Assembly: GCA_024697645.1 (NCBI GenBank)
Contig: JAILFH010000006.1
Location: 28,721 to 92,720 of the forward strand
DNA: 64,000 nt
From: Prevotella sp.
GTDB lineage: Bacteria > Bacteroidota > Bacteroidia > Bacteroidales > Bacteroidaceae
Direction: 5' to 3'
This document shows, one piece after another, positions 1 through 64,000 of the stretch. The position numbers were made by a program, and so were the translations under genes. Within the stretch, counting starts at the first letter, position 1. Each line of letters begins with the position of its first letter. The notes beneath the pieces are model-generated. The model had not been told where the DNA came from and ran no database searches. It saw nothing but the letters and a program-made list of their open reading frames with translations.

Positions 1-611
1 TCTGTGAGGTCAGTGCCGTAGGGGAATCCTGTCCACCAAGGGCCGAAAGCCACATGCTGCACGAGAGGACCCAGGATGAAACCACCGACGAACAATGTTG
101 CTATGGTGATTTTCAGCCACTTGCTGTATTTCTTCCGAGTGATAACCAGCAAGAAGGTATAAACGGCAAACAGCATCGCTGCAAACATGAACAGAATGTG
201 TGGAATCAGTATGCTGGCCGGAACGTCATTGCGGAAACGTATCAGAAGGGGTTCGTCGCCAGGATAGTCCTTTCCCTCGACCGTGATATAATACTGCAGT
301 TTTCCGGCAATTGGCTGAACGGGCAAAATGGCTTGCCACTCGCCGTCTTTCCATTGGAAATTGACGGTGTTGTAATCATCTGTCGTCGGATAGCGGCGAT
401 AGTGTATCTGGGCGTTAGTGTTCGAAGGAACTCCTTTGAGCACAATGATCTCATCCTTCTGCACACCACTTCTGGGCAGTCTCATCTTGTAACTCTGCCC
501 ATTGACTTCTATAGCCACTTTCTTGGGATGAGTCGGACCCGTCATGCGCTGATAGACGCTCAGGAACAACGTGATGACAACGGCTAAGAGCCAATATACC
601 CATTTCTTCAT
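1..611 (-). CDS. Membrane protein of unknown function, C-terminus cut off by window edge
   Basis: About 203 residues are visible and the frame is still open at the window edge, so the C-terminus is missing. Residues 1-20 form a hydrophobic signal or anchor segment (MKKWVYWLLAV). A soluble beta-rich stretch of about 110 residues follows. At least two membrane helices are then seen, near residues 133-158 and 167-190. The ATG overlaps the TGA of the M28 peptidase gene upstream as ATGA, so the two are probably translationally coupled. I do not recognise the family. The periplasmic-domain-then-helices layout suggests an inner-membrane protein, but no function can be assigned. Confidence 0.75.
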   Translation of the reverse strand, partial: MKKWVYWLLAVVITLFLSVYQRMTGPTHPKKVAIEVNGQSYKMRLPRSGVQKDEIIVLKGVPSNTNAQIHYRRYPTTDDYNTVNFQWKDGEWQAILPVQPIAGKLQYYITVEGKDYPGDEPLLIRFRNDVPASILIPHILFMFAAMLFAVYTFLLVITRKKYSKWLKITIATLFVGGFILGPLVQHVAFGPWWTGFPYGTDLT

Positions 612-1879
612 TTTTTAGCGGGGGTTAGGTGAACATTAAACACAATGATTTCATCGCCTCTGAGTACTTTCACGGGAATTGTGGTTCCAGGCTTGAGCTC
701 AGACAGACGCTCCATATATTCATTGATGTCCTTCACGGGCTTGCCGTCAATCTCCTCAATGATGTCGCCACTTCTGATTCCTGCATTATGAGCGGGTTTT
801 CCTGCCACAACGATATCGGCACGAAGGCCTGGTTTGTCGCTTGCGCCCATCACGTCGGGCATCAGGCCTAAGGTCACCTTGAACTTGGCATGCGACATCT
901 TATTGCTGGCTGGAACGCTGATATAATCAGGCGTGTTAGGCATGTTGGCCAGTCGGGTGATCAGTTCCTTAGAGTAGTCAAGCGTCTGCTGCATACCGTC
1001 ATAGTTCAGCGTTGCAGGCTTGTCGGCGGGAGTGTGATATTCCATGTGGCCGCCAGTCGTGAGGAATAGAACGGGAATGTCTACAGCCACAAACGATGCT
1101 TGATCGCTTGGACCATAACCATCGGGCACACAACTGACATTCAGGTTTGCCTGCTTGGCAACATCTTCTACGATAGCCTTAAACTGGCTGCTGGTACCTG
1201 TGCCCGAAACACTCATAGCGTTGTCGCGCATACGTCCAACCATATCGAGATTCACATTGGCAACAATTCCATGTAGGCTGTCGGGAAGGTTCTTGCGGCG
1301 GTCATCGCCTTGCTTCAACCATTCGACAAATTTCTTGGAACCGACAAGACCTTGCTCTTCGGCACCAAAGAAAGCAATGATGATGCTTCGGGGCAAACGA
1401 GCCTTCTTGAAATACTTCGCCAGTTCGAGCACAACAGCATCACCGCTTGCATTGTCGTCGGCTCCAGGATGAACAGCAATGGTGTCAGGACGACGGGAAC
1501 CAGAGTCCTTTCCTCCGAGTCCCAGATGGTCGTAATGTGAACTGACTACAATGTATTCGTTTTTCAGTTTCTTGTCTTTTCCTGGAATAACGGCAATGAT
1601 GTTATGGGTGGTAACCTTCTTCTCAGTCTTTCCGTATGTGAAATCATGATAGAATGCCTTTTTCTTCTTTCCCTTGACAATCGGCTTGAGTTTCAGGTCA
1701 CGAAGTTTGCCAACAATGAATTCGGAGGCAAGAGTGTCGCCCATAGTGGCTGGGAATCTGCCGCCGAGTTCCTGTGAGGCAAGGTAACCTACAGTCTGCT
1801 TCATGTCGTCCTGCTTTTGGGCGTTGGCCTGCAAGACGAAAGCGAAAGTCAAGAATAATAAAAGGAACTTTCTCCGCAT
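608..1879 (-). CDS. M28-family zinc aminopeptidase with C-terminal PDZ domain, exported
   Basis: A 20-residue signal peptide ends at ANA-Q. The M28 di-zinc site is visible: HYDH at 115-118, the bridging Asp in GADDNASG at about 141, Glu-Glu at 174-175, Asp in NLDMVGR at 212 and His in EYHTPAD at 282. A PDZ domain with the GIRSGDIIEEIDG motif occupies about 340-420. Members of this family remove N-terminal residues from peptides outside the cytoplasm. The PDZ domain may bind substrate tails. A -7 box lies 26 bp upstream of the ATG. The next gene on the strand, an unknown membrane protein, overlaps by 4 bp. The substrate cannot be read from sequence. Confidence 0.92.
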   Translation of the reverse strand: MRRKFLLLFLTFAFVLQANAQKQDDMKQTVGYLASQELGGRFPATMGDTLASEFIVGKLRDLKLKPIVKGKKKKAFYHDFTYGKTEKKVTTHNIIAVIPGKDKKLKNEYIVVSSHYDHLGLGGKDSGSRRPDTIAVHPGADDNASGDAVVLELAKYFKKARLPRSIIIAFFGAEEQGLVGSKKFVEWLKQGDDRRKNLPDSLHGIVANVNLDMVGRMRDNAMSVSGTGTSSQFKAIVEDVAKQANLNVSCVPDGYGPSDQASFVAVDIPVLFLTTGGHMEYHTPADKPATLNYDGMQQTLDYSKELITRLANMPNTPDYISVPASNKMSHAKFKVTLGLMPDVMGASDKPGLRADIVVAGKPAHNAGIRSGDIIEEIDGKPVKDINEYMERLSELKPGTTIPVKVLRGDEIIVFNVHLTPAKK

Positions 1880-1904
1880 AATTCTTAAATTGTTTTATTT
1901 GGGT

Positions 1905-1913
1905 GCAAAATTA
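1905..1913 (-). promoter_or_regulatory. -7 promoter box for the M28 peptidase gene
   Basis: Read on the minus strand this is TAATTTTGC, a match to the Bacteroidota -7 consensus TAnnTTTG. It gives a leader of about 20 nt. No clear TTTG -33 element is present. Confidence 0.65.
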
Positions 1914-1994
1914 CTATATTTGTTTCAGATTTACAATCCTAATTTATAGGGATTCTTCAGCTTTATAGGCTCTTCGGATACCTAATTGTGTTTA

Positions 1995-2642
1995 TTATTT
2001 GTTCGGTTCAAACTTTTTGCTACCTACTATTGATGATAGTTTACCAATAATCTTCACAGTAGGACGTTGGGAAAGTTCACCCGGATTCGTTCCCGGTTTA
2101 CCCTCAGGTACCTGCAGACCTCGCTCGGCATAGAACGCTTTCCAATAGTCAGTTACAACGCCTGTGCTATCGTGAAATGACATGGGGATGGGCGAGAAGA
2201 GTTGCTGGCCATTGCGGTCGACATACGAAAACTGGACGAGTTCGGAGCAGTAGATATCGTCGTTGTCGGGCAGATAGAGATAGTCGTAATTGCGCCCAAG
2301 ATAGTTGCGGGCATTTGCAACCGAGCGTTTTGCTTGGGCTTTGGTTCGGCCGATGAGATAGTAACCCGACTGCTGACGAAGGGAATCGAGTGGGGTTATC
2401 ATGACACCTTTCCCAACGGCCTCGAGAACCTGTTGTTTGCCGATATAGATGGCCACGTGGTCAATCATTCCAGGCGTTACCTCAGTGATTGCATTTCCCT
2501 CAGGATTCACGTGGAAGAGCAAATCAGCCACAGCCAAATGGCGACTGGAGCAACTTGCCGCAATGAGAAGCGTGCAACAGCCTGCAGCAGACAAAATCTT
2601 TGATTTTGCAAATTGCTTAATGACTTTCCTTGGGTCGCTCAT
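1995..2642 (-). CDS. YiiX/YebB-like (C92) NlpC/P60-superfamily lipoprotein
   Basis: This 215-residue protein looks like a permuted papain-fold cysteine amidase or peptidase of the YiiX type. It has a lipobox-like LIAASC with Cys31. DHVAIYIG carries a candidate catalytic His62, and YCSELVQFSY carries a candidate nucleophile Cys132. The His-before-Cys order fits the permuted family. The family acts on cell-envelope or lipid-amide bonds, but the substrate here is unknown. It starts 13 bp after the stop of the beta-helix gene, so the two are probably co-transcribed. The n-region before the hydrophobic core is long (about 15 residues), so a later start is possible. Confidence 0.85.
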   Translation of the reverse strand: MSDPRKVIKQFAKSKILSAAGCCTLLIAASCSSRHLAVADLLFHVNPEGNAITEVTPGMIDHVAIYIGKQQVLEAVGKGVMITPLDSLRQQSGYYLIGRTKAQAKRSVANARNYLGRNYDYLYLPDNDDIYCSELVQFSYVDRNGQQLFSPIPMSFHDSTGVVTDYWKAFYAERGLQVPEGKPGTNPGELSQRPTVKIIGKLSSIVGSKKFEPNK

Positions 2643-2655
2643 TCTTTATCTGACT

Positions 2656-4056
2656 TTATCTGATGATGATTTTCTGATTGTTCTTAATATAGATTCCTGG
2701 GCGAAGGGAATTGGTTTCAGCAGAGGAGTAGGGACGTCCCTGCAAGTCATAGATGACTTCAGATTCTGTAGTCTTTCTAAGATTCTTAATACCGGTCGGT
2801 TCGGTAGCGGGCATGAAGATGACTTCTCCCAATGATGGGTCGTCATGTTTGTGGGAAATCACTTCCTCGATGAGTTCTTCGGTCTGCTCGGCAACATTCC
2901 ACGTATTCCCTTGCGCATAGACCGTATTTTTGGAGTTGTTGTAGAGATCGTAGAGTTGACCACTGTTGCCGTTGTCAATGAAGATATTTCGGCCGGGGTT
3001 GTAGTTGGCAGAACTGGTGTCAACATCAGTTCGACCGAGATTGGCTTCACCTCCGCCCACTAACGTAATGCCCCAGAGTGAGCGCTCAATGTGATTGCCT
3101 TCGATGTAGGTGTACTGAGTGCCGTAAGGGTCATAGACATTGATTCCGCTTCCGCCGTTCATGGGGTTCTCTTCGTGACAATTGCCAATGAGCGTGTTGT
3201 TGCGAATGAAGGCAGACTGATGACAGTAGGTTGCAATGCCGTAGCGATGATCCTTGATAGTGTTGTTTTCAATCAACGTGTTCATGTCGTTGGTGAACCC
3301 CACAAGATTTGAAACCGTGATTCCTCCGACTTTGGTCTTTGTGGAATCGCCCAACAACGTACAGTTCCGAATCACTACGGAGTCGGCAGTCGTCAGATTC
3401 AGTTGGGGCATGTTGCGATTGTCCTGACCGTTGTAGAGAAATTCACAATGATCAATGACGATTGGGTTCTGATAGTTCGCCGCACCCGCAATTGCAGACT
3501 TTGCGCAATGGGCAAATGTGCAGTTGGTAATCTCGAACGAAGCGCCGTTGGCACCTAACACTAAAGCAGCCTGACCAATCATTCCGTTATGATGGTTGAA
3601 CTTTACGCTGTCTAGGATTAGGCCTGTGCTTGACATATTGCGAAGACCAACTTGATTGAATGTGCAGTTGCGGAAGAAAGTCTTCTCTTGTTCGTTGCCC
3701 ACAAAGATACCGTAGGGTTGAGCATCTGTTGCTTTTGGTTCAAAAACTACGTTCTCTACATTGAAATCTGCCTTTCCAAGAATGACAAGTTGAACGCCAT
3801 CAGCCATCAGTACAACAGCCTGAGGGTCCATCAGAAAGACGTCGTTGGCGGAAATCGTGTCGCTTATGGTCATCAGGTAGCACTCCTGACCATCTTTCTC
3901 AATGATGCTGACACCTGAAGCGTCGATGGTTGCCAATGTAGCGAATGAATAAGTTGAACCGTCGTTAGGTGTGCTGAAACCATCAGCAAAGACGTTATTC
4001 AAACTATTGATTATGATGAGTGCCAACAGAGCGATAATTCGTATGATGCGATTCAT
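2656..4056 (-). CDS. Secreted right-handed beta-helix protein with a Por/T9SS-like C-terminal tail
   Basis: The 466-residue protein starts with a signal peptide of about 24 residues. The centre (about 80-380) consists of repeated short strands with Asn-rich turns (NCTF, NCTLLG, NNTIKDH, NNTLIGN, GNHIERS), typical of pectate-lyase-like parallel beta-helices. The last 35 residues follow the pattern VIYDLQGRPY...LRPGIYIKNNQKIIIR, a short C-terminal tail found on many secreted Prevotella proteins and related to type IX secretion signals. The protein is therefore probably exported across the outer membrane. The fold suits polysaccharide binding or cleavage, but no catalytic residues can be assigned. 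A promoter box lies about 55 bp upstream. Confidence 0.8.
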   Translation of the reverse strand: MNRIIRIIALLALIIINSLNNVFADGFSTPNDGSTYSFATLATIDASGVSIIEKDGQECYLMTISDTISANDVFLMDPQAVVLMADGVQLVILGKADFNVENVVFEPKATDAQPYGIFVGNEQEKTFFRNCTFNQVGLRNMSSTGLILDSVKFNHHNGMIGQAALVLGANGASFEITNCTFAHCAKSAIAGAANYQNPIVIDHCEFLYNGQDNRNMPQLNLTTADSVVIRNCTLLGDSTKTKVGGITVSNLVGFTNDMNTLIENNTIKDHRYGIATYCHQSAFIRNNTLIGNCHEENPMNGGSGINVYDPYGTQYTYIEGNHIERSLWGITLVGGGEANLGRTDVDTSSANYNPGRNIFIDNGNSGQLYDLYNNSKNTVYAQGNTWNVAEQTEELIEEVISHKHDDPSLGEVIFMPATEPTGIKNLRKTTESEVIYDLQGRPYSSAETNSLRPGIYIKNNQKIIIR

Positions 4057-4108
4057 AGTTGATCGAGATGAATTTGTCTTAATATTCTACTTATCTTGAA
4101 AAACGAAT

Positions 4109-4117
4109 GCAAAGGTA
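4109..4117 (-). promoter_or_regulatory. -7 promoter box for the beta-helix gene
   Basis: On the minus strand the box reads TACCTTTGC, matching TAnnTTTG. It lies 53 bp upstream of the ATG. Confidence 0.6.
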
Positions 4118-4236
4118 AGGATTTTTCGTGGAACATCGGTGGAAACACTGAGGCACTTTCTTCGATTATTACAATTTTTAACAGAGATGCAATAAAGAAA
4201 CAACCCATCTTCATCTCGTTTGTGCAATCTTTTTTG

Positions 4237-4245
4237 TAATTTTGC
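4237..4245 (+). promoter_or_regulatory. -7 promoter box for ridA
   Basis: TAATTTTGC matches the Bacteroidota -7 consensus. It implies a leader of about 55 nt before the ridA ATG. Confidence 0.65.
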
Positions 4246-4305
4246 AAAGAGAAACAAGGACGAATTTATTTCCTAATAGAATTCACTTTTAAAACCAAGA
4301 ATAAC

Positions 4306-4680
4306 ATGAAAACAATCGCAACCAAAAACGCTCCAGCCGCTATCGGCCCTTACAGTCAGGCTATCGAAGCCAATGGATTTGTCTATGCATCAGGACAACT
4401 GCCCATCGATCCCGCAACAGGCGCATTCCCAAAGGGAGGCATCAAAGAACAGACTCGCCAGTCGCTGATCAACGCACAGGCCATTCTCCGCGAGGCAGGT
4501 CTGGAACTCTCTAATGTAGTGAAGACAACCGTTCTGCTGAGCGATATCGCTAATTTCGGACCTATGAACGAAGTCTATAGTGAGTTCTTCTCTCAGCCTT
4601 ATCCTGCTCGTAGCGCCTTCGCTGTGAAAGATTTGCCCAAGGGCGCACTCGTTGAGATTGAGTGTATTGCAAGCAGATAA
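4306..4680 (+). CDS. ridA: RidA family enamine/imine deaminase
   Basis: This 124-residue protein has the full length of the RidA/YjgF/UK114 family. It shows the N-terminal APAAIGPYSQA motif, YASGQLPIDP, and the C-terminal PARSAFAVKDLPKGALVEIE with conserved Arg102 and a Glu near 119. RidA hydrolyses reactive 2-aminoacrylate and related enamines made by PLP enzymes, preventing damage to other PLP enzymes, and it acts as a cytosolic trimer. The gene stands alone between divergent and convergent neighbours, with its own promoter and a strong downstream hairpin. Confidence 0.95.
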   Translation: MKTIATKNAPAAIGPYSQAIEANGFVYASGQLPIDPATGAFPKGGIKEQTRQSLINAQAILREAGLELSNVVKTTVLLSDIANFGPMNEVYSEFFSQPYPARSAFAVKDLPKGALVEIECIASR

Positions 4681-4745
4681 GAAGATTTCGCGCATTATTT
4701 TGTCTATTATCACTCAAGGTTGTACAGCAAAAGAATTAACAGCAA

Positions 4746-4784
4746 AAATAAGGCACTGCTCCGAAATGGGGTAGTGCCTTATTT
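4746..4784. terminator. Bidirectional terminator between ridA and maeB
   Basis: A 17-bp stem (AAATAAGGCACT at one end, AGTGCCTTATTT at the other, with two G-U pairs inside) closes a 5-nt loop. T-rich sequence follows on the plus strand. The two genes converge here, so the hairpin can end both transcripts. Confidence 0.85.
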
Positions 4785-4805
4785 GTTTTTAGGGTTTGCG
4801 TGCTC

Positions 4806-7097
4806 TTAGGTGTAGAGTCGCTTCAGTTTGTCGACATAAGCGTCAATAACGGCAACTGCAGTGATGTTTACAATGTCGCGAACGGTGCTTCCGAAATCGA
4901 TGAAATGGATTGGTTTGTTCAGACCCATCTGGATTGGACCAATAATTTCAACGTCGGCATTCAACGACTGCAGCATCTTGTAACTGGAACGTGCTGAGGT
5001 CAGGTTGGGGAAGACAAGCGTGTTGACGTCCTTGCCCTTGAGTTTTGAGAACGGATAGATCTCATCACGCAGTTCCTTGTCAAGTGCAAATCCAATCTGC
5101 ATCTCACCATCGACCGCCATATTCGGGAATAACTTCTGCAACTTCTCGACAGCATGTTTCATCTTCTGAGCACCCTGACTTGAGTCACTACCGAAGTTGG
5201 AGTGGGAGATGAGTGCCATTACGGGAGTCTCGTTGAAGAAACGGACTGTGCTCTCAGCCAGACGACCAATATCAACAAGCGTGTCGGTATCGGGGTTCTG
5301 ATTGACGAGTGTGTCGGCAATATAGAGAGTTCCACGAGGTGAATTGATGATGTGCATAGTAGCAGGAGTCTTAAACTCAGGACGTATTCCGATAACTTCG
5401 TTGACAACTTTCAGCGTGTTGGAGTAACGTGTGTAGAGACCTGTGATGAAAGCATCAGCCTCACCTGTCTCGACCATCATCATACCGAAGTAGTTGCGTT
5501 CATACATCTTGTCGCTTGCTTCCGTAAGCGTGTAGCCTTCACGTGCTCTCTTCTCTGTCAGGATGCGAGCATAGCGTTTGCGACGATCGTGCTCTGACGG
5601 ATGACGAAGATTGAGCACCTCAATGCCGTCAAGGTTCAGGTCGAGTTGCTTGGCAAGTTTATTGATGATTTCGTCGTTACCCAACAGAATCGGGGTGCAG
5701 AGTCCTTCGGCCTTCGCCTGTACAGCGGCACGAAGCATAGTGGGGTGAGCACCTTCAGCAAATACTACGCGCTGTGGATGAGCAGCAGCGGAAGCATAGA
5801 GTTTCTGAGTAAGTTTTGTCTCCTGACCAAGCATCACGCTCAGCGTGTCCTTGTATTCCTCCCAGTTGGTGATGGGCTTTCCGGCAACACCACTATCCAT
5901 AGCGGCTTTAGCAACAGCAGCGCTCACCTCTGTGATGAGTCGTGGGTCGACAGGTTTCGGTATGAAATAATCGGGACCGAACGTCAGGTTGTTTACCTTA
6001 TATATATCGTTCACCACATCAGGCACGGGTTCCTTAGCCAATTTGGCAATAGCCAATGCTGCGGCCATCTTCATTTCCTCATTGATGGCGTGAGCATGAA
6101 CGTCGAGAGCACCGCGGAAGATGTAGGGGAATCCAATGACGTTGTTAATCTGGTTGGGATAATCTGAACGACCTGTTGCCATCAGAACGTCAGGACGACT
6201 GTCCATAGCGTCTTCGTAGGAAATTTCAGGAACAGGGTTGGCGAGTGCGAAAACGATGGGGCGCTCAGCCATAGAGCGGATCATGTCTTTCGAAACTATA
6301 TTTCCCTTCGACAATCCAACGAACACATCGGCTCCGCGCATTGCTTCTTCGAGAGTATGAACATCGCGGCGGTCGGTAGCAAACATTTTCTTCTGCTCGG
6401 TAAGTTTCTCGCGGTCGCTGGTGATGACGCCCTTCGAGTCGAGCATAACGATGTTCTCCTTCTGAGCACCAAGAGCGCAATAGAGTTTTGTGCAAGAAAT
6501 GGCTGCAGCACCTGCTCCGTTGACAACAATCTTTACTTTGCTGATGTCCTTTCCTGCTACTTCGAGTGCATTCTTCAGACCTGCTGCTGAGATGATAGCA
6601 GTTCCGTGCTGGTCGTCGTGCATAACAGGAATGTTCAGTGTGCGCTTCAGACGCTCTTCGATGTAGAAGCACTCAGGAGCCTTGATGTCCTCGAGGTTGA
6701 TACCACCAAAGGTAGGAGCAATACGCTCGACAGCCTCGCAGAACTTTTCAGGGTCTTTCTCATCGACTTCGATGTCAAAAACGTCGATTCCACCGTAGAT
6801 TTTGAACAGCAGACCCTTACCTTCCATAACGGGTTTGCCGCTCATAGCACCAATGTCACCAAGTCCAAGAACGGCAGTTCCGTTGGAGATAACGGCAACG
6901 AGGTTTCCTTTGTCAGTGTACTTGTAAACAGAATCTGGGTCTTCCTGAATCTCGAGACAGGGATAAGCTACGCCCGGAGAATAAGCCAGCGACAAGTCTG
7001 TTTGGGTGCGATAAGGTTTGGTCGGTTTGACTTCAATTTTACCAGGTCGGCCATTGGTGTGATATTCCAAAGCCGCCTCTTTTGTAATCTTTACCAT
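4806..7097 (-). CDS. maeB: NADP-dependent malic enzyme (MaeB type, with phosphotransacetylase-like domain)
   Basis: At 763 residues it matches the usual length of MaeB-type enzymes. The N-terminal malic domain shows SPGVAYPC, the catalytic Lys region GKGLLFK, the metal-binding LEDIKAPE and DDQHGTA. An NAD(P)-binding NGAGAAA motif lies at about 193-199. From about residue 430 to the end it resembles phosphate acetyltransferase, a domain that in this class is regulatory rather than catalytic (acetyl-CoA inhibition). It converts malate to pyruvate and CO2 with NADPH formation. It lies 75 bp downstream of kdsB on the same strand, and no own promoter is obvious. Confidence 0.95.
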
Positions 7098-7172
7098 AGA
7101 CGTGTGGATTTTTAGTAATTATATTAAATTTTGATGATACTTGGATGTAAAATGAGAAACGACGAGATGTTC

Positions 7173-7916
7173 CTATTTGAAGTTTTTGAGGAATTCTTCT
7201 GCTCGGGCTAAATCGTCTGGTGTGTCGATACCGATGGTTTCAATATCTGTCTTGGCTACACGGATACGATAGCCATTTTGCAGCCAACGGAGTTGTTCGA
7301 GGCTTTCGGCCAATTCGAGTGAAGATTGTGGCAAAAGGGTTACTTCACGAAGAACTTCACGCCGATAGGCATAGAGACCAATGTGCTTGAGGAAAGGATA
7401 ATGACTGAGCCACTCTGCTTGCTCCTTACCACGAACGAAGGGTATGATGCTGCGTGAGAAATAGAGTGCAAACCCTTGATTGTCTACTACAATCTTGGGG
7501 GAATTGGGATTTGCGACGCTTTCCATATCGGCAAACGGTTTTCCCAGTGTAGCAATCTGAGTGGCAGGATTGTCGAAACAATGACAGAGTGATTCTATCT
7601 GTGATGGATGAATGAAAGGTTCGTCTCCTTGAACATTGATGACTACGTCAGCCTGAGTTCCAATCTTCTCAACTGCCTCCTGAAGACGGTCAGTGCCACT
7701 TCGATGATTGGGGGAAGTCATCACGGCCTTGCCTCCAAACTCAGTGACCGTATGGAAAATACGATCATCATCGGTAGCAACATAAACATCAGTGATAACT
7801 TTAGAAACCTGTTCGTAAACACGCTGAATAACGGGCTTACCACCGAGTTGGGCAAGCGGTTTGCCCGGGAAGCGTGTAGAGGCGTAGCGAGCAGGAATAA
7901 TCGCAATAAACTTCAT
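7173..7916 (-). CDS. kdsB: 3-deoxy-manno-octulosonate cytidylyltransferase
   Basis: KdsB activates Kdo as CMP-Kdo for the lipopolysaccharide inner core. The 247-residue length is normal. The nucleotide-binding start PARYASTRFPGKPL, the NHRSGTDR motif, NVQGDEPFI and the late IDTPDDL are all present. It is the first gene of a possible kdsB-maeB pair. The 158 bp upstream contain no clear -7 box, so how it is transcribed is not settled. Confidence 0.96.
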   Translation of the reverse strand: MKFIAIIPARYASTRFPGKPLAQLGGKPVIQRVYEQVSKVITDVYVATDDDRIFHTVTEFGGKAVMTSPNHRSGTDRLQEAVEKIGTQADVVINVQGDEPFIHPSQIESLCHCFDNPATQIATLGKPFADMESVANPNSPKIVVDNQGFALYFSRSIIPFVRGKEQAEWLSHYPFLKHIGLYAYRREVLREVTLLPQSSLELAESLEQLRWLQNGYRIRVAKTDIETIGIDTPDDLARAEEFLKNFK

Positions 7917-8074
7917 GGTCTCGAAACTTTTATGTTTAAGGAAGTATCTCGCAGACCTCTCAATGATTGAAGGGGAGAGAAAGAATGCTTCTAATTATTT
8001 TCTATATCTTTTTTGAGCCAGAACTTTTATGACTCTTTGAATTAAGGACTCGAATTTCTGTGATCAACACACAA

Positions 8075-9610
8075 CTATCTCGATGAACGATAGCCTTCGA
8101 GCAGTATATATTTGCGTCGCATCATGCGGTTATAGATATTCCGCAGCCAAATCTTATGTGTGACAATGAAACCGATTCCAACAATCATCATGATGATATA
8201 AGCCACAGTGTCGCTGAGGAATGCTTGCAAAATGCTGATGAACATGATGGGGAAGAAGAATGCTACGAGTTGGACAACTACCTGATAGTAGTTGTTTTCC
8301 ATACCGTTCTTGCTGACAAACTTCGTGTTGAGAGGCACTGTCTGCTTATTGTATACAGCCATCTGGAACAGGATGAAATATTGGAATCCTGCAGTGAATA
8401 GTCCATAAGAAACCAACAGGAGCAGTGGCCATTTGCCTGTAAATACCGTTGGGAGCATCAGCAGGAAGGGTAGGGGGAGTAGGGCGCAATAGAAGATGTA
8501 TTTTGCGCGCAGTAGTTTCAGAATGTTCTCCCGACGAACCATCAGACAATCGATGTAGTTGCCTTCGTTCGACATAATGCGAATGAGCATCATTGCTCCA
8601 TAGACCACAAAGTTGTAGATGCACCAGAAGTTAGTCATGAACTGCCCATCGTAAACATCAGTCAAGGCAATAACAAGACTAATGAGGAATACAAAGCATG
8701 TAGCAAAGATAAACGATTTGCGAGGGTTCTTGTTGCGTAGAATCGTCTTGATTTCGAGTTTCAGATATTGACCAACGTCGCCATAACGGTCGAACATCGC
8801 CATCTGACTTACTGAGTGCAGGTGGGTTTGCTCGGTCTTCGAAACTTCGCTCATGATGCTTGCCATTTGCAGTCGACGGTTAATGGCGGTGAAGACTACC
8901 AAGAACAACAACGCCAGTAGATAGGGCCATAGTCTCCCTGCGCTAATAGCGGTTCCGGCTGATGCATAGAGATCAAAGAAATTATCCCATCCCTTCTCGC
9001 TTCCACCTTTTATTATAATAGGTAAGGCAACAATCGCGTAAAAGACAATGGGCAGAATCCACCAAAGCACATGGCGATTGATAAGCGTTCTAACTATTGC
9101 ATACCATTGACTATTGGCCAGAATGAGTAAATAGTAGCAGAAAAGGAAGCCGAGGGTCACCCAAATGCCTTCAGAGAAGACTATTGACATAAGGGCATAT
9201 GGAAGGAGCATTGCAAACCAAATTACATTTCCCCAGGTGAAGAGCGAAGTGGAAATGAAGGTGTCAATACACAACTGGCGCGGAATGGGCAATAGCAGGT
9301 AGGGCTTGATGATCTGAGAGGGAGTTTGCTGAGCAAGAAACCGGAAAAGAAAATCGATGAGCAGAATAAATGGGGCAATGCCCATCATCAACTCTACTGC
9401 TGTCTGAGTAGCACTACTATTTGCAATAAGTGCTAACATTACGGCAAAGAACATCAGATAGGCAATCATGAAACCCGAAAGTACATAGATGAGTACTTTC
9501 GCAGTCTTATTCTGCTCGTAATTGATTGCACGTTTCTCCGCCAATTTGCGATGTTGACGCAGGGCCTTGTAAAGGTTGTAGACGTGCTTGTTAATCGGAT
9601 AACTTTTCAT
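8075..9610 (-). CDS. Multi-pass membrane protein, DUF5687 / ABC-2-type permease-like
   Basis: A 511-residue protein with about 10-12 hydrophobic segments. It opens with a charged amphipathic region (LYKALRQHRKLAEKRA), then helices near 35-60 and 75-95, and so on to the C-terminus. The pattern resembles DUF5687 proteins of Bacteroidota, which normally sit beside an ABC-transporter ATPase and act as its membrane part. No ATPase gene is adjacent here. The downstream gap to kdsB holds nothing recognisable. It follows the LolA-like gene by 38 bp and may be expressed with it. Confidence 0.7.
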   Translation of the reverse strand: MKSYPINKHVYNLYKALRQHRKLAEKRAINYEQNKTAKVLIYVLSGFMIAYLMFFAVMLALIANSSATQTAVELMMGIAPFILLIDFLFRFLAQQTPSQIIKPYLLLPIPRQLCIDTFISTSLFTWGNVIWFAMLLPYALMSIVFSEGIWVTLGFLFCYYLLILANSQWYAIVRTLINRHVLWWILPIVFYAIVALPIIIKGGSEKGWDNFFDLYASAGTAISAGRLWPYLLALLFLVVFTAINRRLQMASIMSEVSKTEQTHLHSVSQMAMFDRYGDVGQYLKLEIKTILRNKNPRKSFIFATCFVFLISLVIALTDVYDGQFMTNFWCIYNFVVYGAMMLIRIMSNEGNYIDCLMVRRENILKLLRAKYIFYCALLPLPFLLMLPTVFTGKWPLLLLVSYGLFTAGFQYFILFQMAVYNKQTVPLNTKFVSKNGMENNYYQVVVQLVAFFFPIMFISILQAFLSDTVAYIIMMIVGIGFIVTHKIWLRNIYNRMMRRKYILLEGYRSSR

Positions 9611-9648
9611 TTTATATTATTTGTTCAGCGCTGCAATCTCCACTTACT

Positions 9649-10317
9649 TTATCTGAGATCAACGACTTCTGCTGTTGGGAAGTCTTTCTGCCTGAAAACG
9701 AAAGTGGCGTCAGCCTGATTCTTCGCTTGGAAACCTGTAATGGTGATTGTGGTCCAAGTTCCACCCTCGCGCATCTTGATTTGTGAGGGCTTATATGTTT
9801 TGGCGTTCACGAGAATATACATCTCCTGAACAGAGCGCTGCTTGTTCTGTGCCACGAGGTGAACATTATAGTTTTGCCCACTCTTTGTCATTGAAAGTTT
9901 GTAGCCCTGCTTATACATGTTGATGAATTTGTACGGATTCATCGCCATTTGCTGGGCCTCTGTAGGTGTGGAGACATTCACTTCGTCGGTTGACTTCATA
10001 TAACTCCACTGGGTTTTACCATTGAACCAAACGATGGCCTGAGGAGTGCGAGCGTGAAACTTGTTACCCTTGATAGCAATTGTACCAGATGTTGAACCAA
10101 TCTTCGGACTTGAGATCTTGAAGGAAGCACTTGCTCCTCCCTTTCGACCAATGACCGAAGCAGTCTTGTCAAGCACCTTACGGGCTTGGGTAGCATTGCT
10201 TGTTGATGACTTAGTTGCAGTAACCGTCTTTTGTTGGGCTGTTACTTCTGTAAATGTATGAGCACTGGCGCAAATAGCAGAGAGTGCTACGATTGATGTC
10301 AATATCAGTTTTTTCAT
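9649..10317 (-). CDS. LolA-like outer-membrane lipoprotein carrier protein
   Basis: The 222-residue protein has a signal peptide ending near CASA-H and a LolA-type half-barrel. The cues are KFHARTPQAIVWFNGKTQWSY, the phrase EVNVSTPTEAQ and the closing strands FVFRQKDFPTAEVVDLR. LolA shuttles lipoproteins across the periplasm to the outer membrane. Bacteroidota have several LolA-like proteins, and placement just downstream of ftsK is common there. An AAAGGAG ribosome site lies upstream of the ATG. Confidence 0.8.
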   Translation of the reverse strand: MKKLILTSIVALSAICASAHTFTEVTAQQKTVTATKSSTSNATQARKVLDKTASVIGRKGGASASFKISSPKIGSTSGTIAIKGNKFHARTPQAIVWFNGKTQWSYMKSTDEVNVSTPTEAQQMAMNPYKFINMYKQGYKLSMTKSGQNYNVHLVAQNKQRSVQEMYILVNAKTYKPSQIKMREGGTWTTITITGFQAKNQADATFVFRQKDFPTAEVVDLR

Positions 10318-10473
10318 TCTTCTAATCTCCTTTGTTTTCCTTTATGACGAACGAAGAGTTCGAAAGTTTGCTCGCTTTTCGTTTATTTAACGAATGGAAT
10401 GTTCTTCGTCAAATCCCTTTTGTCAGGAAACAAAGTACATCTCTATCTGCTTTTATCAGTAAAAATATGTTGT

Positions 10474-12918
10474 CTATTTTCTCAATCGGGTCAACAACTC
10501 GTTGAGCGAATTCTCATCAGTGATAAGTACGTCGCGAGGCTTACTGCCAAAGGCCTCACCCACAACGCCTGCTTCATGCAACTGATCCATCAGACGGCCA
10601 GCACGATTGTAGCCAATAGAGAAGCGACGCTGAATCATACTTGTAGAACCTTGCTGAGTCATAACGATTGCACGAGCAGCATCTTCAAACAATGGGTCGA
10701 GTGGGCCAGAGGCTCCACCACCTCCACCAGTTGCGCCTCCATCGCCACCTTCCTGTGCAGGTTCAGGCAATTCGAGTGGTTCAACGGGACCGGGCTGGGC
10801 TTCCACATATTTATTAATGCGTTCTACCTCAGGTGTATCAACGAATGCACATTGTACACGTACTGGTTCACTTCCTATGAGAATGAGCATATCGCCTCGT
10901 CCTACGAGTTGGTCTGCTCCCTTTTGATCGAGAATAGTGCGGGAGTCAATTTGTGACATCACGCGGAACGCCATACGACCAGGGAAGTTTGCCTTAATAG
11001 TACCTGTAATGATATTAGTTGTAGGACGCTGGGTTGCAATAATCATGTGAATACCTACGGCACGTGCTAACTGGGCAATACGTGCAATCGGAAGTTCGAT
11101 TTCCTTTCCTGCTGTCATAATCAAATCACCGAACTCATCGATGATAACGACGATATAAGGCATATAATCGTGGCCCTTTGTAGGGTCAAGCAGGTGATTA
11201 ATGAACTTCTCGTTGTATTCTTTAATATTTCGGGCACGTGCCATCTTTAGAAGGTCGTAGCGGGAATCCATCAGTTTGCAGAGTGAGTTAAGTGTGCGAA
11301 CTACCTTTGTTACGTCGGTGATGATAGGCTCTTCCTCGTTCTCTGGAAGTGTAGCCATAAAGTGATTGGCAAGAGGAGCATAAACACTGAACTCAACCTT
11401 CTTTGGGTCGACAAGAACGAGTTTTAACTCATTCGGGTGCTTCTTGTAGAGTAGGGAGGTGATAATGGCATTCAGACCTACAGACTTACCCTGACCTGTT
11501 GCACCAGCAACCAACAAATGAGGAATCTTAGCCAAATCAGCCATATAGACCTCATTGGTAATAGTCTTACCCAATGCAATCGGCAGTTCCATCTTGGCTT
11601 CCTGGAACTTCCTCGAATTTAAGATGCTTTCCATCGAAACGATATTGGCCTTCTTGTTCGGAACCTCAATACCAATAGTTCCCTTACCAGGCATTGGCGC
11701 AATAATACGAATACCGAGTGCAGCCAGATTTAGTGCAATATCTTTCTCAAGGTTTTGAATTCTCGAAATACGAACACCTTCCGCAGGAGTAATCTCATAA
11801 AGCGTAATGGTCGGACCAACTGTTGCCTTAATTTCCTTAATGGCAACGCCAAATGAACTCAGCACTTCAACAATGCGCTGATTGTTGGCCTTGATTTCCT
11901 CCATATCAACCTCAGGCTTCCCTGAATTGTCGTATTTCTTCAACAAGTCGAGCGTGGGGAACTTATAGTTGAGGAATGGTTCGCGAGGATTAATCGGTGT
12001 GCTGAGATCAGGCTTAGTAGTCAAAGTCTTGCCTGATGCTTCGACTTCTCCCTTTCCAACCTCAACCGTAAGTGCTGATTCCTCAGGGGTCTTGGGCTCT
12101 TTTGGAGTTTTAACTTTGGAAGAACCATCAGTAGGTAGGTCAACCACAACGGCTTTATCGTCCTCTGCAGGTATTTCAGTCTTGTCAATCACCCCATTAT
12201 ATGTTGGTTCGTCTTCATCAAGTGTCGATGAAACCTCAGATTCTTGGTCTTTGGACTGATTGTTTGTGACTGTAAACTTAATTTTCGATGTGAGATATTT
12301 CACTGGGTTCAACGCCTTGCGGACAACTTCAATCGTTTCTGCACTCAGGTAAGTGAGATACGCCAATGCGACAAGAATAAGAATTGCAGTAAGTCCCGGA
12401 GGTCCCATGATGTTTTCCATTTGCTGAACACAGAAAAGGCCATGATTGCCGCCTGGATTAAACACCTGATCGCCCATGATGGGAGTCAGGAATTTCGCAA
12501 ATGTTATTGAACTCCAGACCATGATAATTGTAAGCCCGAAGAACCACTTCCACAAATTCACCTTGTAGGCACGCATCAGTTGCAATCCTACGAGAATGAT
12601 GAAAATAGGAATGAAAAAAGCAGGAAGTCCGAAGTTGACAGTAATAAGGGTATAAGCGATGATGGCTCCGATGGAACCGCAATAATTTGCAAATTGACGG
12701 TCGCTATTCAGCCATTCTCCTGGTCTGAGGTCTTCCAATATGCTTTGGTCGGCCTGACCTGTTTTAAAGTAAGAAATCATTGCTATTGTGATATAGATAG
12801 CAATTCCAATGAGAATCAATCCAAGTACAAAGTCTGTCTTCTCATTGCTTAAAATATTTTGAAATCCGACCGCTTGACCTACATTTTTAGGCTTACGCTC
12901 AGTTTTTTTCTTTGCCAT
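10474..12918 (-). CDS. ftsK: DNA translocase FtsK
   Basis: FtsK pumps DNA at the division septum and helps resolve chromosome dimers. The 814-residue protein has four membrane helices in about the first 200 residues, then an acidic, Pro/Thr-rich linker. The motor follows, with Walker A GATGQGKSVG and Walker B VIIDEFGDLI. The C-terminal winged-helix gamma domain (about 740-805) includes RRFSIGYNRAGRLMDQL, preceded by a Gly-rich GGDGGATGGGGG spacer. The linker is short compared with E. coli FtsK. A -7 box precedes the gene, back-to-back with that of the exonuclease. Confidence 0.97.
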   Translation of the reverse strand: MAKKKTERKPKNVGQAVGFQNILSNEKTDFVLGLILIGIAIYITIAMISYFKTGQADQSILEDLRPGEWLNSDRQFANYCGSIGAIIAYTLITVNFGLPAFFIPIFIILVGLQLMRAYKVNLWKWFFGLTIIMVWSSITFAKFLTPIMGDQVFNPGGNHGLFCVQQMENIMGPPGLTAILILVALAYLTYLSAETIEVVRKALNPVKYLTSKIKFTVTNNQSKDQESEVSSTLDEDEPTYNGVIDKTEIPAEDDKAVVVDLPTDGSSKVKTPKEPKTPEESALTVEVGKGEVEASGKTLTTKPDLSTPINPREPFLNYKFPTLDLLKKYDNSGKPEVDMEEIKANNQRIVEVLSSFGVAIKEIKATVGPTITLYEITPAEGVRISRIQNLEKDIALNLAALGIRIIAPMPGKGTIGIEVPNKKANIVSMESILNSRKFQEAKMELPIALGKTITNEVYMADLAKIPHLLVAGATGQGKSVGLNAIITSLLYKKHPNELKLVLVDPKKVEFSVYAPLANHFMATLPENEEEPIITDVTKVVRTLNSLCKLMDSRYDLLKMARARNIKEYNEKFINHLLDPTKGHDYMPYIVVIIDEFGDLIMTAGKEIELPIARIAQLARAVGIHMIIATQRPTTNIITGTIKANFPGRMAFRVMSQIDSRTILDQKGADQLVGRGDMLILIGSEPVRVQCAFVDTPEVERINKYVEAQPGPVEPLELPEPAQEGGDGGATGGGGGASGPLDPLFEDAARAIVMTQQGSTSMIQRRFSIGYNRAGRLMDQLHEAGVVGEAFGSKPRDVLITDENSLNELLTRLRK

Positions 12919-12943
12919 ATTGTCCTTTTTTATGAATTTAACT

Positions 12944-12952
12944 GCAAAATTA
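12944..12952 (-). promoter_or_regulatory. -7 promoter box for ftsK
   Basis: Minus-strand TAATTTTGC, 26 bp upstream of the ATG. It forms a divergent promoter pair with the box for the 3'-5' exonuclease gene, 45 bp away. Confidence 0.65.
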
Positions 12953-12996
12953 CTGGAAAAAACTCATATTCAGTCACATTTTCGCACTTTTTTTTC

Positions 12997-13005
12997 TAAT
13001 TTTGC
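12997..13005 (+). promoter_or_regulatory. -7 promoter box for the 3'-5' exonuclease gene
   Basis: TAATTTTGC, 22 bp before the chosen ATG. Its position makes the in-frame TTG at 13009 an unlikely start, because transcription would begin at or after that codon. Confidence 0.65.
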
Positions 13006-13026
13006 ACTTTGATAGTGATAAAAAAG

Positions 13027-13656
13027 ATGAAAAAAGTCATTTATAACAAATTTGATAAGGCCCAAATCACTCAAATGCCAGTAGTTTCGTTTCCAGGACG
13101 AATCATTGTAATTATTTCTCCAGGCGAAACAGAAAAGGCTGTTGACTATTTACTTTCTCAGCCTATTCTTGGTGTTGATACTGAAACAAGGCCCTCTTTC
13201 AAGAAGGGCGAACAGCATAAAGTAGCATTACTGCAGGTCTCGACGCCCGATACTTGTTTTCTATTCCGTCTGAATACAACGGGAATGACTCCAGCTATTA
13301 TCCGATTCCTTGAAGACACAACAGTTCCTAAAGTTGGTCTCTCTTGGCACGACGACTTGCTTTCTCTGAAACGCCGTAAGGAGTTTAATCCTGGATTGTT
13401 TGTGGAACTTCAGTCACTTGTCAAGGAGATTGGCATCGAGGATATGAGTTTGCAAAAACTTTACGCTAATCTATTCCATAAGAAAATAAATAAACGTCAA
13501 CAACTTTCAAATTGGGATAGAGACGTACTTGACGATAAACAAAAACTCTATGCAGCAACGGACGCATGGGCCTGTATCAATATCTATCGTGAAATTGTGA
13601 GACTTCAGGATGGGAAGGATTATGAACTTCGCATAGTTGCTGAAGGTGAGCAATAG
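13027..13656 (+). CDS. 3'-5' exonuclease, DEDDy type (RNase D/WRN-like)
   Basis: A single exonuclease domain of 209 residues from the chosen ATG. It shows all DEDDy motifs: GVDTETRPSF (Exo I, Asp and Glu), GLSWHDDLLSL (Exo II, Asp) and YAATDAWACINIY (Exo III, Tyr-x3-Asp). Such stand-alone domains trim RNA or DNA 3' ends; the substrate is not known here. The frame is open to a TTG 18 bp further upstream, but the promoter position favours the ATG. It is followed by an RlmI-like methyltransferase and tilS in the same direction, a possible RNA-processing operon. Confidence 0.88.
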   Translation: MKKVIYNKFDKAQITQMPVVSFPGRIIVIISPGETEKAVDYLLSQPILGVDTETRPSFKKGEQHKVALLQVSTPDTCFLFRLNTTGMTPAIIRFLEDTTVPKVGLSWHDDLLSLKRRKEFNPGLFVELQSLVKEIGIEDMSLQKLYANLFHKKINKRQQLSNWDRDVLDDKQKLYAATDAWACINIYREIVRLQDGKDYELRIVAEGEQ

Positions 13657-13731
13657 TGTATGTTTGTTTGGAAAAATGACGAATTAGACCATTTTATTTT
13701 AAAAATGGTTGAAGGAAGAAATAAACGAAAT

Positions 13732-14916
13732 ATGAATTATAAGACAATTACACTAAAACGCGGCAAAGATAGTTCACTCCGACGCTTTCACCCTTGGGTA
13801 TTTTCGGGTGCTATTCTTCGTGCTGATGAAGGCATTGAAGAAGGCGAATTTGTGCGCTTGCTAACAGAAAACGGTGATTTCATCGCAGTTGGGCAAGCCC
13901 AGATTGGTTCAATTACTGTGAGAGTTCTGTCGTTTGAAGATATAAAAATTGACAAAAACTTCTGGCGTGAGCGACTGGCATCTGCACTTCAGGTACGTAT
14001 TTCAATCGGTTTGGCAGATAATCCGCAGAATAATACCTATCGATTGGTTCATGGTGAAGGTGACAATTTACCAGGATTGGTTGTAGACTGTTATGGTCAG
14101 ACGGCTGTGATGCAAGCACATAGTGTTGGTATTCATGTTTGTAGGAACGAAATTGCAGAGGCATTGGTCGAAGTGATGGGCGAACGCATCAAACATGTTT
14201 ATTATAAAAGTGAAACCACTTTGCCCTATAAAGCAGAACTTGGACAAGAAAACGGCTTTATCTATGGCGGAAGTGATGAAAATATTGCAATAGAAAATGG
14301 TTTGAAGTTCCGAGTAGATTGGCTTCGTGGCCAAAAGACTGGCTTCTTTGTAGATCAACGCGAAAACCGTAGTTTGTTGGAACAATATTCAAAGGGTCGC
14401 AGCGTGTTGAATATGTTTTGCTACACAGGTGGTTTTTCTGTTTATGCTATGCGAGGCGGTGCACATTTGGTGCATTCAGTCGATAGCAGCGCCAAAGCCA
14501 TTGAACTTACTAACAAAAATGTTGCAATGAATTTTCCTGACGACCAAAGGCATGCAGCATTTTGTGATGATGCGTTTAAATTTCTCGATTCCAACGAAAA
14601 TAAGTACGATTTGATTATTCTTGATCCTCCTGCATTTGCCAAACATCGTGGTGCACTTCATAATGCGTTGAAGGGCTACACAAGATTAAATGCTCGAGGT
14701 TTTGAGAGTATTAAGAAAGGTGGAATTATGTTTACTTTCAGTTGCAGTCAAGTGGTAACTAAGGATAATTTCCGTAATGCTGTCTTTACTGCAGCCGCTC
14801 AAGCAGGGCGTAAAGTGCGTATTCTTCATCAACTTCATCAACCTGCTGACCATCCGATTAATATCTATCATCCTGAAGGTGAATATTTGAAGGGTTTAGT
14901 GCTTTATGTAGAATAA
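13732..14916 (+). CDS. RlmI-like 23S rRNA (cytosine-5)-methyltransferase
   Basis: 394 residues from the chosen ATG. An N-terminal PUA domain (RRFHPWVFSGAI) is followed by a mixed linker domain and a Rossmann methyltransferase domain. The latter has the SAM motif VLNMFCYTGGFSVYA, VDSSAKAIELTNKN and the catalytic LDPPAFAK, with a late SCSQ. This order is that of RlmI/RlmK-type enzymes, which methylate a cytosine of 23S rRNA using SAM. In-frame ATGs occur 72 and 27 bp upstream, but homologues start at about MNYKTITLKRGK. The target base is inferred from the family only. Confidence 0.88.
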   Translation: MNYKTITLKRGKDSSLRRFHPWVFSGAILRADEGIEEGEFVRLLTENGDFIAVGQAQIGSITVRVLSFEDIKIDKNFWRERLASALQVRISIGLADNPQNNTYRLVHGEGDNLPGLVVDCYGQTAVMQAHSVGIHVCRNEIAEALVEVMGERIKHVYYKSETTLPYKAELGQENGFIYGGSDENIAIENGLKFRVDWLRGQKTGFFVDQRENRSLLEQYSKGRSVLNMFCYTGGFSVYAMRGGAHLVHSVDSSAKAIELTNKNVAMNFPDDQRHAAFCDDAFKFLDSNENKYDLIILDPPAFAKHRGALHNALKGYTRLNARGFESIKKGGIMFTFSCSQVVTKDNFRNAVFTAAAQAGRKVRILHQLHQPADHPINIYHPEGEYLKGLVLYVE

Positions 14917-14971
14917 ATGTTGAGAGCAAATTAATCAACGAATATCGTAAATCAAGAAGTCCTCTATAGAG

Positions 14972-16432
14972 ATGAATGTTGTGAGTTTTGAATCAAAAAT
15001 TCGTGATTTCATCGAGCAAAACCAGTTGCTTGATTACTCGAAGCGTTATCTTGTTGCGCTATCGGGAGGGGCTGATAGCGTTTGTTTGTTGACATTATTG
15101 CAACGATTTGGGTATGCTATTGAAGCAGTTCATTGCAATTTCCATTTGCGCGGCGATGAGTCTGATCGTGATGAACATTTCTGCGAAGAACTATGTAAAC
15201 CCAAAAACATCCCATTTCATCGGGTTCATTTTGATACAAAGACCTATTCAGAATTACATCATGTAAGCATTGAAATGGCAGCACGTCAATTGCGATATAA
15301 TTACTTTAAAGAATTGCTGCAAAGTATTGGTTGCCAGTCAGTTTGCGTTGCCCATCATAGAGATGATGTCGTCGAGACAGTATTGATGAATCTCATTCGA
15401 GGTACAGGCATTCATGGGCTCACAGGAATTGCTCCTAAGGCTCCGATTCCAGTTAATAATAGAGATTTAGAGAACAACGAAAACGATGCGCTTTTTGTTG
15501 TTCGCCCTTTGCTTTGTGTCTCACGAAAAGAAATTGAATCCTATCTTGAATCGATTGGTCAGACCTTTGTGACTGACAGTTCGAATTTAGAAGCAGATGT
15601 AGTCAGGAATAAAATTCGACTGAATATTATTCCCCAGTTGGAAGATATTCTGCCATCTGCCAGTGAGAACATTGCTTCAACTTCTCATCGATTGTTGCAA
15701 GCAGAGTATCTATTTAATGAAGGACTTGAACTTTATCTTTCGCGTGCAAAATTATTTGCTGATCAGAATAATAAGGAGGGGGAATCATCAAAATTGGCCG
15801 GTTCCATCGAAGGATTGTGGACTTATGATTTACGCGAACTATTTGAGAATGAGTATGTTCTCTTTACTGTTTTAAGACCATTTGGCTTCCAACCTGCTCA
15901 GATTGAGGATATCTTCAGGAAAGGAATTCCTAATACGGGACAGAAATGGTTGAGTAATTCTTATACGGCAGTTGTCGATCGCGATGTCTTACAGGTTTTC
16001 CGTAACGATGATCCTCGTTTGGCTTGTCATGCGAAAGAACAGAAGTTGCCTTTAGAAGGTCTTTATAATCTCGGTGAATTGGGGAATTTTTGTGTAAAGA
16101 AGGAAGTTTTAGGTGACAATCAAGACCCAATGACTTTAGTGGATAAGTCCAAGAATGTGGCTTGTTTAGATGCCAATCTTGTGTCGTTTCCTCTTACGCT
16201 TCGTCCTTTGAAGGAGGGAGACCGTTTCAAACCATACGGAATGAAGGGAACGAAATTAATTAGTGATTATTTGACAGATCGGAAGAAAACTGTATTCGAA
16301 AAACTTTGCCAATTGGTGTTATGTGATGAATCAGGCATAATTATGTGGCTTGTTGGTGAAAGGGTTGATGATACATATGCAGTAAATGCTCACACGCGTA
16401 CCATTTTATATATAAAGAAAGTGGAAAAGTAG
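14972..16432 (+). CDS. tilS: tRNA(Ile)-lysidine synthase
   Basis: TilS converts C34 of the tRNA-Ile CAU anticodon to lysidine with ATP and lysine, so that the tRNA reads AUA. The PP-loop SGGADS is at residues 31-36. VHCNFHLRGDESDRDE, the VAHHRDDVVET motif and the TilS C-terminal domain (LTLRPLKEGDRFKPYGMKG) are all present. 486 residues is a full-length enzyme. It lies 55 bp after the RlmI-like gene on the same strand. The base composition is more AT-rich than in some neighbours, with no other sign of transfer. Confidence 0.96.
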   Translation: MNVVSFESKIRDFIEQNQLLDYSKRYLVALSGGADSVCLLTLLQRFGYAIEAVHCNFHLRGDESDRDEHFCEELCKPKNIPFHRVHFDTKTYSELHHVSIEMAARQLRYNYFKELLQSIGCQSVCVAHHRDDVVETVLMNLIRGTGIHGLTGIAPKAPIPVNNRDLENNENDALFVVRPLLCVSRKEIESYLESIGQTFVTDSSNLEADVVRNKIRLNIIPQLEDILPSASENIASTSHRLLQAEYLFNEGLELYLSRAKLFADQNNKEGESSKLAGSIEGLWTYDLRELFENEYVLFTVLRPFGFQPAQIEDIFRKGIPNTGQKWLSNSYTAVVDRDVLQVFRNDDPRLACHAKEQKLPLEGLYNLGELGNFCVKKEVLGDNQDPMTLVDKSKNVACLDANLVSFPLTLRPLKEGDRFKPYGMKGTKLISDYLTDRKKTVFEKLCQLVLCDESGIIMWLVGERVDDTYAVNAHTRTILYIKKVEK

Positions 16433-16541
16433 ATTTTCTATTGAAGGCAAATCTTTTCATCAACAATATAAATCTTCACATTTGTAATTATATTATTTCT
16501 CCTTCCTTTATTTGTGATGATGCATGATCGCTTGGGAATAC

Positions 16542-17012
16542 TTACTCATGGTGGTAAGGTTCGCCCTTTATGATGGTACAAGCCCGATAGATTTGTTCAG
16601 TGAATACTAATCTCACCATCTGATGAGAAAATGTTAGGGGCGAAAGCGATAGTTGTTCATTGGCTCGTTTGTAGACAGCCTGAGAAAAACCATAGGGACC
16701 ACCAATAACAAAGACCAGTTTTCTTGCTGTTTGTTGCTTACGTTCTAACCAACTAGCAAGTTCAATGCTTCGGAACTGCTTGCCGTGTTCATCGAGTAAA
16801 ACAACTGTGTCTGAAGGTGATATTTTTTCCAAAATCAGTTCTCCCTCGCGTGTTTTCTGTTGTTCTTCAGTCAGACTTTTTGTTTGTTTCAACTCGGGAA
16901 TAATCGTCATTGCGAATGGCATATAGTGACCAATTCGCTCCACATAATCATTAATGCATGCAACGATGTGCTTATTAGTTGTCTTTCCAACGAGGATAAG
17001 TTCTGTCTTCAT
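16542..17012 (-). CDS. rlmH: 23S rRNA (pseudouridine1915-N3)-methyltransferase
   Basis: RlmH is a small SPOUT-class methyltransferase that modifies helix 69 of 23S rRNA in the assembled ribosome. The 156-residue length is typical. The C-terminal knot motif is clear: FVIGGPYGF, then LSLSPLTFSHQMVRLVFTEQ, ending IIKGEPYHHE. It converges with tilS and follows folC on the minus strand after a 43-bp gap. Confidence 0.97.
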   Translation of the reverse strand: MKTELILVGKTTNKHIVACINDYVERIGHYMPFAMTIIPELKQTKSLTEEQQKTREGELILEKISPSDTVVLLDEHGKQFRSIELASWLERKQQTARKLVFVIGGPYGFSQAVYKRANEQLSLSPLTFSHQMVRLVFTEQIYRACTIIKGEPYHHE

Positions 17013-17055
17013 AGGTTAGAACGTATTTATAGTGATGTTTTACTTTTCTTCGTCT

Positions 17056-18348
17056 TCAATTGCATAGATACTCTTTCCTCTCGTTATGTTTTTTCTCTTC
17101 AAGATATGTCAGCAAATCTGCGACCACATAACTACTTCCTCCAATGAACACGAAATCGTTAGGAGTAGCATGTTTCAAGGCTGCCTCATAGGCTTCAGGC
17201 ACTGAGCAATACTCATTTCCTTCCAACTGATGGTTTGCAGCAAGTTCAGCAACTTTTTGTACAGGAATTGCTCGATGAGTTGTTGCCTGAGTGAAGTAAT
17301 AAGTGGCGTTTTGGGGTAAAAGTGTCAGAACGGCATCAATATCTTTGTCATCCACCATTCCGAACACAATATGCAGTTTTTGACAATCTTGTTGCTTAAT
17401 CTGTGGAGCAAGATAGTTCCAGGCTGCTACATTATGTCCAGTGTCGCAAACAACCATAGGCGATTGTTGCAATATTTCCCAACGACCCCTTAGACCTGTG
17501 TTTTCACAAACGTGAGTAAGACCTTCAGTAATGTTCCTTTTTGCCTTCGCATCAGTACCGATAAGCCCCATTTTCTGAAGTTGTAAAGCAGCACATAAGA
17601 TAGTACGAAGATTCTTTTCTTGATAACTGCCTTTTAACTCAAAATCGGGAAGCGGAGTGGGGAGTTTCATTTCTTCAGCAAAGAAGATGGGCGCATTTTC
17701 CTCTTCTGCTTTCTTTGCGAACACAGGCTTTGTCTCGTCCGTAGTTTCACCAACAACCACTGGCGTCTCGTGTTTGATGATTCCCGCCTTTTCAAATGCA
17801 ATCTGAGCCAACGTGTTACCGAGAAATTGTGTATGATCAAAGGAAATGTTCGTAATTATCGAGAGCACAGGTTGAATAATATTTGTAGAATCGAGTCTTC
17901 CTCCAAGTCCAACTTCAATCACTGCAATATCAACTTTCTCATGAGCAAAATACTCAAAAGCCAATGCGGTAGTTAATTCAAAGAATGATGGTGAAAGTTT
18001 TTCTGTTTTGTTCCAACGGATGAAATCATCGACGAAGTCAACAACAAATTCCTCGCTTATGGGAACGCCATTCACACGAATTCTTTCACGGAAATCAACC
18101 AAATGGGGTGAAGTATAGAGGCCCACTTTTAACCCACTTTCCTGCAAGATACTACTCAACGCATGTGAGCAAGAACCTTTTCCGTTGGTTCCGGCAATAT
18201 GAATAGTCTTGAATTGCTGATGCGGATGTCCATATCTCTCATCAAGTCTTTCCGTTGTTTGCAGCCCAGGTTTATAGGCTGAAGCACCAACATGTTCGAA
18301 CACTGGGGTAGCGTTGTAGAGATATGATATGGTTTCCTTGTAGTTCAT
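17056..18348 (-). CDS. folC: Bifunctional folylpolyglutamate synthase/dihydrofolate synthase
   Basis: A Mur-ligase-family enzyme of 430 residues that adds glutamate to dihydropteroate and folates. Motifs: the P-loop HIAGTNGKGSCSH, SPHLVDFRERI, EVGLGGRLDSTN, and the C-terminal domain CDTGHN. The frame extends 15 codons further to an ATG at 18393, but family members begin at about MNYKETISYLYN, so the second ATG is preferred. It is the last gene of a minus-strand run: HU/SPOR protein, FHA protein, folC. Confidence 0.93.
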   Translation of the reverse strand: MNYKETISYLYNATPVFEHVGASAYKPGLQTTERLDERYGHPHQQFKTIHIAGTNGKGSCSHALSSILQESGLKVGLYTSPHLVDFRERIRVNGVPISEEFVVDFVDDFIRWNKTEKLSPSFFELTTALAFEYFAHEKVDIAVIEVGLGGRLDSTNIIQPVLSIITNISFDHTQFLGNTLAQIAFEKAGIIKHETPVVVGETTDETKPVFAKKAEEENAPIFFAEEMKLPTPLPDFELKGSYQEKNLRTILCAALQLQKMGLIGTDAKAKRNITEGLTHVCENTGLRGRWEILQQSPMVVCDTGHNVAAWNYLAPQIKQQDCQKLHIVFGMVDDKDIDAVLTLLPQNATYYFTQATTHRAIPVQKVAELAANHQLEGNEYCSVPEAYEAALKHATPNDFVFIGGSSYVVADLLTYLEEKKHNERKEYLCN

Positions 18349-18401
18349 CCTACTTTGCCCGACAGAGTTTTGTTGACCACGTGTTTTTCTCATGATAATT
18401 C

Positions 18402-18932
18402 CTATTTTTCGGACTCTGCTCGCAAGATAATGCTGGTTGCACCAATTGTAAACAGAGTTCCGTCTTCAATCACGCGACGTTCTCGGTCACCTAAAATCCG
18501 GTTGTCAACAAAGGTTCCTGTATTACTCGGACCATCGCGTAACACATATTTCAAATTACCCTGCTTGTCTCTGCTGACTGTAATGACGCAATGATGAATA
18601 TCGATACTTGGGTCAACTGTCTCTATTGGGCAGTTCACGCGATTGTCTTTCTGATAACGCCCAATCACATTGTCTCCCATGTGTAGGGGAATTACTTGTT
18701 TGAAATGGAACACGTTCTCAATAACCACAATAGAACCGCATCCATTTTCGTTAGCAAATTCGTCTGGATTGTTTTCTTCGTGTTGAGTGTTTCGGAGTTT
18801 GGATACACCAATTCTAATGCCAAACTGCTTACCGCAATTGGCACACTGAAACACGAGCGACTGTCCAGGCTCATATTTTGTTTCATCAAATAAAGTGAAT
18901 TGGTCACATTTAGGACACCGAACTCGTTTCAT
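18402..18932 (-). CDS. Zinc-ribbon and FHA-domain protein
   Basis: The 176-residue protein starts with a two-CxxC zinc ribbon (CPKC at about 6-9, CANC at about 30-33) of the MJ0042 type. It ends with a forkhead-associated domain (about 90-172) showing GR, DPSIDIHHCVI, RDGPSNTGTFVDN and a closing IL strand. FHA domains bind phosphothreonine peptides. In the HHC motif the usual Ser-x-x-His is present as IDIHH, a slight deviation. It sits 17 bp from the HU/SPOR gene, which suggests co-expression, possibly in signalling linked to the envelope. No kinase gene is adjacent. Confidence 0.83.
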   Translation of the reverse strand: MKRVRCPKCDQFTLFDETKYEPGQSLVFQCANCGKQFGIRIGVSKLRNTQHEENNPDEFANENGCGSIVVIENVFHFKQVIPLHMGDNVIGRYQKDNRVNCPIETVDPSIDIHHCVITVSRDKQGNLKYVLRDGPSNTGTFVDNRILGDRERRVIEDGTLFTIGATSIILRAESEK

Positions 18933-18949
18933 AATGCGAAGAAAACTGA

Positions 18950-20086
18950 TTAATTACTGATCTTCATCACCCATCCTTCGGCAAAATCAGAATCGCTCTG
19001 GCGGAGCGGACGAAGGGCATTGTAGGCTTCGTTCTCAGTAGTATAATTGTTGCAGACAACGCGAATTGTCTTACCAGTCTTAATGATTCGTGCACCATTA
19101 TAACCCTTCTTTTTCAGTTGGCCGACGAAGATTTCTGCATTCTTCTGACCTACCTGACTTGCAAGTACAATTGTGTATGAAGTCTGCGGCTTTTTAACTT
19201 CGGGTTCTGCTACAGGAGCCTTTTGTTCCATTTGCTTAGTATTAGCAACAGTTGCGTCATCATTCTGACTTTGATTATCAACAGTCTTTTCCTGAACAGG
19301 TGCTTCAACTTTTAGCAGTTCATTGCCTTGTGTTGTAATGCTCTTCGGCATTACACGCATCAACATTTCAGTATTGATAGCAGAGCCAGCATTGGGTTTA
19401 CTTGTGGTGTTATTCAGTTGAGAGGGGAATAGCATGAAAGCAACAGCAGCGATGCAAGCGGCAGCAAGATTGCGCAAAACGCTCACCTTGATGCTAATGG
19501 TCTTTGCGTTTTCTTCATTTTCGTCCTCATCAGCAAGGGTTACAATCTCCGCCTTTTCGTCATCCTGTTCCTCATCTACTAACACTATTTCCGGAGTAGT
19601 TCCCTTCACGTCTGCAGCAACTTTTATAGATTCTTTTTCAACAGTAGCCTGTTTCAATTTAATTGCAGCGAGAGGCGACATTTCAAACGAACTAAGTCCA
19701 TATAGTTCTGGACTAAGAATTCCAGCCTCGCAAGGAAGGAATTCGTAGCGACCTTCATCATTCAGGAAAATCCGACCGATGTCGTTCAGTTCATACGAAC
19801 CATCCTCACTGAGTCGCTGCTTCATTTCATGTACTTCGTCAGCAATTCGTTTGATGGCTTCAGGATAACTAATGTCGTAGGCTTCGATATATGATTGAGC
19901 CAGAAGAGAGTCGTTAAGTTGCAATTGCGGATTAAATCCCAGTGTGCGCAAAGGCGGAAGGAACAATTGCTCTTGCTCCTCATAGCGTGCTTCTGCATGG
20001 TGAGCCATAAACCCACCAAAATTGGGAACAATGACGCAATCATTGCTCAGCAACAGAATCTCTATATGTTTCTCTAATTCAATCAC
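18950..20086 (-). CDS. HU-CCDC81-type and SPOR-domain membrane protein (GTG start)
   Basis: The N-terminal 130 residues resemble the HU-like CCDC81 domains of Bacteroidota (HIEILLLSNDCVIVPNFGGFMAHH). An acidic stretch and one membrane helix near 208-222 (AAACIAAVAFMLF) follow, then a linker. A C-terminal SPOR domain (about 300-378) begins YTIVLASQVGQKNAE. SPOR domains bind denuded glycan strands at the division site, so the protein may link the septal wall to an internal partner. The start codon is GTG; no in-frame ATG lies nearby and homologues begin at this point. Its promoter box is only 4-5 bp upstream (see findings). Confidence 0.85.
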   Translation of the reverse strand: MIELEKHIEILLLSNDCVIVPNFGGFMAHHAEARYEEQEQLFLPPLRTLGFNPQLQLNDSLLAQSYIEAYDISYPEAIKRIADEVHEMKQRLSEDGSYELNDIGRIFLNDEGRYEFLPCEAGILSPELYGLSSFEMSPLAAIKLKQATVEKESIKVAADVKGTTPEIVLVDEEQDDEKAEIVTLADEDENEENAKTISIKVSVLRNLAAACIAAVAFMLFPSQLNNTTSKPNAGSAINTEMLMRVMPKSITTQGNELLKVEAPVQEKTVDNQSQNDDATVANTKQMEQKAPVAEPEVKKPQTSYTIVLASQVGQKNAEIFVGQLKKKGYNGARIIKTGKTIRVVCNNYTTENEAYNALRPLRQSDSDFAEGWVMKISN

Positions 20087-20090
20087 GACT

Positions 20091-20099
20091 GCAAAGATA
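20091..20099 (-). promoter_or_regulatory. -7 promoter box at the HU/SPOR gene, implying a leaderless mRNA
   Basis: Minus-strand TATCTTTGC, a full consensus match. The GTG start codon begins 5 nt after its last base, where transcription itself should begin. Confidence 0.6.
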
Positions 20100-20214
20100 C
20101 GAAAAAGTTTGGATATGTGGAATCAGGTTGGGAGGATATTTTTCGTTTTAACAAAAATTCGTAATCTCAAAAATTATTTTTGGGTTTCCATCTCATTAAT
20201 TGCTTTTTTATTTG

Positions 20215-20223
20215 TAACTTTGC
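20215..20223 (+). promoter_or_regulatory. -7 promoter box for rfbC
   Basis: TAACTTTGC, 23 bp before the ATG. It rules out the upstream in-frame start at 20180. Confidence 0.65.
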
Positions 20224-20245
20224 GGGCAAATTAAGAAATGATCAA

Positions 20246-20791
20246 ATGGAATTTATTCCCACATCCATAAAAGACGTCTTTATTATTGAGCCCAAAGTGT
20301 TCAACGATCAGCGAGGCTATTTCTTTGAAGTATGGAAACAGGCTGAATTCAACGAGCATATTGGCAAAGTGGATTTCGTGCAGGATAACGAGTCAAAATC
20401 TTCGTTTGGCGTTCTTCGCGGACTGCATTATCAGCGCGGTTCATTCTCTCAGGCTAAACTGGTTCGTGTAATCAAGGGTAGCGTTTTCGACGTTGCTGTG
20501 GATTTGCGTCGTGATTCTGAGACATTTGGCCAGTATGTGGGTGCCGAACTCAGTGAAGAAAACAAGCGACAGTTGTTTATTCCACGTGGTTTTGCCCATG
20601 GGTTTCTTGTGATGAGCGAAGAGGCCATATTTACATATAAGGTGGACAACGTCTATGCTCCACAGGCTGAAGCATCGATTCTCTGGAACGATGAGCAGAT
20701 TGGAATCAAGTGGCCTATTGCTGTCGAGAACCTGCTTCTTAGTGAGAAAGACAAGAAGGCAGTTCCGTTTAGCGATGCTGAGTATTTTTGA
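20246..20791 (+). CDS. rfbC: dTDP-4-dehydrorhamnose 3,5-epimerase
   Basis: RmlC/RfbC makes dTDP-4-keto-L-rhamnose, the third step of dTDP-L-rhamnose synthesis. The cupin enzyme is 181 residues from the chosen ATG. It shows RGLHYQ with catalytic His61, Tyr131 in FTYKVD, Asp169, and the IPRGFAHGFL motif. The frame is open 66 bp further upstream, but the promoter lies inside that extension. The usual partners rfbA, rfbB and rfbD are not next to it. The following gene is an unrelated lipoprotein. Confidence 0.95.
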   Translation: MEFIPTSIKDVFIIEPKVFNDQRGYFFEVWKQAEFNEHIGKVDFVQDNESKSSFGVLRGLHYQRGSFSQAKLVRVIKGSVFDVAVDLRRDSETFGQYVGAELSEENKRQLFIPRGFAHGFLVMSEEAIFTYKVDNVYAPQAEASILWNDEQIGIKWPIAVENLLLSEKDKKAVPFSDAEYF

Positions 20792-20827
20792 TGAATTGGA
20801 AATCAAGCAACATATCTTCCTAATATA

Positions 20828-21694
20828 ATGATGAAAGGTGAAACTATAAAGAAAAGCACTTGGTTGCGCAAAATGCTGCTTCGTAGCGGAATGCAGCCTT
20901 TTGGCTTCTGCCTGTTCTTGCTTTGTTTGCTGCTGGCTTCGTGTAATCAGACAAAAACAAGTAAGGACTCAGCAACTGAGCCACAGGAAGACAAGCGTGC
21001 TAAGGAACTTTTGCAGGGCATCTGGATAAACGAAGATGAGGGAGATGTGGTCTTCAATGTGAAAGGCGATACGATCTATTATCCTACTTCTACGAATATG
21101 CCTGTTGCCTTCATCATTGTGAACGATACGTTGATTCTTCAGGGAAATCAGGATGTAAGATATGCTATTCGCAGACAATCGCCCCATATTTTTGAATTTG
21201 AGAATCAAAATGGCGATGTTGTAAAACTTACAAAGAGCACTAACGACGAAGACCTGTTGGAGTTTGAGGACGTTCAGCCACATGCAATCAATCAAGGTTT
21301 GCTCATCAAGCGTGATACAGTTATCATGGCTCATGGTGAACGCTATCATTGTTATGTGCAGGTGAATCCAACTTCATATAAGGTTTTCAAGACTTCGTAC
21401 AATAGCGAAGGCGTTTCGGTGGAGAATGTCTATTACGATAATATCATCAATTTAGCCGTTTTCAACGGAACTCGTCGTGTTTTCTCAAGTGATTTCCACA
21501 AAAATGATTTCCGGAAGCATATTCCTGAAGATATTATCAAGCAATGCATTCTGAGCGATATGATCTTCAGTGGAGCAGATGCAAGTGGAATTCATTACGA
21601 CGCAGAGATTTGCATTCCGGATTCTCCCAGCAGTTATGTTGTTGATGTAGTTGTTGCCTACGACGGAAAAGTCACATTCCATGTGGAAGAGTAG
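20828..21694 (+). CDS. DUF4738-like lipoprotein
   Basis: The 288-residue protein has a hydrophobic core and a lipobox LLASC with Cys39, then a charged linker. The rest is beta-rich and begins with a WINEDEGDVVFNVKGDTIYY segment, resembling DUF4738 lipoproteins of Prevotella and Bacteroides. The n-region from the first ATG is unusually long (about 24 residues). A start at the second or third internal Met (codon 16 or 22) would give a more normal lipoprotein signal. Function unknown. It follows rfbC by 36 bp. Confidence 0.75.
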   Translation: MMKGETIKKSTWLRKMLLRSGMQPFGFCLFLLCLLLASCNQTKTSKDSATEPQEDKRAKELLQGIWINEDEGDVVFNVKGDTIYYPTSTNMPVAFIIVNDTLILQGNQDVRYAIRRQSPHIFEFENQNGDVVKLTKSTNDEDLLEFEDVQPHAINQGLLIKRDTVIMAHGERYHCYVQVNPTSYKVFKTSYNSEGVSVENVYYDNIINLAVFNGTRRVFSSDFHKNDFRKHIPEDIIKQCILSDMIFSGADASGIHYDAEICIPDSPSSYVVDVVVAYDGKVTFHVEE

Positions 21695-21756
21695 GGAACC
21701 ATCATCATAATACGCCTTTGTATTTATCTAAACAATTTTGATACTTTATCCTTTTT

Positions 21757-21787
21757 TGCATTAAAACCGAATTTTGGGTTTAATGCA
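21757..21787 (+). terminator. Probable terminator of the rfbC-lipoprotein unit
   Basis: A 12-bp stem with one mismatch (TGCATTAAA at one end, TTTAATGCA at the other) closes a 7-nt loop. A moderately T-rich stretch follows. Confidence 0.5.
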
Positions 21788-21974
21788 GGTTTCTGTTTTA
21801 TTCTATTGGAACCAAATTATTATTCACATAGATTAGCATTTATTTCGCATGAAGTTTTTAATGAATCTTATTTGAGATATGCGCCCGGATTGAATGCTGT
21901 TCTTATGACAAAAGTTAATTCAGACAGCAGAAAAAGCAGTGTCTTTTGAATAGAGAGCAATCGTCTTTAAAAGT

Positions 21975-22062
21975 AATAAGTAACATATTACTCAGTAATA
22001 AGTGACATATTACTTTGCAATAAGTGACATATTACTTTGCAATAAGTGACATATTGCATAAT
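21975..22062. repeat. Tandem repeat array, family B, four 22-bp units
   Basis: Four back-to-back units of exactly 22 bp. Each begins AATAAGTRACATATT. Units 2 and 3 are identical, unit 1 differs at four or five positions and unit 4 decays at its end. The core ACATATTACT is AT-rich. There are no spacers, so this is not CRISPR. Confidence 0.9.
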
Positions 22063-22199
22063 GATAAATGGTTTCTCTACTCGTGAAATGATAGTTTATG
22101 AAAGGAAAGATAACAATAAAAGGACTGAAAACGAAGAAGTTGTTTTCCGATTTGAGGTAGTTTACGATAATCCAATTATGAGTTTGGTGGAGTCGGATA

Positions 22200-22309
22200 G
22201 TATTAAATGTGCAATCTGTTTGTATTAAACGTGGAGTCAGTTTGTATTAAATGTGCAATCAATTTGTATTAATCGAGGAGTCAGTTTGTATTAAATGATA
22301 TGGCGATTT
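22200..22309. repeat. Tandem repeat array, family C, five 22-bp units in an alternating pattern
   Basis: Five 22-bp units each begin GTATTAA and mostly end CAGTTT or similar. The middle alternates between ATGTGCAATC (units 1 and 3) and CGWGGAGTC (units 2 and 4), so the higher-order period is 44 bp. Unit 5 is degenerate. A further decayed unit may precede the array. Confidence 0.88.
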
Positions 22310-22324
22310 AATTGCTACAAAAAG

Positions 22325-22352
22325 AAAAAAGCCCGATGAAATCGGACTTTTT
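22325..22352 (-). terminator. Terminator of the initiator tRNA gene
   Basis: The minus-strand RNA forms an AGTCCGAT / ATCGGGCT stem (one G-U pair) with a 3-nt loop followed by six U. It starts 3 bp after the tRNA. Confidence 0.85.
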
Positions 22353-22355
22353 GAG

Positions 22356-22428
22356 TTGCGGAGGCAGGACTCGAACATGCGACCTCCAGGTTATGAGCCT
22401 GGCGAGCTACCAACTGCTCCACTCCGCG
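22356..22428 (-). tRNA. Initiator tRNA-fMet (CAU)
   Basis: The cloverleaf can be drawn with anticodon loop CTCATAA between CCAGG and CCTGG. Two initiator marks are present: an unpaired C1-A72 at the end of the acceptor stem and an A11-U24 pair in the D stem (GAGC/GCTC). The anticodon stem has two rather than three consecutive G-C pairs above the loop. The T stem shows one U-C mismatch as I read it. CCA is not encoded. Confidence 0.92.
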
Positions 22429-22447
22429 ATGTTTTAAATTTGCGAGT

Positions 22448-22456
22448 GCAAAGGTA
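22448..22456 (-). promoter_or_regulatory. -7 promoter box for tRNA-fMet
   Basis: Minus-strand TACCTTTGC, 20 bp before the tRNA 5' end. Confidence 0.7.
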
Positions 22457-22560
22457 CTGCTTTTTTCCTAAATAACCAAATAATATTCGAATTATTTTCA
22501 AATTAAGGCGTTTTTTCTCTTTTTTAACCCTATTTATTTGCCAGAATCAAAGAAAAATTC

Positions 22561-22569
22561 TAATTTTGC
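22561..22569 (+). promoter_or_regulatory. -7 promoter box for the TetR-fabG unit
   Basis: TAATTTTGC, 52 bp before the chosen TetR start. Confidence 0.65.
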
Positions 22570-22621
22570 ACACACCAAACACAATGTGCAATTTTATTCT
22601 CTAACAGAAAAAGGAGATACT

Positions 22622-23215
22622 ATGTCGATTTCTAAGACGAGACAAAAACTGGTAGAAGTAGCACGCCAACTGTTTGCTAAGAACGGTCTGGCCAACACAA
22701 CTATGAACGACATTGCCGTCGCATCCGGCAAGGGACGCAGAACACTCTACACCTATTTTAAAAGTAAGGAGGATGTCTATTATGCAGTAATTGAATCCGA
22801 ATTGGAGCGATTGAGCGACAAACTCGATGAGGTTGCGGCAAAGAATATTCGTCCACAAGAGAAAATTATTGAATTGATCTACACCCACTTGAGTTCCATT
22901 CGCGAAACGGTAATCCGTAATGGTAACCTTCGCGCTGAGTTCTTCCGTAACATCTGGACAGTTGAGAAGGTTCGTAAGAACTTTGACGATGAGGAAATCA
23001 AGTTGTTCCGTAAGGTTTACGCTGAAGGAAAGGCTGTAGGTGAGTTCGATATTGACAATGTGGAACTTGTGGCCGACATTACTCACTATTGCATAAAAGG
23101 CCTTGAAGTTCCTTATATTTACGGCCGTATTGCTCACGGAATGACAGAAGAAGCGACAAAACCGCAAGTAGCAAAGGTGGTCTATGGTGCTCTGGGTAAG
23201 GGTATAATGAAATAA
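22622..23215 (+). CDS. TetR/AcrR-family transcriptional regulator
   Basis: 197 residues from the chosen ATG, which has a good AAAGGAG ribosome site 5 bp upstream. The frame continues 84 bp further but crosses the promoter. The N-terminal TetR helix-turn-helix is clear: RQLFAKNGLANTTMNDIA, then GRRTLYTYFKSKEDVYYAV. The C-terminal ligand domain is generic. It precedes fabG by 42 bp with no terminator between, so it may control fatty-acid synthesis or report acyl status. The ligand and the operator are not visible. Confidence 0.9.
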   Translation: MSISKTRQKLVEVARQLFAKNGLANTTMNDIAVASGKGRRTLYTYFKSKEDVYYAVIESELERLSDKLDEVAAKNIRPQEKIIELIYTHLSSIRETVIRNGNLRAEFFRNIWTVEKVRKNFDDEEIKLFRKVYAEGKAVGEFDIDNVELVADITHYCIKGLEVPYIYGRIAHGMTEEATKPQVAKVVYGALGKGIMK

Positions 23216-23257
23216 GAAACAAACAACAAGTTATTTATAAATTTTAAAACACAATTT

Positions 23258-23995
23258 ATGGGATTATTAACTGGTAAGACAGCCCTGATCACAGGTGCTG
23301 CACGTGGCATTGGCAAAGCCATTGCACTTCGTTTCGCCGCTGAAGGCGCCAACATTGCATTTACTGACCTCGCTGTTAACGAGGAAACGCAAGCCGAGAT
23401 TGAGGCTCTGGGCGTAAAGGCTAAGAGTTATGCGTCAAACGCTGCCGATTTCCAGCAGACTGATGATGTTGTGAAGCAGGTAAAGGAAGAGTTCGGTTCA
23501 ATCGATATTCTTGTTAACAATGCCGGAATCACCAAAGATGGCCTGATGCTTCGTATGACAGAGCAGCAGTGGGATGCTGTAATCGCTGTTAATCTGAAGT
23601 CGGCCTTTAATTTCATTCACGCTTGTGTACCTATTATGATGCGTCAACGTGGTGGAAGTATCATCAATATGGCTTCTGTTGTTGGTGTTCACGGAAACGC
23701 AGGACAGTCGAACTATGCTGCATCAAAGGCTGGTCTGATTGCACTTGCTAAGTCAATTGCACAGGAAATGGGACCGAAGGGAATTCGTGCTAACGCAATT
23801 GCTCCCGGTTTCATCGATACTGCAATGACTCAGGCCCTTCCCGACGAGATACGTAAGGAATGGTGTCAGAAAATACCTCTTCGTCGTGGTGGTACAGTTG
23901 ATGATATCGCCAATACTGCCGTTTATCTGGCCAGTGACCTTTCGGCTTATGTTAGCGGTCAGGTTATTCAGGTCGATGGTGGCATGAATATGTAA
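23258..23995 (+). CDS. fabG: 3-oxoacyl-[acyl-carrier-protein] reductase
   Basis: FabG reduces 3-oxoacyl-ACP with NADPH in fatty-acid elongation. This classical short-chain dehydrogenase of 245 residues has the cofactor loop TGAARGIG at 12-19, NNAG at 87-90, and the catalytic Ser140, Tyr153 and Lys157 (SNYAASKAG). The C-terminal VDGGM is typical of FabG. Other SDR functions cannot be fully excluded, but the similarity is to the FabG subgroup. The TetR gene upstream is the likely operon partner. Confidence 0.93.
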   Translation: MGLLTGKTALITGAARGIGKAIALRFAAEGANIAFTDLAVNEETQAEIEALGVKAKSYASNAADFQQTDDVVKQVKEEFGSIDILVNNAGITKDGLMLRMTEQQWDAVIAVNLKSAFNFIHACVPIMMRQRGGSIINMASVVGVHGNAGQSNYAASKAGLIALAKSIAQEMGPKGIRANAIAPGFIDTAMTQALPDEIRKEWCQKIPLRRGGTVDDIANTAVYLASDLSAYVSGQVIQVDGGMNM

Positions 23996-24007
23996 TGACA
24001 AAATGCT

Positions 24008-24298
24008 ATGAAGTCGGGTTTGAAGACGAGAATTACAGCCATCAGTTCGTTTCTGATTATCGGACTGATGGCATTGTTCTATGCTTGCGACACCCCCAAA
24101 TCTATTGCATGGAGTTATTACGGTTGTGCAAAAGATACGTTAGCAGCAGGCGATCCCTTTGCTGCAAAGCATTTCTTGGATGCTTGTAATGTGACCGCTG
24201 ATAAGAAACTTGCCATAAAGGCAGATTCCTTGAGAAGAGTTATCGAACAAGCGATAGAGGAGAAACAGAAAGATAAAAGCGAAAAGCAGATTAGATGA
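24008..24298 (+). CDS. Small putative lipoprotein of unknown function
   Basis: A 96-residue protein with a signal peptide and a Cys27 after LMALFYA, a plausible lipobox. The mature part is short, helical and charged (DTLAAGDPFAAKHFLDAC, then a Lys/Glu-rich tail). It looks like a single TPR-like hairpin. Its TGA overlaps the ATG of the pseudouridine synthase gene by 4 bp, and it follows fabG by 12 bp, so it is part of a tight unit. No family recognised. Confidence 0.75.
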   Translation: MKSGLKTRITAISSFLIIGLMALFYACDTPKSIAWSYYGCAKDTLAAGDPFAAKHFLDACNVTADKKLAIKADSLRRVIEQAIEEKQKDKSEKQIR

Positions 24299-24966
24299 AC
24301 GTTCTCTACGAGGATAATCACATCATCATTGTCTCGAAACAGAGTGGGGAAATCGTTCAGGGTGACAAGACCGGCGATATTCCACTTTCGGAGACAGTAA
24401 AGCAATACATCAAGAAAAAATACCAGAAACCTGGTGCTGTATTTCTTGGTGTAGTTCATCGACTTGACCGGCCTGTTAGCGGGCTTGTGGTTTTTGCGCG
24501 CACATCAAAGGCTCTTGAACGACTCAACCGCATGTTTGCTCAGGGTGAGGTTCATAAAACTTATTGGGCCATTACCCAGAATCGTCCTGAAGAAATGGAG
24601 GGAACGCTCGAGCATTGGTTAACGCGCAATGAAAAGCAAAACAAAAGTTATGCTTCATTGCGAGAGAAACCCGGCTCGAAACATGCTTTGTTAAAGTATA
24701 AAGTAATTGCTTCATCAGATAGGTATAACCTTTTGGTAGTCAACTTGTTAACAGGACGACATCATCAGATTCGATGTCAACTTGCAGCAATTGGTTGTCC
24801 AATTAAAGGTGACCTTAAATATGGAGCCAAACGTTCTAATCCTGACGGAAGTATTTCATTGCTTTCTCGTCGCGTAGAGTTTGTTCATCCTGTTTCTAAG
24901 GAGCCTATTTGCGTCGAGGCACCAGTACCTGATGACAATCTCTGGCACGCCCTTGCTGGCCAATAA
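24295..24966 (+). CDS. RluA-family RNA pseudouridine synthase
   Basis: A 223-residue catalytic domain without an S4 domain. The HRLDRPVSG motif carries the catalytic Asp58. Further family marks are LLTGRHHQIRCQL and the HPVSKEP tail. It isomerises uridine to pseudouridine in tRNA or rRNA; which site cannot be read from sequence, as the family has RluA, RluC, RluD and TruC types. A strong hairpin ends the unit. Confidence 0.92.
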   Translation: MNVLYEDNHIIIVSKQSGEIVQGDKTGDIPLSETVKQYIKKKYQKPGAVFLGVVHRLDRPVSGLVVFARTSKALERLNRMFAQGEVHKTYWAITQNRPEEMEGTLEHWLTRNEKQNKSYASLREKPGSKHALLKYKVIASSDRYNLLVVNLLTGRHHQIRCQLAAIGCPIKGDLKYGAKRSNPDGSISLLSRRVEFVHPVSKEPICVEAPVPDDNLWHALAGQ

Positions 24967-24986
24967 ATGATGTTCGTTTTTATAGC

Positions 24987-25019
24987 ATTCGCCCAATTTG
25001 TTCTGCAGATTGGGCGAAT
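24987..25019 (+). terminator. Terminator after the pseudouridine synthase gene
   Basis: A perfect 11-bp inverted repeat (ATTCGCCCAAT / ATTGGGCGAAT) with an 11-nt loop, followed by TTGTTGT. Confidence 0.8.
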
Positions 25020-25100
25020 TTGTTGTATAAGGTGTTCGGAAATATCGAATAATTTGCACGAAAATACGGAATAATTTGGTCAGAATTACATTTTTTTCTT

Positions 25101-25109
25101 TATCTTTGC
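25101..25109 (+). promoter_or_regulatory. -7 promoter box for the tamB-tamL operon
   Basis: TATCTTTGC, 25 bp before the tamB ATG. It makes the in-frame TTG at 25126 unlikely as a start. Confidence 0.7.
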
Positions 25110-25134
25110 ATTCGATATTCAGACGTTGTATCGA

Positions 25135-28100
25135 ATGAAGAAACTGTTGAAGTGGATGGGAGCAGCCGTATTGGTTCCCGTCGTTCTTATTTCGTCAGTA
25201 GCAGGTCTGCTTTATTTCCCACCTTTTCAGCGTTGGGCCGTAAAGCAAGCATCATCGTATGCGTCTGAAAAAACGGGAATGGACGTGAACGTCGGAAATG
25301 TTCGGTTGAAGTTCCCGCTTGACTTGGAATTAGGCGATGTCACAGTTGTTAAGCCGAAAGAAGGGGCTCCTGGAGATACGATTGCCAACATCAAGAATAT
25401 CGTAGCAGATGTTCAGTTGAAGCCTTTGTTGAAGAAACAGGTGGTAATCGACGAACTAAGCATTGAAGATGCAAAGGTAAATACTGACGATTTCATCGAG
25501 GCTGCTCGCGTGAAAGGCACAATTGGCAAATTGCGTGTCACTAATTCCGACGTTTTGTTTAAGGGAAAGGAAGATCCTAATGTTTCTGATGTTAATCTCA
25601 GTGATGTTCTTTTGAAAGACGCGAATCTTGATATCGTCTTGCCAGACAGTGTTCCTGAAGATACTACTAATAGTGAAACACTATGGCGAATCTTCGCAGA
25701 GAAGGCTAAGATCGAAAACTCCGACGTTAAGTTGACAATGCCTGGAACTGTTGATGAACAAACAGGCAAGAAAGGTGAGAATATCGTTGTTAACGCCCAT
25801 TTAGGCGATGCGACTCTTTCTAAGGGCGACTTTAATCTGAAGAGTGGCAAATATGATGTAGGATCTGTTGACATTCAGAAGGGACGTATCACCTACGATG
25901 ATATCAGTGCCGATAATGTTTCATTACGCGCTGACAATATCAGTTATAGTTCGGACAATGGAACGAACCTTTCGGCAGACCTGAAATCGTTGTCGCTGAA
26001 GGAAAAAGGCGGCTTCGATTTGAAGAAAGCTTCTGGAAAAGTGGCACTTGCCGATAATCGTCTGAAACTGAAAAACGCCAAGATTGAAACTTCAGAATCG
26101 TCCATTTCAACGGACCTGGATATGGCTCTTGACGCTTTCGACACGCTTGATGACCCTGCTGCTCTTGCAAAGCAAGGAACGATGAAAGCCACAGTTCATG
26201 CTTCTGTGGGTAAACAGGATCTGCTTCGAGTGATGGATGATCTACCTTCTGGTTTCCGACAGAAATGGCCAAATCAGCAACTGAAGATAGATGGAGTCGT
26301 TCGGGGCAACATGAAGAATATGGCCTTTAGTGATTTGAACGTTTCCCTGCCTACTGCTTTCCGTGTGAAGGCATCGGGAACGCTTCAGAATCTCGATGAA
26401 ATGGACCATTTAAAGGCCGATGTTGACTTTGATGCTCATGCTTGTAACGCTGGTTTCTTGAAGGAACTTCTTCCTAAAGACTTGCAGAAAGACATCAATA
26501 TTCCTAAGAATCTTGCTCTGAAAGGGAATGTGAAAGCAGATGGTCAGCAATATGCTGCTCGGTTCACAGGCAGTGAGGGCGGCGGAACTGTAGGTGGAAC
26601 CGTAAGTTATGATGGAGGCCGTGAATCCTATACAGCCAATCTTCAGGGCAATCGTCTTCCCTTGCAGCATTTCCTTCCTAACTATGGGCTAAGTCCTTTT
26701 ACAGGTAAAGTTGAGTTGAAGGGACAGGGATCAGACTTGATGTCTCCCCGTACAACCTTGACAGCAAAGGCTGATATCAAGCAATTTAATTATGCTGGCT
26801 ACAGTCTTGCTAATATGAAGGCTGATGCCAAAGTGCGCAATGGTCATGCTTATGCCAACATCAATAGTCAGAATAAGTTGTTGAAGGGTACAGCCTATCT
26901 TGACGCGTTGATGAATAGCAATCGTCTTCGTGGGACATTGATAATGGATCTTGCAGAGGCTGATCTAAAGCGGTTAGGAATTGTTGACAGTATGTTGACT
27001 GTAAGTGGTTGTGCACATCTCGATATAGATAGTGATTTGAAGCAAAACCATAAGATTGAAGGCACGCTTGGTGACCTCACTCTTCGCATGAAGAAAGAAA
27101 CTTACAGGCCAGGTGACATGTGGATTGACGCTCATACAAGTCCTACAAAGACGCAAGCAATCGTTGATTGCGGCGATTTCCATCTTGACCTCGATGCGAA
27201 GGGCAACTATGAGGATCTGCTCAATGCAGGAAACGCTCTTATGGCGGAGGTTGAGCGCCAGTTTGATGAGCGACTCATCGACCAGTCACGTCTTCGTGCT
27301 GTCTTGCCTGACGCCCGTCTTTCCCTTAGTAGCGGTAAAGATAATTTCATTGTTGAGTTGCTTAGTCGCTATGGCTACTCTGTCAACAATCTCAATTGCG
27401 ATCTTGTTTCTTCGTCTATTGGCGGTCTTAATGGAAAGCTTCATATGGAGTCGTTGCTTGTTGACAGCATCTTGCTCGACACAATTAACTTTGCTATAAA
27501 GAGCGACTCTGCTCGAACTTCCTATCAGGCTCAGATTCGCAACAACAAGAATAATCCTCAATACACGTTTAATGCCCTTGTTGATGGAATAGTACAGAGT
27601 CACGGAACCATTTTCGGTACTCGACTCTATGACGCGAAGGGCGAACTTGGTGTTCGTCTTGGTTTGCAGGCTTCGATGGAGAACAACGGTATCATGTTCC
27701 GCACCTATGGTAAGGATCCTATCTTGGGCTATCGAACGTTTGAAGTCAACGACAGCAATTATGTCTATCTTGGTCGAGATAATCGAGTTTCTGCTGATTT
27801 GGTGCTGCGTGCTGATGACGGAACTGGTGTTCAGGTCTATACCAATGATGATAACGAAGATGTAAAACAAGACATCACAGCCTCGCTTCATCACTTCGAT
27901 TTGGAGCGTATACTCTCAGTAGTTCCTTATACACCTGACATTTCCGGTATGCTTAATGGCGACGTTCACTTCCTTCAGACCGATGAGGATGTTAGTATTT
28001 CCAGTGATCTCGATATCAACCAAATGGCTTACGAAAAAGTGCTGATGGGAGATATAGGAACTGAGTTCGTCTATATGCCAAAGGAAAACGGTTCGCACTA

Positions 28101-29880
28101 CGTCGACGGAATTCTGAAGCATAATGGAGAGGAAATCGCAATTGTCAGCGGAACCTATTATAATAAGGGAGGTTCAGAACTCTACAAGGATGAAGGCTAT
28201 CTCGATGCTCAGGTCGATTTGGCTCGCACACCGCTCTCATTGCTCGATGCATTTATCCCAGATCAAATTATTGGATTCGAAGGCTATGGTGAAGGTTCCG
28301 TTGCCGTTAAAGGTCAGTTGCTTAAACCTGATGTTGACGGTGAAATCTATCTCGATTCCGCCTATCTTGTAAGCCAGCCCTATGGTGTTCGTCTGCGCTT
28401 CGATAATGACCCCGTCATCATAAAAGACAGTCATATCCTTTTCGAGAATTTCAATCTCTATGCCAATAACTCATCTCCGCTGCTTACTTATGGTTCGCTC
28501 GATTTTGCTGACCTTGAGCACATGAGACTTGATATGAAGATGAGAGCACAGAACTTCTTGCTTATTGATGCAAAGGAAAATCCGCGCTCAGAGGCTTACG
28601 GTAAGGCTTATGTTAATTTCTTCGGAACCATTGGTGGTGAACTTTCTAACTTGATGTTACGAGGAAAACTCGATGTATTAGGTTCAACCGATCTCGTCTA
28701 TATCCTCCGCGATTCGCCTCTTACAACAGACAATCAACTTGACGAACTCGTTCGCTTCACAAACTTTGAAGACACTACTCAGACTCAGGTGTCTCGTCCC
28801 GAACTCTATGGATTCTCGATGGATATGACCATCGACGTTTCAAAGGGAGCCCACGTAAAGGCTTACCTCAATACGGACAAGAGTAACTATATGGATTTGA
28901 TGGGTGGGGGAACGCTCCGAATGACCTATAATCCTGCCGAAGACCTACGACTAACGGGTCGCTATACGCTTGCGAATGGAGAGATGAAGTATTCTCTCCC
29001 CGTTATTCCGCTGAAGACGTTTACGATTCAGGATGGTAGTTATATCGAATTTACGGGCGACCCGATGAATCCAACGTTGAGCATTGAGGCAGTTGAACAA
29101 GTTAAGGCCGCAGTCTCTGGTAGTAGTGGAGTAGGGCGCAGCGTATTATTTGATTGTGGTGTTAACATCTCAAAGACGCTTAATGATATGGGCCTCGAGT
29201 TCACACTTGATGCTCCTCAGGATATGCAACTCCACTCTGAACTTCAGGCAATGAGTAAGGAGCAGCGCGGCAAACTAGCAGTTACGATGCTTACGACAGG
29301 AATGTATCTGGCTGACGGCAACACTAATGGATTCTCAATGAATAATGCGCTAAATACATTCCTGCAGAGCGAGATTAACAACATTACGGGTAATGCGCTC
29401 AAAACTCTCGATTTCTCCGTTGGACTTGATAATACAACTGACGCTACTGGTAATACTTCGACGAACTATTCGTTCAAGTTTGCCAAGCGTTTCTGGAACA
29501 ATCGTTTGAAGATTGCTGTAGGAGGTAAAGTTTCAACAGGACCTGAGATTCAGAATCAGAACCAGTCGTTCTTCGATAATGTTACGTTCGAATATCGTCT
29601 CGACGATACAGCGAACAAATATGTCACGCTCTTCTACGAGAATAATGTTTACGATTGGCTCGATGGTTATACGCAGGAATATGGCGTAGGTTTCATCTGG
29701 CGTCGCTCGTTGCAGAACTTTAAGGATATCTTCAATTTGCGTGACAAAACGACTCCTACTGACGCTTGGCCTGTGGACAGAAAACTTCCGCAACAGAATG
29801 ATTCAACAAAAGTTGTAGTTGTTGATACTGATGATTCAACGAAAACGGTAATTGTAACTGAAGAAGCAACTAAAGAATGA
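25135..29880 (+). CDS. tamB: Translocation/assembly module protein TamB
   Basis: A very long (1581-residue) envelope protein with an N-terminal membrane anchor (WMGAAVLVPVVLISSVAGLLYF). It continues as repetitive beta-strands of the AsmA/TamB bridge type. The conserved DUF490 domain is at about 1130-1560 (LTGRYTLANGEMKYSLPVIPLKTFTI, GDPMNPTL, the late SYKF-like barrel-plug strands). TamB-type proteins span the periplasm and are thought to move phospholipids or help outer-membrane protein assembly. The TGA overlaps the tamL ATG, so the two are coupled. The extreme C-terminus is Thr/Asp/Glu-rich and probably disordered. Confidence 0.93.
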   Translation: MKKLLKWMGAAVLVPVVLISSVAGLLYFPPFQRWAVKQASSYASEKTGMDVNVGNVRLKFPLDLELGDVTVVKPKEGAPGDTIANIKNIVADVQLKPLLKKQVVIDELSIEDAKVNTDDFIEAARVKGTIGKLRVTNSDVLFKGKEDPNVSDVNLSDVLLKDANLDIVLPDSVPEDTTNSETLWRIFAEKAKIENSDVKLTMPGTVDEQTGKKGENIVVNAHLGDATLSKGDFNLKSGKYDVGSVDIQKGRITYDDISADNVSLRADNISYSSDNGTNLSADLKSLSLKEKGGFDLKKASGKVALADNRLKLKNAKIETSESSISTDLDMALDAFDTLDDPAALAKQGTMKATVHASVGKQDLLRVMDDLPSGFRQKWPNQQLKIDGVVRGNMKNMAFSDLNVSLPTAFRVKASGTLQNLDEMDHLKADVDFDAHACNAGFLKELLPKDLQKDINIPKNLALKGNVKADGQQYAARFTGSEGGGTVGGTVSYDGGRESYTANLQGNRLPLQHFLPNYGLSPFTGKVELKGQGSDLMSPRTTLTAKADIKQFNYAGYSLANMKADAKVRNGHAYANINSQNKLLKGTAYLDALMNSNRLRGTLIMDLAEADLKRLGIVDSMLTVSGCAHLDIDSDLKQNHKIEGTLGDLTLRMKKETYRPGDMWIDAHTSPTKTQAIVDCGDFHLDLDAKGNYEDLLNAGNALMAEVERQFDERLIDQSRLRAVLPDARLSLSSGKDNFIVELLSRYGYSVNNLNCDLVSSSIGGLNGKLHMESLLVDSILLDTINFAIKSDSARTSYQAQIRNNKNNPQYTFNALVDGIVQSHGTIFGTRLYDAKGELGVRLGLQASMENNGIMFRTYGKDPILGYRTFEVNDSNYVYLGRDNRVSADLVLRADDGTGVQVYTNDDNEDVKQDITASLHHFDLERILSVVPYTPDISGMLNGDVHFLQTDEDVSISSDLDINQMAYEKVLMGDIGTEFVYMPKENGSHYVDGILKHNGEEIAIVSGTYYNKGGSELYKDEGYLDAQVDLARTPLSLLDAFIPDQIIGFEGYGEGSVAVKGQLLKPDVDGEIYLDSAYLVSQPYGVRLRFDNDPVIIKDSHILFENFNLYANNSSPLLTYGSLDFADLEHMRLDMKMRAQNFLLIDAKENPRSEAYGKAYVNFFGTIGGELSNLMLRGKLDVLGSTDLVYILRDSPLTTDNQLDELVRFTNFEDTTQTQVSRPELYGFSMDMTIDVSKGAHVKAYLNTDKSNYMDLMGGGTLRMTYNPAEDLRLTGRYTLANGEMKYSLPVIPLKTFTIQDGSYIEFTGDPMNPTLSIEAVEQVKAAVSGSSGVGRSVLFDCGVNISKTLNDMGLEFTLDAPQDMQLHSELQAMSKEQRGKLAVTMLTTGMYLADGNTNGFSMNNALNTFLQSEINNITGNALKTLDFSVGLDNTTDATGNTSTNYSFKFAKRFWNNRLKIAVGGKVSTGPEIQNQNQSFFDNVTFEYRLDDTANKYVTLFYENNVYDWLDGYTQEYGVGFIWRRSLQNFKDIFNLRDKTTPTDAWPVDRKLPQQNDSTKVVVVDTDDSTKTVIVTEEATKE

Positions 29881-32324
29881 TGGGCAACAGAATCAACATA
29901 TTGAGACGTTTCGCATGGGGAGCAACTTTCTTTGTCCTCATGGCGCTGCTTGTGTCTTGTTCTACGACAAGCAATATTCCAGAAGGCGATCAGTTGTTTG
30001 TCGGCCTGAAGAAGATTGAATATGAGCGAACTGATACAAATGCGGACGTACTCGTTGCCAAGAAGAATTTTGTAACCACTCAGGAGGAGATTGAAGCAGC
30101 CCTTGCTACAGCGCCCAACGGTGCCCTTTTCGGCAGTAGTTATCATCGCACGCCCTTCCCTTATAGCCTTTGGATCTGGAACGCGTTCTCTGATAAGCAA
30201 GGACCTTTCTCCAAGTGGCTCACTAAATCGTTTGGCAATCCGCCAGTTTTGATGAGTTGGGTTAATCCGACCCTACGAGCACAAGTTGCCCAATCTGTCT
30301 TGCGTAGTCATGGATATTTTCATGGTAGTGTCAATTATGATGTTATCGAACATAGTAACCCGAAAAAAGCGAAGATAGGCTATAAGGTAACTACTGGTCC
30401 TCTACTCACCATTGATAGCATCAGTTATCTGAACTTCCCGCAAGAAGCCGATAGTTTGATACGCGAAACGGCAGATGAGAGTTATCTTCACGTCGGAGAT
30501 GCTTTCACTGTTGCTGCTCTCGATGCAGAGCGCACACGTATTTCAACCCTTTTCCGCAATAATGGCTATTACTATTATCAGCCGGGATATGCAAGTTATC
30601 TTGCTGATACAATCAACTCACCCGATGATGCCTATACTGCTTCATTAAGGCTGCAGTTGGCTGACGGAATCCCTGAAGAAGCCCAGCGTAAGTGGTATAT
30701 CGGTCACGTTACAGTCAACATGCAACGTACTTTCGGTCAGGAATATACTGATAGCATTAGTCTCCGCAGACTTACTCTTCGCTATAACGGCAAACGTTCG
30801 CCAGTTCGTCCGCGTGTTGTTCTTGGCAATATGAAGTTGCGTTCGAGGCAGCCTTATAGTTATGATGCCTATCTGCAAACTGCAAGCGCACTTAATGCAA
30901 CAGGTCTCTTCGCAATGACCGATTTCAAGTTTACACCCCGAGGTGTAGATACGCTTGATATGGCGGTAAACTGTGTTTTCGACAGACCTTATGACGTTTA
31001 TGTTGAAACTAATTTCACCAAGCGCACAATTGGGCGTCTGGGTCCAGAGTTGAAACTTGGTTTTACCAAACGAAACTTGTTCCGCGGTGCAGAGAAACTC
31101 GATGTTAATCTTCATGGTTCCTACGAATGGCAGACACGTAGTTCAGGTGAGGACATGAATACTTATGAATATGGTATTTCAGCATCGTTGGAATTTCCTC
31201 GTCTGATAGCACCTTTCTTTGGAAGTAATAGTCGTCGAATGACTGCAACGAGGACTTCAACAACTGGTAATTCGACCACAAGACGTCGTCGTTTTCGCAG
31301 ATTCTATTCCACACCGACAACACTTGCTAAGGTTTCAAGCGACATCGTGCGTCGCCCAGGTTACTATAAGATGCATATCGTTTCGGGCGAATGGACCTAT
31401 CGTTGGCAACCCTCTGCAACAAGTCGTCATGAACTCTCGCCGCTAACACTGACTTATCAGTTCATGAACTCACATACTGAGAAATTTGATAGTATTCTCT
31501 TGGTCAATCCCTATCTGATGGCAACGATGAGTGATTATTTCATTCCTCAGATACGCTACACCTATAGTTATACAAGTCCTTCAAGTCATCTGAACCCCAT
31601 TCATTGGGAGTTAACAGTTTCGGAATCGGGCAATCTTACGTCATTAGGTTATATGGCTGCTGGCAAAAAGTGGAATGAGGAGAACAAGAAATTGTTCAAA
31701 AATCCCTATGCACAGTTTGTCAAGATTGAAACTGATTTTACGAAGAAATGGTATCTGACGGCACATTCACAATTGGTTGCTCACGTAAGTGGAGGTCTCG
31801 GCTATAGTTTTGGTAATTCGAGTGAGTTACCGTTTAGCGAACGATTCTACGTTGGTGGTGCTAATAGCGTTAGGGCTTTCCCCTTGAGGAGCATTGGACC
31901 AGGAAGATTCTCACCAGTCGGCAATTATGATTCACCGCTTGCCTATCAGTATGCCTATCTTCTTCAGAATGGAGACATTAAACTTGAAGCCAATCTCGAA
32001 TATCGTCAGCGTCTATTCGGCAATCTTCATGGTGCTTTGTTCATTGATGCAGGTAATGTTTGGCGTTTCAACGACATTGAAACAGAAGATGAAGACTTCG
32101 ATGATTTCTTCAGCAATACCAAATTCCATTTGAACCGATTCTTTAAACAACTGGCACTTGGAACAGGTATTGGACTTCGCTATGATCTTGACTTCCTAAT
32201 CCTCCGTCTCGACTGGGGTATTGGTCTCCATCTGCCATACGAGACTACTCGTTCAGGTTTCTACAACATTGATGACTTTGGCCGATACCAAACTCTCCAC
32301 TTTGCCATTGGATATCCATTCTAA
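29877..32324 (+). CDS. tamL: TamL, lipoprotein-type BamA/TamA-family outer-membrane barrel
   Basis: The 815-residue Omp85 protein begins with a lipoprotein signal (LLVSC, Cys28) rather than a plain signal peptide. That form is the Bacteroidota TamL variant of TamA. POTRA-like domains occupy about 30-390. The barrel fills about 400-815, with GGANSVRAF (the Omp85 loop 6 region is normally VRGF/Y; here VRAF), and ends in IGYPF with the terminal Phe of the beta-signal. It pairs with TamB. An insertion of Arg/Thr-rich sequence (TTGNSTTRRRRFRR) near residue 470 looks like an extracellular loop. Confidence 0.92.
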   Translation: MMGNRINILRRFAWGATFFVLMALLVSCSTTSNIPEGDQLFVGLKKIEYERTDTNADVLVAKKNFVTTQEEIEAALATAPNGALFGSSYHRTPFPYSLWIWNAFSDKQGPFSKWLTKSFGNPPVLMSWVNPTLRAQVAQSVLRSHGYFHGSVNYDVIEHSNPKKAKIGYKVTTGPLLTIDSISYLNFPQEADSLIRETADESYLHVGDAFTVAALDAERTRISTLFRNNGYYYYQPGYASYLADTINSPDDAYTASLRLQLADGIPEEAQRKWYIGHVTVNMQRTFGQEYTDSISLRRLTLRYNGKRSPVRPRVVLGNMKLRSRQPYSYDAYLQTASALNATGLFAMTDFKFTPRGVDTLDMAVNCVFDRPYDVYVETNFTKRTIGRLGPELKLGFTKRNLFRGAEKLDVNLHGSYEWQTRSSGEDMNTYEYGISASLEFPRLIAPFFGSNSRRMTATRTSTTGNSTTRRRRFRRFYSTPTTLAKVSSDIVRRPGYYKMHIVSGEWTYRWQPSATSRHELSPLTLTYQFMNSHTEKFDSILLVNPYLMATMSDYFIPQIRYTYSYTSPSSHLNPIHWELTVSESGNLTSLGYMAAGKKWNEENKKLFKNPYAQFVKIETDFTKKWYLTAHSQLVAHVSGGLGYSFGNSSELPFSERFYVGGANSVRAFPLRSIGPGRFSPVGNYDSPLAYQYAYLLQNGDIKLEANLEYRQRLFGNLHGALFIDAGNVWRFNDIETEDEDFDDFFSNTKFHLNRFFKQLALGTGIGLRYDLDFLILRLDWGIGLHLPYETTRSGFYNIDDFGRYQTLHFAIGYPF

Positions 32325-32704
32325 GTAGAAAATCTCTTTCTTGCACCATTCATAAACACTTTCTGACTAAAGGTATCCTTTAGACCTTACAAAGCATACC
32401 TTTCTATGTTAGAAAGCATACCTTTATACCTATATAAAGATATGCTCTGTATGGTAGAAAGGACACCTCTATACAGTCAAAAGGTCATCTCTGTATAGTC
32501 GAAAGGATAACTCTGTATAGTCGAAACCAATGCTTTATTGATTCAATGGAATTGTTCTATATGAATACGACGATTTCTTTTGAAAAATCTAAAACGAGAG
32601 AATTGAGTTCATAGAGCAAACATAAAAACTATATTGAAACACTGTAGAGATTCAATATATTGGGTTAATAACAAACAGTAATTACTTAAGTAAGAACAAC
32701 AAAA
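32325..32704. other. Intergenic region between convergent tamL and GldB-like genes
   Basis: No gene seen. It is dominated by one 22-bp repeat array. The remaining 160 bp, next to the GldB-like gene, is AT-rich, and I see no good terminator for either gene. Confidence 0.7.
32369..32545. repeat. Tandem repeat array, family A, locus 1, eight units
   Basis: Eight contiguous units, seven of 22 bp and one (the third) of 23 bp. Most begin AAAG(C/G)AT or AAAGGT, carry CTTT or CTCT at positions 11-14, and end in TAG, TCG or TAC. The 23-bp unit ends CTATAT. Units 6 and 7 (TCTCTGTATAGTCG and ACTCTGTATAGTCG endings) are nearly identical. The arrays at about 42.2 and 55.3 kb belong to the same family and orientation. 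Confidence 0.92.
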
Positions 32705-33571
32705 TTACTTTGCTTGCTTCGGTGCATTCATCACAGAATCCTTTCCAACTGTAGTTTCAGCGTTATCAACGTGAACGCTTTCGGGAGAAAGGAATTCTTC
32801 TATTTTTGTTCTAGGATGCTTCTTCATGTATTCATCTGCCTTCTCTACCAATCTTGTTCTGAAGAACTGCTGTCCCAGAGCCTTATTTGCGACCCACATC
32901 ACGCGTCCCATATGTATGTCTCGTTCTTCTTGGCTACTGTTTTCAAGATTAGTCATTTGATAATGGCTAAGTAGATAGAAAACCAAACAATCAGGAACGA
33001 TGTTTTTTCGATTCATTGTCTTTCGTTGAACTTCCTCGAAGAAACTTGCGTAGATAGGGAAGTCTGCTCCAAGATACTTGTCAAGTGAAACCCCGATCAT
33101 GTTTTCGCCAATGACGATGCTTTGTCCTAAAGCACCAATCTGAGAATAGACAATCGGCATAGGGAGAGAGGGGAGGAGTTCTTGCAAGCGGTCAAAACTC
33201 TTCTTCAACTGCTTGTCGACATCGCTCATATCGGCATACTGATATTCTGCTTCGCTAATCAGTATTTGAAGCAATGAATCCTGGAAGAAATTCAGGAATT
33301 TATTGTTGATACCAGGGTCATTCACTTCACCAAGTTGAAGCATATCCTCGATAAGCGTACGGGTTTCCATAGGATACTCGGTGTTCATCTCCTGAAGCGC
33401 AGCAAAATCGCCTGTTGTAAGGTAACGACTTTCTAAACGATCGTATCGTTGCACTTTCATCTGCAACGATGGGTCGTTTTCCTCATTCGGCTTGAGTTTA
33501 AATTCACAAGCAACGCAGGCAAAAGCCAGCAAAAGAGTGAGGCTATAGAAGAAAATGGCTACCTTTTTCAC
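32705..33571 (-). CDS. GldB-like lipoprotein
   Basis: A 288-residue lipoprotein (GTG start, hydrophobic core, Cys22 in ACVAC). The mature part matches the GldB pattern: QRYDRLE near the N-terminus, NDPGINNKFLNFF, and IVIGENMIGVSLDKYLGADFPIY. GldB was defined by gliding mutants of Flavobacterium. Non-gliding Prevotella and Bacteroides keep relatives whose role is unclear, so gliding should not be inferred. The -7 box is 20 bp upstream. The C-terminal 20 residues are charged and variable. Confidence 0.78.
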   Translation of the reverse strand: MKKVAIFFYSLTLLLAFACVACEFKLKPNEENDPSLQMKVQRYDRLESRYLTTGDFAALQEMNTEYPMETRTLIEDMLQLGEVNDPGINNKFLNFFQDSLLQILISEAEYQYADMSDVDKQLKKSFDRLQELLPSLPMPIVYSQIGALGQSIVIGENMIGVSLDKYLGADFPIYASFFEEVQRKTMNRKNIVPDCLVFYLLSHYQMTNLENSSQEERDIHMGRVMWVANKALGQQFFRTRLVEKADEYMKKHPRTKIEEFLSPESVHVDNAETTVGKDSVMNAPKQAK

Positions 33572-33590
33572 CTTTTTAAACTTAACAGTT

Positions 33591-33599
33591 GCAAAATTA
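33591..33599 (-). promoter_or_regulatory. -7 promoter box for the GldB-like gene
   Basis: Minus-strand TAATTTTGC, 20 bp before the GTG start. Confidence 0.65.
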
Positions 33600-33693
33600 C
33601 TAAATTTTATTTAATTCTCCAAATATTTCGCTAAAAAAGTTAAAAATATAGCCTAAAAAGGGCAAATTAACTTTATTTTTTTGAAAAAAGACG

Positions 33694-33702
33694 TAAGTTT
33701 GT
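33694..33702 (+). promoter_or_regulatory. Possible -7 promoter box for the first DUF4861 gene
   Basis: TAAGTTTGT matches TAnnTTTG but lacks the final C common to other boxes in this window. It lies 37 bp before the ATG. Confidence 0.5.
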
Positions 33703-33738
33703 AGATGTAAAAACTGATTAAAAATACCATCAACCAAT

Positions 33739-34986
33739 ATGAAACGACTATTTTTTGCCTTTCTGCTGATGTCTGCAGCAAGTTTTAGTGAAGCAAAAAC
33801 CCTACGGGTAGAAGTGAAGAACCCAACCAAGCAGGAACGCACTTGTGTTCCAGTCGTAATCGACTTGTCTTCCTATGGACTTGTACGTTCTGCTTCTGTA
33901 ACGGGTGAAGGTTCTGTAGTGAGCCAACTGGATGATCTGGATCAGGATGGAATTTACGAGGAACTCTGCTTCTTGACGAGCCTTTCGGCTAAAGAAACAA
34001 AGACATTCACTGTAGAACTGAAGGAAGAAGAGGCAACCGAGAATGCGCAAGAAAGTCGTGTCTATGTAGAGATGTTGCTGTCGAACAAGAAGGTGAAGGA
34101 ACAGAACAAGCATGATCTCTATATCTCGAGTCTTACAGTAGACAGAGGTGTGAATCCATATAATCAACTGCATCATCATGGTGCTGCTTTCGAAAACAAT
34201 CTCGTTGGCTATCGAATTTATTTCGATCATAGGCAGACTGTTGACATTTATGGCAAATATCTTCGTGGTTTGGAATTGCGCGATACGCAGTTCTATCCTG
34301 ACGAAACGCAGAAGAAAAATGGTTATGGTGACGATATTCTCTGGGTTGGTAGTACGTTCGGACTTGGAACACTGCGCGGATATGATGGAACACAGCCAAC
34401 GATGATTAACGATGTGATGCATCGCACACAGCGAATTTTGTCTCGTGGTCCTTTACGTACAGTTGTTGAGGTTGTTGACGAAGGATGGCTTCCCGATGGA
34501 GGTAAGGAGCGTATTACGATGATTACTCGGTACACGCTTTATGCTGATCGTCGCGACTGTCAGGTTGAAGTGAATATCAAGCCTTATGCTAAATTGGAAA
34601 GACCTGATTCCCGAACGATTGGATTCTCAACAGGAATTATCAACGTGAAGAACTCTGTGGAGTTTTCTGATAAACACGGACTTCGTGGTTGCTGGGGAAC
34701 TGATTGGCCTGTTTCGGAAAAAGATTCGTTAGGCCACAAACGCGAAACTGTAGGACTTGGTATTAGTTTGCCTCAACAGACTATTGTTAAGGAATGGGAG
34801 GCTGACAAAGACAATTATGGCTACGAAGTGCGTATTCCGAATAATCATCTCCAATATTATATCACATTCGGTTCTGATAATGAAGGTTTCGGTTATCATT
34901 CAGCCGATGCTTGGTTCGAATATCTTCGTCAGTGGAAAAAAGATATAACAAATCCCGCCGTTATTCGAACAACTTTGGTTGAATAA
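33739..34986 (+). CDS. DUF4861-family secreted protein (copy 1)
   Basis: The 415-residue protein has a signal peptide (about 19 residues, ending SEA-K). An N-terminal beta-sandwich region (LRVEVKNPTKQERTCVPVVI) is followed by the DUF4861 core: NLVGYRIYFDHRQTVDIYGK, a GCWG-type motif, YYITFGSD and the closing WFEYLRQW. DUF4861 proteins of Bacteroidota are often found in polysaccharide-use loci; their reaction is not established here. A second, more divergent copy lies at about 45 kb. The last codons and stop sit inside a hairpin shared with the convergent transglutaminase gene. Confidence 0.82.
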   Translation: MKRLFFAFLLMSAASFSEAKTLRVEVKNPTKQERTCVPVVIDLSSYGLVRSASVTGEGSVVSQLDDLDQDGIYEELCFLTSLSAKETKTFTVELKEEEATENAQESRVYVEMLLSNKKVKEQNKHDLYISSLTVDRGVNPYNQLHHHGAAFENNLVGYRIYFDHRQTVDIYGKYLRGLELRDTQFYPDETQKKNGYGDDILWVGSTFGLGTLRGYDGTQPTMINDVMHRTQRILSRGPLRTVVEVVDEGWLPDGGKERITMITRYTLYADRRDCQVEVNIKPYAKLERPDSRTIGFSTGIINVKNSVEFSDKHGLRGCWGTDWPVSEKDSLGHKRETVGLGISLPQQTIVKEWEADKDNYGYEVRIPNNHLQYYITFGSDNEGFGYHSADAWFEYLRQWKKDITNPAVIRTTLVE

Positions 34987-34994
34987 CGACGGGA
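34953..34994. terminator. Bidirectional hairpin overlapping the stop codon of the DUF4861 gene
   Basis: TCCCG-C-CGTTATTC on one arm pairs with GAATAACG-A-CGGGA on the other, with one mismatch and a one-base bulge. The DUF4861 TAA is inside the right arm. On the minus strand, T-rich sequence follows, so it probably ends the transglutaminase gene transcript. Confidence 0.6.
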
Positions 34995-35039
34995 AATATA
35001 ATTTCTGTATTTACCTTAGATTTGGAGAGTAGATGAAGA

Positions 35040-37736
35040 TTAGAGTTTATGAATAACTTTCTGGAACTGCTCTCCAAGTCCGATTGTATAGCCTTCTGAA
35101 GCGAATACAACGCGGTTAAAGGTGTCTGCAATAATGAATACGGGCAACTGTCCGCCTGTACTCATCTTCATTTGTGTTGCAATTTGGCGACGGATGCTTC
35201 CATCAACATCAATGCCATAGACCACATTCTTAGGCAGCGCACCGAAGTTTTCTGTTGCATATTTCTTAGCATCGGCCTCACTCTCGAACAAAAGTACAAG
35301 AGGACGTCCCCATTTGTCAAGTTCAGCCTTTGCCTTAGCGATATCGCGCATAGCGTGATTGGTGGGTTCTTGTCCGACTCCGAGAACACCCACTACGAAA
35401 TAGCCACGACCCGTCTGTGAGAGAATCGAAACAACGTCTTTACCAACTTTCACCTGATTTGCATTAGAAGAAGCACCAAGACCCGAAACAGGAAGGAATT
35501 TCGACTCTGAATCGAACGAACCGATGATGCTTACGTCTGAATCGCTCTGGCGCATACGCAGTTCAAGAGCAGTTGTCTTGCCCGCCTCAATGGTAAACTG
35601 CTGATTGGTGGCAAGTACAGACCCATTGGCAAGGCGAGTGCCTGTTGTTAGCAAATAAGTACCAACATCAAGTTTAGTTCCCTTGCGGAATGTGTTGTTC
35701 CAACTTGTTCCTCCGCCCATATCAACTTGTCCTTCCTCAAAATTGAGAAGATGAGTCTGACCATTGTCACTAATGCGGGAGATTGTGAAGTGGCTATAAT
35801 ACTTGGGATCATCGAGCATTGGAGTAGGTTCGTAAGTGAGCATGATGGTTCCAGTTTCTGCTGTCTTCTGCTGAGTAGCCTCAAAGTCAATATCAACCCA
35901 CTCACCAGAACCAGATTTATATTGTACCTTGCCTGTTACAACATCTTTGCGAGCCTCTATTCCGAGCGAGCGGGCTACATCAACAAAGAAGATATCGCGC
36001 GAACGAGTATCAGTCATGCGAGATTTCCAGACGCCTACCGGAGTTTGAGCGATGCGAAGTGCCTTATCGTCGGGGTAAATCTTTATATTCTCTTTAATCC
36101 ACTGGACTAAGAGGGAAGGATTTTCCTGAATAGATTTCTTGTCGACTTTCGTGCCATCAGCAAGCGTCCATGACTGGTTAGCAAACTCACCTTCGAACAT
36201 CTGCTTAAATGGAAGGATAATCATTTCGTTCTCTACACGTGGACAGAGTTGATCGCTCTCAGCGGAGAAGTTGTCCTCGAGAATCTGTGCAGGCATATCG
36301 CGAAGGTCCTTATAACTAAGGCTACGTAGCAATTTGAGGGCACGTTCCTCATTGTCGGCGTGACGATAGAGGAAATCGAGCAGAGTACGCCAGTTACCAC
36401 GTGACATTGCCAAAAGGTTCGCAGCCTTTGGATAGATGCGATTTGCTTCTTCCTTCGTAAGGAATGTTGCCTCATAGGCTTTACGAATCACGTCCTCTTG
36501 TGCGAAACGTTCCTTATTCTTTGCAGCCATTTCTGGACTTACCTCAGGCATAACAGCCTGTTCGGGAGGAGGAACAATGTCGACACTGACAGGTTTAAAC
36601 GCACTTGCTACTGGGTGCTGATTGTTTTGGCTAAGTTTAATAGTGATTTTCTTATCCTTGCCGAATGAAGCCTTTGCGTAACCAAACCATCCGTCTTTAG
36701 AAGCCCAGACGAGCATATCGCCCTTACCTGCGGTGAGGAAGGTATTACCTTTTGTATCCGTATATTTCGTTACGGCTGTGTAGAACTCAGCATAGTTATA
36801 AATCTTGAAATCTACTCGAGCACCATTTACGGCCTTTCCCTTTCGGTCTACAATGCGGAAATCTACACGGGCAGTAGAACCATAATTATCAATAAGGTTG
36901 ATTTCAGTGAAGTTGCTTGTACGCAACATCACTTCCTCAGGACCATTATAATCTCCAAAAGCACGAGTGTGCATAAGCATAGCACGAGAGGCAGGAGCAT
37001 TGAACCAGCCCAAATTCAGCACTGCCTCAGGTTCACAAGCACCCAGGAAATACCACTGACCATCAGCCCAAGCCTCTACCCAAGCGTGATTATCGTCCGT
37101 GTGAGCCCAACGGGGAGTATAAACCTGACGAGCAGGAATGCCTACAGAACGCAGAGCGGCAACCGTGAATGTCGATTCTTCGCCGCATCGACCAATTGCA
37201 CCCTGAACACAAGCAAGAGGAGCAAGTGTGCGTCCGTCACTTGGCTGATAGGTCACATGTTCGTGACACCAGTGGTTTACTTCAAGGATTGCTTCCTTCA
37301 TTGGGAGGCCAGCAATACGCTTTTTGAGTTCCTTGAAGAACACCTGACGAGAATCATCAAGAGGTTCGTTGTTGATTCGCTCTGGCAAAACGAAATGACG
37401 GAAGAGCAATTCGGGTACATCTTTACCCCAACTCATCTCTTTGCGAGCCTGAAACGCAGTGCGAACATTGGCTGCATGAAATGAAGTAGGGTAGTCCGTA
37501 ATGTCTGCCAACGCCATGTAGGCATAGAGGAAATGAAGCGCATCTGTTTCCTCGGTGTTAAGGTCTAGTCCTTCAGCGTTAAAGAATTGTTCTCCAACGA
37601 GTTGCATCTTTTCGTTAAAGGCATTCTCTACTTTAGCGCGATAAGTTTCGTCGCTAATAAAACGCTTGTTGTCCTGAGCGGCAAGATGCATTGAAAGCAA
37701 AAGACTTAGGACAAGTGTTGTCATTACTTTTTTCAT
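35040..37736 (-). CDS. Large exported transglutaminase-like protein
   Basis: 898 residues with a signal peptide (cleavage near AQ-DN). The transglutaminase-like core is at about 150-235: GRCGEES with Cys184, then DDNHAWVEAW with His217. The third residue, normally Asp in a LDPT-like motif, falls in LGACEPE, so a classical triad Asp is not obvious. A carboxypeptidase-regulatory-like beta domain follows (VDFRIVDRKGKAVNGA). The C-terminal 150 residues resemble a thioredoxin fold (VLFESEADAKKY) without a CXXC. The reaction is unknown: protein cross-linking, or protease or amidase activity, are options. Confidence 0.8.
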   Translation of the reverse strand: MKKVMTTLVLSLLLSMHLAAQDNKRFISDETYRAKVENAFNEKMQLVGEQFFNAEGLDLNTEETDALHFLYAYMALADITDYPTSFHAANVRTAFQARKEMSWGKDVPELLFRHFVLPERINNEPLDDSRQVFFKELKKRIAGLPMKEAILEVNHWCHEHVTYQPSDGRTLAPLACVQGAIGRCGEESTFTVAALRSVGIPARQVYTPRWAHTDDNHAWVEAWADGQWYFLGACEPEAVLNLGWFNAPASRAMLMHTRAFGDYNGPEEVMLRTSNFTEINLIDNYGSTARVDFRIVDRKGKAVNGARVDFKIYNYAEFYTAVTKYTDTKGNTFLTAGKGDMLVWASKDGWFGYAKASFGKDKKITIKLSQNNQHPVASAFKPVSVDIVPPPEQAVMPEVSPEMAAKNKERFAQEDVIRKAYEATFLTKEEANRIYPKAANLLAMSRGNWRTLLDFLYRHADNEERALKLLRSLSYKDLRDMPAQILEDNFSAESDQLCPRVENEMIILPFKQMFEGEFANQSWTLADGTKVDKKSIQENPSLLVQWIKENIKIYPDDKALRIAQTPVGVWKSRMTDTRSRDIFFVDVARSLGIEARKDVVTGKVQYKSGSGEWVDIDFEATQQKTAETGTIMLTYEPTPMLDDPKYYSHFTISRISDNGQTHLLNFEEGQVDMGGGTSWNNTFRKGTKLDVGTYLLTTGTRLANGSVLATNQQFTIEAGKTTALELRMRQSDSDVSIIGSFDSESKFLPVSGLGASSNANQVKVGKDVVSILSQTGRGYFVVGVLGVGQEPTNHAMRDIAKAKAELDKWGRPLVLLFESEADAKKYATENFGALPKNVVYGIDVDGSIRRQIATQMKMSTGGQLPVFIIADTFNRVVFASEGYTIGLGEQFQKVIHKL

Positions 37737-37839
37737 AAGAATAGTTTTATTTGGTAGATTTTTTCTTTCAATTGAACGTCAAAAATGATAAGTTATTTGT
37801 TATAATCTCACAAAAATGCAAGGTTAAAATTGAGAAGAA

Positions 37840-39915
37840 TTACGGTTTTGTCTTTTCCTTAAGTAAATCTTCGAGGCGGATAATTTCGTCACGATACTGA
37901 GCAGCCTGCATAAAATCGAGTGCTTTTGAAGCCTCTTTCATGAGTGCACGAGTATTCTCAATGCTCTTCTCAAGTTGTTCTCTACTCATCTGCAAGATAA
38001 TTGGGTCGGCAACCATAGAACCTTCCGCGGGTTCGATATAGGGAACAAAACCTGTAGCAGTTTTGGCAGCAGTTGGAGGAGTCTTTGTAGAACCCATACG
38101 ACCACGTTCGTCTTCTTTTCTTGTAGATTGAAGCGAAGTATTGATTGCCTTGACTATCTGGCGCGGAGTGATTCCGTTTTCCTCGTTGTATTTCAGTTGC
38201 TTCGTGCGGCGGCGAAGTGTCTCGTCGATAGTGAGTTGCATGCTTTCGGTAATCGTTTCAGCATACATAATAACCTTTCCATTGACATTTCTGGCAGCGC
38301 GACCCGCAGTTTGAGTAAGTGAACGACGGCTACGCAAGAATCCTTCCTTATCCGCATCAAGAATGGCAACAAGTGATACTTCGGGAAGGTCAAGTCCCTC
38401 TCGCAAGAGATTGACGCCAACGAGAACATCGAAGCGACCTGCTCGAAGATCAGCCATAATCTGAACACGGTCTAGTGTTGCTACGTCGCTATGAATATAG
38501 TTTGCCCGAACATCATGATTCAGCAGATATTCGGTAAGTTCCTCGGCCATTCGCTTTGTAAGCGTTGTGACAAGAACGCGCTCATCTCGTTCTGCGCGCT
38601 GTAGAATCTCTTCAAGTAAGTCGTCAATCTGATTCTCGTTTGATCGAACTTCTATCTCTGGGTCGAGTAGGCCAGTGGGTCGGATAAGTTGTTCAACTAC
38701 AACACCCTCACTTTCCATCAACTCGAAATCTGCAGGTGTTGCAGAAACATAAACCACTTGATGGATCATCTCCTGAAACTCTTCGAATCGCAATGGGCGA
38801 TTATCAAATGCCGCAGGCAGACGGAAACCAAACTCCACAAGGTTACGTTTGCGGGCTCTGTCGCCCCCATACATAGCATTCAGTTGAGGTATCGTCACAT
38901 GACTTTCATCGATAAAGAGTAGGTAATCATCAGGGAAGAAGTCCAACAAACAATAAGGCTTCTGTCCCGCCTCGCGACCATCAAAATAGCGGCTGTAATT
39001 CTCAATTCCCGAGCAATGACCAAGTTCCTTGATCATCTCCATATCATATTCAACGCGTTCCTTGATGCGCTGAGCCTTCAATGTGTCGCCAATTTCATTG
39101 AAATAGTCAATTTGAGCAGTCAAATCGTCTTGAATCTGACGTATTGCCAATTCGGTCTGTTCCTTTGAAGTAACAAACAGATTGGCAGGATAGATTTTAT
39201 ATTCCTCAAACGTTGCAAGTTGGTGATAATCAACCGAATCAAGTTCTTCAATCGAGTCGATTTCATCGTCCCACCAGGTTACTCTCAGCACATGATCGGA
39301 ATAAGCCATAAAGATGTCGACATGATCACCTTTCACTCGGAAGTTTCCACGTTGAAGGTCGATGTCGTTTCGAACATAAAGCGCATTAACAAGTTGACGG
39401 AGAAAGACATTCCTGTCAAGAGTCTGTCCTTTGCGAGCAGAAATGACGCTTTCCTGCATTGCAGTCGGTCCTCCCATACCATAGATGCAAGAAACACTCG
39501 AGACGATGACAACATCCTTACGTCCCGACAACAAAGAAGATACTGCCGACAAGCGTAAGCGGTCAATATCTTCGTTGATGGCCAGATCTTTCTCAATATA
39601 CGTATCGGTCTGAGGAAGATAAGCCTCAGGCTGATAGTAATCGTAGTAACTTACATAGTATTCAACTGCATTCTCTGGGAAGAATCCTTTCATCTCCTCA
39701 TAAAGTTGGGCAGCAAGTGTTTTGTTGTGGCTGAGAATAAGGGTCGGCTTTCCCGTCTGGGCAATGACGTTTGCCATTGTGAAAGTCTTGCCTGAACCCG
39801 TAACGCCCAACAGCACCTGTGCTCGGTCTCCGCGTTCAATACCTTCAGTAAGTTGTCTGATGGCTTCGGGTTGATCACCCGTTGGTTTGTATTCTGATGT
39901 TAGTTTAAAGTCCAT
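37840..39915 (-). CDS. uvrB: Excinuclease ABC subunit B
   Basis: UvrB is the damage-verifying helicase subunit of nucleotide excision repair. 691 residues from the chosen ATG. It shows TSEYKPTGDQPEAI, Walker A GVTGSGKT, the YYDYYQPEAYLP beta-hairpin, LFIDESHV, the C-terminal helicase motifs (ADKEGFLRS, QTAGRAARNVNG) and the UVR coiled coil at the end (MREQL-like SREQLEKSIENTRALMKEA). An in-frame ATG 21 bp upstream encodes MSKFASN, but homologues begin MDFKLTSEY and the -7 box lies inside that extension. A UvrA gene is not in the window. Confidence 0.96.
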   Translation of the reverse strand: MDFKLTSEYKPTGDQPEAIRQLTEGIERGDRAQVLLGVTGSGKTFTMANVIAQTGKPTLILSHNKTLAAQLYEEMKGFFPENAVEYYVSYYDYYQPEAYLPQTDTYIEKDLAINEDIDRLRLSAVSSLLSGRKDVVIVSSVSCIYGMGGPTAMQESVISARKGQTLDRNVFLRQLVNALYVRNDIDLQRGNFRVKGDHVDIFMAYSDHVLRVTWWDDEIDSIEELDSVDYHQLATFEEYKIYPANLFVTSKEQTELAIRQIQDDLTAQIDYFNEIGDTLKAQRIKERVEYDMEMIKELGHCSGIENYSRYFDGREAGQKPYCLLDFFPDDYLLFIDESHVTIPQLNAMYGGDRARKRNLVEFGFRLPAAFDNRPLRFEEFQEMIHQVVYVSATPADFELMESEGVVVEQLIRPTGLLDPEIEVRSNENQIDDLLEEILQRAERDERVLVTTLTKRMAEELTEYLLNHDVRANYIHSDVATLDRVQIMADLRAGRFDVLVGVNLLREGLDLPEVSLVAILDADKEGFLRSRRSLTQTAGRAARNVNGKVIMYAETITESMQLTIDETLRRRTKQLKYNEENGITPRQIVKAINTSLQSTRKEDERGRMGSTKTPPTAAKTATGFVPYIEPAEGSMVADPIILQMSREQLEKSIENTRALMKEASKALDFMQAAQYRDEIIRLEDLLKEKTKP

Positions 39916-39922
39916 ATTCGAT

Positions 39923-39931
39923 GCAAATTTA
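39923..39931 (-). promoter_or_regulatory. -7 promoter box for uvrB, giving a very short leader
   Basis: Minus-strand TAAATTTGC. The chosen ATG follows by 7 bp, leaving a predicted leader of only a few nucleotides. The box also overlaps the alternative upstream start. Confidence 0.5.
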
Positions 39932-40016
39932 CTCATTTTCTATTAAATAAACGTTAGAAAACCCGTTAAATTCCCAAAAATCTTTTAAATGCTTTTGGAA
40001 TTTGTGGAATTATGTG

Positions 40017-40025
40017 TAATTTTGC
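40017..40025 (+). promoter_or_regulatory. Promoter of the bamD operon (-33 and -7)
   Basis: TAATTTTGC with a TTTG at 39994-39997, a 19-bp spacing that fits the Bacteroidota -33/-7 layout. It is one of the best promoters in the window, 20 bp before the ATG. Confidence 0.75.
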
Positions 40026-40045
40026 AGGTCAAAACAAAAGAATAG

Positions 40046-40903
40046 ATGAAAAAATCAGTACTTGCCATCTTAACGACCGTATTGCTCCTGACGAGTTGCG
40101 CCAAGGAGTTCAATCAGGCCTTTAAGTCTGATAATTATCAATATAAATACGAATATGCCAAAGAGTGCTATGCCCGTGGGCAATATACTCGTGCAATCAC
40201 GCTGCTGGAATCGGTAGTGACGATGATGAAGGGTTCGCATAACGGACAGGAATGTCTCTATATGCTGGCAATGGCAGAATACAACAACAAAGACTACGAG
40301 ACTGCTGCTGAATATTTCCGTAAATATTACTCGAGTTATCCTCAGGGTTATTATGCTGAATTGGCCAAGTTCTATGTGGGACAAAGTCTCTATATGAGCA
40401 CACCGGAACCTCGTCTTGATCAGAGTCAGACAATGGCGGCCATCACAGCATTGCAGGAATATCTCGACGTCTATCCAATGGCTAAACAGAAGAAGGAAGC
40501 CCAAGAGCGTCTGTTCACTTTGCAGGATAAATTGGTGCAAAAGGAACTCTATTCAGCACAACTCTATTACGATCTCGGTACTTACTTCGGCAATTGCAAT
40601 ATGGGCGGTGAGAGTAACTATCTGGCTTGCATTGTTACGGCCCAGAACGCTTTGAAGGACTATCCATATAGTTCACTTCGTGAGGATTTCTCGCTGTTGC
40701 TCATGAAGAGTAAGTTTGAACTTGCTGAGAATAGCGTTGATGCTAAGAAGTTAGAGCGCTATCAGGACGCGGAAGACGAATGTTATGGTTTCCTGAACGA
40801 ATTCCCTGATTCAAAGAGTGCTTCTCTTGCCGAGAAGTTCATCAGCAAATGCAAGAAAATCACGGGAAATAATGAAGATGATACTACAGCAAGTGCCCAA
40901 TAA
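40046..40903 (+). CDS. bamD: Outer membrane protein assembly factor BamD
   Basis: BamD is the essential lipoprotein of the BAM complex, which inserts beta-barrel proteins. This 285-residue copy has a lipobox LLLTSC (Cys18) and five TPR-like repeats (YARGQYTRAITLLESVV, YNNKDYETAAEYFRKYYSSYPQG, DAEDECYGFLNEFPDS). It leads the bamD-rpoZ-DUF4293 run, a gene order I recognise from other Bacteroidota. The C-terminus is short and acidic. Confidence 0.93.
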   Translation: MKKSVLAILTTVLLLTSCAKEFNQAFKSDNYQYKYEYAKECYARGQYTRAITLLESVVTMMKGSHNGQECLYMLAMAEYNNKDYETAAEYFRKYYSSYPQGYYAELAKFYVGQSLYMSTPEPRLDQSQTMAAITALQEYLDVYPMAKQKKEAQERLFTLQDKLVQKELYSAQLYYDLGTYFGNCNMGGESNYLACIVTAQNALKDYPYSSLREDFSLLLMKSKFELAENSVDAKKLERYQDAEDECYGFLNEFPDSKSASLAEKFISKCKKITGNNEDDTTASAQ

Positions 40904-40986
40904 ACACTTGATTTCATCGGTAGAACTAAGAATTTTTCCATTTTAAAAACAAGAATAACAAACATCAAATCATTTTAGAATAAAGT

Positions 40987-41319
40987 ATGGATTACAAAAA
41001 GTCAAAGGCACCGGTCAATACTCAGACTCGCAACATTATGGACCTCTGCGAAGAAACTGGTAACATCTATGAGAGCGTTGCAATCATTTCGAAGCGCGCT
41101 AATCAGATTGGAAGCGAAATCAAGCAGGATCTGACCAAGAAACTTGCTGAGTTTGCTTCTTATAACGACTCGCTGGAGGAAGTGTTTGAGAATCGTGAGC
41201 AAATCGAAATCTCCCGCTACTACGAGAAGTTGCCGAAACCCACACTGCTCGCAACTGAGGAGTTCATCGAGGGAAATGTCTATTATCGCGATCCTTCAAA
41301 GGAAAATAACGCAGAGTAA
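40987..41319 (+). CDS. rpoZ: RNA polymerase omega subunit (Bacteroidota form)
   Basis: A 110-residue protein of the RpoZ/Rpb6 family in its Bacteroidota form. Helical core: TRNIMDLCEETGNIYESVAIISKRANQI, which matches the omega region wrapping the RNA polymerase beta' subunit. The C-terminal LLATEEFIEGNVYYRDP is particular to this phylum. It follows bamD by 83 bp and precedes the DUF4293 gene by 36 bp. Omega helps polymerase assembly and, in other phyla, ppGpp binding. Confidence 0.88.
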   Translation: MDYKKSKAPVNTQTRNIMDLCEETGNIYESVAIISKRANQIGSEIKQDLTKKLAEFASYNDSLEEVFENREQIEISRYYEKLPKPTLLATEEFIEGNVYYRDPSKENNAE

Positions 41320-41355
41320 GACGGACGAAACGCGAACCCTCTATATTGACAAAGC

Positions 41356-41820
41356 ATGATACAGAGAAAGCAAACCATTTATCTGCTCCTGGCTGCTATC
41401 GTCAGCATTGTATGCCTTTGTTTGCCGCTTGGCAGCATTACGCTTGAGGCTATGGGCATAGAACCTGTGCTCTATAATCTTGCTCTCGCGCAGCCTTTGA
41501 ACAACGGCGTTCAGTATGATTACAGTTATGCTCCACTCTTTGGAGTTTTAGTACTAACAATTATCTTGGAAGTTGTGGCTATTTTTATGTACAAGAATCG
41601 TCCTCGTCAGTCTCGCATCTGCACGCTGAACATTGCGTTGCTCTTAGTCTGGATGGGAATTTTCTTGTATTATAAGTACATCAGCCTTGTTCCTATTGGA
41701 GTACTTGAGCAGACAGTAGGAAGTTATCTGCCGTTCGTTGCCGCAGTACTGAATTATCTTGCATTCAAAGGCATTCGTGCCGATGAGCGCTTGGTACGTG
41801 CAGCCGATCGAATCAGATAG
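41356..41820 (+). CDS. DUF4293 four-helix membrane protein
   Basis: The 154-residue protein has four predicted membrane helices (about 7-30, 58-80, 90-108 and 122-138) with a short outside loop after the first. It matches DUF4293 proteins of Bacteroidota, which commonly lie after rpoZ. Function unknown. It is the last gene before a strong terminator. Confidence 0.82.
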   Translation: MIQRKQTIYLLLAAIVSIVCLCLPLGSITLEAMGIEPVLYNLALAQPLNNGVQYDYSYAPLFGVLVLTIILEVVAIFMYKNRPRQSRICTLNIALLLVWMGIFLYYKYISLVPIGVLEQTVGSYLPFVAAVLNYLAFKGIRADERLVRAADRIR

Positions 41821-41889
41821 GCTTCCCCCAAACCTTACTTGAGAAGAAGATAGTTATTTTCATCATAAAAGAATAACTTTTCTGCCTTT

Positions 41890-41926
41890 AAGAGCATAGC
41901 CATTTGCATAAGATGGTTATGCTCTT
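41890..41926 (+). terminator. Terminator of the bamD-rpoZ-DUF4293 operon
   Basis: A 14-bp stem (AAGAGCATAGCCAT / ATGGTTATGCTCTT, one G-U pair) with a 9-nt loop, followed by TTTTCC. Confidence 0.85.
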
Positions 41927-41980
41927 TTCCTTATTATAAATAAGGTGGTATTTAAGGAAAGTATTTTCCAGATTTTCTGA

Positions 41981-42080
41981 TGGTAGGTCTATGGTAGGTG
42001 TTAAGAGAAGACCTACCATACTCTAGTCCCTTTATTCATCGGCTTTTGCGAGGAGTTATGGTAGGTGGGTAGGTCTTATT
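41981..42080. repeat. TGGTAGGT motif cluster able to form alternative hairpins
   Basis: TGGTAGGT occurs at 41981, 41992 and 42059, with a further GGGTAGGT at 42067. The inverse ACCTACCA is at 42011. The inverse copy extends to AGACCTACCA, which pairs exactly with TGGTAGGTCT at 41981, or as ATGGTAGGT/ACCTACCAT with the copy at 41991. The two pairings exclude each other. Confidence 0.7.
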
Positions 42081-42117
42081 GAGCAAAAAGTTTATAATCC
42101 TTTTGATGAACTTATAC

Positions 42118-42295
42118 AAAGCATGCCTTTATACCTATATAAAGGATGCCTTTCTACCTTACAAAGCATGTCTTTATACCCCTATAGAGCATGCTTCTCT
42201 ATGGTAGAAAGCATGTCTTTCTATGGTCAAAAGGATAACTCTGTATGGCAGAAAGCATTGCTTTCGTTTGTTAAGAGGATTGCTTTCGAAAGTTA
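42118..42295. repeat. Tandem repeat array, family A, locus 2, eight units
   Basis: Eight contiguous units (22 bp, two of 23 bp) begin AAAGCAT, AAAGGAT or AGAGCAT. A ninth, decayed unit may follow to 42317. Unit order partly matches locus 3: a unit ending CTACCTTAC, a 23-bp unit ending in CTAT, then later AAAGGATAACTCTGTATGG followed by AAAGCATTGCTTT. Orientation is the same as at the other two loci. Confidence 0.92.
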
Positions 42296-42419
42296 ATAGG
42301 ATATTTTCCCATTTCAAAGAACTCACAGCAAATTTTGTCGTCAAGAAAAAGTCGAAATAAAAAGAATGAAAAGAAACAAATATCTGTTGGCATTGTTCGG
42401 TTTTTTCGATTATTTTTTT

Positions 42420-42428
42420 TATCTTTGC
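42420..42428 (+). promoter_or_regulatory. -7 promoter box for the dipeptidyl peptidase gene
   Basis: TATCTTTGC, 19 bp before the ATG and downstream of the repeat array. Confidence 0.65.
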
Positions 42429-42447
42429 ACCATATATCAATAATTTC

Positions 42448-44661
42448 ATGATAATGAAGAAAACACTAATCATTTGTGCAACGTTGCTGATGACTCTGAC
42501 TGCTGGTGCAGCAGAAAAACTCACGTTGCGAGCAATAACGGGTGGGGAGTTCTCACCACAGCGTGTCTATGGCGTGAATCCTATTGAGGGAACCGACCGC
42601 TATGCAAGTATTTCAAGCGATGGCAAGCGCATCGTTGAATATTCGTTCAAGACAGGTCAGGAGACAGGAGTTCTCTTTGATGTTGATCAGACTCAGGGTG
42701 AGAAGATTGACCGTTTCGACGGGTATGTCATGTCGCCAGACGGTCGTCGCATGCTCATTCAGACGAATACTGAGATGATTTATCGTCGCTCGTCAAAGGC
42801 CGACTACTACATCTACACCATTCAGAGCCGCAAGTTGGAGCGCCTTTCTGAAGGAGGCAAGCAACAGGTGCCTCTGTGGAGCCCTGACGGAACACAGGTG
42901 GCCTTTGTTCGTGACAACAACATCTGGCTTGTAAAACTTCTCTATGATAATGCTGAGAGTCAGGTGACTAAAGACGGAAAGTTCAACGAAGTGATCAATG
43001 GTATTCCCGACTGGGTTTATGAAGAGGAATTTGAGTATAATCGCGCATTCTGCTTTACTGCCGATGGAACTATGCTCTGCTGGATTCGCTTTGACGAGAA
43101 GGCCGTTCGCGAGTATTCACTACAGTTCTTCCAGGGAATGAAGCCCCAGCGCAAGGAGTATGAACTCTATCCAGGCTTTTATAGTTACAAATACCCGAAG
43201 GCTGGCGAGGACAATTCAAAGGTTACGGCCTGGAGTTTCGAAATCAAGACTCATCAGGTACGCCAGTTGCAAGTGCCTTGTGATGCTGATGGCTATCTGC
43301 CCCGCATCATTCCCATGAATGAACCCGACAAGGTGATTATTGCTTCGATGAATCGTCATCAGGATGTGCTGAATCTTTATACGGTGAATGCCCGTTCGAC
43401 ACTTTCGCAACTTCTCATTAAAGAGAGTGTTCCTAAGTATGTGAAGGAAGACGTGCTCGGACAGATGATTGTTGGCAAGAACCACATTCTGCTTCCCAGT
43501 GATCGCGACGGTTTCATGCACCTCTATTTATATACAATGAATGGAACTCAGGAGCGCAAGATTGGTGACGGACAATATGATATCACCGAAATCTATGGCT
43601 ATAACGAGCAGACCGGTGACGTTTATTATCAGGCCGCTAAGCAAAGCGCCCGCGACCGCCAGATTTTTGTGAATCACAAGAATGGCAAGACTGAGCAACT
43701 TACAACTGAACCAGGATGGAATAGTGCAATCTTCTCTGGCGACTATCAGTATTTCCTGAACACTTGGAGCGACAGCAATACACCTTATGTATATACTGTT
43801 CGTAATCAGAAGGGAAAAGTTCTTTCGACACGTGTTGACAACACAGAACTGAAGAATAAACTCGCTAATTACTCACTGGGAACAAAAGAATTCTTCTCGT
43901 TTACAACTGGAGAAGGCGTTAAACTCGAAGGTTGGATGATGAAGCCTGCTGACTTCGACGCTCGCAAGAAATATCCTGTGGTGATGTTCCAGTATAGTGG
44001 TCCAGGTAGTCAGCAGGTAACTGACTCATGGAATATTGGTTCGATGGGGCAGGGAGGTCTGTTTGATAGTTATCTTTGTCAGGAAGGTTTCATCGTGGTC
44101 TGCGTTGACGGTCGAGGAACAGGTGCTCGAGGTGCTGAATTTGAGAAGGTTACTTATCAAGCTCTTGGATTGCTCGAAGCCAAAGATCAGGTTGAAACAG
44201 CATTGTGGTTGGGTAAACAGTCATTTATTGACAAGGATCGAATTGGCATTTGGGGGTGGAGTTATGGCGGCTATATCACGCTGATGAGCATGAGTGAAGG
44301 TCGTCCTGTATTCCGAGCAGGTGTTGCAGTTGCTCCTCCCACGAGTTATCGGTTCTATGATTCAGTCTATACTGAGCGTTACATGCGTACTCCGAAGGAA
44401 AATCCATCGGGATATAGCGATAATGCTATCACTCGTGCCGATAAACTTCATGGTGCGCTGCTACTTTGTCATGGAGTAGCCGATGACAACGTTCATCCTC
44501 AGAACACCTATGAATACACTGAGGCTTTGGTACAGGCCGATAAGGATTTCAAGATGAACCTCTACACCAATCGTAACCACAGCATTTATGGCGGCAATAC
44601 TCGCAACCATTTGCTCAGACAAATCTCACAGTTCTTTATCGATGAACTGAAGAATAAATAG
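42448..44661 (+). CDS. S9 family dipeptidyl peptidase IV-type serine protease
   Basis: This exported 737-residue enzyme has a signal peptide ending near AGA-A and an N-terminal beta-propeller (about 40-500) carrying the DPP-IV substrate motif YEEEFEYN. A C-terminal alpha/beta-hydrolase holds the triad Ser605 (GWSYGG), Asp679 (ADDNVHPQ) and His711. It removes X-Pro or X-Ala dipeptides from peptide N-termini in the periplasm. The DUF4861 gene follows by 40 bp and may be co-transcribed. Confidence 0.94.
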   Translation: MIMKKTLIICATLLMTLTAGAAEKLTLRAITGGEFSPQRVYGVNPIEGTDRYASISSDGKRIVEYSFKTGQETGVLFDVDQTQGEKIDRFDGYVMSPDGRRMLIQTNTEMIYRRSSKADYYIYTIQSRKLERLSEGGKQQVPLWSPDGTQVAFVRDNNIWLVKLLYDNAESQVTKDGKFNEVINGIPDWVYEEEFEYNRAFCFTADGTMLCWIRFDEKAVREYSLQFFQGMKPQRKEYELYPGFYSYKYPKAGEDNSKVTAWSFEIKTHQVRQLQVPCDADGYLPRIIPMNEPDKVIIASMNRHQDVLNLYTVNARSTLSQLLIKESVPKYVKEDVLGQMIVGKNHILLPSDRDGFMHLYLYTMNGTQERKIGDGQYDITEIYGYNEQTGDVYYQAAKQSARDRQIFVNHKNGKTEQLTTEPGWNSAIFSGDYQYFLNTWSDSNTPYVYTVRNQKGKVLSTRVDNTELKNKLANYSLGTKEFFSFTTGEGVKLEGWMMKPADFDARKKYPVVMFQYSGPGSQQVTDSWNIGSMGQGGLFDSYLCQEGFIVVCVDGRGTGARGAEFEKVTYQALGLLEAKDQVETALWLGKQSFIDKDRIGIWGWSYGGYITLMSMSEGRPVFRAGVAVAPPTSYRFYDSVYTERYMRTPKENPSGYSDNAITRADKLHGALLLCHGVADDNVHPQNTYEYTEALVQADKDFKMNLYTNRNHSIYGGNTRNHLLRQISQFFIDELKNK

Positions 44662-44701
44662 GATATCACCGAATTCGAATTAAATAAAGACTACAAATCA
44701 T

Positions 44702-45925
44702 ATGAAAACAGGAAGATTGATTGCTGGGGCGCTGATAGCCCTTATGATGCCGACTCAATTGTGGGCAGAAAAAGTAAAGATTCGTGTAAGCAACGATGAG
44801 AAGACACAACGACAGGAAGTTGTTGAAGTTGACGCTGCAGCCGTATGTAAGAAACTGGGCATTAGCAACGGCGAGACATTCATAGTGAAGAATGCTCTCG
44901 GACAGGAAGTTGGCTACCAAATCACACATGACGGAAAGTTGCTACTTGATGTTGCAGTTCGTCCTTGTGGAACTGCTGAATTTACTGTTGAGCCCGGAAA
45001 GCCGCAGCCTGCTAAGGTTTATGTAACAGGCAGACAGTATCCAGAGCGCGTTGATGATATCGCTTGGGAGAACGATCGTACCGCTTATCGCATCTATGGT
45101 CCAGCCTTGCAGCGTTCGGGTGAACGTGCATTTGGTGTAGATGTTTGGCTGAAGAATACTCCCGACCTTGAAGTTGCCAGTCGCTACAAGACTGAACTTT
45201 CAAATCATCCGCAGATTCAGGCACTGAAGGCTGCTGGCAAGAACGCAGAGGCATTTGAGGTTGAAAAGGCCACTACCTATCACTTTGATCATGGTTATGG
45301 ACTCGACTGCTATAAGGTTGGTCCTACACTTGGCTGTGGTGCTCCTGCATTGATGGACGGCAAGGATCTTGTTCTCCCGTATTGCTATGAGTCATATAAG
45401 ATTCTTGATAATGGTCCGCTTCGTTTCACTGTGGAATTGACTTATCCTGCTGCAAAGGTTGGTAAAGATAAAGAAGTGGTTGAACATCGTATCATCAGCC
45501 TCGATAAGGGATCTAACTTCAATAAGATGACTGTTTGGTATGATGGTATTAAGAAGACCCGTGATCTTGCAGCAGGTGTTGTGATTCATGCAGAGGATAC
45601 TGAGAGTGTAGTATTGGGTAAGAACTATGTTCATTATGCTGACCCGACGGACAATCCTAAGGCTCAGAACTTCCAGATTTATGTGGCTTGCCTTTTCCCT
45701 GAAGGTGAGATTGAGACGAAGAAGATTATGGAGAAGAAGCCTGCAAACGGAATGGTCGGACACGCTTGTGGCATTTTGAAGAAATACAAGAGCGGTCAGC
45801 GCTTCACCTATTATTTCGGCAGCGCCTGGAGTAAGAACGACGTGAGAACTCAGCGCGAATGGCAAGTACGTATCGAAGAGTTCCTTGTAGCGCTCGATGA
45901 GCCGCTCGAAGTTGAAATCGACTAA
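44702..45925 (+). CDS. DUF4861-family secreted protein (copy 2)
   Basis: 407 residues with a signal peptide ending near WAE-K. It shares the DUF4861 layout with the protein at about 34 kb: an N-terminal sandwich, DIAWENDRTAYRIYGPALQ, YHFDHGYGLDCYKVGPTLGCG, RFTVELTY, and the closing YYFGSAWSKND. The two are clearly paralogues but diverged, and this copy carries the fuller family motif set (the DHGYGLD-GPTLGCGAPAL block is altered in copy 1). The function is unproven; the family is linked to polysaccharide breakdown by context elsewhere. Confidence 0.82.
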   Translation: MKTGRLIAGALIALMMPTQLWAEKVKIRVSNDEKTQRQEVVEVDAAAVCKKLGISNGETFIVKNALGQEVGYQITHDGKLLLDVAVRPCGTAEFTVEPGKPQPAKVYVTGRQYPERVDDIAWENDRTAYRIYGPALQRSGERAFGVDVWLKNTPDLEVASRYKTELSNHPQIQALKAAGKNAEAFEVEKATTYHFDHGYGLDCYKVGPTLGCGAPALMDGKDLVLPYCYESYKILDNGPLRFTVELTYPAAKVGKDKEVVEHRIISLDKGSNFNKMTVWYDGIKKTRDLAAGVVIHAEDTESVVLGKNYVHYADPTDNPKAQNFQIYVACLFPEGEIETKKIMEKKPANGMVGHACGILKKYKSGQRFTYYFGSAWSKNDVRTQREWQVRIEEFLVALDEPLEVEID

Positions 45926-45966
45926 TTCCTAAGTGATTACCGTTTCGGCTATAATCGATAAATAGA

Positions 45967-46017
45967 ATTGCGTCTGATAAGCAGTTTCCTATCTTTGGGA
46001 GACTCATCAGACGCAAT
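45967..46017. terminator. Strong terminator between DUF4861 (copy 2) and the PqqD-like gene
   Basis: A 15-bp stem (ATTGCGTCTGATAAG / CTCATCAGACGCAAT) with a 21-nt loop is followed by CTTTTTG on the plus strand. A second small hairpin (GTGTGGGA / TCCCACAC, 6-nt loop) lies at 46030-46051 on the PqqD side and may serve the minus strand. Confidence 0.82.
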
Positions 46018-46071
46018 CTTTTTGTAATAGTGTGGGATCTTTTTCCCACACAAGTTGGTTACCATCTACTA

Positions 46072-46344
46072 TTAAGGTTCAACGATTCCAGCCTCTATCC
46101 ACTGCTTAGCAAGATTGGTTGCATCAGCAAGTGCTGTTTCGTCATCTACTTCATATTGCTTGGTGAGCAAGATGGCGAGATCCTTTTCGTTGAATGATTC
46201 CATTTCCTGGACAATACGCCACAAATAGGCAGAACTCTCGTTCATGCTGATAATATTGGAAAAGTCAATATTCTCTTTTCCTTCTGCAACGATAATCTGT
46301 TCGCCGCAGACTTCGCGGAGGTTAAATCCTTTTTTTGCTTTCAT
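46072..46344 (-). CDS. PqqD-like peptide-chaperone protein
   Basis: The 90-residue protein has the PqqD/RRE fold pattern: an N-terminal strand region (KGFNLREVCGEQIIVAEG), INIISMNESSAYLWRIVQE-type helix (here ISMNESSAYLWRIV) and a helical end (TNLAKQWIEAGIVEP). PqqD-like proteins bind the leader of a ribosomal peptide and present it to a modifying enzyme. Here it is the last gene of a minus-strand run with an S26-like peptidase and an HprK-like kinase. No radical-SAM enzyme, cyclase or precursor is visible nearby. Confidence 0.82.
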   Translation of the reverse strand: MKAKKGFNLREVCGEQIIVAEGKENIDFSNIISMNESSAYLWRIVQEMESFNEKDLAILLTKQYEVDDETALADATNLAKQWIEAGIVEP

Positions 46345-46385
46345 TGTCTTTTGTTTTTTATTTGATTTTCTATTTATTCAATGTT

Positions 46386-46946
46386 TTATCTCTTAGGAGC
46401 AGAATGATGCCAGGGAAGTTTGATCCAGATGCGGCGATAGAAAGCCAGCAAATAACGGCGGATAGGGTAGAGGCGCATCCAGAAAAAAGAGTAAGTGCGC
46501 CATTTCCAGCCATCAGTACGATCAAGTGTAGAGCGCCCCTTACGATAGAATCCAATAACTGCACCTTCAACATCAGCCAACGTGCAATGTTCATCAGTCA
46601 GATTTCCATCACCTCGAAGCGTCACATTGTCACCATCAATTGCAATAATGCGATGAAGTACAAAATGCTTGGGGGCAATCTCTGCCAAAACTGGGTCGCC
46701 AACTTTCGGACAAGTGGGCTTTGTCAACAGGGCTTTGTCGCGATTGTCTTCAAGAAAAGGTCGCATGCTGTATCCGCGAAGTTGAAGCGTCACCGTATGA
46801 CCTTCATTGAGCATCTTCACGATTTCGGGCAACAACATCGCATTGGTGAACTGCACATCCTTTTTCAGAATGTGACCTTCATCCTTTACCTCTTCTTTGT
46901 GGAAGAGTTTTTGCCAGAAGTTGATTATTTTCGTGACGAAACTCAT
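46386..46946 (-). CDS. S24/S26-type (SipW/ER-like) signal peptidase homologue
   Basis: 186 residues from the chosen ATG; an in-frame TTG 27 bp upstream is less likely. LRGYSMRPFL supplies the Ser of S26 peptidases. Instead of the usual Lys, HFVLHRIIAIDGDNVTLRGDGN carries a His in the place used by SipW/SEC11-type enzymes, so a Ser-His dyad is likely. There is no clear N-terminal membrane helix. It might cleave a leader peptide in a maturation pathway. It lies 29 bp after the HprK-like gene and 41 bp before the PqqD-like gene. Confidence 0.8.
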   Translation of the reverse strand: MSFVTKIINFWQKLFHKEEVKDEGHILKKDVQFTNAMLLPEIVKMLNEGHTVTLQLRGYSMRPFLEDNRDKALLTKPTCPKVGDPVLAEIAPKHFVLHRIIAIDGDNVTLRGDGNLTDEHCTLADVEGAVIGFYRKGRSTLDRTDGWKWRTYSFFWMRLYPIRRYLLAFYRRIWIKLPWHHSAPKR

Positions 46947-46975
46947 GATATTTTTAACAATCTCTTTCGACAATT

Positions 46976-47899
46976 CTATTTAGCGATTGCATCGTGACAA
47001 ATAAATGCCGCTTCTTTGTTTGGAAGGCAATGAAGGGTGTAGATGCCCGTTGTTTCCACAATCTTCGTGACTGTGTTGCAAATGCGGCGGAATATATCTT
47101 CATCCCATTTCATCGATGAACACGATGGAAGGAAAGATGCAAACGCCTCAATGGGTGACAATTTCTCTATGCTATTTTGCTGAGCACGATCAATACGGGT
47201 AATGGCACCAAGTCGTGCTTTCACATTCCGATAGCAAGGAGTTTTTCCACTCCAAGGGCCACCATAGATGAAAGGTTCTCCATCGACTACTCTGACAATG
47301 GGGTTATCGTCGTTCATCAAGTCACATCCTGGTAAATGTCTTAGCCAAAGGCTCACATGAGTACTTTTTCCCGTTCCGCTCTGCGCAATAAAAGCATAGC
47401 CGTAGCCATTCTGGCGCACAAGAGAAGCATGAATGAGGAGTGTGTCCTTTCGGCTTCCTGCGAAAGCAAAAATGAGCATTAAGGCATTGTTTAAGCCAAA
47501 CGAACGCATGTTGTAGTTGCCCTTCAGCGCACAACGACACTCGTCAAAGTTCTTATTAGAACGCAGCAAACAACATTCGTTTCCATTAATGTCCTTAATG
47601 ATATACTGATAGCCACCATCGCTTACTAAGTCGACAACTGTCTCACCATTGCCAGTATCGAACTTCCGAATACGTTCACGCTCGTTTTTTGGTGTAGGTG
47701 TCATCGAATCATCGACAGTCAGATGGAAGAACAACTGTTTGTCTTCTACCTCATCAGCCTTGAAAGGACCAAAAGAAGGCAGCAGACGCAAGTCGTTCTG
47801 GAAATATGCAGGACGACTCTTCGGCACCTTATCCAAACTTGAATTTTCAAAGTCGATTCGTATAAGATGTTCAGCAATACTGAAATAATGGGTACTCAT
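46976..47899 (-). CDS. HPr kinase-like P-loop protein
   Basis: The 307-residue protein has an HprK-type C-terminal kinase fold: IHASLV at about 156-161, Walker A AQSGTGKST at 172-180, the DD pair in MNDDNPIV at 197-198, and GGPWSGKTP. The N-terminal 140 residues are not HprK-like and may bind another partner. Relatives in lasso and other peptide clusters phosphorylate the peptide rather than HPr. The ATG overlaps the upstream gene by 1 nt (TGATG), so it is coupled to the Lys-rich exported protein. Confidence 0.82.
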   Translation of the reverse strand: MSTHYFSIAEHLIRIDFENSSLDKVPKSRPAYFQNDLRLLPSFGPFKADEVEDKQLFFHLTVDDSMTPTPKNERERIRKFDTGNGETVVDLVSDGGYQYIIKDINGNECCLLRSNKNFDECRCALKGNYNMRSFGLNNALMLIFAFAGSRKDTLLIHASLVRQNGYGYAFIAQSGTGKSTHVSLWLRHLPGCDLMNDDNPIVRVVDGEPFIYGGPWSGKTPCYRNVKARLGAITRIDRAQQNSIEKLSPIEAFASFLPSCSSMKWDEDIFRRICNTVTKIVETTGIYTLHCLPNKEAAFICHDAIAK

Positions 47900-48492
47900 C
47901 AGTTTTTCTTCAGTTCTTTGGCGCGTCTCTTAGCATCTTCCATTGCCTTGCGCTTATTCTCTTTCTTTTCCCGTTTGTCTTTCTTTGCCTTAGTTTTGGC
48001 TGCTTTACGAGCGGCTTTCAATTCTGCCTTTTCCTTCTTGATAGCCTCTTTCAACTCTGCCTTTGTATATTTGGCTTCAGGCGAATCGAGAATGATGTTT
48101 TCAAACTTGAATGCGTTGCCTTCGATAAACTTTACAATATAATTGCCTTTTGTCGTATATCGTTTTCTTAGTTTCAGAAATCTCTTCTCAATCTTCTTTC
48201 TCTTGTCTGAGAAGAAAATGGTGCATGTCGGTTCATCTTCGCCATTCGTTTCCATATAGTTTTTCAACTGATAGGCAAAGTTCTCACGACTATAGAGAAA
48301 CTTGGTCTTGGAATCAATCCATGCAGAGTCAACCAATTGAATATCTGTAAAATACACGATGGAATCATTAAATGATGATACGAATCCAAACATGTAGACG
48401 GGTGTTAGTTCGTTAACGGCAAGCACTTTTGTCGGCGTCAGAGCAGAAAACGCCAAAAGCAAGGTTGCCAAGAGTGTTTTTTTGAATTTCAT
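47899..48492 (-). CDS. Exported protein with Lys-rich coiled tail, function unknown
   Basis: 197 residues with a signal peptide ending near VLA-V. The middle is a small beta/alpha region (LTPVYMFGFVSSFNDSIVYF, CTIFFSDKRKKIEKRFLKLR). The last 55 residues form a charged helix rich in Lys, Ala and Glu, which would be highly basic in the periplasm. I do not recognise a family. It starts 21 bp after the rpoD stop and overlaps the kinase gene by 1 nt, so it heads the cassette while possibly being transcribed with rpoD. Confidence 0.75.
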   Translation of the reverse strand: MKFKKTLLATLLLAFSALTPTKVLAVNELTPVYMFGFVSSFNDSIVYFTDIQLVDSAWIDSKTKFLYSRENFAYQLKNYMETNGEDEPTCTIFFSDKRKKIEKRFLKLRKRYTTKGNYIVKFIEGNAFKFENIILDSPEAKYTKAELKEAIKKEKAELKAARKAAKTKAKKDKREKKENKRKAMEDAKRRAKELKKN

Positions 48493-48513
48493 TTTCTTAT
48501 ATTATCATTATTT

Positions 48514-49377
48514 CTATTTACCGAGGTAAGTCTTTAGGGCTTTACTCTTGGTGTTGCTGCGGAGTCGTCTGATGGCTTTTTCCTTAATCTGACGAACGCG
48601 CTCACGAGTCAATCCATATTTCTGACCAATTTCCTCAAGAGTCATTTCGGGTTGATTAATGCCATAGAATGCCTCAATTACATTACGCTCGCGCTCGTTG
48701 AGAGCCTTCAGGGCATGAATGATTTCCTCACGAAGTGACTCAGCCAGAAGAATGTTGTCCGTATCAGGCACATCGCTATTGGGGAGAATATCAAGCAGAC
48801 TGGTCTCATCACTCTCAGAGAAAGGCGCGTCGACCGAAATCTGACGTGTGTAATGCGACATTGCTTCGGCAATCTTCTCTTCAGGAAGTTCAACTGTTTC
48901 CGCAATCTCGTTTACGTTAGGACGTCGCTCGTTCTCCTGAACGAACTTGTTCAAGGCCTTGTTGATCTTACTTACCGAACTCACCTGATTCAGTGGAAGT
49001 CTGACAATACGGCTTTGCTGAGCAATAGCCTGCATAATGCTTTGGCGGATCCACCACACAGCAAAGGAGATGAACTTGAACCCACGGGTTTCGTCGAAGC
49101 GCTCAGCAGCCTTCATCAGTCCGAGATTGCCTTCGTTGATCAAGTCGGCAAGACTCAGTCCTTGATTCTGGTACTGTTTGGCAACGGAAACTACAAAACG
49201 CAGGTTTGCTTTTGTCAGACGCTCAAGTGCCTCACGATCGCCCTTGCGTATACGCTGGGCAAGTTCTACTTCCTCTTCGGCAGTGAGCAATTCCTCATGG
49301 CCGATTTCCTGTAAATATTTGTCAAGAGATGCACTTTCACGATTAGTGATTGAGTTGGTAATCTTCAATTGCCTCAT
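48514..49377 (-). CDS. rpoD: Primary RNA polymerase sigma factor RpoD (sigma-ABfr type)
   Basis: This 287-residue group-1-like sigma has region 1.2 ([10 protein letters not shown]), region 2 ([44 protein letters not shown]), region 3 and region 4 ([29 protein letters not shown]). It lacks the long N-terminal region 1.1 of proteobacterial RpoD, as is normal in Bacteroidota. It recognises the TAnnTTTG promoters listed in this window. Its own -7 box overlaps the htrA terminator. Confidence 0.96.
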
Positions 49378-49406
49378 TTGTCACGTAGGATTTTATGTGT
49401 TAAAGT

Positions 49407-49415
49407 GCAAAAATA
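49407..49415 (-). promoter_or_regulatory. -7 promoter box of rpoD, inside the htrA terminator
   Basis: Minus-strand TATTTTTGC, a consensus match 30 bp before the rpoD ATG. Its first two bases are the end of the hairpin stem and its T-run is the U-tract of the terminator. Confidence 0.65.
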
Positions 49416-49450
49416 CGGCTTTTCTACGAAATAAACGAAGAAAAGCCGTA
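49414..49450 (-). terminator. htrA terminator overlapping the rpoD promoter
   Basis: A perfect 12-bp stem (TACGGCTTTTCT / AGAAAAGCCGTA) with a 13-nt loop. On the minus strand TTTTTGC follows the stem directly. On the plus strand it is followed by eight T. Confidence 0.8.
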
Positions 49451-49482
49451 ATTTTTTTTGATTTTATTGAAACGTTTTTGAT

Positions 49483-50955
49483 TTATGCGCTTAAGTCAAC
49501 TACGAAATATGCTTTCTTTCCTGTAGGATAGATACCCTTGATGATGAGAACGGGCTCCTTGCTCATCGAAGCATCCTTCACTACTTTCTGCAAGTCTTCG
49601 ATCGTCTTCATATCCTCATCATTAACCTTTTGGATAATGAATCCCTTAGTAATACCAGCGTCTTTCAACTTGCCGTTGTTCACTTTGAGTACTTCAAGAC
49701 CATAGTTGATGTCAAGTTGTTCCTTCTGCTGATTGGTAACAGGACGAACGTCTGCACCAAGCACATCCATATCAGCCTGTTTCACAACCTTGGTATTACC
49801 CTGAGCATTCTTCAGAGTTGCAGTCTTCGTAACACTCTTCTTATTATGAAGGAATGTGAGGCTAATCTTGTCGCCAGGACGCTTGTTAAACATGATTTCC
49901 TGAAGTTCAGACATCTTAGTAACTCGCTTGCCATCGATGTGAGTAATAACGTCACCCTTCTCAAGACCGATGTCTGCACCAGCACCATCGCTCTCAACTT
50001 CTGAGACATAAACACCTTCGTTTGTACCAAGGTCAACTTCCTTCTCAGAATCCTTCTCCTTCTGCTCATTGATGTAGTTGATTACGTCTCCACCTTTGAT
50101 GCCGAGCAGTGCACGCTGAACAGTTCCGTACTGTTTGATGTCGGCAACTACCTTATTCATCAGCGTTGTAGGAATAGCAAATCCGTAACCGATATTAGAA
50201 CCAGTCGGGGATACGAGCATGTCGTTAATACCTACGAGTTCACCGCGAGCGTTTACGAGCGCACCACCTGAGTTACCCTGATTGATGGCAGCATCAGTCT
50301 GAATGAACGATTCAACACCATTAGCACCGATTGAGCGGGCCTTTGCAGAAACGATACCTGCAGTGACTGTATTGTTCAATCCAAGCGGATTACCAACTGC
50401 CAATACCCATTCACCGACCTTCAGATCGTCGCTATTGGCAATAGCGATGGTGGGAAGATTCTTGCCGTCAATCTTGATAAGGGCAAGGTCTGTCGTTTTG
50501 TCAGTACCAACGATGCGGGCAGAGAACTCACGATTGTCATTCATAGTTACTGTCAATTCGTCAGCACCTTCTACCATGTGGTTGTTGGTCACGATATAGC
50601 CATCAGATGAAATGATTACACCCGAACCTGTAGCGGTTTTCTTAGGAGTCTGCACTCTACGCTCGCGAGTACCGCCATTGCCCTGATTGGGTGAACCGAA
50701 GAATCCGAAGGGATCATTGAAGAAATCTTCGAAGGGATCGCTCTGTACACGAACGGTCTGCGTCTTCGAGTTCTGTACATATTTAATATGCACCACAGCA
50801 GGCAGCGCCTTCTCTGCGGCGTATGTAAGATCGACGGGTTGTCCTGAAATGGTTACTGCATCACTTGCTGCATTGACTTTCATGAAAGTCCCTGCGGAGA
50901 TACCGAGTGCTGCTATGCACATGGCACCAAACAAATACTTCTGAAACTTTTTCAT
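49483..50955 (-). CDS. Do-family periplasmic serine protease/chaperone (DegP/HtrA)
   Basis: 490 residues with a signal peptide (AALGISAGTF...NAA). The trypsin-like domain carries His126 (NNHMVEG), Asp156 (TTDLALI) and Ser229 (GNSGGALV). Two PDZ domains occupy about 270-380 and 390-485 (the first with GLEKGDVITHIDG). It has a linker rich in Phe/Asp/Pro/Gly near residues 74-95 like the DegP LA loop. It degrades or refolds damaged envelope proteins. rpoD lies directly downstream but separated by a terminator. Confidence 0.95.
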   Translation of the reverse strand: MKKFQKYLFGAMCIAALGISAGTFMKVNAASDAVTISGQPVDLTYAAEKALPAVVHIKYVQNSKTQTVRVQSDPFEDFFNDPFGFFGSPNQGNGGTRERRVQTPKKTATGSGVIISSDGYIVTNNHMVEGADELTVTMNDNREFSARIVGTDKTTDLALIKIDGKNLPTIAIANSDDLKVGEWVLAVGNPLGLNNTVTAGIVSAKARSIGANGVESFIQTDAAINQGNSGGALVNARGELVGINDMLVSPTGSNIGYGFAIPTTLMNKVVADIKQYGTVQRALLGIKGGDVINYINEQKEKDSEKEVDLGTNEGVYVSEVESDGAGADIGLEKGDVITHIDGKRVTKMSELQEIMFNKRPGDKISLTFLHNKKSVTKTATLKNAQGNTKVVKQADMDVLGADVRPVTNQQKEQLDINYGLEVLKVNNGKLKDAGITKGFIIQKVNDEDMKTIEDLQKVVKDASMSKEPVLIIKGIYPTGKKAYFVVDLSA

Positions 50956-51008
50956 TTTTACTTATTGTTTTAAATTGAAATTTAACTTCTACTGAACATT
51001 CTGACGGA

Positions 51009-51130
51009 TTTAGAGCCGTTTCGTTTATTTTGTTATTGCAAATTTAGACGCAAAAATTGTTAAACTGACAATTTGGCGCTCATCTTTATTCCATTTTAAC
51101 AATCGAAAAGGTAGAATTAACGGCTCTTAA
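51009..51130. repeat. Inverted repeat around the htrA promoter
   Basis: TTTAGAGCCGTT (51009-51020) is repeated in inverse form as AACGGCTCTTAA (51119-51130), matching at 11 of 12 positions. Between the arms are the htrA -7 box and a smaller hairpin (AAATTGT / ACAATTT). Confidence 0.6.
51038..51046 (-). promoter_or_regulatory. -7 promoter box for htrA
   Basis: Minus-strand TAAATTTGC, giving a leader of about 80 nt. Confidence 0.6.
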
Positions 51131-51219
51131 ATGCCAAAAGGCAGGATTTTACATTAATTTAATCTGTTAAATAGGGATAAAAAAATCATGACATCCGTCG
51201 AAATACCATCAAAAATATC

Positions 51220-51228
51220 TATCTTTGC
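51220..51228 (+). promoter_or_regulatory. -7 promoter box for rnpB
   Basis: TATCTTTGC, about 10 bp before the predicted RNA 5' end. Confidence 0.7.
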
Positions 51229-51236
51229 ACCCGTAT

Positions 51237-51624
51237 CAGAATGCAGTATCCCGGCTCTGTCGCTGGCTCTAAGATAGGGCGAGAGGAAAGTCCGGGCAGC
51301 AAAGGACGCTCCACTTCCGAAAATAGAAGCTGTGGGAAACCGCAGGCGTAGGCAGAAGAAAACAACCGCTCCGCTTAAGGGAGTAAGGGTGAGAAGGTGG
51401 TGTAAGAGACCACCAGCCGACGGGTGATCGTCGGGCTGTGCCAACTGGAGGCTGCAAGTTCGCGTATACCGTCGGCTGAGGGTTGTCCGCCCGAATAGTT
51501 CGCTTCCGATGGAGGGTAGAACGCTAGAGCCGTGGGGTGACCTGCGGAGTAGATAAATGACAGGCACCTGTTGTGTTGAGAGGCGCATCAGGAACAGAAC
51601 CCGGCTTATAGGGGTGCTGCTTTC
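51237..51624 (+). ncRNA. rnpB: RNase P RNA (bacterial type A)
   Basis: The catalytic RNA that matures tRNA 5' ends. The universal 5' core GAGAGGAAAGTCCGGGC and the 3' core ACAGAACCCGGCTTATAG are both present about 300 nt apart, as expected. The end helix P1 pairs GCAGTATCCC (51243-51252) with GGGGTGCTGC (51611-51620). A T-rich tract follows the 3' end. The ends are set from P1 and the promoter, so they may be off by a few bases. Confidence 0.95.
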
Positions 51625-51639
51625 TTTTTTATCAACTTA

Positions 51640-52074
51640 ATGAAAATGAATCTTAACATGCAGAAGAATGACCTTCCCGACTTCATGTCGTATAAAGACA
51701 AATTTACAAAGAGTGGATTTGTTGAGAAAGTTGCTCGCATTGCAAAGCGTGCTGGTGTTAAACTCGTTTACGCTGCACTGATCCTCTATTATACACTTGA
51801 GAGTCCCAATATTTCCTTTAAGGATAAGGCTATCATCATCGGTGCTTTAGGTTATCTCATTACGCCACTCGACGTTGTGCCAGATGCAATACCTATTGCT
51901 GGTCTGAGTGACGATTTAGCAGTACTCGTCTATGTTCTCCATCGTGTTTGGGGAGACGTTTCTGAAGACGTAAAAGCAAAGGCTAAGGCAAAACTTGCCC
52001 AGTGGTTCGACGAAGATGAAATCATTACTGCTGATTCTGTTTTCGACACTGACCCTAACGAAGGACCGGTATAA
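51640..52074 (+). CDS. DUF1232 (YkvA-like) small membrane protein
   Basis: The 144-residue protein carries the DUF1232 signature PLDVVPDAIPIAGLSDDLAVL (here split as PLDVVPDAIP and GLSDDLAVL) within two hydrophobic helices. The N-terminus is charged (LPDFMSYKDKFTKSGF) and the tail is acidic (WFDEDEIITAD). Function unknown. It starts only about 15 bp after the rnpB 3' end and may share its transcript. In-frame ATGs at codons 1, 3 and 7 are all possible starts. A clear terminator lies 120 bp downstream. Confidence 0.85.
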   Translation: MKMNLNMQKNDLPDFMSYKDKFTKSGFVEKVARIAKRAGVKLVYAALILYYTLESPNISFKDKAIIIGALGYLITPLDVVPDAIPIAGLSDDLAVLVYVLHRVWGDVSEDVKAKAKAKLAQWFDEDEIITADSVFDTDPNEGPV

Positions 52075-52196
52075 TCGGGATTGTTGGTTGCCAATTTGAA
52101 TCGCATTTTTCCAACATATTCAACTCCGATGGATGGGTGAGAGTTTATTCTACAAGAAAGTAAACAAATAATCTAGATTATATTTATAGGAAAAGA

Positions 52197-52224
52197 CAAG
52201 AGCCTTGCAGTTGCAGGGCTCTTG
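52197..52224. terminator. Terminator between the DUF1232 gene and the GH127-type gene
   Basis: A 13-bp stem (CAAGAGCCTTGCA / TGCAGGGCTCTTG, one G-U pair) with a 2-nt loop is followed by CTTTTTATT on the plus strand. AAAAG precedes it, so it could also act on the convergent gene. Confidence 0.85.
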
Positions 52225-52297
52225 CTTTTTATTGTCTTTCAAGTGTTACTTCTTCTTGCGATTTGCATTATCACTTGTGAATTGTTATTTGTAGCCG

Positions 52298-55096
52298 TTA
52301 TTCATTAAAAAGAGGAGTGAGTTGCTTAACAGCGCGCTCAATCATGTCCTTTGTACCGCTACCGTCATTCACATATTTTGTAACCATCTGCCCATAACGA
52401 ACAGCCTGTCGCTTTTCTGTACTCATTGAACGCCAATCTTGTCCACGAGTTTTCTCCATCAGTTGCTGAAGTGGGGCGAGATCCTCAGGTTCTGCAAGAT
52501 TTCCTGGGCGCATTGTATTCAATGCAGCATTCAGTGCAGCAGCAGTTTTGTCAACCAATTCGCCACTCTTAGCCCAATCTGCTCCATTTTCTTTAGCCAG
52601 CAATTCACAAGCCTGAGCATATTGAGTAGCCATTCGCTCATAACCATAAGGAGCCCAAGGAGAATGTTCGGGGACTTTTACTTCGAGTTTCATCCACGCT
52701 TCCTGAGCATCAATACGCTTTTTCGCCATTTGGGCCAAACTGCGAAGTACTGTTGCATCGGCTTCACCGCCTTGTTCTACAGGTGCATCAATACGGAAAT
52801 AGTGAGTGATGTGGCGGTCTGCGTTGTAATCAGCAACCAAGTCAAACTTAGTTAAGTCATCACCTTCACGCAGAGTTGCCTCGTCCCAAGAGTTTAGATT
52901 CTTAGCAGCCATTACCAATGGACCTTCCATCAGAGCCGCAGCCCATCGAGGTTCATAAGCCTTTCGGCGCTGATCGATTTCCATCTTGTCAGGAGCAAAG
53001 TCTAAATGGCGACCGAAAGGCATCGTGATCTCAACAACGTCCTTTTTTTTCCATTTGCGCATCGGAATCTCTACGTAACTGCAAGGCTGATAGTTTTTGG
53101 CAACTTCCTTGCCGTTTAACTTTACGGAGAAACCGTCAGTTGCCCAATAGGGAACACGTAACTTCATCACGAAACGACCTTTTCCTTCTGTCACGCGAAT
53201 GACACTCTTTTCTGCAGGCCATTCACATTCTTGCTGAATCGTTACTTTCTTTGCATCCCACTGAGCACAAGTTGGCATGTAGAGCGCAACCCAGAGCGTA
53301 TCAGCACCAGCAAAATAGGCAGCCTCTTGGTACTTAACGTGATTTTCGGCGCCTGTTCCACCACAACAAGTGCTTTGCGGAGTCTCATTGCCCCAAGGCT
53401 TTGAAGCATTCAGACCTACTGCATACTGATAGAGAACAGCATACTGATGCTGATTCAAAGAACCAACAAGTTGATTGCTCAGCAGACGTTCGTAGTAGTC
53501 CATATAGCGTGCATCATTGGGATTGAAGCAGTTTAGGTCCTTCGTCAATTTCGCCAGATTATAGGCGCAGCAAGTCTCGTTCAGAGTCGGATCGTTATTT
53601 GTGGCCATTGAGAGAGTCTGCGTGTAAGGCTGTCGGAACATCTCACCATTACCAACACCTCCCATCGCATAACGATAGCGGCCTTGAATCATTGACCAGA
53701 AGTTTTGCGCAATATTATAATAATGTGAATCACCACCAGCACGATAGGTTCTCAGGGCACCCGTCACCATTGGAATATGCTGATTAGCGTGACGAGTTCT
53801 AATGGCGTCAATATTCTTGGCAAGCGGATCGAAGAACGCAGGGCTATCGAAGTAGGTTGCTGCTTCCAAAAGACGGGCTTTCTCAGTAGGATCAGAAACC
53901 ATTTCCGAAAGACGTGCAAGCGATTCTTCCATACCTCCAACTTCACCTGCAATATACATGTTCCACATCTCGTAACGGTTTCCTGGCTTAGCGCGACGTT
54001 CTTCAGCACTTCCGTCTTTCTTTACAAATGTTCGATAGTGGAGTCGGTTCCAAACCCAAAGTCCCATGTCTTTTGCTATAAGTAAAGCCTTGTCAGCCAA
54101 TTCCTTATCATCGATGTAGTTAGCAATGTCGATGAGTCCTGCCAACTGTTTATGAACAGTGTAGTAGGGAGCCCATACCCAGTCTTCATTGTTATAGGCA
54201 CGATACATCTCAATGAGCACGCAATGCTGAGCAGGAATTGCATTCAGATAACCATAACCATAACGAGTGTAATCCTGCTTGTATCGGTCAAAATCGCTCC
54301 ATTTTCCTCCTAATCCACGAAGTTCTGCCTCAGGAGCAAGGTCGCGAGCCTCCCAATAGCGGCCAAGCGAATCGTTCCAGACGAAAGTCCGCTCCTGACA
54401 AGCACGAAGTTCATTAATCATTGTGCGAATTCTATCGCGCAGTTGGTCACGCTTTGCTTGGTCTGTGCAACTTGCAAAAGCAAGAGCAAGAGCCGACATA
54501 TAGTGACCAGTTCCGTGACCTTTTAGTTTGGTAGTAGGGGAGTCCCAACCATCGGCTTCTGGATAGCCTTCCTTCGGCAGACCATAAGTGTCATGATAGT
54601 TGTAGAGTTGCTGACGAACATCGAGACTCAGCAGATTGTCAATATCGCAGTCTCGGTTCTTGGTCAATCGGTTATCTCCCGTCAACCAAACCTTGTTCAG
54701 AGGAAGCGGTTCAGCCACTTTCGAAGGTGCAGTCTTGCCTGATGCAATCACTTTCACATGAGCCACTACAGGAAATCCCCCCGATGTTTTGTTGTCTCCT
54801 ACAACATATCCTGCTACGTCATAGGTAGAACCAACTGGAGTTGTCTTACTATCGGCTTCTGCTGCCTCCTCATCGGCTAATGCATTCGTCCATCTAACTA
54901 GTCGCCACTCGCTGCGTCCGTCTTCATAAGTTGCCCACACTTGATAGGGCAGTTGAGGTGCATTTCCCACAACTGTTTCCACATTGATTTCCTCCACATG
55001 AGAAACACGTGGCAGATTCAACACCTGCTGTGCCCACAAACACATCGGAGCGAGCATCAATGTCAGCAGCAATGCGATTTTCTTCATTTTTTCCAT
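52298..55096 (-). CDS. GH127/GH146-superfamily (DUF1680) glycosidase with Ig-like N-domain
   Basis: This 932-residue exported enzyme has a signal peptide (start at codon 1 or 4), then an Ig-like domain (about 22-125, with VWATYEDGRSEW and TYDVAGYVVGD). An (alpha/alpha)6 domain carries LKGHGTGHYMSALALAFAS, YTVHKQLAGLIDI, NETCCAYNLAKLTK and TCCGGTGAEN. The two CC motifs resemble the zinc-cysteine site of these beta-L-arabinofuranosidases, with a Cys as nucleophile. A C-terminal helical region (about 810-932) is extra. It probably acts on L-arabinofuranosides of plant glycans. Which of GH127 or GH146 applies cannot be settled by eye. Confidence 0.83.
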   Translation of the reverse strand: MEKMKKIALLLTLMLAPMCLWAQQVLNLPRVSHVEEINVETVVGNAPQLPYQVWATYEDGRSEWRLVRWTNALADEEAAEADSKTTPVGSTYDVAGYVVGDNKTSGGFPVVAHVKVIASGKTAPSKVAEPLPLNKVWLTGDNRLTKNRDCDIDNLLSLDVRQQLYNYHDTYGLPKEGYPEADGWDSPTTKLKGHGTGHYMSALALAFASCTDQAKRDQLRDRIRTMINELRACQERTFVWNDSLGRYWEARDLAPEAELRGLGGKWSDFDRYKQDYTRYGYGYLNAIPAQHCVLIEMYRAYNNEDWVWAPYYTVHKQLAGLIDIANYIDDKELADKALLIAKDMGLWVWNRLHYRTFVKKDGSAEERRAKPGNRYEMWNMYIAGEVGGMEESLARLSEMVSDPTEKARLLEAATYFDSPAFFDPLAKNIDAIRTRHANQHIPMVTGALRTYRAGGDSHYYNIAQNFWSMIQGRYRYAMGGVGNGEMFRQPYTQTLSMATNNDPTLNETCCAYNLAKLTKDLNCFNPNDARYMDYYERLLSNQLVGSLNQHQYAVLYQYAVGLNASKPWGNETPQSTCCGGTGAENHVKYQEAAYFAGADTLWVALYMPTCAQWDAKKVTIQQECEWPAEKSVIRVTEGKGRFVMKLRVPYWATDGFSVKLNGKEVAKNYQPCSYVEIPMRKWKKKDVVEITMPFGRHLDFAPDKMEIDQRRKAYEPRWAAALMEGPLVMAAKNLNSWDEATLREGDDLTKFDLVADYNADRHITHYFRIDAPVEQGGEADATVLRSLAQMAKKRIDAQEAWMKLEVKVPEHSPWAPYGYERMATQYAQACELLAKENGADWAKSGELVDKTAAALNAALNTMRPGNLAEPEDLAPLQQLMEKTRGQDWRSMSTEKRQAVRYGQMVTKYVNDGSGTKDMIERAVKQLTPLFNE

Positions 55097-55191
55097 TGGG
55101 TTCTGTTTTTATTTTGTTTTTTATTGTTCTAAGTTAGATTAAATATCTCGTTTTCACCTCATTTGAAGCCTCTTTTTACAGACCTTCATAT

Positions 55192-55390
55192 AAAGCATAT
55201 CTTTAGATGTTAGAGAGGATACCTTTCTACCTTACAAAGCATGCCTTTATACATATATAAAGCATGCCTTTCTAGGGTCGAAAGGATAACTCTGTATGGT
55301 CGAAAGCATTGCTTTACACAGTCGAAAGGATTGCTTTGTCAGATAGAGAGTATTCCTTTATACGATTAAGTGCATTGCTTCATTTAGTCT
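55192..55390. repeat. Tandem repeat array, family A, locus 3, nine units
   Basis: Nine contiguous units, eight of 22 bp and one (the third) of 23 bp. They include AAAGCATGCCTTTMTA, AAAGGATAACTCTGTATGG and AAAGCATTGCTTT variants in an order shared with locus 2. The array lies between the predicted start of transcription and the GH127-type coding region. Confidence 0.92.
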
Positions 55391-55458
55391 AGGCTGTCGG
55401 TTTCGAAGTTGATATTGCGTCATTTGTGTAGCCAAAGTCCATATGAACAAAAGCCAAT

Positions 55459-55467
55459 GCAAAGATA
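55459..55467 (-). promoter_or_regulatory. Candidate -7 promoter box for the GH127-type gene
   Basis: Minus-strand TATCTTTGC. It is the only good box on this strand in the region. It implies a leader of about 355 nt that contains the whole repeat array. Confidence 0.5.
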
Positions 55468-55789
55468 CTAATAGAAGTTCTAAATTCCAAATTTTCGACG
55501 ATTTTTACTTTGTTAAAAACATTAAATTTCAAGAAGACCTCTCAAAAGAGGATTCATAATTAGAAATTGATGAAGCGGCTATATATAAAAATAGGTGTAT
55601 AAACACCATTTCTTATTCTTGTTTACCTCCTTCTAAATAATCTCGATTTGGATTATTGAAGATTTTCCTTTCGGCATTGATTACACTTGAATTGTTGGGA
55701 ATTATTATCAAAAACTCAAACTGAAATGTTAAAAATGAAAATCTGTAAAGTAATTCGTATGGATTTGAACGATTTATCAAAAAAAATCG

Positions 55790-55798
55790 TAACTTTGC
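55790..55798 (+). promoter_or_regulatory. -7 promoter box for the cstA operon
   Basis: TAACTTTGC, 32 bp before the ATG. It lies inside the upstream extension of the cstA frame, which supports the later start. Confidence 0.65.
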
Positions 55799-55830
55799 AT
55801 CTGAATTTATCAAGATTAAAAGAGAAAGTA

Positions 55831-57303
55831 ATGATTTCGTTTGTAATTGCATTAGTGGCCCTCGTATTGGGCTATTTGATTTATGGACGTATCGTAGAGA
55901 AGGTATTTGGTCCTGACGATCGCCCAACTCCAGCCGTTGCTAAGGCCGACGGAGTGGATTATGTGGTATTGCCCAACTGGAAAGTATTCATGGTACAGTT
56001 CCTGAACATAGCCGGAACTGGTCCTATTTTCGGTGCTATTATGGGTGCGAAGTTTGGTCCTGTTGCCTATTTGTGGATTGTCTTTGGATGTATTTTTGCA
56101 GGTGCTGTTCACGACTATATGAGCGGAATGCTTTCCATTCGACATGGAGGCGCTAACTTGCCGGCTCTCGTTGGACACTATCTTGGCGATCGCACAAAGA
56201 ATGTGATGCTCGTCTTCTCAGTTCTTTTGCTGATGATGGTGGGCGTTGTCTTTGTCTATAGCCCAGCCGAGATTCTGACTCAGATTTGGGAGCCTGAAGC
56301 AGTGAGTAACCTAATTGGTCGCAATGCATTCTGGATCATTCTGATTTTCCTTTATTACATTCTGGCAACAATGATGCCAGTCGATAAGATTATCGGTCGC
56401 ATTTATCCTCTCTTTGCTATCTCGCTGTTATTTATGGCAGTTGCATTGATGATTGTGCTCTTTATAAAGATGCCAGTATTGCCTGAGATTTGGGACGGTC
56501 TTGGAAATCGCGGCGCTTCAATGGGATTCACAGACCCAGTATTCCCTTGTCTTTTCATCACAATTGCCTGTGGTGCTATTAGTGGTTTCCATGCTACTCA
56601 GAGTCCGCTGATGGCCCGTTGTCTGAAGAGTGAGCGTATGGCTCGTCCCGTTTTCTATGGAGCCATGATTACTGAAGGTATTGTTGCACTAATCTGGGCT
56701 TCAGTATCAATGTATTTCTTCTACAACGATCCGACTCCCGGATATCAACTCCTCGAGGGTGCTCAAGCCACAGGTGCACATACATCTGCACCAAGTGTTG
56801 TTAATATCATTTGTAACGACTGGTTAGGTGTGTTTGGTGGTATTCTGGCTTTGCTGGGTGTTGTTGCTGCTCCTATTACAAGTGGTGATACTGCTTTCCG
56901 TAGCGCTCGTTTGATTATCGCAGATTTCTTGAAGTTTGAACAGCATTCCATCCATCGTCGCTTGATGGTGAGCATTCCAATGTTCGCTGGCGCAATCGCG
57001 CTGCTGATTTGGCAAATGTCAGATGCAGACGGTTTCCAGAAGATTTGGAGTTGGTTCGGCTGGTCTAACCAAACGCTGTCAGTATTCACCCTTTGGACCA
57101 TTACAGTCTATTTGGTACAGCAGAAGAAACCTTTCATCATGACGCTTATACCGGCTTTGTTCATGACTGTAGTCTGCAGCACATTCCTGTTCATTTCGAA
57201 GCAGGCATTTGGGTTGAGTCCAACCGTTTCCTATATAGGCAGCGTTCTTGTGCTGATGCTGGCATTGGTGTGGTTCTACAGTTGGAAAAACCGGAGAGGC
57301 TGA
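55831..57303 (+). CDS. cstA: CstA-family carbon starvation / peptide or pyruvate transporter
   Basis: 490 residues from the chosen ATG. About 13 membrane helices match the CstA family. The marks are the N-terminal [16 protein letters not shown]-region equivalent [50 protein letters not shown] and [15 protein letters not shown]. This is the short form common in Bacteroidota and Firmicutes, against about 700 residues in E. coli. It imports peptides or pyruvate under starvation in other species. It leads a run with recR starting 4 bp after its stop. Confidence 0.9.
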
Positions 57304-57307
57304 CCTC

Positions 57308-57919
57308 ATGGAACAACAGTATCCTTCCACACTCCTTGAGCAGGCCGTTCAAGAATTGGCGACCTTACCGGGTATAGGTCGAAAGACAGCACTGCGACTG
57401 GCTCTACATCTGCTGCGACGCGACACAGAGGAAGTCGACAAACTCGGGAATGCAATCATTCGCTTGAAACATGAGGTGAAGTATTGCTCCGTTTGTCACA
57501 ACATCAGCGATAGTGAAGTCTGTCCTATCTGTGCTGACAAACGTCGCGATGGGTCAATGATTTGTGTGGTTGAGAACATTCAGGACGTAATGGCGGTTGA
57601 GAATACACAACAGTTCAACGGGCTCTATCATGTTCTCGGTGGTATCATCTCACCAATGGACGGAATTGGTCCTGGCGACATTGAAGTAGATTCGCTTGTA
57701 AAGCGTGTGGAGCAGGGGGGGATTGACGAGGTTATTCTTGCACTGAGTTCAACAATGGAAGGTGATACGACCAATTTCTATATTTCGCGCCGATTGGATC
57801 ATACTGGTGTGAAACTGAGTGTGATAGCAAGAGGCATCAGCGTAGGTGACGAACTGGAATATACCGATGAAGTAACGCTGGGAAGATCGATTCTGAATCG
57901 TACACCGCTGAAAGTGTAA
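57308..57919 (+). CDS. recR: Recombination mediator protein RecR
   Basis: A complete 203-residue RecR. It shows the helix-hairpin-helix [20 protein letters not shown], a C4 zinc finger ([16 protein letters not shown]), and a TOPRIM domain starting [15 protein letters not shown] Walker-B-like C-terminus follows ([10 protein letters not shown]). RecR works with RecO (and RecF) to load RecA at gaps. It is probably expressed with cstA; a tight cstA-recR spacing is unusual functionally but the strands agree. Confidence 0.96.
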
Positions 57920-58026
57920 AAGAAAAAGTTCATGAATGCATTGAAACGTCTTTACGTTCTGTGTAGATAGATTGAATAGTATTATGTGGGCTAATTTTAA
58001 ATGAATCGAATTAAATAAAAGAATAA

Positions 58027-58452
58027 ATGGAAAAAGTACAACGCGTATTAATGATAGATTTATGGTGTGCTGTTGCTGTCGTTTTGGTAGTTATTCTGCT
58101 CGGCGAGTTCAATATTGTACCATTCGACGCATTCAAAGGTGACAATCGCACTGAGTTCTATCTACTCACTGTGATGGAACTGCTTACCATCTGTGTGATT
58201 CCACTTGCGCTGCGCCTCTTTAAATTTAATAAGGTGAAAACCCAACTAAAGGAACAGAAGGCAGAAGCACTTCGCAAGTGGGGACTTTGGCGGTTGGATA
58301 TGCTTTGCATTCCAATGTTCATCAATGCTGTTCTGTATTACATTTATATGAGTGCGGCCTTTGGTTATCTGGGCATTATCCTTTTCCTTTGCCTGTTCTT
58401 TGTCTATCCAAGTATGGACAGATGTCAGGCTGAAGTCGATATAAAAGATTGA
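58027..58452 (+). CDS. Small integral membrane protein, function unknown
   Basis: The 141-residue protein has four predicted helices (about 9-30, 43-64, 90-110 and 112-130) and a charged middle loop (FNKVKTQLKEQKAEALRKWG). No family recognised. It stands 107 bp after recR, with no promoter I can see, and 8 bp before the glycosyltransferase gene, so it is likely to be linked to that gene. Confidence 0.75.
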   Translation: MEKVQRVLMIDLWCAVAVVLVVILLGEFNIVPFDAFKGDNRTEFYLLTVMELLTICVIPLALRLFKFNKVKTQLKEQKAEALRKWGLWRLDMLCIPMFINAVLYYIYMSAAFGYLGIILFLCLFFVYPSMDRCQAEVDIKD

Positions 58453-58460
58453 ATTGAAAT

Positions 58461-59651
58461 ATGAAACTGACGGTTGTCATCGTAAACTACAACGTGAGGA
58501 ATTATCTAGGACAGTGCCTCATGTCGCTTCGTCGGGCTCTTCAAGGGTTGGACGATTGTCAGGTTTATGTCGTTGACAACCATTCTCACGATGGAACCGT
58601 AGATTATCTCCATAAGGAGTTTCCGGAAGTAAATGTAGTGGCGAGCAACCATAATTTGGGATTTGCCCGTGCCAACAACATTGCTATTCGACAAACAGAG
58701 AGCGACTATGTGCTACTTCTGAATCCTGATACCATCGTGGGGGAGAATACACTGAAAGAGGCGCTTGCCTTTATGGATGAACACGAGAATGCAGGAGGAC
58801 TTGGTGTTCGTATGTTGAAGGCTGATGGTAGTGACGCATTGGAATCACGTCGAGGATTGCCGACTCCTGCTGTGGCCTTCTACAAAATGAGTGGTCTTTG
58901 TGCTCGTTTTCCGAAGAGTAAGCGCTTCGGTCACTACTATATGGGATATCTGCCTTGGGACGAGCCCGCCCAGATAGAGGTAATCAGTGGGGCTTTCTGT
59001 CTCTTGCGCCGTAAGGCATTGAATGATGTAGGCTTGCTCGACGAGGATTTCTTCATGTATGGTGAAGATATTGATTTGAGTTACCGACTTCTGAAAGGTG
59101 GTTACGAGAATTGGTATCTGCCCACAAAGATTCTTCATTATAAAGGAGAGTCTACTCAGAAGTCTTCGTTCCGTTATGTGCATGTGTTCTATGATGCAAT
59201 GCTCATTTTCTTCAGAAAACACTATGCACAAGCGAGTCTGTTTTTCACAATTCCAATCAAACTTGCCATTTATGGAAAGGCGTTTGTGGAACTATGTCGG
59301 ATGCAACTTGTTCGTGCTCGTCGCAGCATGGGATTTGTGAAACAGGAGAAAGATCAGGCGCCACTGTATGTAGTATTTGGAGAAAAGAGCCATTTGGAGC
59401 AGTGTCGGCAATTTGCAGCAGAGAAGGGACTTGATGCTTGGTTTATTGAATCATCGGAACAAACTGGTCAAGACCATCAAAGTCAGGACCTGCCGAAGGG
59501 AAGAACAATTTATGCCGTTTATGACGTGGAGGCATTTAGTTTTGACTCTATCTTCAATAAGTTCTCAAGTCAGCCTCTCCGAGATGTTAACATAGGTACT
59601 TATCTACCTTCATCGAATACCATCATCACCACAGAAGAAGTACTGCAATGA
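58461..59651 (+). CDS. GT2 family glycosyltransferase (rhamnosyltransferase-like)
   Basis: 396 residues. The first 260 are a GT-A fold: TVVIVNYNVRNYLGQCL, VDNHSHDGTVDYL, NHNLGFARANNIA, the DxD-like LLLNPDT, and GAFCLLRRKALNDVGLLDEDFFMYGEDIDLSYRL. Together these are the usual signature of WbbL/RfbF-like rhamnosyl- or related sugar transferases. A C-terminal part (about 290-396) is not typical of the family: VVFGEKSHLEQCRQFAAEKG suggests a small Rossmann-like domain. The acceptor is unknown, probably a surface polysaccharide. The stop overlaps the next ATG by 4 bp. Confidence 0.85.
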   Translation: MKLTVVIVNYNVRNYLGQCLMSLRRALQGLDDCQVYVVDNHSHDGTVDYLHKEFPEVNVVASNHNLGFARANNIAIRQTESDYVLLLNPDTIVGENTLKEALAFMDEHENAGGLGVRMLKADGSDALESRRGLPTPAVAFYKMSGLCARFPKSKRFGHYYMGYLPWDEPAQIEVISGAFCLLRRKALNDVGLLDEDFFMYGEDIDLSYRLLKGGYENWYLPTKILHYKGESTQKSSFRYVHVFYDAMLIFFRKHYAQASLFFTIPIKLAIYGKAFVELCRMQLVRARRSMGFVKQEKDQAPLYVVFGEKSHLEQCRQFAAEKGLDAWFIESSEQTGQDHQSQDLPKGRTIYAVYDVEAFSFDSIFNKFSSQPLRDVNIGTYLPSSNTIITTEEVLQ

Positions 59652-60151
59652 ATAAAGTAACACTTAGAGCACTTGAGCCCGAAGATCTCGACGAACTATA
59701 TGCAATAGAGAACGATGAGACGATTTGGAATGTCGGTCAGACGAATGTTCCTTATTCGCGCTATGCATTGCACGACTATCTTGCTCATGCTTCTGCTGAC
59801 ATCTTTGTTGACCGTCAAGTGAGGATGATGATTGTGGGTGAGGAAGGAGAATCGATAGGTCTTGTTGACATCATGAACTTCGATCCTCAGCATCGTCGTG
59901 CAGAGTTGGGAATTGTCATTAAGCAGCCATTCCGTCATCAGGGAAACGGGCGGGCTGCAATTGAAGCAGTAATGAGTTATGCAGAGCGCCACTGGCATCT
60001 GAATCAGTTGTATGTGGTGATAGATAAAGAGAATAAACCTTCCATCAGTTTGTTCGACCAGATGGGGTTTGAAAAGGGAACAAGTCTGAAATCGTGGCTC
60101 TTTGATGGCCATAATTACCGAGATGCGATAGTGATGCAAAAAATTTTTTAA
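59648..60151 (+). CDS. GNAT-family acetyltransferase
   Basis: The 167-residue protein has a SpeG/RimJ-like GNAT fold: LRALEPEDLDELYAIENDE at the start, GLVDIMNFDPQHRRAELGI, the acetyl-CoA loop FRHQGNGRAAIEAV, and NKPSISLFDQMGFEKG at the end. The substrate could be an amino group of a protein, polyamine or sugar. It overlaps the GT2 gene by 4 bp, so a sugar N-acetylation role in surface glycan synthesis is possible. Confidence 0.9.
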   Translation: MNKVTLRALEPEDLDELYAIENDETIWNVGQTNVPYSRYALHDYLAHASADIFVDRQVRMMIVGEEGESIGLVDIMNFDPQHRRAELGIVIKQPFRHQGNGRAAIEAVMSYAERHWHLNQLYVVIDKENKPSISLFDQMGFEKGTSLKSWLFDGHNYRDAIVMQKIF

Positions 60152-60191
60152 AAAAGTCGCCAGAAGATTTGGTGGAACAAAAAATAATCAC

Positions 60192-60200
60192 TACCTTTGC
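60192..60200 (+). promoter_or_regulatory. -7 promoter box for tRNA-Asp
   Basis: TACCTTTGC, identical to the box before the tRNA-fMet gene, 29 bp before the tRNA. Confidence 0.7.
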
Positions 60201-60228
60201 ATCCGCAATTAGAACAGAGCCCTGAAAT

Positions 60229-60302
60229 GGTGCGTTAGTTCAGTAGGTTAGAATGCCTGCCTGTCACGCAGGAGGTCACGAGTTCGAGTCTCGTACGCAC
60301 CG
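60229..60302 (+). tRNA. tRNA-Asp (GUC)
   Basis: A full cloverleaf: acceptor GGTGCGT/ACGCACC with discriminator G, anticodon arm CCTGC-CTGTCAC-GCAGG giving anticodon GUC, and T arm ACGAG-TTCGAGT-CTCGT. CCA is not encoded. 74 nt. Confidence 0.97.
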
Positions 60303-60309
60303 CAGAAAT

Positions 60310-60336
60310 GCTCTTCGTTGTTCGAAGGGCTTTTTT
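60310..60336 (+). terminator. Terminator of tRNA-Asp
   Basis: Stem GCTCTTCG / CGAAGGGC (one G-U pair), 5-nt loop, then six T. Confidence 0.82.
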
Positions 60337-60390
60337 GGTTTTAATACCGACCCTATTTCGCTATCAAACAATCAATTAAATAATAATATT

Positions 60391-61596
60391 ATGGTCAAAA
60401 AGCAAATCATCCAACATTTTACGGACGACGACCTCTATAAGTTGTCTATGTGTTGTGCTGTGATTGATAATTTTCCACGTGCACAAGTGAAATATCAGTT
60501 TGTTGATCGCGACAATACTGTTTATCCTGAAGGCTTTGCCGACGAGGTTCGCCATCAGATTGAATTGTTGGAAAACGTAGTGATTACAGATGAGGAAATC
60601 AACTTCATGCGTCGTCGTTGCTACTATATTCCCGACTGGTTCTATGTCTATCTGAAAGGATTCCGTTTCAGTCGCGATTGGGTTCGGGTCTGGCAGGACG
60701 AAGAACGACATCTGCATATTGAGTTTGAAGGAAACTGGAGCCATACTATTTTGCTTGAGGTAAAAGTGCTCGCTATCGTATCTGAACTCTATTATATTCT
60801 CACCAACCAGACCGACAAACTCGATTACGAGGAGTGCTACAAGAGATCGTATCATAAGGCTGAACGTCTATTAGGAGCAGGTTGTGTCTATAGTGATTTC
60901 GGTACGCGCCGCAGGGCTTCGTTTAAGGCTGAGGAGCTAGTTGTGAAGGCCATGAAAGAGTGTCAGGAGTCAAAGAAATGGTCTGGCGTCTTTGTAGGAA
61001 CGAGTAATGTCTATCTTGCCATGAAATACAACTTGACGCCAGTTGGAACAATGGCTCACGAGTTTATCTGTGCTATTGGTGGCATGTATGGACCTCAGAT
61101 GGCAAACCATATGGCGATGGAGGCTTGGAGTCATACATTCAGAGGTGCCCTTGGAACATTCCTCTATGATAGTTTTGGCTGGGAAATCTTCTCTATGAAC
61201 TTCTCGGAGGATTTTGCAAATCTTTTCAAAGGATTGCGCATCGACAGTGGTGACAACAAAGAACAACTGATGAAGATAGTTGAAAAATATCGTCAACTGA
61301 ATATAGATCCGCGTTCAAAGCAAGTTATCTTCTCAAATGCCCTTGATACTGACAGAGCAATTGCAATTCAGGAATATGCTCGCGATTATTGCCAGCCTTC
61401 GTTTGGTATTGGCACACACTTTACGAATGATTTCGAAGGTGTGAAGCCTATGAATATTGTCATCAAACTTGTAGCAGCGAAGATTACTGAGTCGTGGACA
61501 TTCTATAATGACACATGCAAACTTAGTGAGGATCGTGGTAAACATACTGGTAAACCAGAGGTGATTGAGCGTTTTAAGATTGCAGTGAACTATTGA
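60391..61596 (+). CDS. pncB: Nicotinate phosphoribosyltransferase
   Basis: PncB joins nicotinate and PRPP to make nicotinate mononucleotide in NAD salvage. 401 residues from the chosen ATG. It shows FTDDDLYKLSMCCAVI at the start, YSDFGTRRRASF, and GTMAHEFICAIGG with His223, the residue that is phosphorylated in the family. LRIDSGDNKEQL and the late GIGTHFTND are also present. The frame is open upstream through the tRNA-Asp, so the earlier ATG is rejected. Confidence 0.96.
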   Translation: MVKKQIIQHFTDDDLYKLSMCCAVIDNFPRAQVKYQFVDRDNTVYPEGFADEVRHQIELLENVVITDEEINFMRRRCYYIPDWFYVYLKGFRFSRDWVRVWQDEERHLHIEFEGNWSHTILLEVKVLAIVSELYYILTNQTDKLDYEECYKRSYHKAERLLGAGCVYSDFGTRRRASFKAEELVVKAMKECQESKKWSGVFVGTSNVYLAMKYNLTPVGTMAHEFICAIGGMYGPQMANHMAMEAWSHTFRGALGTFLYDSFGWEIFSMNFSEDFANLFKGLRIDSGDNKEQLMKIVEKYRQLNIDPRSKQVIFSNALDTDRAIAIQEYARDYCQPSFGIGTHFTNDFEGVKPMNIVIKLVAAKITESWTFYNDTCKLSEDRGKHTGKPEVIERFKIAVNY

Positions 61597-61634
61597 TAAA
61601 AATCTATTTAGCTTTATAAGTAAAAAAGAAAACC

Positions 61635-63992
61635 ATGATTATGATGAAGAAAACTCTTATATTAGTAATACTTTTGACTGCTTCATTTCAGTTTTCTGCT
61701 TTAGCAGCAACCACTTCAGACAAAGATGAACACTTTGCTGACTTAGTGAATCCACTTGTGGGTTCGCTTTCGTCGTATCAGATTTCAACAGGTAATACTT
61801 ACCCTGCTATAGCAATGCCTTGGGGTATGAATTTCTGGATGCCTCAGACCGGTAAAATGGGTGACGGATGGGCTTACACCTATACGGCAACGAAAATTCG
61901 TGGTTTCAAGCAAACTCATCAGCCTTCACCTTGGATTAATGACTATGGTCAGTTCTCTTTGATGCCGCAGGTTGGTAAACTCGTCTATGATGAGGAAAAA
62001 CGAGCCTCGTGGTTTTCGCATAAGACCGAGGAAGCCCGTCCTTATTATTATAAGGTTTATCTGGCAGATTATGATGTGACTACAGAAATGGCTCCTACCG
62101 AGCGTGCTAACATCATGCGTTTCACATTCCCAGAAACAGGAAAGAACGAAGACGAATTGGCGAGGGTCATCATTGATGCTTTCGATCGTGGTTCTGCAAT
62201 TGAAGTAGATGCTGACCGAAGCATTATTCGTGGGTATACGACTCGTAATAGTGGAGGCGTTCCTGAAAATTTCCGCAACTACTTCGTCATTAAATTTGAC
62301 CGCCCTTTGCTGTGCTGGGATATTCAGAAAGATTCTATCCAAACAACAAGCAAAGGATTGGTTGAAGGCAATCATGTAATGGCAAGTGTTGGATTTAAGA
62401 CCCGCAAGGGTGAACAAATTTGCGCACGAATTGCCTCTTCGTTCATTTCGTTTGAGCAGGCTGAACTGAATCTTCGTGAACTTGGAAATGATGACTTTGA
62501 AACAGTAAAAGCAAAAGGTCGCAAATGTTGGGACGAAATTCTCGGCAGGGTAGAAGTTGATGATGAGAATATAGACCATATCCGCACTTTCTATTCATGT
62601 TTATATCGTGCGACACTTTTCCCTCGTATGTTCTATGAGAAGAATGCAGCAGGTGAAATTGTTCACTATAGCCCTTACAATGGCGAAGTAAAACATGGAT
62701 ATATGTTCACAGACACAGGTTTCTGGGATACATTCCGTTCGTTATTCCCTCTTGTCAATCTGCTTTATCCCTCAATGGGACAAAAGATGTTAGCAGGTCT
62801 TGTCAACACATATAAGGAAAGTGGATTTCTCCCAGAATGGGCTAGTCCCGGTCATCGCGGTTGTATGGTAGGAAATAATTCTGCTGCTGTTGTTGCTGAC
62901 GCTATGATGAATCTGCAATTTGCCGAAGATGGAAACGTTGCTGCTGACCCCTGCAAACTTTCTTCTAAAGATTGTGAGACCCTTTGGGAAGCACTTGTTC
63001 ATGGTGCAAATGCTGTTCATCCGGAAATCTCTTCAACTGGTAGAATGGGTTTTGAGGAATACAATCGTTTGGGATATGTTCCTTGCAATATCGGAATAAA
63101 CGAAAGTGCTGCACGTACGCTTGAATATGCTTACGATGATTGGTGCATTCTTCAGGTTGGAAAACTGTTGGGCAAATCTAAGAAGGAACTGGAAGTATTT
63201 GCAAAACACGCGCTGAACTATAAGAGTTTATTTAATCCAAAGTATAACCTTATGCAAGGAAGAAAGGATGATGGTTCATTCGACGAACCATTTAGTCCGT
63301 TCAAATGGGGTGGGGCTTTCACTGAAGGAAACTCCTGGCACTACACTTGGTCTGTATTTCACGATCCTGAGGGACTCATCAACTTGATGGGTGGAAAGCA
63401 GAATTTTGTCAGTATGCTTGATTCCGTATTTATTGTTCCACCTGTTTTCGACGATAGTTATTATGGATTTGTTATTCATGAGATTCGTGAAATGCAGATT
63501 GCAGGAATGGGAAACTATGCTCATGGAAATCAACCAATCCAGCACATGATTTACCTCTATGACTATGCTGGTGAACCTTGGAAGACTCAGTATTGGGTTC
63601 GTGAGACAATGAATCGTATGTATGCTGCAACACCTGATGGCTATTGCGGTGATGAGGACAATGGCCAGACATCAGCCTGGTATGTGTTCTCTGCATTAGG
63701 ATTCTATTCAGTTTGTCCTGCTTCTGGTCAATATGCACTCGGCACTCCATATTTCGATGAAGTAACATTGCATTTTGAGAATGGTAAAACACTTTGCATT
63801 AAGGCTGAAGACAATTCAGATAGTAATCGTTATGTGAAGGAAATGACATTCAATAGTAAGGAATATACTCGTAACTTTGTCCTAAATCACGATTTGTTGA
63901 AAGGTGGAGACATTGTCTACAAAATGGCATCAGAACCGAATTTGCAACGTGGTATAGCAAAGAAAGACCTTCCATATTCTTTCTCTCGGTAA
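61635..63992 (+). CDS. GH92 family alpha-mannosidase, exported
   Basis: The 785-residue enzyme starts with a signal peptide (ending near ALA-A). GH92 marks are VNPLVGS, GNTYPAIAMPWGMNFWMPQTG, GFKQTHQPSPWINDYGQFSLMP, TGFWDTFRSLFPL and the calcium- and acid-site region HGNQPIQHMIYLYDYAG, ending in GDEDNGQTSAWYVFSALGFY. The family cleaves alpha-linked mannose (mostly alpha-1,2) from N-glycans or yeast mannan using a calcium ion. The NEPxHH motif seen in many relatives reads NQPIQH here, so linkage preference could differ. Several in-frame ATGs at the start are possible. Confidence 0.92.
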   Translation: MIMMKKTLILVILLTASFQFSALAATTSDKDEHFADLVNPLVGSLSSYQISTGNTYPAIAMPWGMNFWMPQTGKMGDGWAYTYTATKIRGFKQTHQPSPWINDYGQFSLMPQVGKLVYDEEKRASWFSHKTEEARPYYYKVYLADYDVTTEMAPTERANIMRFTFPETGKNEDELARVIIDAFDRGSAIEVDADRSIIRGYTTRNSGGVPENFRNYFVIKFDRPLLCWDIQKDSIQTTSKGLVEGNHVMASVGFKTRKGEQICARIASSFISFEQAELNLRELGNDDFETVKAKGRKCWDEILGRVEVDDENIDHIRTFYSCLYRATLFPRMFYEKNAAGEIVHYSPYNGEVKHGYMFTDTGFWDTFRSLFPLVNLLYPSMGQKMLAGLVNTYKESGFLPEWASPGHRGCMVGNNSAAVVADAMMNLQFAEDGNVAADPCKLSSKDCETLWEALVHGANAVHPEISSTGRMGFEEYNRLGYVPCNIGINESAARTLEYAYDDWCILQVGKLLGKSKKELEVFAKHALNYKSLFNPKYNLMQGRKDDGSFDEPFSPFKWGGAFTEGNSWHYTWSVFHDPEGLINLMGGKQNFVSMLDSVFIVPPVFDDSYYGFVIHEIREMQIAGMGNYAHGNQPIQHMIYLYDYAGEPWKTQYWVRETMNRMYAATPDGYCGDEDNGQTSAWYVFSALGFYSVCPASGQYALGTPYFDEVTLHFENGKTLCIKAEDNSDSNRYVKEMTFNSKEYTRNFVLNHDLLKGGDIVYKMASEPNLQRGIAKKDLPYSFSR

Positions 63993-64000
63993 TTAAAAAG

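What the first reader, a model, noticed from the sequence alone, without database searches (positions are those of the whole stretch)
32369..55390. Dispersed family of 22-bp tandem repeat arrays at three intergenic loci
Seen directly: arrays at 32369-32545 (8 units), 42118-42295 (8 units) and 55192-55390 (9 units) are built from related units of 22 bp, with an occasional 23-bp unit, all in the same orientation. Units begin AAAG(C/G)AT, have CTTT/CTCT about 10 bp later and end TAG, TCG or TAC. Unit order is partly shared: a unit ending CTACCTTAC, then a 23-bp unit ending in CTAT(AT), and later AAAGGATAACTCTGTATRG followed by a unit with TTGCTTT or ATGCTTT. Shared order implies whole blocks were copied and then diverged. 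There are no spacers and no coding potential. 22 bp is about two helical turns, so a protein could contact the same face of the DNA in each unit. The half-unit AAAGCATGC-TTT is nearly palindromic, which would fit a dimeric binder. A nucleoid-organising or regulatory element is inference.
Basis: partly seen in the sequence, partly recalled or inferred. Interest (0 to 1): 0.78.

Follow-up and report, generated by a model that had tools for sequence, protein, structure and literature searches.

The report
Evenly spaced 22-bp palindrome arrays
This bacterial genome holds about a hundred short intergenic arrays of palindromes repeated every 22 base pairs, relatives keep the 22-bp step while changing the sequence, and the arrays are likely docking rows for an unknown DNA-binding protein that would help organise the chromosome.

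Summary
The three arrays are real, at the stated coordinates (8, 8 and 9 units). They belong to a family of at least 101 loci in this genome. Each unit is a 13-bp interrupted palindrome, AAAG-N5-CTTT, plus a linker; the step is 22 bp with few exceptions besides 23-bp centre units. Linker orientation flips about the centre and the far end decays. Four further results: (1) In tandem repeats sampled without regard to sequence from other members of the genus, 59 of 161 arrays have period exactly 22, with differing, often palindromic cores; none was found in small samples of other Bacteroidales families (241 kb) or E. coli (200 kb). (2) Array sites mostly differ between related species. (3) Within contigs 0 of 42 gaps between listed arrays are under 8 kb (11.5-14.2 expected), although one weak extra array lies 1.1 kb from a listed one and contig breaks may hide others. 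(4) Arms of single copies show no compensatory matching, so an RNA or cruciform hairpin is not supported. Best reading: phased dimer-binding sites, BIME-like in role but without a RAYT transposase. Protein and function are untested; a selfish mobile repeat is the main rival.

The parts
32369..32545 (+). Array A1, 8 units, between convergent Omp85/TamA-like and GldB-like genes; 23-bp centre unit at 32413-32435
42118..42302 (+). Array A2, 8 units plus the start of a degenerate ninth, between DUF4293 and DPPIV-family genes (same direction); 23-bp units at 42118-42140 and 42163-42185
55192..55390 (+). Array A3, 9 units, between divergent GH127 and CstA genes; 23-bp centre unit at 55236-55258
32413..32435 (+). 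Centre unit of A1, after which linker orientation flips
55236..55258 (+). Centre unit of A3
21975..22055 (.). Separate 22-bp array with another core (AATAAGTGACATATTACTTAGC, 3.7 copies)
22200..22297 (.). Separate 22-bp array with another core (GTATTAAATGTGCAATCAGTTT, 4.5 copies)

Best explanation
The three arrays are copies of a family of at least 101 arrays in this genome, nearly all intergenic, each a row of 13-bp interrupted palindromes set 22 bp apart, and they likely act as docking rows for a dimeric DNA-binding protein that would sit on one face of the helix and help organise the chromosome. Shown: the unit anatomy, the steady 22-bp step, the flip of linker orientation about a 23-bp centre unit, placement outside long genes with a bias to convergent gene ends, the lack of close neighbours among listed copies within contigs, and the same 22-bp step with other cores in related species. 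Inferred: that each palindrome binds a protein dimer, that neighbouring dimers touch because they are two helical turns apart, that binding specificity changes together with the core between species, and that the spacing reflects a chromosome-scale role. New arrays probably arise at new sites over evolutionary time by an unknown route.
For: Core positions 1, 3, 4, 10, 11 and 13 are 85-100% conserved in units -2 to +3 of 95-99 copies, while the five central bases have a top base of 35-83% and about half of the linker positions vary. Steps are 22 in 95 of 95, 98 of 99, 95 of 98, 82 of 86 and 76 of 81 cases outside the 23-bp units (the parser allows only 21-24), although A2 and other listed copies are only about 72-82% identical. 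In relatives, period 22 makes up 36 of 118 and 23 of 43 arrays; 53% and 52% of those units reach dyad score 5 versus 13-14% of letter shuffles. By eye, cores or their arms stay while linkers differ in L036 and L050. In G160 two different cores follow one another in one 22-bp register (L467). Own context: convergent 33, tandem 17 and 15, divergent 8 of 73 loci with both neighbours; in other genomes' gaps of 150 bp or more 110 of 531 are convergent. Spacing: 0 of 42 gaps under 8 kb versus 14.2 expected (uniform) and 11.5 (intergenic-weighted); G227 0 of 23 versus 4.6.
Against: No protein was identified and no binding was tested. Only about half of the period-22 units in relatives reach dyad score 5, and 3 of 12 sampled genomes (G369, G208, G254) showed no period-22 array. 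26 of 118 contig ends lie within 1.5 kb of an array, so short gaps may be hidden by assembly breaks; the match list was cut at 150 of 282; one weak second array lies 1.1 kb from a listed one (L078). The orientation flip is not universal: L043 of G201 runs one way throughout. Differing sites between species are also what a purely selfish repeat would show.
Confidence: 0.42

Rival explanations
1. A non-autonomous mobile repeat, like a MITE or REPIN, spread by an unidentified enzyme in trans and without a host role; the 22-bp palindromes would be what the enzyme recognises.
Against: No Y1 transposase domain found in the own genome; no gene family next to more than 3 of 154 arrays; no leader or tail common to the family was seen (terminal inverted repeats and target duplications were not searched separately). 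It does not explain the over-dispersed spacing or the 22-bp step with other cores.
Confidence: 0.33
2. RNA element: the array is transcribed and folds into hairpins that end transcription or protect mRNA 3' ends.
For: Most of 31 copies fold much better than 30 shuffles on both strands (z from -17.8 to -0.9; weakest L020, L022, L024); bias to convergent gene ends; single units fold slightly better than shuffles (-1.46 vs -0.5 kcal/mol, 675 units).
Against: Real copies are not more stable than chimeras built from units of the same position in other copies: the 38 LLC copies are less stable (Z +2.7 to +4.3) and the 18 LCC copies about equal (Z -0.4 to +1.6). No clear strand preference. No Rfam match.
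Confidence: 0.12
3. Neutral minisatellite: ordinary slippage makes tandem copies and the period 22 is incidental.
For: Unit number differs by one 22-bp unit between copies of one duplicated segment in G160 (L455 vs L457).
Against: Arrays of other periods (12-30, without 21-23) in the same genomes show no excess dyad symmetry (mean 2.0 and 2.55 versus 2.1 and 2.35 in shuffles), and no other single period is as common; few indels; shared unit order over 100 loci.
Confidence: 0.08

Closest known systems
BrickBuilt minisatellite MITE of Porphyromonas gingivalis (PMC4596501)
   Same: Bacteroidales; tandem 23-nt units without spacers; dispersed (19 copies); always intergenic; unit number varies; predicted long stem-loops
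   Different: There 23 nt, up to 22.8 units, with leader and tail segments and IS5-type terminal inverted repeats; here 22 bp, usually 7-9 clear units, ordered units with an orientation flip, no family-wide leader or tail seen, at least 101 copies. No sequence comparison between the two was run.
22-nt tandem direct repeats of P. gingivalis W83 (mentioned in PMC4596501, section 7)
   Same: Same period, same order of bacteria
   Different: Only the mention was seen; sequence, location and symmetry unknown to me, so a relation is open
REP / BIME elements with RAYT transposases (PMC2817692, PMC3733652)
   Same: Species-specific short palindromes, often more than 100 copies, extragenic, in some species regularly spaced in clusters; BIME-2 bind DNA gyrase and the inter-REP sequence IHF (passages seen)
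   Different: REPs are 20-40 bp with a GTAG or CGTC tag and often in doublets; here 13-bp cores at a fixed 22-bp step, no such tag conserved, no RAYT domain found in the genome
Plasmid iterons (recalled, no call)
   Same: Tandem protein-binding sites about two helical turns apart
   Different: Iterons are at one replication origin beside rep; these are at many chromosomal sites without a shared neighbour gene

Membership tests
REP/BIME | RAYT (Y1 transposase) in the genome | tested here: not met
   PF01797 search of own genome (92% complete): 0 matches; the same search rings in 5 of 14 control genomes
REP/BIME | GTAG or CGTC tag at one end of each palindrome | tested here: not met
   Column counts of 95-99 copies show no such conserved tetranucleotide
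REP/BIME | High-copy extragenic palindromes | tested here: met
   At least 101 loci; 84 of 100 overlap no kept ORF of 80 aa or more, the other 16 overlap only ORFs of 81-160 aa
BrickBuilt-type MITE | Tandem minisatellite without spacers, intergenic, dispersed | tested here: met
BrickBuilt-type MITE | Conserved leader and tail with terminal inverted repeats | tested here: inconclusive
   Sharp end has only a weak TTTATAT in front. 72 of 200 flanks (350 bp) join one similarity cluster; the rows I looked at lie in other repeats or in array tails, except that L070 and L104 share flank up to the array. Terminal inverted repeats were not searched separately
BrickBuilt-type MITE | Target-site duplication or empty site | not tested
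   Nearest relatives found are 69-71% identical in the Omp85 gene, so no empty site was looked for by alignment
Structured RNA family | Rfam match | tested here: not met
   cmscan of the window: only RNase P and two tRNAs
Structured RNA family | Compensatory covariation of paired arms | tested here: not met
   Position-matched chimera test, 56 of 100 copies used
Nucleoid-protein binding array | Specific protein bound at the units | not testable with these tools
   Needs pull-down, footprint or ChIP-seq

The most novel reading that the evidence does not exclude
A chromosome-organising system of Prevotella and near relatives: evenly spaced anchor arrays of dyads phased at exactly 22 bp, read by a DNA-binding protein whose specificity and sites evolve together so fast that each species has its own core while the geometry stays fixed.
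Probability: 0.3. Interest if true: 0.88.

Novelty: new variant of a known kind. Interest (0 to 1): 0.72.

Why it matters
Dispersed palindromic repeats are usually explained by a transposase that copies one sequence. Here a fixed geometry (often a palindrome, every 22 bp) recurs with different sequences in many members of a common rumen, gut and oral genus, and within this genome the listed arrays keep apart on the chromosome. If a protein reads them, Prevotella would offer a new and simple case of co-evolution between a genome-organising protein and its sites, directly testable by pull-down, ChIP-seq and contact maps.

Tried and rejected
RNA or cruciform hairpin: folding looked strong for most copies, but position-matched chimeras fold as well or better, so the symmetry belongs to the family consensus and is not kept copy by copy.

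REP/RAYT: no Y1 transposase found. A gene travelling with the arrays: among neighbour proteins of 80 aa or more of 154 loci the largest family is at 3 loci, all in G227.

Whole-array copying in G160: two identical arrays lie in a duplicated segment (a 1,560-column alignment at 99.8%), so they are no proof of array mobility.

Phage or plasmid origin: one exact-pattern scan of viral contigs found nothing; plasmid and phage record collections were not searched. The exact-pattern scan of species genomes found nothing (both scans may leave out the own genome and very near ones).

Literature: searches listed no report that I could recognise as 22-bp palindromic arrays in Prevotella. Only an open-licence library was searched. 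Seen: PMC4596501 abstract and sections 5, 7 (part 1), 8, 9; passages of PMC3733652, PMC5771137 and PMC2817692; all others in search listings only.

Rows dropped and choices made: 1 of 101 loci (C122) was not fetched; 1 of 100 had no centre run; the orientation choice uses tail-type cores and then rewards three units before the flip, which favours the count 82 of 99; the chimera test used 38 + 18 of 100 copies; the length of contig C122 (one locus, no gap) was assumed; 4 of the 12 genomes sampled (G003, G010, G024, G160) had a match to the own-family profile before.

Full report
Observation. The 19-bp form TANAAAGNNNNNCTTTNTA (at most 1 mismatch) occurs 13 times in the window, only inside these arrays, against 0.26 expected. 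A profile made from 24 copies finds no fourth copy of this family in the window at E up to 1. Two further arrays of period 22 with other cores lie at 21975-22055 and 22200-22297.

Family. BLAST of A2 against the own genome gave 62 rows, the profile R1 282 matches of which 150 were listed; merged, the listed ones are 101 distinct loci. One hundred were fetched with flanks. Each unit is a 13-bp interrupted palindrome plus a linker. After orientation, the common order is left-type linkers (GACC.TA), 1-2 units of 23 bp (ATACCTATAT, ATACCCCTAT or ATAGGTATAT), right-type linkers (TA.GGTC, the reverse complement of left), then decay. Left-type plus 23-bp units before the first right-type linker number three in 82 of 99 (49 LLC, 33 LCC), a count that the orientation rule favours. 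Orientation is 49 + and 51 -.

Constraint. Core positions 1, 3, 4, 10, 11 and 13 are 85-100% conserved in units -2 to +3; positions 2 and 12 and the five central bases vary, as does about half of each linker, while its TA steps are conserved. Central positions 6 and 8 avoid complementarity (17.5% observed, 39.7% expected, z -13), so the core is directional. The step is 22 bp in 95/95, 98/99, 95/98, 82/86 and 76/81 cases outside the 23-bp units; the parser allows only 21-24, so larger indels would end a chain instead of being counted. Most whole arrays fold well on both strands, but the position-matched chimera test gave no sign that arms are matched within a copy. This speaks against an RNA or cruciform function and leaves double-stranded recognition as the likelier one.

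Context. Of 100 loci, 16 overlap only small ORFs (81-160 aa); 73 of the rest have both neighbours: convergent 33, tandem 17 + 15, divergent 8. For comparison, 110 of 531 gaps of 150 bp or more in other genomes are convergent, and 18 of 54 period-22 arrays there. No neighbour gene family recurs at more than 3 of 154 loci. A second dispersed repeat of about 115 bp matches within 350 bp of at least 21 of 100 loci (rows of one flank).

Relatives. R1 matches 18 of 398 genomes of the genus including the own one at E 1e-5, with stricter filters. The four best matches to the Omp85 gene among the 398 (G348, G227, G223, G195; 69-71%) all carry matches (6 to 114 each); the next one, G284, has none of this family but has other 22-bp arrays. 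All 16 G227 arrays that I printed contain a 23-bp unit with a linker like ATACCCCTAT, ATAGGGGTAT or ATACCTATAT, at the third place in 6 of 16, with a different core. Positions mostly differ: 8 of 187 immediate neighbours of own arrays match an immediate neighbour of one of 54 G227 arrays; one locus (L138/L215) matches on both sides if the second gene on one side is allowed.

A wider class. To avoid a sequence bias I ran Tandem Repeats Finder on 40 stretches of 20 kb from 12 other genomes of the genus (4 of the 12 had an R1 match before, and L281 contains one) and on 80 named loci around uvrB. Period exactly 22 is the commonest single period: 23 of 43 and 36 of 118 arrays with at least 2.5 copies and period 8 or more, that is 29 and 23 per Mb. 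Of the 23, 11 come from the 8 genomes without a previous match; 3 of 12 genomes (G369, G208, G254) have none. Named records with period-22 arrays include Prevotella pallens, P. denticola, Hallella multisaccharivorax and Prevotella sp. oral taxon 376. Cores differ and about half are clearly palindromic; 2 of 59 lie in ORFs of 150 aa or more. Controls: 0 period-22 arrays in 53 loci (241 kb) of other families of the order, where 6.1 were expected (P 0.002), and 0 in 200 kb of E. coli; 1 in 26 loci (128 kb) of other genera of the same family, plus two of period 21 that look partly palindromic by eye, and 0 in 4 further loci (20 kb) of the own genus. These controls are small and most lie around two genes. 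In G160 one core (GGAGAYGGYCTYT) recurs at 14 loci, three of them in copies of one segment, with 64 matches against 1 for the reversed pattern; there a second core continues in register, and copies of the segment differ by one unit.

Spacing. Of 42 within-contig gaps between own arrays none is under 8 kb (minimum 8.6, mean 21.1, CV 0.46); uniform placement expects 14.2 and none of 5000 simulations reached zero. A null restricted to intergenic gaps and weighted by context, tiled from the window's own 13 gaps, expects 11.5 of 42; 0 of 2000 reached zero. G227: 0 of 23 against 4.6 (P 0.004). G348 and G195 have 3 and 5 gaps, minimum 17.9 and 15.9 kb. In G160, with 4 contigs, the 11 gaps readable are all above 11 kb, with little power. 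Caveats: 26 of 118 contig ends lie within 1.5 kb of an array, the list was cut at 150 of 282 matches, and a weak second array lies 1.1 kb from one listed copy (L078).

Conclusion. Shown: a high-copy, ordered, phased family, nearly all outside genes, with over-dispersed listed sites, one member of a class marked by period 22 and often dyad cores and not by one sequence. Inferred: phased binding of a dimeric protein with a chromosome-scale role. A selfish repeat moved by an unknown enzyme remains a serious rival, and both may be true.

Noticed in passing
window 21975-22055 and 22200-22297: Two further 22-bp tandem arrays with other cores in one intergenic region beside tRNA-Met, so this genome holds several 22-bp families.
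   Followed up: partly
window 41976-42082; flanks of at least 21 of the 100 own loci: A second dispersed repeat of about 115 bp with GGTAGG/CCTACC blocks lies within 350 bp of many arrays; intergenic repeat families cluster.
   Followed up: no
L010, L018, L022, L029 (upstream flanks): Several copies of a sub-family with GG-type centres lie next to short ACAAAGTAACAAGGTAAC-type tandem repeats and near contig ends.
   Followed up: no
L467 (G160:C1 about 228.7 kb): Within one array, GGAGATGGTCTCT-type units are followed by AACC-N5-GGTT units in the same 22-bp register.
   Followed up: no
L455 vs L457 (G160:C4): Copies of one duplicated segment hold arrays that differ by one 22-bp unit and in core sequence: unit gain or loss caught in place.
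   Followed up: partly
L047 and L048: By eye, arrays of two species are followed or preceded by nearly the same unrelated sequence of about 65 bp in opposite orientation.
   Followed up: no
window 51243-51624: RNase P RNA, class A.
   Followed up: no
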